Source: an uncultured Bacteroidales bacterium
GTDB taxonomy: Bacteria > Bacteroidota > Bacteroidia > Bacteroidales > F082
DNA: 39,169 nucleotides
Direction: 5' to 3'
Assembly: GCA_900318265.1 (NCBI GenBank)
Contig: ONKA01000002.1
Location: forward strand, 1 to 39,169
Shown here: piece by piece, positions 1 through 39,169 of the stretch
Layout: each line of letters begins with the position of its first letter
Position numbering within the stretch: the first letter of the stretch is position 1
Program-made: the position numbers and the translations under genes
The notes under the pieces: generated by a model
Told to the model about the DNA's origin: nothing
What the model saw: the letters and a program-made list of their open reading frames with translations, nothing else
Databases searched by the model: none

Positions 1-70
1 CCAGCTCGTTCTTCATCGAAGCATTGCCTTCAGCGGTCTTTCCGCCAAAGGTGTAAACGTACTTTGTCAT
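1..70 (-). CDS. ppdK: Pyruvate, phosphate dikinase, N-terminal fragment
   Basis: This is the 5' end of a leftward gene that runs off the left edge of the window. The 23 visible residues begin MTKYVYTFGG and continue with KTAEGNASMKNEL. That matches the very conserved N-terminus of pyruvate phosphate dikinase, the enzyme interconverting pyruvate, ATP and Pi with PEP, AMP and PPi in the cytoplasm. The catalytic histidine and the PEP-binding domain lie outside the window, so the call rests on the N-terminal signature only. A strong Bacteroidota promoter lies 58-88 bases upstream, so the gene is probably transcribed independently of the peptidase gene to its right. Confidence 0.85.
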   Translation of the reverse strand, partial: MTKYVYTFGGKTAEGNASMKNEL

Positions 71-127
71 TGTTTTAATTGATTATTAGTGATTTAACTT
101 CTTTTCTTTCGTTCAAAAATTAAGGTG

Positions 128-158
128 CAAAAATAGGGATTTGGTAGAAAATATGCAA
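128..158 (-). promoter_or_regulatory. Bacteroidota-type promoter for ppdK
   Basis: Read leftward, TTGC (155-158) is followed after 19 bases by TATTTTTG (128-135). This matches the Bacteroidota consensus of a -33 TTG-type element and a -7 TAnnTTTG box with ideal spacing. It is one of the two best promoter matches in the window. Confidence 0.7.
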
Positions 159-189
159 TAATGAGATTGGATTTTTTTTAAGTACCATG

Positions 190-225
190 AAAAAAGCCTC
201 AGAGCATGGCGCTCCGAGGCTTTTT
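190..225 (-). terminator. Rho-independent terminator after the first C25 peptidase
   Basis: GCCTC-A-GAGC pairs with GCTC-C-GAGGC around the loop ATGGC, with one A/C mismatch. The stem is flanked by an A run on the left and a T run on the right, so it could act in both directions. It lies just beyond the leftward peptidase stop at 246 and upstream of the ppdK promoter. Confidence 0.75.
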
Positions 226-245
226 ATTTCAGTGTTTTTATGGCG

Positions 246-3200
246 TTATTCCTTCACGAACTTCAATGTATTTATGGCACTTGCCGACTTCACGGTGACG
301 AAGTACATGCCGTTGTTCAAACCTTCAAGGTTGAGGGTGGTCATGCCCTTGGCATTGCTCTGCTGATAGACTTGCTGTCCCATGGCATTGAAGACCATGA
401 TTTCGCACTCCTCTTCGGGCAGGTTGATGCTGAACTGGCCGTGGTTCGGGTTGGGATAGATGGCCACGCCGTTCATCACGGTCTCTTGCGTGACGGTGAT
501 GGTGTTGGTGGGCGGGAAGACGATGTAGTCGAGCCAGGCACAGTCGCTACCGTTGTTGACGTAGTTGTCCTTGCTGTAAGTCCATCTCAACTCATGCTGT
601 CCAGCCGTGAGGGCAAAATGCTCTTCACTCCAAGCGACCTCGCCTGACCAGTTGCCTTGCTCGATGTCGTCGATGAAGAAGTAGAGCATGTCGTAGCCGC
701 TTTCCGACGACACTTTCTTGAAGAAGCTGATTTCGCCCGCGTTGGGCACGTCAAGGGTGATTTTCAGCGAGGTGCTCGCATTGCTGCCGATGCTGCCCGA
801 TTTGACGCAATAGGTGCCTTCGTATGGGTCGTCGGTGAAGATCGTCCAAGGTCTCGTGGGGTCGTTCTCCCAGTCGAAATTGCTGAAGTCGCCGCTCTCC
901 CAGTCTTCGATGACATTGCCTACGGTGAAGACGAAGCTACCATTAGTGGAATAGGCGCCTGAGGTGACGTTGAAGCCGATTTCGTAGGCCGTACCCAACT
1001 CAACTGCCTCGGAGAGTGTGAAGACGAAGTCGGCAGTGAACTCTCCGTCAGCATTCACGGTGCCTTGCGGGAAACTGCCCTGTTCGAAGGTGATCTCTGG
1101 CAGGTCGCAGATGATGTTGAGCATGGTTTCTGGTGCAGCTGCCATGCCAGCGTTCTTCACGGTGATGTGAGCGGTGACGGTCTCACCCGGGTCGACATGG
1201 CCATTGCCGTCATTGTCATCGATGACGGTGCCAAGCACGGCAAACTCTGGAGCATAGAGACGAATGTCGAACTTGCTCTCCCAGGTGTCGGTGCCATCGG
1301 TGCAAGTTAAGGTGAAGTCGGCTTTGGTCATATTGGGCACGTTGTCGGCGATGTCCATGGCAAAGGCTTCGGCAAGTGTAGCTGTTGCACCACCATCGAG
1401 GCTGGGAATGGTCTCTGTGGCATCGGTGAGGGTGATATAGTCACAGTCGGTGTTGAGGGTGGCAGTGACGTTGTTGGCGGTCAGGGTACCCACATTTTTG
1501 ATTTGCAAGTCGAGTGCGATGCTGGTACCGAAGTCGGGCTGGGCGCCACCGCTGATGGCATAATTGTCATAAACGACATAGGCGCAGTTGCCAGGGATGC
1601 TGATCAATGGCAGGGATTGCGGCCAAGCATCGCAGCCCGTGACGACGAGGCTCATCTCGCCGACGAAGTCGATGGGCTCGGCAAACTCGATGGTGCCATT
1701 GCCGTCTTCATCAGTATAGCCTACGCCAATCATGTCTTCTCCATGGAACAAGGCGCAACGGAAGTTCTTCAAGCCTTGGCCGTTGTCGTTGGTTACGGTG
1801 ACATCCATCGTGGTCATGCCGATCAGGATTTCGGTGGCATAATTGACTTGGGGTGTTAAAGGCTCATCATGCCAAGGACTGACGGCTACATCGCCCATCA
1901 GGTTGAGGTCGTAGAAGTTCCAGCGCAGGGCGCCTTCTTCCCATTGTCCCGGGGCATTGACCCAAGGTGCTGTCTCAATCTTACTTTCTCTTAAGGCCAT
2001 GCCACCATAGGGGATGCGGTCGTTGTAGTAGGCGTCTTCTGTCTCGCGAGCTAGGTGGATAGCGGGGCCTTCGGTCTGGCCTTCGTTGAACCATCCGTAG
2101 CGTGAGTTGCCGAAGGTGGCCACGGCGAAGTTGGCGATCTTGGTCATGCGTTCCAAGATGCAGTCGCTGCTGAAGTCGCCGCAGATGCAGCCCGAGGTGT
2201 GGAAGAAGGTGTAGTTGTGGTCGACACCGTTCACTGCACTGAAGTTGTTGTTGGTGATATCGCCGTTGGTCCATCCAGCCACATAGTTGGTGTTGGCATG
2301 GCCGTCGTGGTGGACGTATTGTGTGCCTTGGTTGATGGCGTTGCGAAGCAGAGAACCGCTCCAGTTGCCTTCTTCCTCATAAAGGCGTGTGAAGTTGTAA
2401 TCTTCTGGGATGCCCGTGGTGGTGTAGCCGTTGTCGTCGTGCGTGCCGATGAGCAGTTCAAGGTATTGGCTGCCGTTGCTTTCCGGGTCGTCGTAGAGGT
2501 GCTCACCAGCCATGATGACGTCGTGGAACTCGCCCAGGACAGGTTCGGCTTGATAGGTCATGGCCTTGTGGAGCATGTTGTCAAGCTCGCTTTGGTTGCT
2601 GAAGCACATACGTCCTATGCCAATCTCGGGCAGCAGGTCGTCTTCACCAATCTCGCCCCAGCGGTTGTCGTTGTCATCGTTCCAGGTGCCGTCCAAAGCG
2701 GCGTAATAGAGGTCGGCGGGGATGTCGCTGTCGGTCTGATGGCTGCCGCCACTCAACACGTCGCAGTAGAAACCACGATAGGGGATGTCGGGCACGTCGC
2801 CGCCAAGGTTCACCATCATGATGCCGTTGTCTTCGTATTCTTGGATGATGTAGTTACGCAGTTTCTCTGCATTGTCTTGTCCGCTCATCGTGTTGAGGAT
2901 GGTCTCGAGGTCGACGACCTGGGTGCGGAGGCCACGAGCCAGATAGAAGCTGACGTAGTCGTCAAACGAGGCGACATACTGTTGCTTGGTGACCACGAGG
3001 AGGTCGTAGCCACCCATGGTGCGACCTCTGTCGTTGTAAGTCTGTAGCATCTCTGGATTTTGGGCCAGACGTTTGGCACGCTCGGCATTGTCGCCGTTGA
3101 GCCAAAGTTTGCGACATTGGTCAGCTTTGGCAGCTGCTGTCGTGATGCGAACGGTGGCCTTGGTGGCATAACGCACTTCACCGGTGCCAGGCACATACTG

Positions 3201-3647
3201 CACAGGCGTGAAGGCTGAGAAAGCGTAACCGATGCCGTTCAGGTATTGTGTGCTGAGCTTGCCGTAGGCTTGGGCAGGGTAGTTGCTCTTCGAGGCATAG
3301 AGGGCCTCGTCCTTCTCAAACTGACGGCGCACGGGGTCAGAGTAGGTGCGTGCCGACTGGTAAGGGAAGAGGTTGTGGCTGCCTTCCATCGTCTGGAAGT
3401 CGGAGAGTTCCACTTCGATGCTGACGGCTTCCGTGCCTTGGGGCAGCATGAGGCTGACGCTCTGCCAGGGCAGCGACGGCTGACCTGCAAGGGCGCTCTG
3501 CATGCAGTCCGTGAATTGGATCTGCTCGTAGCCTTGAATTTGGCTAATGCTCGGTTGATTGAAATAATAGGTCTTCTCGATGGTCTGCGCCGTGGCGAAC
3601 AGGGTGACCATCAGGGAAAGGATAAGGGTTAGGCTTAGTTTTTTCAT
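246..3647 (-). CDS. Gingipain-like C25 cysteine peptidase with T9SS sorting domain (paralogue 1)
   Basis: This encodes a secreted multidomain cysteine peptidase of 1133 aa. The start at 3647 is chosen because it opens directly with a signal peptide (MKKLSLTLIL...TAQ). The upstream 19 codons of the open frame overlap the promoter. Order of parts: signal peptide; propeptide-like region to about 200; peptidase C25 domain about 210-600; Ig/CARDB-like modules about 620-900; a MAM/jelly-roll-like module about 914-1050 beginning WESGDFSNFDW; and a type A CTD from about 1060 with YPNPNHG. The dyad visible by comparison with gingipains is His450 in GHANT and Cys487 in GCICGDF (gingipain C-x-x-G-D-F). 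It should be exported by Sec, then by T9SS to the surface. Substrate specificity cannot be read from the sequence. It is paralogous to the genes at 7441 and 10854. Confidence 0.9.
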   Translation of the reverse strand: MKKLSLTLILSLMVTLFATAQTIEKTYYFNQPSISQIQGYEQIQFTDCMQSALAGQPSLPWQSVSLMLPQGTEAVSIEVELSDFQTMEGSHNLFPYQSARTYSDPVRRQFEKDEALYASKSNYPAQAYGKLSTQYLNGIGYAFSAFTPVQYVPGTGEVRYATKATVRITTAAAKADQCRKLWLNGDNAERAKRLAQNPEMLQTYNDRGRTMGGYDLLVVTKQQYVASFDDYVSFYLARGLRTQVVDLETILNTMSGQDNAEKLRNYIIQEYEDNGIMMVNLGGDVPDIPYRGFYCDVLSGGSHQTDSDIPADLYYAALDGTWNDDNDNRWGEIGEDDLLPEIGIGRMCFSNQSELDNMLHKAMTYQAEPVLGEFHDVIMAGEHLYDDPESNGSQYLELLIGTHDDNGYTTTGIPEDYNFTRLYEEEGNWSGSLLRNAINQGTQYVHHDGHANTNYVAGWTNGDITNNNFSAVNGVDHNYTFFHTSGCICGDFSSDCILERMTKIANFAVATFGNSRYGWFNEGQTEGPAIHLARETEDAYYNDRIPYGGMALRESKIETAPWVNAPGQWEEGALRWNFYDLNLMGDVAVSPWHDEPLTPQVNYATEILIGMTTMDVTVTNDNGQGLKNFRCALFHGEDMIGVGYTDEDGNGTIEFAEPIDFVGEMSLVVTGCDAWPQSLPLISIPGNCAYVVYDNYAISGGAQPDFGTSIALDLQIKNVGTLTANNVTATLNTDCDYITLTDATETIPSLDGGATATLAEAFAMDIADNVPNMTKADFTLTCTDGTDTWESKFDIRLYAPEFAVLGTVIDDNDGNGHVDPGETVTAHITVKNAGMAAAPETMLNIICDLPEITFEQGSFPQGTVNADGEFTADFVFTLSEAVELGTAYEIGFNVTSGAYSTNGSFVFTVGNVIEDWESGDFSNFDWENDPTRPWTIFTDDPYEGTYCVKSGSIGSNASTSLKITLDVPNAGEISFFKKVSSESGYDMLYFFIDDIEQGNWSGEVAWSEEHFALTAGQHELRWTYSKDNYVNNGSDCAWLDYIVFPPTNTITVTQETVMNGVAIYPNPNHGQFSINLPEEECEIMVFNAMGQQVYQQSNAKGMTTLNLEGLNNGMYFVTVKSASAINTLKFVKE

Positions 3648-3683
3648 TGTATCTATGTTGATGATTATGCAAAATGTAATCGG

Positions 3684-3691
3684 CAAAAGTA
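3684..3691 (-). promoter_or_regulatory. -7 box of the promoter for C25 peptidase 1
   Basis: Leftward TACTTTTG matches TAnnTTTG and ends 36 bases before the ATG at 3647. The -33 region is poor (TTTCGC about 20 bases upstream). It forms a divergent pair with the box at 3753. Confidence 0.55.
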
Positions 3692-3752
3692 CATATTTCT
3701 GCAAAAACTGGCGAAATAATGGCGTAAAATTTTCGTTTTCAAGGAAAAGAAC

Positions 3753-3760
3753 TATCTTTG
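3753..3760 (+). promoter_or_regulatory. -7 box of the promoter for the calcium-loop protein operon
   Basis: TATCTTTG matches TAnnTTTG and ends 24 bases before the ATG at 3785. A T-rich stretch at 3730-3733 sits at -33 distance. The spacing argues against the in-frame TTG at 3758 as a start, since it is part of the box. Confidence 0.55.
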
Positions 3761-3784
3761 CACAACAAACAAAACTATAATGAC

Positions 3785-4960
3785 ATGAAAAAGTGTTTGG
3801 TCTTGCTGATTCTTTTGCTCTTGTTATGGTCTTGTAACCAATCTGATTGCAAGTATCCCAGTAGCGAGCTCGAAGCCTATGAATTTGATAATGAATATGT
3901 GTTATTTGAACTTCCGAAGGAAGAGGAAGTGTTGAATTATAAAAACGATTTCTTTGACTTTAAGGAAATTTACGATTTTGAACCATACAGGAGCAATGCC
4001 ATTTCTCCGCCTAGTGAGGATACTTTTTATTACGAGTGTTATGTTTTGAAAAACCATGATTTTGAAACAGGAAGCATAGGCGGTATTTCCAAAACAGATA
4101 TTTGGAAGCAAGGAAGTAGAGGAGACACACTGGCCATTTTATATAGATATCGCGATTTTGGCTATAATGGTATTAGTTTGGCTTTTTCGGTCGACAATGG
4201 TAATTCATGGGAATACTACTATACCGGCATTACCCAAGGCAAACCGCTATATGTCAAGTGGTATTCAAAGTATCCACTTATTGATGCGAATGGAAACATT
4301 GGAATTGAAGCCTGTTTGTTGAGGCAGTTTGATGATGCAGAGGAACCAGACATACGTCATGTTGCAGATACTTTGGTCAAGGATGGATTGTTTTTGATGC
4401 TTGATTTGGCAACACTTCGTAGAGATACCGATGGCGATGGATTGACGGACATCGTAGAGACTCGACTTCATACGGATTTGAATAACCCTGATACCGATAA
4501 CGATGGTATCCCCGACAATTTGGATTTGACACCTCGTGTTTCAGCACCAAGGACAGAGAAGACTTTGGCTTTGGAGGCTGCAATTAACAAAGATCGAAGG
4601 ATTTGTTTTGAATATGATCCGCATGGCGCAATCATACCCATGACAGAAGAGCAAGGGAACTATTATGTTAATGAGACCACCGATACTTATATGGTTGTTA
4701 CCGACGATGAAAATCTTTATGGAGTCCGTCCAAATTCTTCATTACGACTTGTTTTTGTCACGAAAGAAGAAAATGAGGCTTTTTTCGGCAAGTTTGACGA
4801 TGGCATGAAACGCTATTTCGTGACTCCCCTCTGCAAAGTAGACCATCGTAAAGACACCTATATTTTTTCAGTTAGTTCAATGAATTGGCACAATGCTTAT
4901 GTCGCAAAAAAGCGGAACCGTGGCTGGGACATCAGATTTACCTCGATAACAATTGAATAA
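3785..4960 (+). CDS. Secreted lipoprotein with paired thrombospondin-3-like calcium loops (paralogue 1)
   Basis: This 391-aa protein has a lipoprotein signal (MKKCLVLLILLLLLWSC, lipidated Cys17 predicted). The middle holds an Asp-box-like segment (VDNGNSWEYYYTGI). Residues about 212-245 carry two acidic D-x-D-x-D-G-x-x-D loops (DTDGDGLTD and DTDNDGIPD), the pattern of thrombospondin type 3 calcium-binding repeats. It is followed by two paralogues, sharing the Asp-box-like segment, the LEACLLRQ-type motif, the double loop and a PRTEKT-like tail to the loops. There is no T9SS CTD, so anchoring is probably by lipid. I do not recognise a named family; calcium binding is inferred from the loops. 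The DNA is visibly more A+T-rich than the flanking peptidase genes. Confidence 0.85.
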   Translation: MKKCLVLLILLLLLWSCNQSDCKYPSSELEAYEFDNEYVLFELPKEEEVLNYKNDFFDFKEIYDFEPYRSNAISPPSEDTFYYECYVLKNHDFETGSIGGISKTDIWKQGSRGDTLAILYRYRDFGYNGISLAFSVDNGNSWEYYYTGITQGKPLYVKWYSKYPLIDANGNIGIEACLLRQFDDAEEPDIRHVADTLVKDGLFLMLDLATLRRDTDGDGLTDIVETRLHTDLNNPDTDNDGIPDNLDLTPRVSAPRTEKTLALEAAINKDRRICFEYDPHGAIIPMTEEQGNYYVNETTDTYMVVTDDENLYGVRPNSSLRLVFVTKEENEAFFGKFDDGMKRYFVTPLCKVDHRKDTYIFSVSSMNWHNAYVAKKRNRGWDIRFTSITIE

Positions 4961-4988
4961 TTGAAGTTGAACACTTAAATTAAGGAAT

Positions 4989-6143
4989 ATGAAAAAATAT
5001 TTGAGTTTATTGCTGATTCTTTTGATTTCCGCCATTGCGTTCGCGCAGGAGGAAGAAGAAATAGACGACATATCGAATTATCCGAGCAAGGAAAAAGACG
5101 CTTATTATCAAGAATGGGGAAAAAACTATAAGCCTTGGAAACCTTTGGATGAAAACGAAATCATGGCATACGAAAATGCCTATTTTGCGTTGGAGGAGAT
5201 TAAGAATTTTACGCCATTTCAAGAAGGAGAGGATCACCAAAGATATTACTATGAGAGCCTAAAACCTAGGTTTGATGATTGTCCTGAACTTGCTGCCAAG
5301 ATTGACAAGCGACAGGTCATGAGATACGAAAAGAGAGACTCGATGGAAGCCATCGTGTATAAGAGTTATGAGTATTTTATGGCATCTGAACCGAGTATAT
5401 ATGTGGCCTATTCAGAAGACCAAGGACGGTCATGGACTTTTTATTATACTGGGATAACGCATTGCCAGCCACTTTGTTTCAAGCCGCGATCCAAGATGCC
5501 TTTGTTCAACAAGCAAGGCGATTTGCAGTTGGAGGCATGCCTGCTTCGCCAGATTTCTTCTTTTTGGCTGGGCCATGTGTCAGATTATGAATTGGTCAAA
5601 GACGGTCTGCTGTTGACCATTGACATGGAGACATTGCGCAAAGACTCTGACGGGGATGGATTGACGGATATTGAAGAGGCAAGGTTTATGACCGATCCTT
5701 TCAATAGCGATACCGATGGTGATGGAATTGCCGACGGTTTGGACCTGAATCCGAGAATGTCGGTGCCTCGTTCGGACAAGACGGCCGTTTATGAATACTT
5801 GATTCAGTTTTGTTTTGCGGATACTATTCCGTTGACCATTTCAGAGTTGTGTTATGCCAACGAAAAGACTAGAACGGTGAGAATTGTAACTGATTGTCCA
5901 GAACTTCAAGCTGTTCAACCAAGAACAATGCGCGTAATCGTCCTCTCAGAAGAGGATTATGAAAACTCTAGTAAGTATTTTGTGCCGATGGACAGCTATC
6001 ATTTGTCTCCTATGTTTAAGGTCGATGACGAAGAGGAAACTTATCTTGTTTCCGTTTCGGCTCGTTCAGGTTTCTGGGATTGTTTGGTAAAGAAAACAGA
6101 CAAGGGATGGAAATTGGGTGTGATCTCTAGCGGGATTTTTTGA
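4989..6143 (+). CDS. Secreted protein with paired thrombospondin-3-like calcium loops (paralogue 2)
   Basis: This 384-aa paralogue starts 28 bases after the preceding stop, so the two are probably co-transcribed. Its N-terminus, MKKYLSLLLILLISAIAFAQ, is an ordinary signal peptide without a lipobox cysteine, unlike its upstream sister, so it may be periplasmic or released. It has the Asp-box-like SEDQGRSWTFYYTGI, then LEACLLRQ, then DSDGDGLTD and DTDGDGIAD loops at residues about 217-250, followed by LDLNPR. The C-terminal 100 residues have no motif I recognise. The function is unknown; a structural, calcium-dependent role is inferred only from the loops. Confidence 0.85.
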   Translation: MKKYLSLLLILLISAIAFAQEEEEIDDISNYPSKEKDAYYQEWGKNYKPWKPLDENEIMAYENAYFALEEIKNFTPFQEGEDHQRYYYESLKPRFDDCPELAAKIDKRQVMRYEKRDSMEAIVYKSYEYFMASEPSIYVAYSEDQGRSWTFYYTGITHCQPLCFKPRSKMPLFNKQGDLQLEACLLRQISSFWLGHVSDYELVKDGLLLTIDMETLRKDSDGDGLTDIEEARFMTDPFNSDTDGDGIADGLDLNPRMSVPRSDKTAVYEYLIQFCFADTIPLTISELCYANEKTRTVRIVTDCPELQAVQPRTMRVIVLSEEDYENSSKYFVPMDSYHLSPMFKVDDEEETYLVSVSARSGFWDCLVKKTDKGWKLGVISSGIF

Positions 6144-6202
6144 GAATTTGGTTTTTGCATATAATCCGTACTATTGAAACATACAACAAACACAATGATG
6201 AC

Positions 6203-7381
6203 ATGAAAAACTATTTGACTATGTTGCTGCTTCTTCTGCTCCCTGCGTTTTCGTTTGGGCAGGAAAAAGAAGGATTTAAATACACCAGCAAGGAAGAAGA
6301 TGCGTATTACCAGAACAGGCATTACAAGCCGTTTGAGCCTTTGAGTAAAGAAGTTTTTTCGAATTATAAAGATGATTTCTTTGGATTTGAGGAGATAGAT
6401 AACTATGCTCCTTATTGTGATACACTGTCTTATACCCCGTTTCAAGACTCAATAGAGAAACATTGCCGATATTATTTTTGGCATGATTCTTTACGGCAAT
6501 TTATTGGTGGAATAGATAGATACAGAATTTTAAGATATGAGAAACAAGGTAGAATAGAAGCATTTGTATACGAGGATTCGAAGTATGTGAGGAAATTTTC
6601 TGCAGAGCCTGAACTTTGGGTCGCCTATTCTTCGGATGGAGGTGAGTCATGGGAGTACTATTATACGGGTATTGTACAAAGGCAACCGATTTTTGTCAAA
6701 TGGTATTCAAAACTGCCGCTGTTTAATGCTGAAGGTGACTTGCAGATAGAAGCTTGTTTGTTAAGGCAGATGTCATCATACATATTGCCGTTTGGTTCTC
6801 CAAAATTTAATGTGCCAAAAGACGGATTACTCTTGACCTTGGATTTAGTGACTTTGCGTAAAGATTCTGATGGCGATGGTTTGACTGACATTGTTGAGGC
6901 AAGATTTCGTACTGACCCCCAAAAAGCGGATACCGATGGCGACGGCATCCCAGACAATTTGGATCTAAATCCTCGATTTGCGTTGCCACGGACAGAAAAA
7001 ACGATAATAATGGAAGCGGTTATTGAGGATTATAATATAAACATCTATGCAGATACGCTGTCGGATTTACAAATTCCAGGGCCGAATTACGCCACAGATA
7101 CTACCGAAACTGTGATGATTGTTTCCAACAGTCCTGATATTCAAAGCATTCAGCCAAAATCGCATAGGATAATCATTTTAACGGAGGAAGAATATGAGTT
7201 CTTGAAAGAACCATTTGATGAAGATTTACCAAAAACAACTATTTCTCCTCTATTCAAAGTGGATGACATACCTAATGCATTAGTATTTCGTATTGACTAC
7301 GGTATGTCAGCGAAAAACTATTTTGTTGTGAGAATTGATAAAGGTTGGGCACTAAAAGTCATATCGGGTATAATCAGCTAA
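6203..7381 (+). CDS. Secreted protein with paired thrombospondin-3-like calcium loops (paralogue 3)
   Basis: This 392-aa third member of the cluster starts 59 bases after the previous stop. ATG 6203 is chosen over the longer open frame from 6140 because it begins the signal peptide MKNYLTMLLLLLLPAFSFGQ. It repeats the family layout: SSDGGESWEYYYTGI, IEACLLRQ, then DSDGDGLTD and DTDGDGIPD loops at about 219-252, then LDLNPR and PRTEKT. It lacks a lipobox and a CTD. A good hairpin terminator follows, so the three genes form a closed transcription unit. Confidence 0.85.
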   Translation: MKNYLTMLLLLLLPAFSFGQEKEGFKYTSKEEDAYYQNRHYKPFEPLSKEVFSNYKDDFFGFEEIDNYAPYCDTLSYTPFQDSIEKHCRYYFWHDSLRQFIGGIDRYRILRYEKQGRIEAFVYEDSKYVRKFSAEPELWVAYSSDGGESWEYYYTGIVQRQPIFVKWYSKLPLFNAEGDLQIEACLLRQMSSYILPFGSPKFNVPKDGLLLTLDLVTLRKDSDGDGLTDIVEARFRTDPQKADTDGDGIPDNLDLNPRFALPRTEKTIIMEAVIEDYNINIYADTLSDLQIPGPNYATDTTETVMIVSNSPDIQSIQPKSHRIIILTEEEYEFLKEPFDEDLPKTTISPLFKVDDIPNALVFRIDYGMSAKNYFVVRIDKGWALKVISGIIS

Positions 7382-7386
7382 ACTAT

Positions 7387-7428
7387 CAGCCCGCCTGAAT
7401 TCCTTCAAGCGGGCTGTTCATTTGTTTG
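7387..7428 (+). terminator. Terminator of the calcium-loop operon
   Basis: CAGCCCGC (7387-7394) pairs perfectly with GCGGGCTG (7409-7416) around a 14-base loop, followed by a T-rich run (TTCATTTGTTT). It sits between the convergent stops at 7381 and 7441 and has no T tract on the leftward side. Confidence 0.7.
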
Positions 7429-7440
7429 TGTCTATGGGGA

Positions 7441-10400
7441 TTACTTCACCACGATTTTCTGCACTTTCACCTCATTGCCGTTGATGAGGCGGAGCATGTA
7501 GATGCCAGGAGCGGCGTCCACACTGATACTTGCGCAGCCGTTGATGCTTTCGCTCTTCAAAATACGACCGTTCATGTCAATGATTTGCAAAGTGGCAGAT
7601 CTTGAGCCTGTCGCGGGATTGTTGATGATGAAGTTGCCATCGTTATAGAAGGCGAAGGTCCCTGCGCTTCCTGAACCTGTCGAAGGAGTCGAAGGGCCGT
7701 CTTCCTCCACATCGAGGACGACCTCCATGGGCGGCAGCACGATATTGTCCACCCACACGCAGTCCTGTCCGCCAGTGGCTCCACCGTCTTTCTCGTAGCT
7801 CCAAGTGAGGTGGTGCGTTCCTTCTGGGATCATGAAGTTGATGTAAGTCCAGCTGGTTTCGCCCGCCCAACGGCCTTTGCGTTCGCCATCGACATAAAAC
7901 ACGAGGAAGTCGTAGCCGGTCTCGGTGGAGGTCCTCACGTAGAAGCTGATCTCATTGTCGCAGGCGAAGTCATAGTCGAGACTCATGTCGGCGTGGCTGT
8001 TGTGACCCATCGACGTGGTGTGGGCGCAATATAGGCCTTCGTATGGACCATGGCTTACAATCTCCCAGCCGCCTTGGCCTTCAAACTGCCAGTCGAACTT
8101 GCTGAAGTCCCCTGTCTCGAAGTCTTCCATCTCGCTGTTCACATTGACGAAATAGGAGTCGTAGACAATGTAGTTCCCAGAATAAGTAGCTAAAATGAGT
8201 TCGAAGGCTTGGGCGTTTCTGGCATCGGTGATGCTCATTGTGAAGTCTACTGTGAAAGTGTCGTCGACGGCCAAGTCACCAACGCTGAATTGGTTCTGGT
8301 CGAAGAGGATTTCGGGTGCAGAGCAGTAGACGCCGAAGACGGTATTAGGCGAGAGGCTATGACCAGTGTTCTTGCCCGTGAAGTGCAGGGTGAGGGTCTC
8401 GCCGCTGTCGGCATGGCCGTTACCGTTGCCATCCACTTCTTCCAAGACGGTGGCAATCCGCCCGAAGTTGGGGGCGTTGAGGGTCATGTCGAATTGGCTC
8501 TCCCACGTCTCGTTTCCATCGGTACAAGTCAAAGTGAAGGTAACCACGGTCTGGTCGGGCACATCATCGCTGACGGTGAAAGCGAAGGCGTTGTCAAGGC
8601 TGACGGTAGCATGGGAGTCTACGGTTCCAACGGTGGCAGAGCCTTGCGTAATAGTGAAATATGTTGCATTACAACTCAAGGTGGCAGTTACATTGTTGGC
8701 CGTAAGGTTGCCTACATTGCGGAAGCCAATGTTGAGGTTTTGGTCCTCTCCGAAGTCGACCTGCCAATCGGGGTCGTTGAGGGCGTAGCTGTCAAAGAGC
8801 ACATGGGCACAGTTGGCGTTGTCGAAGCCGAGTTCAAGATGCTGGGGCCAGCCGTTCATGCCCGTGACATAGAGGTCGAGGACATCGGTGTTGTTGACGG
8901 CGGCAAAACAGAGCTCTGCGTCGCCGTTGGAATCGGTGGAAGCCAAAGCAATCAGTTCATCCCCTTTGAACAGACGGCATTCGAAGTTGTACATACCGTA
9001 ACCTTCTTCGTCATTCACGGTGACGGGAATGCGGTTGGTGCCCACGGGAAGGGTGGTGGCGCATTCGATTTCAGGTGTAAAGGGTTCGTCGAACCAGGCG
9101 CAAAGGCCCACATCACCTAAAGCATTAAGGGCATAAAATGACCAGCGCAGCACGCCGATTTCGCCATCCATGGTGATGAAAGGCGAGGTCTGAATCTTAC
9201 TTTCTTTTAAAGCAGCACCGAGGCCTGCCAAACGCTCGTGATTGTAAGCATCAATGAGCTCGCGATGGTAATGGTTTGAAGGGCCGTCGCCCATCTGGTT
9301 GTACCAGCCATAGCGCGAGTTGCCGATGGCAGCCACGGCGCCGGTTTCATTTACGACCATACGTTCCAAGATGCAGTCGTCGGCGAAGTCGCCGCAGATG
9401 CATCCTTGGCTCTTGAAGATGAAGTAGTTGTGGTCAGTGCCATTGGCGCCATAGAATAGGCTAGGCGTGATGTCCCAGTTACTCCAGCCCGACACATAGC
9501 TCGTGTTGGCATGGCCGAAGTGGTTCACGAATTGTATGCCATCGTTGATGGCGGCGGCAAGCTCGTCAGGATTCCAACTGTGGGTAGGCGTTTCATAGAT
9601 ACGCACAAAATCATAGTCTTCGGGATAGCCGTAGGTCGTATAGCCGTTGTAGTTGCACTCACCGATGAGGCGTTCGAGGTCGGTGCTGGCATACACGCCG
9701 TCACCGAGGTGCTCGCCGGCCAAAACAGGTTGACGGAACTCACCCAAGACGGGTGAAGTCATATAGCTGAAGGACTTGGAGAGTATGGTCTCCAGTTGGT
9801 TGGCATTGGTGAAAGGCAGACGAGCGATGGATAGCTCGGGCAAGAGGTCATCCTCGCCGATTTCGCCCCATTTGTTGTCGTCGTCGTCGTTGAGGGTGCC
9901 GTCGAGGCAGGCATAATAGCTGTCGGATGGCACGTTGTCGTCATAGCCTTCTTGGGCATGGCACCACAGGTTGCGATAGGGAACCAAGTTGACATCACCA
10001 CCGAGAAGCACCATAGAGATGCCGTGTTTCTCATATTCATCAATGATGTAGTTGCGGATCCTCTCCTTGTTGTCGCGACCCGTCATGGCTGCGTAAATGT
10101 CTTGAGTGGTAGCGATGCGGACGCGGATGCCGCGACCAGCATAGAGTGCTATGTAATCTCCAAAGCTCTCCGCATAGTTTTGCGTCGTGATGATGAGCAT
10201 TTCGTATTCCGGCAAGGCACCGTCGCGGCGGGTGTAGCTGTCGAGCATCTCGGCGTTCTGTGCCAATTTGCTGATGCTGTTTTTCGTCTCGGGACGCAGC
10301 CAGAGTTTACGGTTGTGGTCGGCACGAGAGGCTTGGTATTCCACGATGACCGTCACGGTTTGGGCATAGCTGACTTGACCCGATGCGGGTTTGTATTTCA

Positions 10401-10845
10401 CGGGAGTGAAGCCACCGAAGGCAAACGAGACACCGTTGAGCACCTGTGTACTGACCGTGTTGAAGGTCTTGTTGGGATAGGCCTCGTTGGAGCGGTAAAG
10501 CGCTTCATTCTTCTCGAAGACAAAGGGACTATCATCCGAGATGGGGCGAGGTTTTTGCGCAGGCAAGAGGTTGTATTGGCCGTCCAGTTCAGCGAAGTCA
10601 CCCAACGTCACATGGATGGCGGTGGCTTCAGTGTTTTGCGGCAGCATCAGGCTGATGCTTTGCCATGGCAGTTGTGGCTCGCCGACGGTGCCGTTTTGGA
10701 TGGATCGCTCAAACGAGAGCGTCTGGTATTCGCCGACTTGTTGAACGGTAGGCTTGCTGAAATGATAAGTGTGTGTAATGCTTTGCGCCGAGGCAATGAT
10801 GCTAACGGCAAGCATTAATAATAGGGAGAGACTCAGTCTTTTCAT
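7441..10845 (-). CDS. Gingipain-like C25 cysteine peptidase with repeat-invaded C-terminal domain (paralogue 2)
   Basis: This 1134-aa secreted peptidase has a signal peptide (MKRLSLSLLLMLAVSIIASA), a propeptide-like region, a C25 domain with His445 (GHANT) and Cys482 (GCICGDF), Ig-like modules, a MAM-like module and a CTD. It begins 8 bases after the stop of the gene at 10854, so the two form one operon. The CTD is odd. The usual YPNP is replaced by FYNDGNF, and two translated copies of repeat A (7601-7620, giving NPATGSRS, and 7661-7698, giving GPSTPSTGSGS) lie within or just before it. The last strands (GIYMLRLINGN...KIVVK) are intact, so T9SS export may persist, but this is uncertain. Confidence 0.88.
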   Translation of the reverse strand: MKRLSLSLLLMLAVSIIASAQSITHTYHFSKPTVQQVGEYQTLSFERSIQNGTVGEPQLPWQSISLMLPQNTEATAIHVTLGDFAELDGQYNLLPAQKPRPISDDSPFVFEKNEALYRSNEAYPNKTFNTVSTQVLNGVSFAFGGFTPVKYKPASGQVSYAQTVTVIVEYQASRADHNRKLWLRPETKNSISKLAQNAEMLDSYTRRDGALPEYEMLIITTQNYAESFGDYIALYAGRGIRVRIATTQDIYAAMTGRDNKERIRNYIIDEYEKHGISMVLLGGDVNLVPYRNLWCHAQEGYDDNVPSDSYYACLDGTLNDDDDNKWGEIGEDDLLPELSIARLPFTNANQLETILSKSFSYMTSPVLGEFRQPVLAGEHLGDGVYASTDLERLIGECNYNGYTTYGYPEDYDFVRIYETPTHSWNPDELAAAINDGIQFVNHFGHANTSYVSGWSNWDITPSLFYGANGTDHNYFIFKSQGCICGDFADDCILERMVVNETGAVAAIGNSRYGWYNQMGDGPSNHYHRELIDAYNHERLAGLGAALKESKIQTSPFITMDGEIGVLRWSFYALNALGDVGLCAWFDEPFTPEIECATTLPVGTNRIPVTVNDEEGYGMYNFECRLFKGDELIALASTDSNGDAELCFAAVNNTDVLDLYVTGMNGWPQHLELGFDNANCAHVLFDSYALNDPDWQVDFGEDQNLNIGFRNVGNLTANNVTATLSCNATYFTITQGSATVGTVDSHATVSLDNAFAFTVSDDVPDQTVVTFTLTCTDGNETWESQFDMTLNAPNFGRIATVLEEVDGNGNGHADSGETLTLHFTGKNTGHSLSPNTVFGVYCSAPEILFDQNQFSVGDLAVDDTFTVDFTMSITDARNAQAFELILATYSGNYIVYDSYFVNVNSEMEDFETGDFSKFDWQFEGQGGWEIVSHGPYEGLYCAHTTSMGHNSHADMSLDYDFACDNEISFYVRTSTETGYDFLVFYVDGERKGRWAGETSWTYINFMIPEGTHHLTWSYEKDGGATGGQDCVWVDNIVLPPMEVVLDVEEDGPSTPSTGSGSAGTFAFYNDGNFIINNPATGSRSATLQIIDMNGRILKSESINGCASISVDAAPGIYMLRLINGNEVKVQKIVVK
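7601..7620 (-). repeat. Repeat A copy inside a CTD
   Basis: CTTGAGCCTGTCGCGGGATT shares the GAGCCTGTCG core found at 22426 and 28558. Translated leftward it gives NPATGSRS, extra residues relative to the CTDs of the two sister peptidases. Confidence 0.65.
7661..7698 (-). repeat. Repeat A copy at the linker before a CTD
   Basis: The core CCTGAACCTGTCGAAGG is followed by a second TCGAAGGGCC. Leftward translation gives the Ser/Thr/Gly/Pro-rich peptide GPSTPSTGSGS between the MAM-like module and the CTD. Confidence 0.65.
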
Positions 10846-10853
10846 GGCTTAGG

Positions 10854-13800
10854 TTAGTCTACGATTAGCTTTTGGGTTTCGATGTTGTTCCCGCTCTGAA
10901 TCTTGACAAAATAAAGACCTTTTTGAGCATGGCTTAAGTCGATAGACTGGATTCCGGAGACCTTGTCTAAGCATGTGACGGTTTGTCCTAACACATTGTA
11001 AATATTGACGTTGCTCTCTTCAGCCAGCTGAATGGTGAAGCTACCATGGGTGGGGTTGGGATAGATGGCATTGGCTTGGGTTGTCACGATTTCTTCCACC
11101 TTGGTGATATAGCAGGTGCGCGGGAAGGTGATGTCGTCGATCCAGGCGCAGTCGCTGCCGGCATTTCCACTCTTGTTCTTGTCATAGATCCATTCAAACA
11201 CATGGCTGCCGGCTTCAAACTCGTAACTTACGAAGGTCCAATCGTTTTCGCCCGACCACCAGTCTTTTTTCCTGCCGTCGATGAAGAAGGCAAACAAATC
11301 TTTGTGATATTCGGTCGAGGTCTTGAACCAGAAGCTGATCTCTCCGTCGAGGAGGATGTCGGCATAAATCAAAAGGTAGGAAGCCTCCCCGTCGCCTATT
11401 TCGCCTGAACGAGCGCTGAAGGTGCCGTTATGTGATTCTTCGTCGGTGATGAACCAGTGACGGTCGCCAGCGTGTTCCCATTCCACGAAGTTGAAGTCAC
11501 CGCTTTCAAAGGTCTCGGTGGCCACGCCAACCGAGAACGAATAGTCGTAATGGGTGGCGTAGGCGCCAGTGTGGGCACATAGGTCAAGATGGAAGGTGGT
11601 TCCACTGATGATGTCGTTGTCGGTGTCGATGTTGACGTCAACAGAGAAATCGTTGTCTCTGTCGATGTCGCCCATCGGGAAGGTGGTGGCATCGAGATGA
11701 ATCCCTTGGCCCTCATAGTTGACAGTCATGTAGGCATCAGGAGCCAAGGCGTGTCCCATGTTCTTGACCGATATGTGGATTATGGCTTGCTCGCCCGGGT
11801 CGATGAATCCGTTGCCATCGCCTTGGATTTCCTCCAACTCAACTTCGACGAATTGCAGGTTGGGAGCCAAGGCAAGGAAGGACTTTTGTGTGGTGTGTGT
11901 GACATCGCCAACGTATGTGGTGAAGTTCAAGGTGAAGATGGTCTGGTCAGGGATGTTGTCGGCGATATCAATCGCGCCAAGACGATGGTCTTGCATGGTG
12001 CTGTTAGGCGCAAACTCGTCGATGGTAAAGTTGCCATCGAGCGGGTTGATGTATTCACAGTCGGAAGTCACTGCACCGTGGACGTTGTAGGCTGTCACGT
12101 CGCCTTTGTTGTACAAATCGCCGTCAACCCAAAGGCCCTGCGAGCCAAATTGCGGTTCTCCTTCAAAGCTGTAAATGTCACCGTAAACAAATGGTTCGTT
12201 GCCGTCGATTCCAGTCACTTCGAGGATTTGTGGCCAGGCACTCTGTCCGGTGACGATGAGTTTCAGCGCGCCCACCTTATCCAAGGCAGGGTCGAAGGTA
12301 AGGACTGCATCGCCATTGGCGTCGGTAATGCCGAAGCCAAGCAGGTCGTCGCCATCGAACAAGCTGACGCGGAAATTGTCGAGAGGAGTGCCGCATTGGT
12401 CTACATGAACAGTGGTGCTGGTAGTGCCCACCTTCATACCTGTCTCGAAGGTGACATTGGGTGTGAAAGGCTCCTCAAACCATGGAGACAAAGCGCCGTC
12501 GCCTAATACGTTGAGGCAGTAGATGTTCCAACGCAGGCAGCCGTTTTCTTCACCGTACATGGTGACCCAAGGCGCAGTGGCGATTTTAGCTTCGCGCAAG
12601 GCCATGCCGACGGTGGCAATATGGTCGTTGCAATAGGCATCCACAAATTCGCGGTGGATGTGGGCAGCCATGCCGTCGCCCCACGGCACATACCAACCGT
12701 AGCGTGAGTTACCCGTGGTGACCACGAATCCAGTCTCAATCGTAACCATCTTCTCCAAGATGCAGCTTGCCGGGAAGTTGCCGCAGATGCAGCCATGCGA
12801 ATGGAAGAGCATATAGTTATGGTTGACGCCGTCGTTGCCAGCAAAGAAATCGTTGTTCATGGAAGAACCCTCCCAACCAGCAACGATGTCGGTGTTGGCG
12901 TGGCCTACATGATGCACGTATTGTCCGCCGGTGCCGATGAGTCTTCTGAAATCACCGCCACTCCAATTGACGCGAGGTGTGGCATAATAACGCTTGATGT
13001 TGTAGTCTTCGGGATAGCCCGTAGTGGTATAGTCATAGTCGGTGTTAGTGCCGATAAGGCGTTCCATGTCGGTACTGCCATAATAGCCGTCACCCAGATG
13101 CTCGGCGCCAAGGATAGGGCTGGTGAACTCACCCAAGACCGGCGTCTGCAGGTAGCTGAAGGTCTTGTGCATGATGTTCTCAAACTGGGTCTCGTTGTTG
13201 AAAGGCAGGCGGCCGATACTCAGCTCGGGCAGCAGGTCGTCTTCGCCAACTTCGCCCCAGCGGTCGTCGTTGTCATCATTGAGGGTGCCATCGAGGCAAG
13301 CATAGTACATGTCGGAAGGCAGTTGGTCCTCGTCGCCTTCTTGTGCCCAGCAGTATAGGAAACGGAACGGCACGATGCTGACATCGCCGCCGAGGTTCAC
13401 TATGGAAATGCCGTTGTTTTCGTATTCTTGGATGATGTAGTTGCGGATTTGTTCCGGCTCATCGCGACCGTCCATGGTGGCATAAATCTCTTCCAAGGAA
13501 ACAATGCGGGTGCGGATGCCTTTGTCATTGTATAGGTTGAGGTATTCGCCGAAACGTGGAATCCATTCCTCGGATGTGATGACCAACATGTCGTAGCCAC
13601 CGATGGAGCGTCCACGCTGGGTGTAGGTGCTCAAGACGTTCTCGTTTTGGGCCAAGCGCTTAATAGAGGCCTCGTTCTCGGGCGTGAGCCAGAGTTTGGG
13701 GCTGTGGTCATCGCGGCTCATGCTGGTCTCGATGCTGACCTTCACGGTCTGGGCATAGCTGACCTTACCCGTGGCGGGCACGTATTGCATCGGCGTGAAA

Positions 13801-14231
13801 CCGCTGAAGGCGAAGGCCACTCCGTTGAGGTAATGCGTGCTGACACTGCTGAAGCTTTGTGTCGGATAGACATTTCCCGAGCGGTATAGTACCTCGTTTT
13901 TGGCGAAGGGGATCTCTTCTTCGTTGGAGATGGGACGGGGCTTTTGATAAGGATAGAGGTTGAAGATGCCTTCAAGCTCCACAAAATCAGAGAACTCGAC
14001 GTCGATAGAGACCGCTTCCTGGCCTTGGGGAAGCATCAGGCTGACGCTCTGCCAGGGCAGTGTGGGTTCGCCCACTTGACCGATAGGTAAGCAGTCTTTG
14101 AATCCGATTTGTTGGTAGCCGTCGCGCTCGCTAACGATCGGCTGGTTGAAATGATAGGTTTGTTCAATGGTTTGGGCCTGCGCAAAAAGGGCGGAGGCCA
14201 AAAGTGCTAGGACTAGTTGTAGCTTTTTCAT
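10854..14231 (-). CDS. Gingipain-like C25 cysteine peptidase with T9SS sorting domain (paralogue 3)
   Basis: This 1125-aa secreted peptidase is the first gene of a two-gene operon. ATG 14231 gives the signal peptide MKKLQLVLALLASALFAQA; the TTG two codons upstream is less likely. It carries a propeptide-like region, a C25 domain with His444 (GHANT) and Cys481 in GCICGNF (Asn replacing the Asp of its sisters), CARDB/Ig-like modules, a MAM-like module beginning FESGDFNFVEW, and a clean type A CTD with YPNPTHG ending KLIVD. It should be exported by Sec and T9SS to the cell surface. It is more similar in layout to paralogue 1 than to its operon partner, because its CTD is free of repeats. Specificity is unknown. 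Confidence 0.9.
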   Translation of the reverse strand: MKKLQLVLALLASALFAQAQTIEQTYHFNQPIVSERDGYQQIGFKDCLPIGQVGEPTLPWQSVSLMLPQGQEAVSIDVEFSDFVELEGIFNLYPYQKPRPISNEEEIPFAKNEVLYRSGNVYPTQSFSSVSTHYLNGVAFAFSGFTPMQYVPATGKVSYAQTVKVSIETSMSRDDHSPKLWLTPENEASIKRLAQNENVLSTYTQRGRSIGGYDMLVITSEEWIPRFGEYLNLYNDKGIRTRIVSLEEIYATMDGRDEPEQIRNYIIQEYENNGISIVNLGGDVSIVPFRFLYCWAQEGDEDQLPSDMYYACLDGTLNDDNDDRWGEVGEDDLLPELSIGRLPFNNETQFENIMHKTFSYLQTPVLGEFTSPILGAEHLGDGYYGSTDMERLIGTNTDYDYTTTGYPEDYNIKRYYATPRVNWSGGDFRRLIGTGGQYVHHVGHANTDIVAGWEGSSMNNDFFAGNDGVNHNYMLFHSHGCICGNFPASCILEKMVTIETGFVVTTGNSRYGWYVPWGDGMAAHIHREFVDAYCNDHIATVGMALREAKIATAPWVTMYGEENGCLRWNIYCLNVLGDGALSPWFEEPFTPNVTFETGMKVGTTSTTVHVDQCGTPLDNFRVSLFDGDDLLGFGITDANGDAVLTFDPALDKVGALKLIVTGQSAWPQILEVTGIDGNEPFVYGDIYSFEGEPQFGSQGLWVDGDLYNKGDVTAYNVHGAVTSDCEYINPLDGNFTIDEFAPNSTMQDHRLGAIDIADNIPDQTIFTLNFTTYVGDVTHTTQKSFLALAPNLQFVEVELEEIQGDGNGFIDPGEQAIIHISVKNMGHALAPDAYMTVNYEGQGIHLDATTFPMGDIDRDNDFSVDVNIDTDNDIISGTTFHLDLCAHTGAYATHYDYSFSVGVATETFESGDFNFVEWEHAGDRHWFITDEESHNGTFSARSGEIGDGEASYLLIYADILLDGEISFWFKTSTEYHKDLFAFFIDGRKKDWWSGENDWTFVSYEFEAGSHVFEWIYDKNKSGNAGSDCAWIDDITFPRTCYITKVEEIVTTQANAIYPNPTHGSFTIQLAEESNVNIYNVLGQTVTCLDKVSGIQSIDLSHAQKGLYFVKIQSGNNIETQKLIVD

Positions 14232-14253
14232 TTTCAATGAGTAAATTTGGGCG

Positions 14254-14261
14254 CAAAAATA
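14254..14261 (-). promoter_or_regulatory. -7 box of the promoter for the C25 peptidase operon
   Basis: Leftward TATTTTTG matches TAnnTTTG, 22 bases before the ATG at 14231. No clear -33 element is visible. It is divergent from the ddh promoter 33 bases away. Confidence 0.55.
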
Positions 14262-14293
14262 AAAAAAACTGCCGTATTCTTTCGTTTTTTTTC

Positions 14294-14301
14294 TACTTTT
14301 G
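14294..14301 (+). promoter_or_regulatory. -7 box of the promoter for ddh
   Basis: TACTTTTG matches TAnnTTTG and ends 19 bases before the ATG at 14321. The expected -33 region is not recognisable. Confidence 0.5.
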
Positions 14302-14320
14302 CCCTTTAATTCTACAAAAA

Positions 14321-15214
14321 ATGAAAACTATCAGAGCCGCCGTAGTAGGATACGGCAATGTGGGCCGCTTCGCACTCGAAGCCTTGGAAGCCGCCCCCGA
14401 TTTCGAAGTGGCAGGCGTCGTCCGCCGCAATGCTAACAAGACTATTGAACTCTCTAACTATGATGTGGTTAAAGACATCAGGGAACTGAAAGATGTGGAT
14501 GTGGCTATTTTGGCCTGTCCCACACGCAGCTGTCCCGAGTACGCCAAACAAATCCTGCCCTTGGGCATCAACACCGTGGATTCTTTCGATATACATACTT
14601 CCATCGTGGACTACCGCCGTGAGATGATGCCAATTAATAAGGAAACGAAGACCGTCAGTGTCATCGCCGCTGGTTGGGACCCAGGCTCGGATTCCATCGT
14701 TCGCACCTTGATGCAAAGCCTTGCACCTAAAGGCTTGTCGTACACTAACTTCGGTCCTGGCATGTCGATGGGCCACAGCGTTTGTGTGCGTTCCAAGAAA
14801 GGTGTGAAGAACGCCCTCTCGGTGACCATCCCTTTGGGTGAAGGCATCCACCGCCGCATGGTGTATGTGGAGCTGGAAGACGGTGCCACGCTTGAACAGG
14901 TGGCCAAAGACATCAAGGCTGATCCGTATTTCGCCAACGACGAGACCCATGTATTTGCTGTCGACAGCGTGGATGCAGTTCGCGACATGGGGCATGGTGT
15001 GAACCTCGTGCGCAAGGGCGTCTCTGGCAAGACCGCCAACCAGCGCATGGAGTTCAACATGAGCATCAATAACCCTGCCTTGACGGGACAGGTGCTGGTC
15101 AACGTGGCCCGCGCCACGATGCGCCTGCAACCGGGTTGCTATACGATGGTGGAGATACCCGTCATCGACATGCTCCCTGGCGACCGCGAGGAATTGATCG
15201 GGCATTTGGTATAG
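14321..15214 (+). CDS. ddh: meso-Diaminopimelate D-dehydrogenase
   Basis: This 297-aa cytoplasmic enzyme catalyses NADP-dependent reductive amination of L-tetrahydrodipicolinate to meso-diaminopimelate, a one-step route to lysine and peptidoglycan precursor. The N-terminal Rossmann motif GYGNVG (residues 10-15) is followed by the family segments CPTRSCPEYAKQ, VDSFDIH, AAGWDPGSDS and GPGMSMGHSVCVRS, all typical of Ddh, and the length is normal. ATG 14321 is chosen because the longer open frame from 14204 runs back through the promoter. The next gene follows after a repeat-filled gap without an obvious promoter, so read-through is likely. Confidence 0.93.
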   Translation: MKTIRAAVVGYGNVGRFALEALEAAPDFEVAGVVRRNANKTIELSNYDVVKDIRELKDVDVAILACPTRSCPEYAKQILPLGINTVDSFDIHTSIVDYRREMMPINKETKTVSVIAAGWDPGSDSIVRTLMQSLAPKGLSYTNFGPGMSMGHSVCVRSKKGVKNALSVTIPLGEGIHRRMVYVELEDGATLEQVAKDIKADPYFANDETHVFAVDSVDAVRDMGHGVNLVRKGVSGKTANQRMEFNMSINNPALTGQVLVNVARATMRLQPGCYTMVEIPVIDMLPGDREELIGHLV

Positions 15215-15261
15215 TCCAAGTATTAAACAATGGCACAGCATCACAAAACCCAACCACAAAC

Positions 15262-15381
15262 CGTCATCGCGGGCACAGAACTGCGATTGCCCCGATGTCA
15301 TCGCGGACTCGATCCGCGATCTCCTGAATATAAAGGCAATCCTTCTATTTCAGGAGATGGCGGATCCTTGTCCGCCATGAC
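15262..15381. repeat. Repeat C: degenerate half unit plus 85-bp nested palindrome
   Basis: Bases 15297-15381 form a long inverted repeat. The left arm begins GTCATCGCGGACTCGATCCG and the right arm, reverse complemented, begins GTCATGGCGGACAAGGATCC; both continue with ATCTCCTGAA. Each arm also holds its own small hairpin (GCGGA...TCCGC). A degenerate half unit (CGTCATCGCGGGC...) precedes it at 15262-15295. The element fills most of the ddh-GH3 gap and its last bases contain the GH3 start codon. Confidence 0.85.
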
Positions 15382-17719
15382 GGTAAAGGGTGTACTATTT
15401 GCCCTCTTTGTGGTTGTGTGTTTAGTGTTGTCTTCCTGTACCAAAAAGCAAGATAAAGTGGAATCATTGCTGTCGCAGATGACTCTCGAGGAGAAATGCG
15501 GCCAGTTGACTTGCCCCATAGGATTCAATTTCTATGGTAAGGACGGCGATTCGCTTTGGCTAGCCGACGACTTCATAGGCATGATGGACACGCTTCCACT
15601 CGGTTCCTGCTGGGCAGTGCTCCGTGCCGACCCTTGGTCAAGGAAGACGGTGGAAACAGGCTTGAAGCCTCGTGAGTCGGCAAGGCTGCTGAACATGATG
15701 CAACGCCATGCAGTGGAAAACACGCGACTTGGCATCCCTTTGCTGTTTTGCGAAGAAACACCTCATGGCCACATGGCGGTAGGCACGACCGTTTTTCCGA
15801 CGGGCATCGGTCAAGCCAGCACATGGGATCGTGGATTACTTGAACAGATGGGAGAGGTAATGGGGCGCGAAGTGCGCATGCAAGGCGCGCAAATTGGCTA
15901 TGGTCCCGTCCTCGACATTGCCCGCGACCCGCGATGGTCAAGGGTGGAAGAGACCATGGGCGAAGACCCGTATCTTTCGGGCGTTTTGGGTGCAGCAATC
16001 GTGCAAGGAATGCAGAAAAATGTTTGCGCCACCTTGAAGCATTTGGCTGCCTACGGCATTCCGCAAGGTGGACACAATGCCGCCACTGCAGATGTCGGTC
16101 CCAATCGGCTGATGACAGATTATTTGCCGTCGTTTGAAAAAGCCATTTGCGAAGGCGGTGCCAAGACAGTGATGACTTCCTACAATACCATCGACGGCGT
16201 GCCTTGCTCGGCTAATACATGGCTTTTGCAAGACATCCTGCGCAACTCATGGGACTTCAAAGGTGTGGTTTTCTCCGATTTGAATGCCGTCAACGCCATC
16301 TATGCTACACAACATGTGGCCGCTGACCCCGTCGAAGCCGCAGCCATGGCTTTGAAAGCTGGTGTCGACATCGACTTGGGTGGATTCAACTACGGCGGTT
16401 TCTTGAAAAAGGCTTTGCAACGCAGTCTCGTCACCGAAGCCGACATCGACCGTGCTGTGCGGCATGTTTTGCAACTGAAATTCGACCTTGGACTTTTTGA
16501 AAATCCTTACATTGACGAGGCTTTGGCCGAGGCAGAAGTGGGCACCAAAGAAAGCGCCCAATTGGCCAAGCAAGTGGCTTTGGAATCCGCTGTGCTGCTG
16601 AAAAACGATGGCATTTTGCCTTTTGGCGAGAGCATAAAAAAGGTGGCCGTCATTGGACCAAATGCCGACAATATGTACAACCAATTGGGCGACTACACCG
16701 CACCGCAGGACCCCGACCGCATCGTGACCATGCTCAAAGGCATCCGCGAAAAGGGCAGGGCAGAGGTAACCTACGCCAAGGGTTGTGCCGTGCGCGATGA
16801 GAACGACGCCAATATTGACGAGGCGGTGAGAATCGCCAAATCCGCCGATGTGGTTGTCTTGGTGGTAGGCGGTTCTTCTGCCCGCGACTTCAAAACGAAT
16901 TATGAAGACACAGGCGCTGCCCTTGTCAATGAATCCATTTCAGACATGGATTGTGGCGAGGGTTACGACCGTTCCACTTTGAAGCTCTTGGGTAAGCAAG
17001 AGGAACTGATGGAGCGCATCTACTCCACGGGTAAGCCTGTCGTAACGGTCTACATCCAAGGCCGTCCTTTGGACATGAACCTTGCTGCCGAAAAATCCAA
17101 TGCCTTGCTGACGTTGTGGTATCCTGGCATGGAAGGCGGTTCTGCCTTGGCCGACATCCTTTGGGGCGACTATAACCCTGCAGGCAGACTGCCTATCTCA
17201 ATTCCGCGCTCGGTGGGACAAATACCTGTCTATTATTCCCAACCTCAAACGGGCGATTATGTTGAGGAAACCGCCAAGCCGCTTTATCCATTTGGCTATG
17301 GATTAAGTTATACCCAATTCGAATACAGCGATTTACATATTGAGCAAGTTAAGGCCATGTCATTCCTGCATGGGGATGTGCGAGAGCGGGAATCTATGGC
17401 CGACACTCTCTGTATTGTCACCTTCAATGTGAAAAATATCGGTCCATGTGATGGTGACGAAGTCGTCCAACTCTATGTTCGCGACGAAGTGGCCTGTGTC
17501 GCTCCAGCCTCCAAGCTACTGAAAGGTTTCCAGCGTGTGCATATTAATAAAGGAGAAACGGCCGAGGTGTCTTTCTATCTCCTTCCACGTGATCTATCGG
17601 TGTATTCCAAGGAGAAAGGCTGGTATGTGGAGCCCGGCGATTTCACCATCATGGTAGGCGGTTGTTCTGATGCGATTAATGGATACGCGATAAATCGCGT
17701 CTCTACAAGGATTAACTAA
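15377..17719 (+). CDS. Glycoside hydrolase family 3 lipoprotein (beta-glucosidase/xylosidase type)
   Basis: This 780-aa enzyme is predicted to release terminal beta-linked sugars with retention. It starts with a lipoprotein signal (MTVKGVLFALFVVVCLVLSSC), so it is likely membrane anchored. GH3 signatures: GYGPVLDIARDPRWSRVEET, KHLAAYG, then GVVFSDLNAV with candidate nucleophile Asp301. The C-terminal GH3 domain has GEGYDRSTLKL with candidate acid/base Glu528, and a fibronectin-III-like tail (DEVVQLYVRD) follows. ATG 15377 lies inside palindromic repeat C. An in-frame ATG at 15230 would put 49 repeat-derived residues before the lipobox and is less likely. It converges with the next gene, overlapping it by 8 bases. 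The exact substrate is not readable. Confidence 0.88.
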   Translation: MTVKGVLFALFVVVCLVLSSCTKKQDKVESLLSQMTLEEKCGQLTCPIGFNFYGKDGDSLWLADDFIGMMDTLPLGSCWAVLRADPWSRKTVETGLKPRESARLLNMMQRHAVENTRLGIPLLFCEETPHGHMAVGTTVFPTGIGQASTWDRGLLEQMGEVMGREVRMQGAQIGYGPVLDIARDPRWSRVEETMGEDPYLSGVLGAAIVQGMQKNVCATLKHLAAYGIPQGGHNAATADVGPNRLMTDYLPSFEKAICEGGAKTVMTSYNTIDGVPCSANTWLLQDILRNSWDFKGVVFSDLNAVNAIYATQHVAADPVEAAAMALKAGVDIDLGGFNYGGFLKKALQRSLVTEADIDRAVRHVLQLKFDLGLFENPYIDEALAEAEVGTKESAQLAKQVALESAVLLKNDGILPFGESIKKVAVIGPNADNMYNQLGDYTAPQDPDRIVTMLKGIREKGRAEVTYAKGCAVRDENDANIDEAVRIAKSADVVVLVVGGSSARDFKTNYEDTGAALVNESISDMDCGEGYDRSTLKLLGKQEELMERIYSTGKPVVTVYIQGRPLDMNLAAEKSNALLTLWYPGMEGGSALADILWGDYNPAGRLPISIPRSVGQIPVYYSQPQTGDYVEETAKPLYPFGYGLSYTQFEYSDLHIEQVKAMSFLHGDVRERESMADTLCIVTFNVKNIGPCDGDEVVQLYVRDEVACVAPASKLLKGFQRVHINKGETAEVSFYLLPRDLSVYSKEKGWYVEPGDFTIMVGGCSDAINGYAINRVSTRIN

Positions 17720-19175
17720 CCTTTACGTTAACGATGCCGTTCCTATCGCAACGCACCACGATGCGCTTGTACTCGGTCTTGCCCTCATAGACACATTGGA
17801 TGACGAAGGTGATATGGTAGACCTTCTTTCCTTCAATGGGTTTGTATTCGTTGTCTTCCCATGTGCCTGAAAGCGGGAAGCTCGGGTTGTCCATCTTGCG
17901 GGTGTATTCCGTGAGGTTATAGCGCAGGATGTCATTGATGCCACGGAGTGGATAAGGGCTCGCCTTGGCCAATTCGCTTGGCCAGAGCTGTACTTTTTTG
18001 CGGTAAAGCAATACCTTCTCGTCTTTGCCGCTCACCTCGGCGAAGAGGGCGTTACGGCTGCGAAGATGGATGACTTCGGGGATGATCTTGTCGCTGTCGA
18101 TGAAGTCGACACTGTCCTTGCTCCAGCCGATGTATCTTCCCTTGACACGAAAATCCGTCCGAGTGTCGAAGACCTTGCTACTGACACGACGGGCAAAAAT
18201 GAGTCGCAGCCAGTCTTTCAGTCTGTCCTTAAACATGTAGCTGATGACCAACGCGATGAGGAAGGGCAAGGTGAAGTTGCCATATCTTTGTTGGAAGAAG
18301 AACGATGACAAGGTGGCCACCACCATGGCGGCACCGGCGGCAAGGCTGTAGAGGATCTGCTCCACGAGGAAGGTGTTCTTGCGTTTGGTGGCGTTGAGGT
18401 ATAGGTCACTTTCGCTGAATTTCTTGAGCAAGCTGGCGCGGAAGACGAAGTCTTCGTTGCCTTTTTCGTCGTCAATCTTCACGCAGAGGTAACCTTTTTG
18501 CTCGCGATAGTTTCTCTCGCTGAACAGCAATTCTTTAAATTGTGCTTCGACAGATGGATATACCTCGGGATGATGGATGCGGATGGCGTCGCGCAGGCGG
18601 TAGGTGTATTTTTCCAACACATTGCTCAAGAACTCGTCGCCGTATGAAAAGACCTGCCTTGTGCGGTCGGTGGCATTGTCGTCGTTCAGCTGATTGAAGA
18701 GGCCGCGGAACCGTTCCAGGATCTTGCGTCCGTCATCGAGGAATTGCAGGCACGCTTCTTTCCTTGTAGCGGCATCGGGCTGTTGAGAGGCCGAGAAACA
18801 TGCGTCGCGGAAGGCACTCTTGGCGATGGCGCAATACATCTTGATGGTATGGGTGAGGTCGAGCGTGTCGTCGGGTGCGGCATGCAGGTCATTGAAGTTG
18901 GTTGTGAGTGCCTGACTGGGCAGTAAGGTGTCGTCTGTGGCCAATTCATGCATTCCATACGAAGGGGTGATGAGTCTGACGCCCGACTTGAGGTCGCGGT
19001 AGAAGTCATCCTTGCTGTACTTGGCCGCGTTGATGTCGAGACTATTGGGCACAAAAATCCACGTATTCATCACGTAGTCACGGTATTTCATGGGTTTTGT
19101 GGCTTGCTCCGTGTTGAATCCCACCTTGAATTCCAAGGTGAACTTGTCGTGGATTTTTGTACTCAGGTCTATCAT
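17712..19175 (-). CDS. Conserved-looking membrane protein of unknown function
   Basis: This 487-aa protein belongs to no family I recognise. Residues 1-260 are soluble and mixed alpha/beta with no signal peptide. Two close hydrophobic segments (about 270-294, LVEQILYSLAAGAAMVVATL, and about 300-315, FTLPFLIALVISYMF) form a likely membrane hairpin. The last 160 residues are basic, then beta-rich. Both ends are therefore probably cytoplasmic. It starts 7 bases after the acyltransferase stop and is the last gene of the leftward run from dnaX. Its 3' end overlaps the GH3 gene end by 8 bases with no terminator visible. Confidence 0.8.
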   Translation of the reverse strand: MIDLSTKIHDKFTLEFKVGFNTEQATKPMKYRDYVMNTWIFVPNSLDINAAKYSKDDFYRDLKSGVRLITPSYGMHELATDDTLLPSQALTTNFNDLHAAPDDTLDLTHTIKMYCAIAKSAFRDACFSASQQPDAATRKEACLQFLDDGRKILERFRGLFNQLNDDNATDRTRQVFSYGDEFLSNVLEKYTYRLRDAIRIHHPEVYPSVEAQFKELLFSERNYREQKGYLCVKIDDEKGNEDFVFRASLLKKFSESDLYLNATKRKNTFLVEQILYSLAAGAAMVVATLSSFFFQQRYGNFTLPFLIALVISYMFKDRLKDWLRLIFARRVSSKVFDTRTDFRVKGRYIGWSKDSVDFIDSDKIIPEVIHLRSRNALFAEVSGKDEKVLLYRKKVQLWPSELAKASPYPLRGINDILRYNLTEYTRKMDNPSFPLSGTWEDNEYKPIEGKKVYHITFVIQCVYEGKTEYKRIVVRCDRNGIVNVKVS

Positions 19176-19182
19176 AGTTTAG

Positions 19183-19767
19183 TTAGTCTTTTTCGTATTC
19201 ATCGTAAAGGTTGAACTGCTCGGGATGTTTTCCCATGACTTTTCGGGAACGGTAGTAGTCCCAAATCTCGGCCAGGTCTATGTCGTAATCGCCTGAAGGA
19301 TAAATGACTTTCTCAAGCGAACAGAGTTTCTTCTTATAGTCGATGAAGCCAACGGCGATGGGCAGATGAGCTCCTTCTGCAATGACATAGAAGCCTTTTT
19401 TCCAATGTTTTACCTTCTTGCGCGTGCCTTCGGGGCAGATGACCAGATGGGTGTTTTCGCATTGGCTGAACATCTCGACCATCTGTTCCACAAGGTGGTT
19501 TTGGCGGCCACGGTCGACGGGGATGGCACCGAGTTTCTTCAACGGACGACTCAAGATGCCGCCGCAGTATTGGAAGAACTCGACTTTCATCATGGCCTTG
19601 AAATTGATGCCTTGTGCCCAATAGAAGGCCAAGCCGATGAAGAAGTCTTTGATGGCGGTGTGAGGCGCCACGATGCAGACAGCGTTGCCGAGGTCAGGGT
19701 AGGTGTTGACCATCTTCCAGCCGCCGAGCTTGAGCCTCGTTTTGCCTATGAATTGTTTAAATCCCAT
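19183..19767 (-). CDS. plsC: 1-acyl-sn-glycerol-3-phosphate acyltransferase family protein
   Basis: This 194-aa PlsC-type acyltransferase probably transfers an acyl chain to a lysophospholipid or related acceptor at the inner membrane. It shows the catalytic HX4D motif (His36/Asp41 in APHTAIKDFF), the substrate-binding CPEGTR motif, and the short length typical of the Bacteroidota subgroup. ATG 19767 (MGFKQFIGKTRLKLGGW) is preferred because the in-frame ATG at 19797 lies in the centre of palindromic repeat B and would add ten repeat-encoded residues (MARLYIVPSK). Both starts are possible. It sits between the M13 peptidase and an unknown gene, probably in one transcript. Confidence 0.85.
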   Translation of the reverse strand: MGFKQFIGKTRLKLGGWKMVNTYPDLGNAVCIVAPHTAIKDFFIGLAFYWAQGINFKAMMKVEFFQYCGGILSRPLKKLGAIPVDRGRQNHLVEQMVEMFSQCENTHLVICPEGTRKKVKHWKKGFYVIAEGAHLPIAVGFIDYKKKLCSLEKVIYPSGDYDIDLAEIWDYYRSRKVMGKHPEQFNLYDEYEKD

Positions 19768-19781
19768 TTTTGATGGAACAA

Positions 19782-19811
19782 TGTAGAGACGCGCCATGGC
19801 ACGTCTCTACA
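19782..19811. repeat. Repeat B palindrome between M13 peptidase and plsC
   Basis: TGTAGAGACG pairs with CGTCTCTACA around a core GCCATGGC; the arms are near-perfect over 15 bases each. A second copy is at 32832. The central CATG supplies a candidate start for plsC. As RNA it could also form an intercistronic hairpin. Confidence 0.85.
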
Positions 19812-19823
19812 ATTTGTTGTTGA

Positions 19824-21875
19824 TTACCAAATGTTAGCACGTTCTTCAGGGGCGATATACATGCCATTTTCGGGCTGGATGTCGAAGGCCTCGTAGAAAT
19901 GCGGCATTGAGCCGAGAGTGCGGTTGACGCGGGCTTCGGCAGGTGAGTGAACGTCGGTCTTCACTTGGCGTTCGATGTATTTGTCGCGCGAGTTGTTGCG
20001 CCAGATGGTGCCGTAACTGATGAAGAAGCGCTGAGCAGGCGTGAAGCCGTCGATGCTTTGGTTGGCCTTTGCCTCTTCGGTCATTTGGTAAGCGTCCCAA
20101 GCCACATTCAAGCCACCGAGGTCGGCGATGTTCTCTCCAAGGGTGAGTTGGCCGTTGATTTGATAGCCTCTCACTTGGAATGCATCAAACAACTTGGCGA
20201 GTTGGGCGGTGCGTTCGTTGAACTTTTTGGAATCTTCCTCTGTCCACCAGTTGTTGAGGTTGCCGTTTTCGTCGTACTTGCAGCCTTGGTCGTCGAAACC
20301 ATGGGTCATCTCGTGGCCGATTACCACGCCGATGCCACCATAGTTGACGGCGTCGTCAGCATCCATGTTGAAGAACGGGGGCTGAAGGATGGCGGCGGGG
20401 AACACGATTTCGTTCATCTCGGGGCTGTAGTAGGCATTGACGGTCTGAGGTGTCATGAACCATTCTTGCTTGTCGACTGGCTTGCCGATCTTCGCCATGT
20501 CTCTTTCGTTCTCGAAGCGGATGGCGCGGTGTACGTTCTGGAAGTACGACTCGGGTGTGACTTCATACTTGCTGTAGTCCTTCCACTTGTCGGGGTAACC
20601 GATCTTCACGTTGAAGCAATCAAGTTTGTGGAGGGCCTTGGCTTTGGTCTCGTCGCTCATCCATTCGAGGTTCTTGATGCGTTCGCCCAAGGCAGTGCGC
20701 AGGTTGCCGACGAGGTTGAGCATGCGCTCTTTGGCTTCTGCCGGGAAGTGCTTCTCGACATAGAGTTGGCCCAAGGCTTCACCAAGGCAACCTGAAGTGG
20801 CATCGAGGATGCGGCGCCAGCGGGGCTGCTGCACTTCTTGGCCATAGAGGTAGTTGCCGTAGAAGCTGAAATTCTCGGCGTCGAGGTCGCTGCTCAACAT
20901 GGAGGCGCTGCCGTGGATGACTTTCCAGCGTAGGTAGTCCTTGATGGTGTTGAGGTCGGTGTTGAGGATGACCTTGTTGAGGTTGGCGATGAAGTCGGGC
21001 ATGCCCACGTTGAGGCTGTCGAATTCAGGAGCGCCAGCGGCTTTGAAATAGTTGTCCCAGTTGAAAACAGGGGTCGATTTCTGCAACTCGGCGCGGGTGC
21101 GCTTGTTGTACAAGCGGTCGGGGTCACGCATCTCTACGCGGCTCAACGATTTTTTGGCCAACTCGGTCTCCAAAGTGAGGATGGCCTTGGCTTTCTTGGC
21201 GGCCTCGATGGAGTCGGTGCCGGTGAGTTGGAACATCTTGGTCACATGCTCGACATACTTGTCGCGCATCTCCTGCGACTCTTTCGTGAGGTAATCGTCA
21301 CGGTCGGTGAGGCTCAAACCGCCTTGGTAGAGGTGCATGATGACCATCTCGGCATTCTTCGGGTCGGAGTTACCTCCGGCGTTGAAGAAACCGCCGATGC
21401 CGTCGCTGTGGAGCTTGCCCATCAGCTCGGCTAGGTCGGTCTTGTCGTTGAGGCCGTCGATCATGTCGAAATAAGGTTGCAGTTCGCTGTAACCGCGTTC
21501 TTCAATGGCCACGGTGTCCATGCCCGCATTGTAGAAATCGCGGATCTTTTGGGCCACGCTGCCTTGTGTGGCGCTGGTGTCTTGCGACACTTCTTTGATG
21601 ATGTCCTGCAGTAGGATCTCGTTGTGCTGGTCAATCTCGGTGAAGGCGCCGTAGGTGGAATACTCTTCAGGGATGGGGTTATTCTTGATCCAGTTGTTGT
21701 TGGCGTAGCGGAAGAAGTCGTCCGCAGGGTTGACGGTGGTGTCCATGTTGCTCAGCTCGATGGCCGGAACAACTTCTTTTTCTTTTTGGGGTTCGGGTGT
21801 CTCGACTGCCTTCTCAGCGCAGCCTGCTGCCATTGTACATAATGTCATCATGGCGATAATGTGTTTTTTCTTCAT
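19824..21875 (-). CDS. pepO: M13-family zinc metallopeptidase, lipoprotein
   Basis: This 683-aa neprilysin/PepO-type endopeptidase probably degrades oligopeptides in the periplasm. The N-terminus MKKKHIIAMMTLCTMAAGC is a lipoprotein signal. The M13 N-terminal domain (NPADDFFRYANNNWI) is followed by the catalytic part: NAYYSPEMNEIVFPA, the zinc motif HEMTH (His521, Glu522, His525), and ENIADLGG with zinc ligand Glu581. The protein ends with the Trp typical of the family. It lies 75 bases after dnaX, in a gap holding heptamer repeats and no clear promoter. Confidence 0.93.
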   Translation of the reverse strand: MKKKHIIAMMTLCTMAAGCAEKAVETPEPQKEKEVVPAIELSNMDTTVNPADDFFRYANNNWIKNNPIPEEYSTYGAFTEIDQHNEILLQDIIKEVSQDTSATQGSVAQKIRDFYNAGMDTVAIEERGYSELQPYFDMIDGLNDKTDLAELMGKLHSDGIGGFFNAGGNSDPKNAEMVIMHLYQGGLSLTDRDDYLTKESQEMRDKYVEHVTKMFQLTGTDSIEAAKKAKAILTLETELAKKSLSRVEMRDPDRLYNKRTRAELQKSTPVFNWDNYFKAAGAPEFDSLNVGMPDFIANLNKVILNTDLNTIKDYLRWKVIHGSASMLSSDLDAENFSFYGNYLYGQEVQQPRWRRILDATSGCLGEALGQLYVEKHFPAEAKERMLNLVGNLRTALGERIKNLEWMSDETKAKALHKLDCFNVKIGYPDKWKDYSKYEVTPESYFQNVHRAIRFENERDMAKIGKPVDKQEWFMTPQTVNAYYSPEMNEIVFPAAILQPPFFNMDADDAVNYGGIGVVIGHEMTHGFDDQGCKYDENGNLNNWWTEEDSKKFNERTAQLAKLFDAFQVRGYQINGQLTLGENIADLGGLNVAWDAYQMTEEAKANQSIDGFTPAQRFFISYGTIWRNNSRDKYIERQVKTDVHSPAEARVNRTLGSMPHFYEAFDIQPENGMYIAPEERANIW

Positions 21876-21920
21876 TGTTTATTGGATTGTAATTCAAGAT
21901 TTCTTTTGTATGGTTCCTTC

Positions 21921-21950
21921 AACTCTAAACTCTAAACACTAAACTCTAAA
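21921..21950. repeat. Heptanucleotide tandem array (CTCTAAA)
   Basis: About four units of CTCTAAA in tandem, one with ACTAAA spacing, lie between the dnaX stop and the M13 peptidase start and abut the dnaX stop codon exactly. Confidence 0.7.
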
Positions 21951-23765
21951 TTAAAGATCTCCTTCCAGTTTAAGTTCCGTCTGCAAAGTCCTCAAATACG
22001 GCCTCTCTTCCACCATCTTCTCAAACTTGTCCTTGTCGGTATAGGCATCGATTTCGGCGGGACGTTCCATCACCTCAGGCTTGAGTTGGTATTGGTTGTT
22101 GTGCAGACTGTTCTTCAAATGGTGTTTCAAGGCAGACATGCCTTCTGTGTCGTGCTCAAAGAGCAGGTTGTCGACGCTGAAGTGGATCTCGGCGCTGCCC
22201 ATTAATTTAGGAGTGTATTTGCCCAATGCCGCAGCGAAGTTGGGCGACACGTTTTTGTACCGGTTGACAAAATCGGCCCATGCTGCTGTGAGCTGCTCTT
22301 GGGTGAAAGGAGTGTCCCATGTCTCTTCCTTCTCTTCGGCTTTTTGTCCTGCCTGCTGCATGGCCTTATTGATGCTGATGCTACTGGTGGTGCCACGGGG
22401 TCGGACTACTGGCTGCTGTGCGGACGTTGAGCCTGTCGAAACGGGAGCGGTTTGTTGTTGAATTGTTGATTGTTGAGTTGTTGAATTGTTGGGTTGAGAT
22501 TGTTGAGGCTGTTGTGCCGTGGTCGGCCCTTCGACGGGCTCAGGGACCTTTGTTGTAGCGGACGTTGAGCCCATGGAGACGCCACTAGGTACGGTAGGGT
22601 TTGCGGTTTGCGCTGGTCTGTTTTGCGGCATCTGCACGGGTTGTGCCTGCGCCGTAGGCATATTTAAGGCTTGACTGCACAAGGCGCACATCTTCAGCAA
22701 GGCAATCTCCAGATGCAACCGTTTGTTGTTGGCGGCGCGGTAGTCGATGTCACACTTGTTGTTGATTTCCAAAGCGCGGATCAGGAAGGGCATGGGGCAA
22801 GCCTGCGACTGTGCCAGATAACGTTGCCGCAGTTGTTCGCTGACCTCCAAGAGTTGCACCGTGATCGGGTCTTTGCATACCATGAGGCTCCTCAAGTGGT
22901 TGCCCAGACCGTTAATGAAATGCTGGGGCTCAAAGCCTTTGCTGATGATGTCGTTGAGGATGAGCAGAATGTCGCTCGTGTTGCCGTGAAGGATGTGGTC
23001 GACGATTTGGAAATAATAGTCGTAGTCGAGTACGTTGAGGTTGTCGATGACGTCCTTGTAAGTGATGTTCTTGCCCGAGAAGCTCACCATTTGGTCGAAG
23101 ATGGAAAGGGCGTCGCGCAAGGCACCGTCGGCTTTCTGGGCGATGATGTTCAAGGCTTCGGGTTCGGCGCTGACGCCTTCGCTTTGGGCCACAAAGGCCA
23201 AATGTTTAGCGATGTCATCAACCGTAATCCGCTTGAAGTCAAAAATTTGGCAACGAGAGAGGATGGTCGGGATGATTTTATGTTTTTCCGTCGTGGCGAG
23301 GATGAATTTGGCGTACGCCGGCGGCTCTTCCAAAGTCTTCAGGAAGGCGTTGAAAGCCGCTGCCGACAGCATGTGGACCTCGTCGATGATGTAGACTTTG
23401 TACTGTCCGATTTGTGGTGGGATCCTCACTTGGTCGACCAAGCTGCGGATGTCTTCCACCGAGTTGTTGGAGGCAGCGTCCAACTCGTAGATGTTGAACG
23501 AGGCGTTGTTGTTGAAGGCGCGGCACGACTCACATTCGTTGCAGGCCTCAAGGTTCTCGGTAGGGTGGAGGCAGTTGATGGTCTTAGCCATGATACGGGC
23601 GCAGGTGGTCTTGCCCACACCGCGCGGACCGCAAAACAGGAAGGCCTGTGCCAAAGTGTTGTTGCGGATGGCGTTCTTCAACGTGTTGGTGATGGAGCCT
23701 TGACCCACGACGGTGTCGAAGGTCATTGGCCTGTATTTTCTAGCGGATACGACGAAATTTTCCAT
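21951..23765 (-). CDS. dnaX: DNA polymerase III subunits gamma/tau
   Basis: This 604-aa clamp-loader ATPase of the replisome has Walker A GPRGVGKT (46-53), a zinc module with Cys65, Cys75, Cys78 and Cys81, Walker B IIDEVHML, and the SRC sensor in ILSRCQIF. AAA+ and lid domains run to about 360. The tau-type C-terminal half follows a long Ser/Thr/Gln/Pro linker at about 390-450. The linker is built largely from repetitive DNA (22424-22585): three copies of repeat A and a TTGTTGAATTG-type simple repeat, all kept in frame. A divergent promoter pair separates it from the deacetylase gene. It probably leads a transcript including the M13 peptidase, plsC and the unknown gene. Confidence 0.95.
   Translation of the reverse strand: MENFVVSARKYRPMTFDTVVGQGSITNTLKNAIRNNTLAQAFLFCGPRGVGKTTCARIMAKTINCLHPTENLEACNECESCRAFNNNASFNIYELDAASNNSVEDIRSLVDQVRIPPQIGQYKVYIIDEVHMLSAAAFNAFLKTLEEPPAYAKFILATTEKHKIIPTILSRCQIFDFKRITVDDIAKHLAFVAQSEGVSAEPEALNIIAQKADGALRDALSIFDQMVSFSGKNITYKDVIDNLNVLDYDYYFQIVDHILHGNTSDILLILNDIISKGFEPQHFINGLGNHLRSLMVCKDPITVQLLEVSEQLRQRYLAQSQACPMPFLIRALEINNKCDIDYRAANNKRLHLEIALLKMCALCSQALNMPTAQAQPVQMPQNRPAQTANPTVPSGVSMGSTSATTKVPEPVEGPTTAQQPQQSQPNNSTTQQSTIQQQTAPVSTGSTSAQQPVVRPRGTTSSISINKAMQQAGQKAEEKEETWDTPFTQEQLTAAWADFVNRYKNVSPNFAAALGKYTPKLMGSAEIHFSVDNLLFEHDTEGMSALKHHLKNSLHNNQYQLKPEVMERPAEIDAYTDKDKFEKMVEERPYLRTLQTELKLEGDL
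22424..22585 (-). repeat. Cluster of repeat A and simple repeats in the dnaX linker
   Basis: GTTGAGCCTGTCGAAACGGG (22426-22445) and GTTGAGCCCATGGAGAC (22564-22580) lie in one orientation, both after GCGGAC. GGCCCTTCGACGGGCTCAGG (22525-22544, extending to 22547) lies inverted between them. Bases 22450-22500 are a TTGTTGAATTG-type run. Leftward translation gives PVSTGSTSA, VPEPVEGP and an N/S/T/Q-rich stretch. Confidence 0.8.
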
Positions 23766-23792
23766 ATCGGGTAAGCCTTGGTTTTAAACCGA

Positions 23793-23800
23793 CAAAATTA
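23793..23800 (-). promoter_or_regulatory. -7 box of the promoter for dnaX
   Basis: Leftward TAATTTTG matches TAnnTTTG, 27 bases before the ATG at 23765. A TTTTG motif lies upstream, about 22 bases away, slightly longer than ideal. Confidence 0.5.
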
Positions 23801-23873
23801 CAACTTTTCGGCTTAACCTTTGCAAAATGGCATTATTTTTCACCTATTTATACACACGTAAAGAAAAACCTCC

Positions 23874-23881
23874 TATCTTTG
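23874..23881 (+). promoter_or_regulatory. -7 box ending 5 nt before the deacetylase ATG
   Basis: TATCTTTG matches TAnnTTTG and ends only 5 bases before the ATG at 23887, so transcription should begin at or very near the start codon. Confidence 0.55.
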
Positions 23882-23886
23882 TGCCT

Positions 23887-25197
23887 ATGAAAATGTTGGT
23901 CTTGGTTCCCAAAGTCACAGGTCGTGTGATGTATACATTCGATTTGATGCTCAGTCAGTTGTTGGGTGTTGAATACGATCTGACTGTCGATGTCGAACAG
24001 TTCATGGCTTTTGAGGGACCTAAACTTCACTATGGGCCGCAACGTCATGGTGACGAGCCTTTTGTGAAGGCCGTTGACCTTCTCTTTGAACGCCATATCC
24101 ACGAGCAGTCGTTCCGCACGGTGGCCTTTGAAGGCACGATAGCGCCTTACGCGGTATACGGACAGGGCAATCTCATGCCTTTCGATGTCTTTTCCGCCTC
24201 GTTTTTCTTGGTTTCGCGCTATGAGGAATACCTCTCGCAGGTGCGCGATCAGTACGGACGTTTTCGTGCCGAGTCGTCGTGGATGTTCGAGAACGGCTTG
24301 TTGCAGAAGCCTTTGGTCAACATTTGGACTTTGGCATTAGGGAAGTGTTTGCAAAAGCTATATCCCGACTTGCCAATCAAACGAAAGAAATTTGAGTTTG
24401 TCCCGACCTACGATGTGGATGCCGCTTGGGCCTACAAGAGCAAAGGTCTGTATCGCACGGTGGGCGGGTTTGTGAAGGACCTTGCTTCGGGTGACCGCGA
24501 ACGAATCCGTGAACGTCATCAGGTGTTGCGCGGCAAGCGCAAAGACCCCTTCGACTCTTTTGATTTCCAATTTGAGCTTCAGAAAGAGTTCAAGCTCAAG
24601 CCGATATACTTCATCCTTTGTGGCGAATACGATACCAACGACAAGAACATCTCCATCCGCAAGGCTCCTTTCCAGTCTTTGATCAAGCGCTTGGGCGACT
24701 ATGCCGATGTGGGCATTCATCCCTCTTTCTCCTCCTATCTGGACATTGACAAGTTGAGGATGGAAATCGAACGTCTTTCGGAAGTGCTGCACCGCCCAAT
24801 CACCAAGAGTCGCCAGCATTTCTTGAGGATGAACCTGCCGCGTAGCTATCAGAAACTCATTGAATTGGACATCAGCGACGACTACACCATGGGCTTTGCC
24901 TCGCAGGCAGGATTTCGCGCGGGTGTTGCCGACACGTTCCGCTTCTATGACCTTGAGAACGACATGGTCACTAATCTGCTTGTGCATCCCTTCGCCTTGA
25001 TGGACGGCACCATGCGCGACTACCTCAACCTTGACGTGGAGGCCTCGCTCGACCTTGCCAAGCAACTGGTCGACGAAGTGAAAGCTGTCGGAGGAACGTT
25101 TATCTATCTCACCCACAACGAAACCCTTGGTGGCGAGAAACGCTGGGTCGGCTGGCCTGAGATGTATCGTCGATTGTTGGAAGATATTGTACAATGA
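23887..25197 (+). CDS. Polysaccharide deacetylase-like (NodB-fold) protein
   Basis: This 436-aa protein is probably cytoplasmic, since no signal peptide is seen. ATG 23887 is chosen because the -7 box ends 5 bases before it; the open frame from 23827 runs through the promoter. The C-terminal half resembles the carbohydrate esterase 4/NodB fold: PTYDVDAAW (Asp176 and Asp178 as candidate metal-site residues), VGIHPSFSSY, and a late HPFALMDG / YLTHNETLGG. The N-terminal 150 residues resemble the domain that precedes such folds in Bacteroidota. Its TGA overlaps the ATG of the next gene (ATGA), so the two are translationally coupled and probably modify the same envelope glycan. The substrate is not readable. 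Confidence 0.75.
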   Translation: MKMLVLVPKVTGRVMYTFDLMLSQLLGVEYDLTVDVEQFMAFEGPKLHYGPQRHGDEPFVKAVDLLFERHIHEQSFRTVAFEGTIAPYAVYGQGNLMPFDVFSASFFLVSRYEEYLSQVRDQYGRFRAESSWMFENGLLQKPLVNIWTLALGKCLQKLYPDLPIKRKKFEFVPTYDVDAAWAYKSKGLYRTVGGFVKDLASGDRERIRERHQVLRGKRKDPFDSFDFQFELQKEFKLKPIYFILCGEYDTNDKNISIRKAPFQSLIKRLGDYADVGIHPSFSSYLDIDKLRMEIERLSEVLHRPITKSRQHFLRMNLPRSYQKLIELDISDDYTMGFASQAGFRAGVADTFRFYDLENDMVTNLLVHPFALMDGTMRDYLNLDVEASLDLAKQLVDEVKAVGGTFIYLTHNETLGGEKRWVGWPEMYRRLLEDIVQ

Positions 25198-26120
25198 TTA
25201 ACTATCTCGAACATAACGCCATAGACAAAGCGAAATGGGACGCCCTTATCGCTGAGTGCGGCAACATATACGCCTATTCCTGGTATCTTGACATCGTACA
25301 TCCGGGTTGGGAAGCCCTTGTGGAGGACGACTACCAGTCGGTGATGCCTTTGACGGGCGGGAAGAAGTTTGGCGTGAACTATCTGTTTCAGCCCTATTTT
25401 GTTCAGCAGTTAGGTGTGTTCTCCAAGTCGCCTATGACAGCTGAGATGACAGAGTCTTTCCTAAAAGCCATCCCTTCAAGATACCGTTTTGCCGAGATTA
25501 GATTAAACGAAGGCAATGCCTTTGCGGAAGACATACAAGGTGTTGAATATCATCGGAATGTATTGCTTGACTTGAACCAAGAGTATAATGCCATTCGCGC
25601 CAATTACCACCAGAACACAAAACGCAATCTGGCCAAGGCGGAGAGCAACAATCTGCAGTTGGTCGAAACGGTGATTCCCTATCATGTGGTGGCCTTGTTC
25701 CGCGACAACCGTGGGGCCTTGCTCGACAAGTGGGGCGATGCCGAGTACAATGTGCTGACCCATCTGGCGAAGGTGGCCCAGAAACGTAATGCCGCCTTCA
25801 TGTTGGGCGTGAGCGAGAAAGGGGTTGGGCGGTTGATTTGTGCCGCCATCTTCATGAAAACCAAGGATCGCATCACCTTCTTGTTTTCGGGTCTCACCGA
25901 GGAGGGCAAGCAACGCCAAGCCATGACCTATCTCTTGGATCAGGTCATACAACAACACGCCCACCAACCGATAACCTTTGACTTTGAGGGGTCGGACGAC
26001 GACAATCTGGCGCGGTTCTACCTCGGCTTCGGCGGTAAGGAGACGAAATATCCTTCGTATTGCTTCAACAGACTCTCGCCATTAGGCAAGGCCTTATTGA
26101 AGCTCTGGAAAAAGCGTTAG
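25194..26120 (+). CDS. FemAB/GNAT-like acyltransferase
   Basis: This 308-aa protein resembles the double-GNAT, FemAB-like acyltransferases common in Bacteroidota. Clues are the segment YHQNTKRNLAKAE, the following Phe-Arg-Asp-Asn-rich helix, and a C-terminal core (GRLICAAIFMKTKDRITFLF, then FDFEGSDDDNLARFYLGFG). It has no signal peptide or TM segment. The start overlaps the preceding stop by 4 bases, giving tight coupling to the deacetylase-like protein. A role in attaching an acyl or aminoacyl group to a cell-envelope precursor is inferred from family and context; the substrate is unknown. Confidence 0.72.
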   Translation: MINYLEHNAIDKAKWDALIAECGNIYAYSWYLDIVHPGWEALVEDDYQSVMPLTGGKKFGVNYLFQPYFVQQLGVFSKSPMTAEMTESFLKAIPSRYRFAEIRLNEGNAFAEDIQGVEYHRNVLLDLNQEYNAIRANYHQNTKRNLAKAESNNLQLVETVIPYHVVALFRDNRGALLDKWGDAEYNVLTHLAKVAQKRNAAFMLGVSEKGVGRLICAAIFMKTKDRITFLFSGLTEEGKQRQAMTYLLDQVIQQHAHQPITFDFEGSDDDNLARFYLGFGGKETKYPSYCFNRLSPLGKALLKLWKKR

Positions 26121-26122
26121 CC

Positions 26123-26341
26123 TTATTTCTCGTCCTTGGGCTCTTCTGCTTTTGATTCTTCAGCCTTGGGCTCTTCGGTCTTGGCTTCGTCTTCTTTCTC
26201 TTTAGGCTCGTCATCGGCCCATCTGGTGGCCTCTTTCACTCCAGTCTTGACCGTTTTCAAGAGCGACTTGCCCAAATCAGTGCCTAACGAAGCCCAGTCT
26301 TTACCTACTTTCTTCCAGTTTTCTTTCAAATCGTCTGCCAT
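26123..26341 (-). CDS. Small charged protein of unknown function
   Basis: This 72-aa protein has two parts. Residues 1-42 form an amphipathic, basic helical region (MADDLKENWKKVGKDW...TRWAD). Residues 43-72 are an almost pure Lys/Glu/Pro/Ala tail with EEPKAEE-type repeats. There is no signal peptide or TM segment. It has its own -7 box and converges with the preceding gene, 2 bases apart. I do not recognise a named family. The individual promoter and ordered N-terminus support a real gene. Confidence 0.65.
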   Translation of the reverse strand: MADDLKENWKKVGKDWASLGTDLGKSLLKTVKTGVKEATRWADDEPKEKEDEAKTEEPKAEESKAEEPKDEK

Positions 26342-26394
26342 AGTGTTTGTCCTTTCGTATTTTAATGATGTGTTATGTTGTCATATCAACAATG

Positions 26395-26402
26395 CAAAAG
26401 TA
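26395..26402 (-). promoter_or_regulatory. -7 box of the promoter for the small charged protein
   Basis: Leftward TACTTTTG matches TAnnTTTG, 53 bases before the ATG at 26341. No clear -33 element is visible. Confidence 0.45.
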
Positions 26403-26475
26403 GAAATTATTTGTGAAGCGTGAAGTTTTTTGGAAAAAATAATGGTGGTTTTGTATAAGATTGGTTTCTTTTGCC

Positions 26476-26483
26476 TATTTTTG
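26476..26483 (+). promoter_or_regulatory. -7 box of the promoter for upp
   Basis: TATTTTTG matches TAnnTTTG and ends 20 bases before the ATG at 26504. A TTTTG lies about 22 bases upstream as a possible -33 element. Confidence 0.55.
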
Positions 26484-26503
26484 TGGCAAATACCACCAAC
26501 ACT

Positions 26504-27163
26504 ATGATTAAGATTAACAACCTTGAAAGAACGGATAGCGTCTTCAACCAATACATGGCTGAACTTCGTGATGCCGTCATCCAGCAGGACCGCATGCGCT
26601 TTCGCCGCAACCTCGAACGTATCGGCGAAGTCATGGCCTACGAAATCAGCAAGAGCTTCGAATATGATGATGAAGAGGTGACCACACCGTTGGGCATCAA
26701 GCAAATCCGGACGATGCACGAGCAACCTGTCATCGCCACCATCTTGCGTGCTGGTCTGCCGTTCCACAATGGCATGCTTAGCATGTTCGACCAGGCCGAC
26801 AGCGCGTTTATTGCTGCCTACCGAAAATACGACAAGAACGAGGAAGATTCCGAAATCCGTGTGGAATACTTCTCTTCGCCCGACATCGAGGATCGCATCC
26901 TCATCCTTTGTGACCCGCTGTTGGCCACCGGCGAGTCCATCGTGAAGACCCTGAATGGTTTGATGGAGGATATGATGCCCAAAGAGGTACATATTGCTGT
27001 TGCCGTAGCTTCGCAGGACGGTCTCGACTATGTGGAGCGTACTATGTCGCGCCTGCCCGTCACCATCTGGGTGGGCAGCATCGACGAGGAACTGACGGCT
27101 CGCGCATACGTCGTTCCGGGCATCGGCGATGTGGGTGACCTTGCGTATGGTGAAAAGCGTTAA
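26504..27163 (+). CDS. upp: Uracil phosphoribosyltransferase
   Basis: This 219-aa pyrimidine-salvage enzyme converts uracil and PRPP to UMP and PPi. The PRPP-binding loop DPLLATGES is at 137-145. The uracil-binding C-terminal motif is GIGDVGDLAYG, where GD-x-GD is typical. ILRAGLPFHNGM matches the conserved ILRAG segment. ATG 26504 is chosen over the open frame from 26471 because that frame starts inside the promoter. A transporter gene begins 3 bases after the stop, so the two are co-transcribed. Confidence 0.93.
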   Translation: MIKINNLERTDSVFNQYMAELRDAVIQQDRMRFRRNLERIGEVMAYEISKSFEYDDEEVTTPLGIKQIRTMHEQPVIATILRAGLPFHNGMLSMFDQADSAFIAAYRKYDKNEEDSEIRVEYFSSPDIEDRILILCDPLLATGESIVKTLNGLMEDMMPKEVHIAVAVASQDGLDYVERTMSRLPVTIWVGSIDEELTARAYVVPGIGDVGDLAYGEKR

Positions 27164-27166
27164 GTC

Positions 27167-28519
27167 ATGGCTGAAGAAAAAAAGAAACGCGATGGCTTTG
27201 GCTCGAAGATAGGCATCATTGCCGCTGCTGCGGGCTCGGCCATCGGATTGGGCAATATTTACCGTTTCCCATGTGAGTTGGGCAACAACGGCGGTGCGGC
27301 CTTCCTGTTGGTTTATCTCGCTGTGGTCATTTTCTTGGGCATCCCCGTGATGCTGTCGGAGTTGGTCATCGGTCGCCGCTCGCAGAGCAATGCCGTCGGG
27401 GCATTCAAGAAACTCGCGCCCAAGTCAGCATGGCCGATTGTGGGCTATATGGGCGTGTTGTGTGGATTCATCATCTTTGCCTTCTATTCCACCGTATCAG
27501 GCTGGACGTTGGAATATATCATCAAAGCGGTGAGCAATTCATTCCAAGGCAAGGACTTGGCTGCCATGGAGCAAGACTTTACCGACTTCCATAATATGGG
27601 TTGGCGCAATGTGATGTGGCAGGCCATCTTCATTTTCCTGACAGGTTTTGTGGTCTTCAAAGGGGTGCAAAACGGTATTGAGAGATATGCCAAAATCCTC
27701 ATGCCGCTGCTCTTGGTCATCCTAATCGTGCTGGGCATACGCTCCGTGACGCTCCCAGGGGCCAAAGAAGGATTGTTGTTCCTGTTCCGTCCGGATTTCT
27801 CCAAAATCGATGGCAATGTCCTCATCAGTGCTTTGGGCCAAGGTTTCTTCTCGTTGAGTCTCGGCATGGGAGCACTCATCACATACGGTTCATATATCAA
27901 GAAAAAAGACAACCTGACTTCCACCGCCTTTTCAGTGGTGCTTGCCGACACCTTGATCGCGCTGTTGGCGGGTCTCGTCATCTTCCCGGCGGCGTTCTCG
28001 TTTGGCATCCGTCCGACGGCAGGTATGGGATTGGTGTTCAATACGATACCGATGATCTTCAACCAGATGGCGGGAGGCTATGTCTTCTGCATCATCTTCT
28101 TCGTGCTGTTGGCCATCGCCGCGTTGACTTCCACCATTTCGCTGCTTGAGGTCGTGGTGGCCTACCTCTCCGAGGAGCTGCACATCAACCGCAAGTGGTC
28201 GACGGTGTGGGCTAGTGTTGCCACGTTATTCATTGGTAGTTTTGCCTCCTTGAGTCTGATGGAAAACACGCCCTTTGCCATTGGTGGCAGGACGGTCTTC
28301 GACCTCATGGACTTCGTCTCATCCAATATCCTCTTGCCTCTTGGCGGCGTGTTGATCGTCATCTTCGTGGGTTGGCGATTGGGCAAGGCCAAGTTCTTCG
28401 AGGAGGTGACCAACGAGGGTACCATCAAGGCATCGTTGAAAAAGGTTATCTTCTTTATCATTCGATATCTGGCGCCCATTGCCATTACGATTGTGTTTAT
28501 CAGAGGATTGATTAAATAA
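27167..28519 (+). CDS. Neurotransmitter:sodium symporter (SNF/NSS) family transporter
   Basis: This 450-aa inner-membrane protein with about 11-12 hydrophobic segments has the LeuT fold. The unwound TM1 signature GSAIGLGNIYRFPCELGNNGG, the TM6 motif FFSLSLGMGALITYGSY and the TM8 motif TSTISLLEVVVAYL all match sodium- and substrate-site regions of LeuT-type symporters. It likely imports an amino acid or similar compound with sodium. Position 3 bases after upp suggests shared transcription but does not prove a nucleobase substrate. Confidence 0.92.
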   Translation: MAEEKKKRDGFGSKIGIIAAAAGSAIGLGNIYRFPCELGNNGGAAFLLVYLAVVIFLGIPVMLSELVIGRRSQSNAVGAFKKLAPKSAWPIVGYMGVLCGFIIFAFYSTVSGWTLEYIIKAVSNSFQGKDLAAMEQDFTDFHNMGWRNVMWQAIFIFLTGFVVFKGVQNGIERYAKILMPLLLVILIVLGIRSVTLPGAKEGLLFLFRPDFSKIDGNVLISALGQGFFSLSLGMGALITYGSYIKKKDNLTSTAFSVVLADTLIALLAGLVIFPAAFSFGIRPTAGMGLVFNTIPMIFNQMAGGYVFCIIFFVLLAIAALTSTISLLEVVVAYLSEELHINRKWSTVWASVATLFIGSFASLSLMENTPFAIGGRTVFDLMDFVSSNILLPLGGVLIVIFVGWRLGKAKFFEEVTNEGTIKASLKKVIFFIIRYLAPIAITIVFIRGLIK

Positions 28520-28525
28520 TAGTCG

Positions 28526-28576
28526 GCGTTCCGACGGGCTCAACGGCCGAGGGTCCCTGAGCCTGTCGAAGGGCCC
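28526..28576. repeat. Repeat A inverted pair between transporter and HhH gene
   Basis: GTTCCGACGGGCTCAAC faces GTCCCTGAGCCTGTCGAAGG across a short spacer; the two are imperfect inverted copies of the same core. It occupies most of the 70-base gap and could fold as a hairpin. It is the only clearly intergenic copy of repeat A found. Confidence 0.8.
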
Positions 28577-28589
28577 GAAACCAAAGAAT

Positions 28590-29504
28590 ATGGATTCCTT
28601 GCGCAAATGGTTTTCCTTCAGCAAAGGCGAGCGCGTTGCCATCATCACGATTTTGGCATTGATACTGCTTTTGATCCTGGCCTGCGTGTTTCGTCCGTCG
28701 CGCAAGTCGCTGACTGATGAATCTTTGCACAATCTGGACTCCTTGTTGGCTTTGCGTCAGGCGGCCATCGAGCTGCAACAGCAGCAACAAGCAGAGAAGC
28801 CTCAAGAGGTGGCAGAGTTGCATCCTTTTCCCTTCAATCCCAATACCCTCACGGAAGAAGAATGGCTGCAAATGGGCCTCACCGACCGTCAAGTGCGCAA
28901 CATCATGAACTACAAGGCCAAAGGCGGTAAGTTCTACTCGAAAAACGATTTGGGTAAGCTTTACACTATCAGCGAGGAGGAGTTTGCACAATTGGAGCCA
29001 TTCATTGTGTTGCCGGAGGTGGCGCGGGGTGCTAGTGGCAAAACGTCATCCAAAAAGCAGGAAAAACCGTCTTTTGAAGAGAAAGCCAAGCCGGAAAAGA
29101 AAGCCATTCCCATCGTAGACTTGAACACCGTGGACTCGACCACTTTGGTGGAGTTGCCGCAGATTGGGCCTTACACGGCGGTGCGCATCATCGAGTTCCG
29201 CGAGAAGTTGGGCGGCTTCATCGACAAGGAGCAGCTCCGCGACGTGAAGGGCATGGACGATGCGCGTTTTGCTGCCATTCAACCCTATATCAACCTAGCT
29301 GCGGTTGAGATTCGGAAAGTCGACGTCAACCGTGCCGACTTCAAGACCTTGGTGCATCATCCTTACCTCAACTACGAGCAGGTGAAGCGCATCGTCAACC
29401 AACGCGAGAAGCGCGGCATGATCAAGAACTGGGCGCAGTTGGAGGAACTGATCAAGGAAGAAGGGGAGGTGAACCCACTTTTGGAACAGTATGTGAAGTA
29501 TTAG
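28590..29504 (+). CDS. ComEA-like helix-hairpin-helix membrane protein
   Basis: This 304-aa protein has a short basic N-terminus, one TM segment (about 16-34), a Gln-rich stretch, then three helix-hairpin-helix-type units: about 90-140 (MGLTDRQVRNIMNYKAKGG), about 176-235 (VDLNTVDSTTLVELPQIGPY) and about 244-300 (VDVNRADFKTLVHHPYL). The repeated N-x-x-D-x-x-x-L-x-x-x-P-x-I/L-x-x-x-x-A pattern is that of ComEA-type DNA-binding domains. It is probably anchored in the inner membrane facing the periplasm. A role in DNA uptake is inferred from the family only, as no other competence gene is nearby. Confidence 0.82.
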   Translation: MDSLRKWFSFSKGERVAIITILALILLLILACVFRPSRKSLTDESLHNLDSLLALRQAAIELQQQQQAEKPQEVAELHPFPFNPNTLTEEEWLQMGLTDRQVRNIMNYKAKGGKFYSKNDLGKLYTISEEEFAQLEPFIVLPEVARGASGKTSSKKQEKPSFEEKAKPEKKAIPIVDLNTVDSTTLVELPQIGPYTAVRIIEFREKLGGFIDKEQLRDVKGMDDARFAAIQPYINLAAVEIRKVDVNRADFKTLVHHPYLNYEQVKRIVNQREKRGMIKNWAQLEELIKEEGEVNPLLEQYVKY

Positions 29505-29569
29505 AGGTTTTTTGGAGCGTGAAATAAGTAAAGAATATCGCATTTGATGGTCTCCTAAACCCAAAAAAC

Positions 29570-29704
29570 ATGGAGAACACGGTCTCGAAATACAGCGCCT
29601 ACATCAGGAGCAAGACAGGCATCGAGGAGGTCGGTGACGTGCTGAAAGGCTATGTGGGAGCTGTAAAAGCAGATGAAGCCGCAGGGCAGGAGGAAAAGAA
29701 TTGA
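29570..29704 (+). CDS. Possible 44-aa small protein
   Basis: ATG 29570 opens a frame of 44 codons (MENTVSKYSAYIRSKTG..., ending GQEEKN) in the gap between two larger genes. The composition is protein-like, with a helical first half and a Glu/Ala/Lys tail. It has no recognised family and no convincing promoter of its own, and its 3' end lies 32 bases before the next -7 box. It could also be a remnant of a longer gene. Confidence 0.4.
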   Translation: MENTVSKYSAYIRSKTGIEEVGDVLKGYVGAVKADEAAGQEEKN

Positions 29705-29735
29705 TGCCTTGTCAGCACAAAACTGGAAGATTTCT

Positions 29736-29743
29736 TATCTTTG
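29736..29743 (+). promoter_or_regulatory. -7 box ending 5 nt before the TPR/HTH gene ATG
   Basis: TATCTTTG matches TAnnTTTG and ends 5 bases before the ATG at 29749, the same arrangement as at 23874. The transcript is probably leaderless. Confidence 0.55.
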
Positions 29744-29748
29744 CCGCC

Positions 29749-31131
29749 ATGAAACGCGTCTTGTCCATAGGGTTTTTGATGCTTCTGCTTTTCGTGGTGG
29801 CATGTGGGAATGTGCACCAACACGCCTCGTCCGATGACCTGCAAGAGGCCCAAGCCCATTATGATAGCGGTTTTGTCCTCCTTCAACAGGACAGCATGAT
29901 GGGGGCTTTCCCGTATTTTATTCAAGTGGCCAAAAAACTGGAGTATCTGCCTGAAGACATGACCAATGAAGAGAAGTTGCTTGCCTCGCGTGCCTATTAC
30001 CAAATGGCATACGTGTTTCGGCGAAAGATGGCCAACAACGCTGAAATCGATGCCTTGCGATGGGCATTGGCGTACCAGCGTATGGTTCAAGACACGACTT
30101 GGATGGTGAGATCCAGTTTGGAATTGGCCAGCGCGTTTTCGACTATTAAGGAAACAGATTCCGCGCGCTACTATCACGATTTCGTGACGCCATATCTGGA
30201 CACGGTTTCTGGTGATTTGAACGACTATTTTACTGCCCAACTTGTGTTGTCAGACTTGTATTATGACCGGCACCAGTTTGACTCCTGCTTCATGGTGCAA
30301 CACAACACAATCGCTTTCAAGACACGACGTGGGATGAACGCCACAAATGACTCTGTCAGTCTCGGCATCTGTATGTATCACTCGCCTTATCGCCTCGAAG
30401 CGAAACCATATCTGCTGAAAGTGTTGGATATGCAAACGGGTGACTTGGAACGGAGTGCCATCATGTCGCTGCTTGAACAAATCTATGAAGAGAAGGGAAA
30501 TCCGGATAGCGCTGCATTTTGTCATAGCTTCAACAAGACCTATGTAAAAGCTGAATCGGATAGGGTGAGCGATGGGATGCTCGCCGTAAAGCAATACGAG
30601 AATTACAAGGCCGAGCGTGATGCCCGATTGTCCGCCTTGCGTGAACTGCAACAGGCGCGAAAGGTGAAAGGGTTGAGAATCGTTTGCGTGGTTGCGGCAC
30701 TACTGTTGTTGGCTGGCTTGGCTTTTATTGTCTATCATAGGAATTACAAGAAAAAGGTGGTGGAACAACAAGAGGCCATCAGTCGTGACTTGCAGAAAGC
30801 CCGTGGCACCTTGGAAGCCAAGGAGTTGGAGACATTATTCCTTAAGGCGGAAGCCATCTATAATTCCCGACACAACAATAAGGCCAAACGCATCCTTGAA
30901 GTGTTCAACACGGCCTATCCCGATGCCTTGTCGCAACTTAAAGCCGCTCATCCCGACTTGAACGACACCGAGCTCGACGTCTGCGTGCTTTCCTATTTCC
31001 CTTTCCGCATGAAGGAAATCGCAGACATCCTCGACCTGCGTGAAAACACCGTGTCGAAATACCGCACCGCCATCAAGAAAAAGACGCAAACCGAGAACTT
31101 TGAAAGCCTCTGGGCACCGTTTGTCGACTGA
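29749..31131 (+). CDS. TPR-containing membrane regulator with C-terminal helix-turn-helix
   Basis: This 460-aa protein has three parts. The N-terminus carries a signal with a lipobox-like end (FVVAC, Cys19). A helical, TPR-like region follows to about residue 300. One TM segment (about 308-330, IVCVVAALLLLAGLAFIVY) precedes a coiled coil and a C-terminal helix-turn-helix (about 403-447, DLNDTELDVCVLSYFPFRMK, then EIADILDLRENTVSKYR) of LuxR/sigma-70 region 4 type. This layout is common in Bacteroidota, where an extracytoplasmic helical domain is thought to sense a signal and the cytoplasmic HTH to bind DNA. Targets are unknown; the T9SS cargo genes just downstream are candidates by position. 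Confidence 0.8.
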   Translation: MKRVLSIGFLMLLLFVVACGNVHQHASSDDLQEAQAHYDSGFVLLQQDSMMGAFPYFIQVAKKLEYLPEDMTNEEKLLASRAYYQMAYVFRRKMANNAEIDALRWALAYQRMVQDTTWMVRSSLELASAFSTIKETDSARYYHDFVTPYLDTVSGDLNDYFTAQLVLSDLYYDRHQFDSCFMVQHNTIAFKTRRGMNATNDSVSLGICMYHSPYRLEAKPYLLKVLDMQTGDLERSAIMSLLEQIYEEKGNPDSAAFCHSFNKTYVKAESDRVSDGMLAVKQYENYKAERDARLSALRELQQARKVKGLRIVCVVAALLLLAGLAFIVYHRNYKKKVVEQQEAISRDLQKARGTLEAKELETLFLKAEAIYNSRHNNKAKRILEVFNTAYPDALSQLKAAHPDLNDTELDVCVLSYFPFRMKEIADILDLRENTVSKYRTAIKKKTQTENFESLWAPFVD

Positions 31132-31142
31132 TTTTGCAGGGA

Positions 31143-31172
31143 TTTTTCCATCTTTTTTATGGAAAAATTTTT
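31143..31172 (+). terminator. A+T-rich terminator-like hairpin
   Basis: TTTTTCCAT pairs with ATGGAAAAA around a T-rich loop, followed by TTTTT, 11 bases after the regulator stop. The stem is A+T-rich and so weak. Confidence 0.45.
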
Positions 31173-31255
31173 ATTAATTGGTTGATTATCAATATCAAGT
31201 CTTGGAAAAAATATGGATTAGGCCATGGAATTGGCTTTTTTGGCGATATTTTCAT

Positions 31256-31264
31256 ATAATTTTG
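31256..31264 (+). promoter_or_regulatory. Possible promoter for the GLUG-repeat gene
   Basis: TATAATTTG resembles TAnnTTTG with one extra base, 22 bases before the ATG at 31287, with TTGG about 21 bases upstream. Confidence 0.35.
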
Positions 31265-31286
31265 CGGAAACATAAAAGTTACGACC

Positions 31287-33020
31287 ATGAAAAAGCATTT
31301 TATTCTCTCAATGCTGCTCGCAGTCGGGATGACGGTTGCGGCACAGACCCCTTGGAACGGCACGGTCGCCGAAGCCTACGACGGCGGCGACGGCACGCCT
31401 GAAAACCCTTACCAGATTGCGACGGCTGAACAACTGGCGTTGTTGGCCCAACAAACCGAAGATGGCACTGGAGGTGATGCCTGTTATGTGCTTACCAATG
31501 ACATTTGTCTCAATGAAGGCGATACCCTCTATTGGACACCTATTGGTCTGACGGGTACATTTAGGGGTGTTTTTGACGGCGACCAACACTCCATCAGTGG
31601 TATGTACGAAAACGGGTTTAAACTGTCTGGTTTGTTTGGATATACGGAAAACGCCACGATAAAAAACGTCAGGATTGAAAAAGCCACCGTCATGGAATAT
31701 GATCAGGCTTTTGTATATATTGCCATCGGTGGTATTCTCGTCGGCAAGGCGAAAAACACCCATATCTTGGATTGCTCGGTGGAAGGCTGGATTGAGATTT
31801 TTAGTGCTAAACCAAGCGGAGGTTTGGTTGGACAATGCGAAGTTGACGTCAACGATACGGTCTTCATTAAAAACTGTGTAAACTATGCCAGTGTTACCTG
31901 GAACGAATGCACTGGAGGTGTGGTCGGAAAGACGATTGTCAATAACGGGCATCTTGTTATAGACAATTGTGCCAATAATGGCTATATTAAGGGTTGGACT
32001 TTTTCAGGAGGTATGGTTGGCAATGGCGATTTTATCATCAAAAACTGCCACAACTTTGGCGAAATCGTTTCGGAAGGTACCGCAGGAGGTATGGCGGGAC
32101 AAGGAGGGCTAAACTGTTTGATCACCTATTGTTTCAATCATGAGTCGGGCGTAATCACGGGCGGCATGAATACAGGAGGCATTATTGGCACAGCGATAAA
32201 AACCGTCATGTCATGCTGTGGTAACGCGGCACTCATTACAGGAGTCAATGATGACGAAATCATGGTTGGAGGCATCTCAGGAGCCGACGGCACCATTTAT
32301 AACTGCTTCAACCGCGGTGATTTGACCGCTGTTTTCACAGAAGATCCTCTTTTGATCCAAATGGGAGGCATAACAAGCACTCCACTTCACGATGAACAAA
32401 TTCGAAACGTATATAACGCAGGCGCAATCATCAAGCCATCGAATCCAGACATCCCGAATTCATGGTACGGGCATGTTCTTCCAGCCATATTTAGCGACAC
32501 GTTGATCAGCAATTGCTATTGGATTGGTAACGAATCGTTTACGCCGTATGTTTACAACATTGGGGTCAGCAACTGGACGCTCCTTCCTGGCTCGTCGGTT
32601 TTCGGTCCAGGTGCAACGCCAACTACATGGGTGCTCGACGAGGCGCAATATGGCACCACCGACTTGGTTGAGGCATTGAACGCCGGCGCCATGGGCCAAT
32701 GCACATGGGTGGAAGATGTGGATGGCGAGAATGCCGGCTATCCCATCTTCGGCCTCTTGGATCCAAATCGCGTTGATGAAATCGTGGAGAGCCCATTCCA
32801 GGTCTATCCCAATCCGACCAACGGCATCTTGTTTGTAGAGACGCGGCGCGCCACGTCTCTACAAAAGGCAACAGAATACCGCATCACCAACCTCATGGGC
32901 CAAACCCTGCAATCAGGCCGCATCGCGAGCGACCGTCAACAATTGGACGTGTCGGCCTTGCCTGCCGGCATGTATCTTCTCACCATCGACGGCACGACGG
33001 TGAAATTTATTGTGAAATAA
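31287..33020 (+). CDS. Secreted GLUG-repeat protein with T9SS sorting domain
   Basis: This 577-aa protein has a signal peptide (MKKHFILSMLLAVGMTVAAQ). Its body is repeated beta-strand units of GLUG type (GGLVGQ, GGVVGK, GGMVGN, GGMAGQ, GGIIGT), expected to form a right-handed beta-helix, as in many adhesins. A CTD with YPNPTNG begins at about residue 506 and ends KFIVK. The CTD contains a translated copy of palindrome B (32832-32865) giving VETRRATSLQK right after YPNPTNGILF. This gene begins a run of surface cargo genes; the next starts 21 bases after its stop. The ligand is unknown. Confidence 0.85.
   Translation: MKKHFILSMLLAVGMTVAAQTPWNGTVAEAYDGGDGTPENPYQIATAEQLALLAQQTEDGTGGDACYVLTNDICLNEGDTLYWTPIGLTGTFRGVFDGDQHSISGMYENGFKLSGLFGYTENATIKNVRIEKATVMEYDQAFVYIAIGGILVGKAKNTHILDCSVEGWIEIFSAKPSGGLVGQCEVDVNDTVFIKNCVNYASVTWNECTGGVVGKTIVNNGHLVIDNCANNGYIKGWTFSGGMVGNGDFIIKNCHNFGEIVSEGTAGGMAGQGGLNCLITYCFNHESGVITGGMNTGGIIGTAIKTVMSCCGNAALITGVNDDEIMVGGISGADGTIYNCFNRGDLTAVFTEDPLLIQMGGITSTPLHDEQIRNVYNAGAIIKPSNPDIPNSWYGHVLPAIFSDTLISNCYWIGNESFTPYVYNIGVSNWTLLPGSSVFGPGATPTTWVLDEAQYGTTDLVEALNAGAMGQCTWVEDVDGENAGYPIFGLLDPNRVDEIVESPFQVYPNPTNGILFVETRRATSLQKATEYRITNLMGQTLQSGRIASDRQQLDVSALPAGMYLLTIDGTTVKFIVK
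32832..32865 (+). repeat. Repeat B palindrome inside a CTD
   Basis: TTTGTAGAGACG pairs with CGTCTCTACAAA around GCGGCGCGCCA-type bases. It is the same element as at 19782, here translated within the sorting domain of the GLUG protein. Confidence 0.85.
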
Positions 33021-33041
33021 ACGATTAAAAATCAACAGAGT

Positions 33042-34721
33042 ATGAAATGTATCATTAAACTATTGGCCGTAATTGTTCTCGCTTTGGTTTTCGGAGGCAA
33101 GGCCGTTGCCCAGGAATGGGAAATCGCGCACGAATACGCCTATTCCGACACTTGCATTTTCAACTACTATGAGGCCAAAGAAATGGCCAATGGCAATATC
33201 GCTGTCGAGTCCTACATGGCTTACAAAAGCGGTGTGGGCGACTTCTACTCGCTGCAACCTGCTGTCGCTGTCATTGAGCCTGAAAACGGTCGTCGCAGCA
33301 TACATCAGTCTTATTTCAAGCCTGGCTATTATACCAGCAACATTCCGTATGTCTTTGAGAAAGACGGCACGCTCTATCTCCTTGCCACCTACACGCCCGA
33401 CCACGATTTCACCTATTTCAACTACTTCAAAAACTATGAGGAGCAATCCGACAAAGCCTATCTTGGTCTCTACCGCCTTGATGACCACCTTGACATTGCA
33501 GAAAGCTACGAAACCACAATAGCTATTGATACCTTCGAACTGCGCAACAACGGCAACTGGCAGAGTCTGCCCAACGACTACAGCGGCAGCCTGTTCCTTT
33601 TCTCGGCTTTGCAAGAGGATGATGCTATCGTGGGCGCATACGTTAAGCGGCGCAGCCTTGGTCACGACTTGGTGCACGACAGTCTGTTCTTCTTCCGCAT
33701 GAATTATCAAGGCGACATCATCCATCAAGTGAGCTACCCGATGAAAAGCGACAACACCAGTCTGTCGCGTACTTTCTTCTTGCGAAGGCACCATCTTGTC
33801 AAGAATGGCAGCGGCTTCATCTTCTACGACTTGTCCAACAATAGTACTATATCTGGTAAAGCTGAAAACAACGATTACGACAACGAAGGTTTCGCATTAT
33901 ACCTTGACCACGATTTCAACTGCGTGAACGCCAAGGCGTTCTGTCATTACAACAATCACTACAGCAACCGGTTCTATGATATGTCGGTCATTCGCAGCCA
34001 TTATGGCACCACCTACATCGCCACCGAGTTCTTTGATGAAAACCAGTCGTCATCGGGGATTTCGAGTTGTGCCCTATACGAATATGACGACGGCGACGGC
34101 AAGTTGAGTTATTTGAATATGCTGAACCACGTGCATAGATATCAGTTCAACCGTATGGACTTCACGCCGCAGAAAGGTGTCGACATCTGCCCCACGGACT
34201 GGACGCTGTATTTCGGCTATACCTTGAATGCCGTTACTGCCAGCAGCGACTCGTGGATGATGATAGAGCACCTGTATGCCCATTTCGACACCATCAGCAC
34301 GATGTATTATGACCTCAAGATCCCACGTTGCCGCAGCTTTATGTCGGCCATCACCGCCACTCGCGACGGCGGCTGCATGATTGTTTATAATGCCAAGAAC
34401 CTTGACCAGACAGACCAACGTTGGAGTTGTGTCACCAAATTTCCCGCCGAGGCTTTCGTAGGCATCGACGAGGCCCACGACAATGGCCTGAAAGTCGCCA
34501 TCGCTTATCCCAATCCCGGAAAGGATGTGCTAAATATCAGGACTGGATTGAAGAATGCGCGGGTGGAGGTGTATGATATGAATGGAAGGATGGCTTATAG
34601 GCAGGAGATTACGGAGAATGTCACCGCCATCAATACGACGGATTGGGCTGAGGGCGTTTATGTTTGGAAGGTAATTGTAGATGGGAAGGAAACGGAAGTT
34701 GGGAAGTGGATTAAGGAATGA
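33042..34721 (+). CDS. Secreted protein of unknown function with T9SS sorting domain
   Basis: This 559-aa protein has a signal peptide (MKCIIKLLAVIVLALVFGGKAVAQ) and a long central region rich in aromatic and acidic residues. Strand-like repeats such as LYLLATY, FFFRMNYQGDI and GFALYLDHDF suggest a beta-propeller, but no known motif is clear. The CTD starts at about residue 485 with AYPNPGKDVLNIRTGLKNAR and ends GKWIKE. The frameshifted gene at 36271 carries a CTD of almost identical DNA, and both have a preceding VGIDEAH / VGIEEAH linker, so the two cargoes are related at least at their ends. It is 21 bases from the upstream gene and probably in its operon. Confidence 0.82.
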   Translation: MKCIIKLLAVIVLALVFGGKAVAQEWEIAHEYAYSDTCIFNYYEAKEMANGNIAVESYMAYKSGVGDFYSLQPAVAVIEPENGRRSIHQSYFKPGYYTSNIPYVFEKDGTLYLLATYTPDHDFTYFNYFKNYEEQSDKAYLGLYRLDDHLDIAESYETTIAIDTFELRNNGNWQSLPNDYSGSLFLFSALQEDDAIVGAYVKRRSLGHDLVHDSLFFFRMNYQGDIIHQVSYPMKSDNTSLSRTFFLRRHHLVKNGSGFIFYDLSNNSTISGKAENNDYDNEGFALYLDHDFNCVNAKAFCHYNNHYSNRFYDMSVIRSHYGTTYIATEFFDENQSSSGISSCALYEYDDGDGKLSYLNMLNHVHRYQFNRMDFTPQKGVDICPTDWTLYFGYTLNAVTASSDSWMMIEHLYAHFDTISTMYYDLKIPRCRSFMSAITATRDGGCMIVYNAKNLDQTDQRWSCVTKFPAEAFVGIDEAHDNGLKVAIAYPNPGKDVLNIRTGLKNARVEVYDMNGRMAYRQEITENVTAINTTDWAEGVYVWKVIVDGKETEVGKWIKE

Positions 34722-34876
34722 AAATACCTTTGGAGGGATGAAAACAGATTGCGTGTTGTCAAAAAAATAGGGACAAGCCGTTTTACTGCTATTTTTCAAA
34801 TCATTGAAAAACAATATTTTGAAGAGTTGGCAACAAGAAAAAGTATGGACAAGGCAGGAGTTGCCCGTGAAAAGCT

Positions 34877-34906
34877 CTTGACAAGTAATCTTTATCATTA
34901 ACTTTG
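34877..34906 (+). promoter_or_regulatory. Bacteroidota-type promoter for the Asp-box cargo gene
   Basis: CTTG (34877-34880) is followed after 18 bases by TAACTTTG (34899-34906), 24 bases before the ATG at 34931. Both elements and the spacing fit the consensus. Confidence 0.65.
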
Positions 34907-34930
34907 CGAAAATATCAAAACCGAACCCCA

Positions 34931-36274
34931 ATGAAAGCAACGAAAATTTACACCCTGCTTGCGCTCCTGCTGATGGCGGGAGGGGCGACAAAGGCACAAC
35001 AATGGAAGTATCTCCAAACTGGAGTTGCTGAAGACCTTTACAATGTCTGCTGCATCGATGACAATACGATTTTTGTGTGTGGACAGAACGGGGTGATACT
35101 CAAATCAACCGACAGTGGTGCGCACTGGGCGGAGAAGTATCGCAGAACGGGTTGTCAAATGACAGAAATATGCTTTGCAGACGCGAATAATGGCTATGCG
35201 GTATGTGATTCCATATTAGACATTTACACGGAAGTCCATCAGTGGTTTTTGGTAAAGACCTATGATGGAGGCGAAACTTGGAATGAAGTGGGCGAGCCCA
35301 TTCTCTCATGGGTTGATAGCTACACCACATTAATCAGGCAATTTGTCCGTGCTGAATTGTTTTTGAATGATACTGATAATTTGGTGGTAGCTGTCTCATT
35401 CGATGGCATCTACAAAAGCACCGATGGTGGTGCTACCATGAGAAAACTGGACGTTGATTTCACCATCAATGAGACAAGAGGGATTTTTTTTGAGGACAAT
35501 GTTGGGTATCTGCTATGGGATTATGGAAATGATGATTTCCTGTTTCCAGAAGAAAGATGTGCCGGGGTGGCGAAAACGGAAGACTTTGGTGAGACATGGG
35601 TTTTGAAGGAAAATGTCACGGACATTACAGAGGGGATAAGTTATGCCCATTTTTACGACAAGAATCACATAAGATTGTTTGGCGAATTTCAATTCTCCGA
35701 GTACGACTACTATGGCATATTGGATACTTATGACGGTTTTGACTCCTTTGAAACGGTAGGTGGTGAAACCTCTGGATATTTCCAATTCTATGAAGAATAC
35801 ATAAGAGCCAAGTTCACCGAGAACGGGTGGGGAGTATCCATGCTATGGGAGGAAGATATGCCAGGAGTCGGCAGAAGTGTCGCATATACTGAAGACGACG
35901 GCTTGTCATGGACTTTTTATTCTGGATATGGTCTTCCCACATACAGGCTTTATGACATTGACGGAACCGACACCACTTTCTACATTTCGTGTGCCGGAGG
36001 AAATGTCCTTAAAAGCCGCCAATTCACGCTTATGGGCACAGGAGAAAACGTTTCGCAGGTGGTCGCAGTTTATCCCAATCCAGCAAGGGATAGAGTTGTA
36101 ATTGAAGGCATTGAAGCTGTTGAGATACAAGTTTACAACACCCTTGGACGGGTGGTGAAGACCGTGCGGGGGACGAATGAAATCCCCGTTGCAGACTTGC
36201 CGCAAGGGGTTTTTATGCTGCGCATTATGGATGCTGAAGGAAAAGTTTACACTAACAAAATCACGAAACGATGA
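34931..36274 (+). CDS. Secreted Asp-box beta-propeller protein with T9SS sorting domain
   Basis: This 447-aa protein starts at ATG 34931, which opens the signal peptide MKATKIYTLLALLLMAGGATKAQ. It shows about five Asp-box-like motifs (KSTDSGAHW, KTYDGGETW, KSTDGGATM, KTEDFGETW, YTEDDGLSW), the pattern of sialidase/BNR and Ycf48-type propellers. No sialidase catalytic residues can be claimed. The CTD begins at about 380 (VYPNPARDRVVIEG) and ends NKITKR. Its TGA overlaps the ATG of the next gene, giving translational coupling. The function is unknown; surface binding is an inference. Confidence 0.82.
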   Translation: MKATKIYTLLALLLMAGGATKAQQWKYLQTGVAEDLYNVCCIDDNTIFVCGQNGVILKSTDSGAHWAEKYRRTGCQMTEICFADANNGYAVCDSILDIYTEVHQWFLVKTYDGGETWNEVGEPILSWVDSYTTLIRQFVRAELFLNDTDNLVVAVSFDGIYKSTDGGATMRKLDVDFTINETRGIFFEDNVGYLLWDYGNDDFLFPEERCAGVAKTEDFGETWVLKENVTDITEGISYAHFYDKNHIRLFGEFQFSEYDYYGILDTYDGFDSFETVGGETSGYFQFYEEYIRAKFTENGWGVSMLWEEDMPGVGRSVAYTEDDGLSWTFYSGYGLPTYRLYDIDGTDTTFYISCAGGNVLKSRQFTLMGTGENVSQVVAVYPNPARDRVVIEGIEAVEIQVYNTLGRVVKTVRGTNEIPVADLPQGVFMLRIMDAEGKVYTNKITKR

Positions 36275-37622
36275 GAAATATTAGACTATACGCCCTGCTT
36301 GCGCTCCTGATGATGGCGGGAGGGGTGACGATGCAGGCGCAAGAAATGAATGAAATCTTTGTCAGTGACACTCTGACCATCCAATACCTTCATCGTATTA
36401 ACGGCGGGTTCCTTGCCAAAGGCTATGGCCCGGAACCGTATAGGCAGTATCTCGTGAAATTCGATGACGAAGGTGAGGTACTTGGCTCGGTGTGTTGGCA
36501 TTCAACTGGACGGGACTTGATGTGCGCAGGTATGATGCCCTGTTTGAGCCGATGGCCGTCTGCTGTAAGGACGGGAGCGTCATCTTCTCATATTCGGTGG
36601 ACACCTTGTTTTCGGCATTGACCCAGGGCATCCGTATCTTGAAATTTGACACAGAGGGCAATATGGTTGCAGAAAGGCTTTTTGATGCCGCTCCCATGCA
36701 GGATGCCTATCCCGTGTTTTCTTCGCCCGACTCATTGGGATGCTGCATCATCATGCCCAATCCTAACCCACCGCTTGAAGAGGATTGCCATGTCCTTGAT
36801 GAAGATCTCAACATTGCTTTTGTCAAAGAACATATCAACTCACTTTCATACCCGAAGATGCTTATGGGTTATATGTATGTTTCGCTTAATCCTCATAACA
36901 ACAGATCATACGGAATTGGTTCGTTCAATATGCCTGCTTTTGGTGGGAATCCTGCCATCAAGCAGGACATCTTTATGACCGCGTTTGATGACAAGTTCAA
37001 TCAACTGGCATATTGTCTTGGGCCTGTCACCGACCTCAATGATGAACGCGCCTTACGCAAGGCCATTGACTACGGCAGTGATGGCAGCGTCTATATGTGT
37101 GGATATATGGATTATGGCAGCATCAACAATATATACATCACGCATTTTGACGAGAATTTGAACCAATTTGGCGAAATCTATTACCACGATGAGCAAAGGG
37201 CACTTACTCCATACAGTGTGTGCGCCTATCCCGAAGGTTGTTTGGTGTGTTGCGCGGGAATGAACAGGAGGACACAAGAAAGGGAAAATTGTATTTATCG
37301 CATCAAGGATGAGGTATTTGTTGGTATTGAAGAAGCACATAATGCAGGTTTCGCTGTGGCAATGGCTTATCCCAATCCTGGGAAGGATGTGCTGAACATC
37401 AGGACGGGATTGAAGAATGCGCGGGTGGAGGTGTATGATATGAATGGGAGGCTTGTTCACAATCAACAAATCACCGACAACATCACTTCGATAAATGTGG
37501 AAAACTGGTCTTCGGGGACTTATGTTTGGAAGGTGTATGCGGGCGTTTCGACGCTTCGACAAGGCTCAGCGACCTCAGGCTCAACGACCCTCGCGGAAAC
37601 AGGGAAATGGGTGAAGGAATAG
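36271..37622 (+). pseudogene. Frameshifted T9SS cargo gene
   Basis: This was one gene, now in two frames. The first part (from ATG 36271) has a signal peptide MRNIRLYALLALLMMAGGVTMQAQ and reads to VLGSVCW at about 36498, then runs into nonsense and stops at 36621. The second frame continues smoothly from about 36496 as AFNWTGLDVRRYDALFEP to a full CTD (AYPNPGKDVLNIRT...GKWVKE). Restoring one G in TTGG at 36496-36498 joins the two as ...CWAFNW.... The CTD is further altered by an in-frame copy of repeat A (37542-37600). It could be a genuine pseudogene, a phase-variable state or an assembly error. It is coupled to the preceding gene by ATGA. Confidence 0.8.
37542..37600 (+). repeat. Repeat A insertion in a CTD
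   Basis: Two direct, partly degenerate cores (TCGACAAGGCTCAGCGACC and CTCAGGCTCAACGACC) lie next to each other, following GTTTCGACGCTTCGAC. Translation gives VSTLRQGSATSGSTTLA between WKVYAG and GKWVKE. The sister CTD at 33042 has only VIVDGKETEV there. Confidence 0.8.
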
Positions 37623-37662
37623 TGATTTCCCAGCCGTGTAACGTTTCATAATGTTCAGGATC

Positions 37663-37690
37663 TTGCGCAAAAACCTTTGCTTTTGCGCAA
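37663..37690. terminator. Perfect 10-bp hairpin after the frameshifted cargo gene
   Basis: TTGCGCAAAA (37663-37672) and TTTTGCGCAA (37681-37690) are perfect inverted copies around the loop ACCTTTGC. It lacks a T tract on the right strand, so it may be a factor-dependent terminator or RNA-stabilising hairpin. Each arm also contains the self-palindrome TTGCGCAA, 20 bases apart, so a protein operator is an alternative. Confidence 0.5.
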
Positions 37691-37748
37691 ATTAGACAAC
37701 ATTATCTGAAAAGTATGGCTTTTTCGCGCTGTTTTTTTTGTTTTTTGT

Positions 37749-37756
37749 TATTTTTG
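37749..37756 (+). promoter_or_regulatory. -7 box of the promoter for the conserved secreted protein
   Basis: TATTTTTG matches TAnnTTTG, 26 bases before the ATG at 37783. The -33 region is only T-rich. Confidence 0.5.
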
Positions 37757-37782
37757 CGCCCTATTAATAAGGTAATCCCGCC

Positions 37783-39045
37783 ATGCGCAAACTATATCTC
37801 ATTCTTCTCCTTCTGGTCTTGGCTCTGCCTTCACGGGCGGCCTACCTGCTTATCCCCATGGACAACACCCAGACGAATCACCTGAAAGCCTACGGCGTGG
37901 CCTATTGGGTGCTGCAACGCGAAGTGGAGATCAGCTGGCTGCTCAACTATAGGGGAGGGAGCTACCTCATTCCTTACCACGAGATGTTTGAGCGCGAATG
38001 CAAGATGCGCAATGTGTCGTATAATGTCATCGCCGACGCGCAAGCTGATGCCATCCTCGCCGAAATCGCCGATCCAGGCGTCAATATGGATGAGATGAAA
38101 CTGCAAAAGGTGCCACGCATCGCAGTCTATGCGCCAAAAAACAACCTGCCTTGGGACGATGCCGTCACCCTCGTGCTGACCTACGCCGAGATCCCCTATG
38201 ACGTCATCTATGACGACGAGGTGCTGCAGGGCGTGCTGCCCACCTACGATTGGCTCCACCTGCATCACGAGGACTTCACGGGACAATATGGCAAGTTCTG
38301 GGCACGCTACCGCAACTATCCTTGGTATCAGGAGGATGTGCGTATGCAGGAAGCCACGGCACAACGCTGGGGTTTTACCAAGGTGTCGCAGCTGAAACTC
38401 GCCGTGGTGAAGAAGATCCGTGAGTTCGTGGCAGGCGGCGGCTACATGTTCTCCATGTGCTCCGCGCCCGACAGCTTCGACATTGCCCTTGCTGCCGATG
38501 GTCTCGACATCTGCGACTACATGTTCGACGGCGACCCCATCCGCAGCGGCGACCCGCAACGCCTCAACTACGACAACTGCTTCGCCTTCACCGACTTCAA
38601 GGTGTCGACCAACCCGCAGGAATATGAAGTCTCTAACATCGACGTCACCCAAGGCCGTTCGCGCTTGGTGAATGAGCAGAACGACTATTTCCTGCTCTTT
38701 GACTTTTCCGCCAAGTGGGACCCCGTGCCGACCATGCTCACCCAATGCCACGAACGCCTGGTGAAAGGCTTCATGGGGCAGACCACGGCCTTCAACAAGG
38801 CGACGGTCAAGCCGTCGGTGGTGGTCTTGGGCGACAACGGCGCCTTGAACGAGGACCGTTACATCCACGGCAACTTCGGCAACGGCTTCTGGACCTTCCT
38901 CGGCGGCCACGACCCCGAGGATTACCAGCACATCGTCGGCGACCCGCCCACCGAGCTCGACATGCACCCCAATTCACCGGGTTATCGCCTCATTTTGAAC
39001 AATATTTTGTTCCCCGCAGCAAAGAAAAAAGAACAGAAAACCTGA
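37783..39045 (+). CDS. Conserved secreted protein of unknown function
   Basis: This 420-aa protein begins with a signal peptide (MRKLYLILLLLVLALPSRAA). It resembles a Bacteroidota family often labelled 'asparagine synthetase B' in genome records; no glutamine amidotransferase or ATP-pyrophosphatase motif is visible, so that name looks misleading. Recognisable family segments are YLLIPMDNTQTNHLKAYG, NYRGGSYLIPY, LPWDDAVTLVLTYAEIPYD, YDWLHLHHEDFTGQYGKFW and GGGYMFSMCSAPDSFDIALA. The last two recall an alpha/beta fold with a flavodoxin/glutamine-amidotransferase-like Cys, but this is only a resemblance. It lacks a CTD and lipobox, so it is probably periplasmic. Confidence 0.82.
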   Translation: MRKLYLILLLLVLALPSRAAYLLIPMDNTQTNHLKAYGVAYWVLQREVEISWLLNYRGGSYLIPYHEMFERECKMRNVSYNVIADAQADAILAEIADPGVNMDEMKLQKVPRIAVYAPKNNLPWDDAVTLVLTYAEIPYDVIYDDEVLQGVLPTYDWLHLHHEDFTGQYGKFWARYRNYPWYQEDVRMQEATAQRWGFTKVSQLKLAVVKKIREFVAGGGYMFSMCSAPDSFDIALAADGLDICDYMFDGDPIRSGDPQRLNYDNCFAFTDFKVSTNPQEYEVSNIDVTQGRSRLVNEQNDYFLLFDFSAKWDPVPTMLTQCHERLVKGFMGQTTAFNKATVKPSVVVLGDNGALNEDRYIHGNFGNGFWTFLGGHDPEDYQHIVGDPPTELDMHPNSPGYRLILNNILFPAAKKKEQKT

Positions 39046-39052
39046 AAATGTT

Positions 39053-39060
39053 TATATTTG
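39053..39060 (+). promoter_or_regulatory. -7 box of the promoter for the last, partial gene
   Basis: TATATTTG matches TAnnTTTG, 42 bases before the ATG at 39103. No -33 element is recognisable. Confidence 0.45.
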
Positions 39061-39102
39061 CCGCTTTAAAAACAGAAAAGTAAAACGCTAAAATCATAGA
39101 CT

Positions 39103-39169
39103 ATGAGAAGAAATCTACTCGTCATCCTTGCCTTGTTGCTGGGCTTCACCACACTTCAAGCCAAGCCCG
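39103..39169 (+). CDS. Secreted protein, N-terminal fragment
   Basis: Only the first 22 codons are inside the window. They encode a signal peptide (MRRNLLVILALLLGFTTLQA, cleavage expected before KP), so the product is exported. No family can be assigned. Confidence 0.6.
   Translation, partial: MRRNLLVILALLLGFTTLQAKP

Follow-up and report, generated by a model that had tools for sequence, protein, structure and literature searches.

REP-like palindromes of three families in a Bacteroidales genome and their occurrence inside genes

Palindromic elements in the window

The window, which is the whole stretch of DNA analysed (39,169 nucleotides of contig ONKA01000002.1, from an uncultured Bacteroidales bacterium of the F082 lineage), contains palindromic elements of three families, named A, B and C (Table 1). 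The gene at 7441-10845, host to a nested long form of A, matches Peptidase_C25 and has a weak Por_Secre_tail match below the cut-off; the A-like stretch at 7604 in this gene may be a chance match or a decayed copy. The family C element covers the likely start codon of a GH3 gene, the ATG at 15377 being formed by the final bases of the element and followed by a lipoprotein-type signal (MTVKGVLFALFVVVCLVLSSC, in our own reading). An earlier reading, made from the sequence only, had put this element at the gene, which holds for that start codon, the rest of the element lying upstream. At the B element at 19782, the ATG of the ORF falls in the CCATGG of the palindrome and the gene model starts the gene downstream of B; relatives have an element with a different centre at the same place in 7 of 11 cases and none in 4 of 11, with more element-free relatives after re-alignment.

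The inverted A pair at 28522 was present in six relatives and missing in nine in a first comparison, and after re-alignment the loci of 10 relatives were devoid of any A trace, with net differences of 57 to 69 bases. The B element at 32834 lies within a Por_Secre_tail domain (amino acids 506-574) and is found at the same place in two relatives (G296 and G315). In the gene at 36492-37622, the Por_Secre_tail match stops at amino acid 352 of 376, just ahead of the degenerate A element; another type IX protein of the same genome (L091) has an A copy near its C-terminus. The copies at 7673, 22421, 22523, 32834 and 37542 are all inside open frames. Among the sites listed in the sequence-only reading, 22421, the pair at 28522, 19782, 32834 and the C element stand, 7604 is weak and 37542 degenerate, and the copy at 22523 had been missed.

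Table 1. Palindromic elements of the window and the dnaX host gene
Feature	Position	Strand	Remarks
Weak A-like stretch	7594-7618	+	10/12 core bases (7604), below the exact-core definition; C-terminal region of a gene resembling C25 peptidases
A element, nested long form, core GAACCTGTCGAA	7664-7695 (core 7673)	+	One core mismatch; inside gene 7441-10845 (-), ORF open
Family C, two inverted GGAG-tagged hairpin units and spacer stem	15296-15380		Units 15298-15324 (-) and 15353-15380 (+)
Family B element	19782-19811		Exact match; upstream of gene 19183-19713/19797 (-)
dnaX (DNA polymerase III gamma/tau)	21951-23765	-	Two A elements in C-terminal linker
A element	22421-22447	+	Solid; opposite strand reads VSTGST in frame
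A element, core GAGCCCGTCGAA	22523-22549	-	Solid; second dnaX linker copy, read VPEPVEGP
Inverted pair of A elements, different stem variants	28522-28580		Solid; intergenic
Family B element, in frame (VETRRATSLQ)	32834-32863		Exact match; gene 31287-33020, within its type IX sorting domain
Degenerate or nested A element	37542-37590		Near C-terminus of gene 36492-37622

Three repeat families at the genome scale

In the genome of the window (a MAG of 2.98 Mb, 89% complete in 50 contigs; both strands searched), the core of family A, GAGCCTGTCGAA, is found at 75 sites, 39 and 36 by strand, the chance expectation for a 12-mer being about 0.35 at equal base frequencies. Family B (TGTAGAGACG..CGTCTCTACA) has 23 sites and the family C unit (GGAGATNNCGGA..TCCGNNATGA) 22; the C inner stem, searched by itself, has three sites, and the backward-read controls of A, B and C gave no site. 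The sequence-only reading, which had distinguished three palindromic families and named genome-wide counts at chance level as a result that would overturn it, is upheld on both points. Units are about 26 bp in A (consensus AGGTCCCTGAGCCTGTCGAAGGGCCG), 30 bp in B and 27-28 bp in C, within the 20-40 bp of a REP palindrome. Pairing is conserved at the DNA level: 68 of the 75 A stems are fully paired across three variable pairs in nine combinations, which indicates compensatory changes, the varying NN of the C units stays paired (GG/CC, CG/CG, TG/CA), and B centres are variable yet mostly self-complementary. A and C occur also as inverted pairs, and tandem and nested copies of A exist. The three families resemble REP elements, that is, short hairpins, and B has GTAG at one end and CTAC at the other, as A and C do not; A likewise has no terminal CGTC with a CCA tail, the mark of the CGTC REPs. 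Rfam at gathering scores gave no match within the window, a literature text search gave no match to A core strings, and no title on bacterial repeats was among the literature matches listed for B and C strings. Viral contigs contained no exact A 24-mer. In the same contigs, 23 stretches with B were seen.

Several known systems are close to these families. The BIMEs of E. coli combine two oppositely oriented REP units whose stems differ, an arrangement resembled by the C pairs and by the A pair at 28522; to our knowledge, E. coli REPs are almost wholly extragenic, unlike A. The Rickettsia palindromic elements (RPEs) are the nearest parallel in effect, because both they and A are palindromes read in frame inside unrelated genes, and A shares with them in-frame insertion in genes of known function; in passages of PMC10969869, RPEs are given as about 150 bp, against about 26 bp for A, which also belongs to another phylum. 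Compared with the GTAG and CGTC REPs, as described in PMC3733652, A is alike in size, hairpin, inverted dimers and stem sub-families, but is devoid of a GTAG or CGTC tag and is intragenic in 40 of 75 cases. The same source classes RPE-4 and RPE-6 as CGTC REPs and already describes intragenic REPs, including some in DNA replication and repair genes; a measured frame bias and exact copies across phyla are reported here for A. The likeness to REPs and RPEs noticed from the sequence is supported.

Placement, reading frames and length changes

Family A copies are inside predicted genes at 40 of the 75 sites and intergenic at 35, a count made with a purpose-built Markov gene model that misplaced at least one start (L035), and the family is therefore not mainly extragenic, as REPs are expected to be. 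Family B is (19/23 intergenic, 4/23 inside genes), and none of the three C inner-stem copies classified is inside a gene, one overlapping a start by four bases; the other C units were looked at for spanning ORFs alone, in ten fetched loci. A position of most copies inside or at the edge of genes, as first claimed, thus describes about half of the A copies and a minority of the B copies, and is not supported for C. Since 85.8% of the genome is coding, A is under-represented in genes (p 1.7e-11), which argues that genes are avoided by A but tolerate it. Its hosts include dnaX, ftsZ, murB, valS and transketolase, and 36 of 38 distinct host proteins match Pfam at E 1e-3. A is not confined to the C-terminal domains, linkers and N-termini for which a preference had been proposed, as 14 of the 40 intragenic A sites are within Pfam domains (L035 among them, by its corrected ORF).

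Only one of the six readings of A has a stop, so an insertion with a net length that is a multiple of three would be translatable in most frames. Of the five open frames, three (PSTGSG, LRQAQG and PEPVEG) hold 37 of the 40 intragenic copies, with 16, 12 and 9 copies against 2 and 1 in the other two (chi-square p 3.5e-4), in agreement with the earlier claim that copies in genes keep the frame. The sole case in the SLSLSK frame is the miaA copy, which may be upstream of the true start. In loci from other Bacteroidales, genes contain 37 of the 62 exact A copies, and all 37 use the same three frames, in 28 host-protein clusters. Within genes, A seems to extend enzymes by short, soft peptides.

In comparisons with relatives, 17 of 20 length changes at intragenic sites are multiples of three, against 15 of 36 at intergenic sites (Fisher p 0.002 after re-alignment, for comparisons that are not independent, the relatives' genomes being related). 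The three exceptions are dnaX 22421 against G325, miaA (L043 against L182) and a B site (L024 against L259), and the +23 of L091 against L283 is made of 6 bases beside A and 17 read as outside the gene. Measured across the whole dnaX linker, the length difference is a multiple of three in all 16 relatives. At 22421 it is 21 and 30 bases in two relatives devoid of any trace of A and 35 in one that has an A copy; narrow-flank differences in this linker (-1, 14, 17) are unreliable because flanks were anchored wrongly in repetitive sequence. For the same reason, six sites of this linker that had seemed empty by exactly 27 bp were rejected: G336, G325 and the window have A or decayed A there. When 12 filled and apparently empty pairs were re-aligned, A was truly absent in four (L062/L366, L056/L315, L069/L356 and L060/L358), with net differences of 30 bases for the ABC ATPase L062 and 45 for the A2M-type protein L056, and with another stretch in place of the missing A in L069/L356; in the remaining pairs the relative has a short, long, single or paired form at the site. 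Most same-place comparisons thus set different A forms side by side rather than a filled and an empty site.

Were the A peptides ancestral segments of their proteins, the resemblance of the DNA would be a codon-level coincidence. Several species of the genus have an element at some of the A sites, as that explanation would have it, but 35 of the 75 copies are intergenic, the stem covaries at the DNA level, element-free relatives exist and solved homologues of the epimerase, MurB and cysteine desulfurase have clear gaps at the insert, making it extremely improbable. The same residues in distant orthologues had been named as a result that would refute insertion, and these three homologues clearly lack them, although other hosts had less clear gaps or none, valyl-tRNA synthetase having no clean gap at the A site and the mutase giving no match at the cut-off used.

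Transposases and the spread of the families

The genome encodes a REP-associated tyrosine transposase (RAYT) for B on another contig (L380, G000:C6:57761-58318), flanked by B copies. As in subclass 2.4 RAYTs, a further B lies in frame within this gene, between its HuH and Y motifs, and the reading frame stays open from 2058 to 1492. Among 30 fetched loci, 24 have B at the RAYT gene, 15 of these with B inside the gene (own genome included). L380 scores 59.1 bits with NCBIfam REP_Tyr_transpos, below the curated cut-off of 80, and it reads NHLH and YIENNV where the table in PMC6006769 gives NH[IFV]H and YIxNNP for subclass 2.4, a placement made here by motif and anatomy and not by tree. Nothing essential separates B from the double-foot REPs of subclass 2.4 RAYTs described in that source. 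B is a double-foot GTAG REP of a subclass-2.4-like RAYT and, given its cognate RAYT in the same genome, an ordinary RAYT-linked REP. The families had been called non-autonomous, with no encoding element, which is supported within the window, and a proposed search of the genome for a RAYT gene succeeded for B (L380), while none with A on both sides was found at the loci examined.

For A, PF01797 finds four genes in the same genome, with matches in 42 of 60 genomes of the genus and in all 19 genomes of a set selected largely for its abundance of A cores. At 133 RAYT-type loci (L014-L017, L154-L252, L367-L396), with a flank reach of 1.5 kb, 700 bp, 1 kb or 260 bp, no RAYT has A on both flanks, and at 21 of 50 RAYT loci, where the gene was not placed by motifs, a whole-locus scan listed no A, B or C motif. 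The few A copies near RAYT genes are one-sided: L193 has two on the same side and L194 one upstream, the flanking text there reading as a neighbouring gene, L301 has one about 300 bp upstream and L377 one variant downstream; L167 and L179 have looser matches only. Neighbouring A copies 350-1500 bp apart bound 13 intervals, of which 12 were read; they contain ordinary genes, for example those for MurD and mevalonate decarboxylase, and no recognisable transposase. A palindrome at the L014 and L015 transposases, ACCCCKWMGGGGT, was considered as a dispersed REP and rejected, since five of its seven sites are at those genes.

A lineage RAYT with no A beside its gene, such as the L017 type, could mobilise A in trans. 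Genes of this type (assigned from the profile range of the match) are found in 12 of 27 A-rich genomes of the genus (at least 10 cores) and in none of 33 A-poor ones (Fisher p 1.2e-5, uncorrected for kinship), and L301-type RAYTs also lean to A-rich genomes (24/27 against 15/33). Nevertheless, the flanks of L017 have their own, different palindromes and no A within 700 bp, and mobilisation in trans is considered unlikely. It is possible, though rather doubtful, that A is a REP resembling the CGTC superfamily that has no dedicated transposase and is spread by replication slippage, gene conversion or transformation between bacteria. The exact 25-mers found across phyla, the failure to find a flanking transposase, the tandem and nested copies and the short, long, single or paired forms in relatives at one place are in its favour, but A ends have no CGTC, and dispersed insertions at unrelated places, absent in relatives, look like transposition.

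The explanation that probably accounts for the data is that the three families consist of REP-type hairpins which are copied to new places in the chromosome, B through its own RAYT and A with no transposase found, and that the frames of A are selected. These short imperfect hairpins would be copied singly or, for A and C, as inverted pairs, B presumably through a single-stranded hairpin recognised by its RAYT, as in the known model. The A unit would insert in either orientation, within and between genes; selection, the presumed cause of the frame bias, would remove most insertions in genes, and the survivors would be copies in linkers, at termini or in loops that tolerate them, read in a frame (PSTGSG, LRQAQG, PEPVEG) whose product is soft and hydrophilic. 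The A peptides would be translated, and the tagged enzymes would function normally.

The exact A 25-mer is also found in Actinomycetota, Fibrobacter and Treponema, including records with a strain name in the title (Microbacterium, Plantibacter, Fibrobacter intestinalis ATCC 43854). An origin of the repeats in the assembly or binning of the MAG would accord with its incompleteness and fragmentation and with most of the relatives listed by name being MAGs too; the same insertions at the same places in other genomes and the 25-mer in strain-titled records are against an artefact, which has a negligible probability. With A regarded as a REP, it can be tentatively proposed, as a reading that may well be wrong, that one family common to at least four phyla (Bacteroidota, Actinomycetota, Fibrobacterota and, by MAGs only, Spirochaetota) has repeatedly entered genes, is kept in three frames of linker-like peptides, adds length to essential proteins of many lineages and is spread either without a dedicated RAYT or by one that has so far escaped notice. 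This raises the question of what moves a phylum-crossing REP family with no visible transposase. Beside Rickettsia, these insertions are a second natural experiment in how selfish palindromes become protein segments: one genus has dozens of A sites within conserved enzymes whose orthologues show another form or none, and through such orthologues the fate of each frame and structural position is directly testable.

Copy number, anatomy and distribution of the repeats

The genome examined (2,975,802 bases, 50 contigs, 89% complete) contains 75 sites of the family A core GAGCCTGTCGAA, 23 sites of the family B motif TGTAGAGACG..CGTCTCTACA, every one of 30 bp, and 22 sites of the family C unit; the controls, in which each motif was read backward, give 0 sites, confirming that the three families proposed in the sequence-only reading are real. 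The window corresponds to C17:1-39169 of this genome. The host is likely a ruminant-gut lineage, judging from the REP-associated tyrosine transposase (RAYT) protein of a genus genome, which is identical to that of a red-deer Bacteroidales MAG (L301, G382).

All 75 copies of family A have a stretch of about 26 bp in common, AGGTCCCTGAGCCTGTCGAAGGGCCG, with flanking columns near random. The three variable pairs of its stem are fully complementary in 68 copies and occur in nine combinations (CCC/GGG, TGC/GCA, CGT/ACG and TCC/GGA, among others). Nested long forms, with lengths of 41 and 44 bp (26 plus 15 or 18, counted by eye), occur among the copies, and A also forms inverted pairs with differing stem variants, such as the intergenic pair in the window. 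Family B ends in GTAG on one side and in CTAC on the other, and family C is a hairpin tagged GGAG that forms inverted pairs at three places (contigs C14, C17 and C27). Four C units lie inside 6 kb of contig C18, spaced by about 1.2-2.4 kb, and the end of a C element in the window probably provides a GH3 lipoprotein gene with its start codon (GCCATGA).

The distribution of A is patchy. Of 295 genomes from the order, 120 contain one or more cores followed by a G no further than three bases away; in the genus, counts lie between 0 and 138, and 14 of the 60 sampled genomes have none. Among the 80 matches listed for the exact A 25-mer, grouped from record titles, 57 are Bacteroidales-type, 15 Actinomycetota, 4 Treponema, 2 Fibrobacter, 1 Lachnospiraceae and 1 UBP14; the Treponema, Lachnospiraceae and UBP14 matches listed are MAGs, and many Actinomycetota and one Fibrobacter are titled as strains. 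A search of the viral collection found no exact A 24-mer.

Location of repeats, transposase genes and related features
Feature	Location	Remark
Intergenic inverted A pair	window 28522-28580	
dnaX linker	window 22360-22640	A copies at 22421 and 22523
C element at GH3 lipoprotein gene	window 15353-15380	
Four C units	G000:C18:228122-233879	
Own-genome RAYT of family B	C6:57761-58318	
L017 RAYT	G000:C17:150077-153307	flanked by own, non-A palindromes (GTCAGTCGGCCCGACT)
L014 Y1 transposase gene	G000:C45:118990	
L015 Y1 transposase gene	G000:C19:32985	
Long gene, minus strand	window 246-3704	repeated segments in common with the next two genes
Long gene, minus strand	window 7441-10845	Peptidase_C25 match; weak match to type IX sorting domain
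Long gene, minus strand	window 10854-14237	
L035 ORF	1568 to 2428 of the locus	transketolase on both sides of A (upstream part by reading of sequence)

Family A within genes and its reading frames

Genes were called with a Markov model for which the fetched stretches served as training set; the resulting coding fraction is 85.8%. By these calls, 40 of the 75 A copies lie within predicted genes and 35 between them. This is rarer than under random placement (p 1.7e-11), and genes are therefore avoided by A; the intragenic share is far above expectation for an extragenic palindrome. It had been claimed that most copies lie inside or at the edge of genes; this applies to about half of the A copies, none of which straddles an edge, and to 4 of the 23 B copies. 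The A hosts are mostly real genes, as 36 of the 38 distinct host proteins have a Pfam match at E 1e-3 (weak for L070 and L099; none for L045 and L096). They include DnaX, FtsZ with two copies in its linker, a DNA gyrase A homologue with A in the C-terminal tail, a GyrB/ParE homologue, valyl-tRNA synthetase, TilS and, doubtfully, MiaA at its N-terminus. Further hosts are MurB, a cysteine-desulfurase-type aminotransferase, a dTDP-glucose dehydratase, a UDP-sugar 2-epimerase, methylmalonyl-CoA mutase, mevalonate diphosphate decarboxylase, a permease, an oligopeptide ABC ATPase, a HemN-type protein, a prolyl oligopeptidase protein, two tricorn-like proteases and several type IX secreted proteins.

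A goes beyond the C-terminal domains, linkers and N-termini proposed as its preferred places: at 14 of the 40 sites, domain coordinates put the element within a Pfam domain (the first gene of L026, L027, L030, L031, L035, L051, L054, L055, L056, L062, L068, L069, L082 and L090), and the other sites fall in linkers, termini or parts without a Pfam match. In L082 the copy separates two stretches of one domain, and L035, whose start was misplaced by the gene model, was counted once corrected, its ORF being intact.

One of the six readings of A contains a stop (TGA), and none of the 40 intragenic copies uses it: 16 are read in the frame giving PSTGSG, 12 LRQAQG, 9 PEPVEG, 2 FDRLR and 1 SLSLSK (chi-square p 3.5e-4 over the five open frames). 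As the three favoured frames were picked post hoc from the own-genome data, they were tested on exact A 25-mers of other records. Of the 62 copies in 57 other Bacteroidales-type loci, 37 are intragenic, and all 37 use the favoured frames; their host proteins form 28 clusters, and for 16 clusters the own A hosts include no homologue. With gene models from small training sets, 12 of 19 copies in 15 Actinomycetota loci are intragenic, 11 of these in favoured frames, and 4 of 10 in 8 other loci, all in favoured frames. The probabilities of these tests are only indicative, because some of the records belong to the same genus. The four intragenic B copies all use the VETRxxTSLQ-type frame, one of the two open to B.

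REPs within genes are already known: PMC3733652 reports them, often in genes for DNA replication and repair, and describes REPs as mostly intergenic. In the literature searched, mostly open-access papers, no precedent was found for intragenic REPs in Bacteroidales or for a frame bias of REP-derived peptides.

Transposases associated with the repeats

The protein encoded at L301 near an A copy, recovered when the fetched loci were searched with profiles, is a RAYT; B-type palindromes flank its gene on either side and also occur within it. As a query the protein matches 69 of 99 genus genomes at E 1e-5, the own genome included. The own protein had been missed in an earlier Pfam search because it scores 18.7 bits against the Y1 model, below the cut-off of 23. 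The B motif is present at the RAYT gene in 24 of 30 fetched loci (L387-L392 have none), with an intragenic copy in 15 of these 24; the upstream copy at the own gene is identical in its centre (GGTGTGCACACC) to the internal one, and the insert does not interrupt the ORF. This kind of REP is covered in PMC6006769 and, since the RAYT of B is likewise flanked by and contains B, family B is already known in kind.

None of the RAYT-type loci examined has A on both sides, and ordinary genes lie between paired A copies. L017-type RAYTs occur in 12 of 27 A-rich against 0 of 33 A-poor genus genomes, a statistic that ignores kinship. Family A may be moved in trans by single-strand insertion, or by a so far unseen enzyme. 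PMC3733652 describes CGTC REPs as apparently without a transposase.

Other transposases have palindromes of their own. L014 and L015 carry the motif (Y---Q--HH) of subclass 1.2, which according to PMC6006769 generally lacks terminal repeats, and have ACCCCGTAGGGGT-type palindromes near the gene ends (both sides of L014, one side of L015); two of the seven genome copies lie away from both genes. The subclass 2.6-type RAYTs of relatives (L199, L200 and L202) are flanked by other palindromes (GCGAATTTGCAATTCG, CGGATTTGCAATCCG), and there are therefore further REP families in the genus.

Insertion or ancestry of family A

Comparison with relatives indicates that A is an insertion and not ancestral sequence. 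At the intergenic pair in the window, six relatives have the same 75-base stretch, which is mostly absent in nine (6 to 18 bases remaining), and re-alignment leaves no A trace in the loci of ten. The relative is without A at two intragenic sites whose flanks are good, with a net difference of 30 bases in L062 (ABC ATPase) and of 45 bases in L056 (A2M-type protein). Nine A hosts were searched against solved structures, and a clear gap coincides with the insert in UDP-sugar 2-epimerase (18 residues, 8sxv), MurB (15 residues, 7orz) and cysteine desulfurase (unaligned between two stretches, 5vpr); smaller gaps lie at or beside it in the dehydratase, ABC ATPase, topoisomerase B subunit and mevalonate decarboxylase, valyl-tRNA synthetase has no clean gap at A, and methylmalonyl-CoA mutase had no match at the cut-off.

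A uniform re-alignment of own sites with fetched relatives gave 20 length changes in 29 intragenic comparisons (16 sites), 17 of them multiples of three, against 36 in 50 intergenic comparisons (7 sites), of which 15 were multiples of three (Fisher p 0.002, the comparisons being non-independent and many from two window sites). Three intragenic changes depart from this pattern: dnaX 22421 against G325, measured within the repetitive linker, the B site L024 against L259, and miaA (L043, the sole SLSLSK case), where A is missing from L182 with a change of -2 bases and the annotated start may therefore be wrong.

In all 16 relatives, the length difference from the window over the whole dnaX linker is a multiple of three, and A-derived peptides appear at shifting positions of this hypervariable region in the protein alignment. 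Apparent empty sites of exactly 27 bp in dnaX are an anchoring artefact and do not measure the net length of one A insert. The linker is also a hot spot, in which the A copies differ between relatives and nested forms as well as repeats resembling TTGTTGAATTG occur.

At most compared sites the relatives have another form of A (short, long or paired) in the same place, rather than an empty site, and in one case an inverted A. At L090, an own gene of the exonuclease/phosphatase family, the copies at the same place in L335 and L331 are opposite in orientation or paired, which suggests that A has been inserted or replaced more than once at a single tolerant site.
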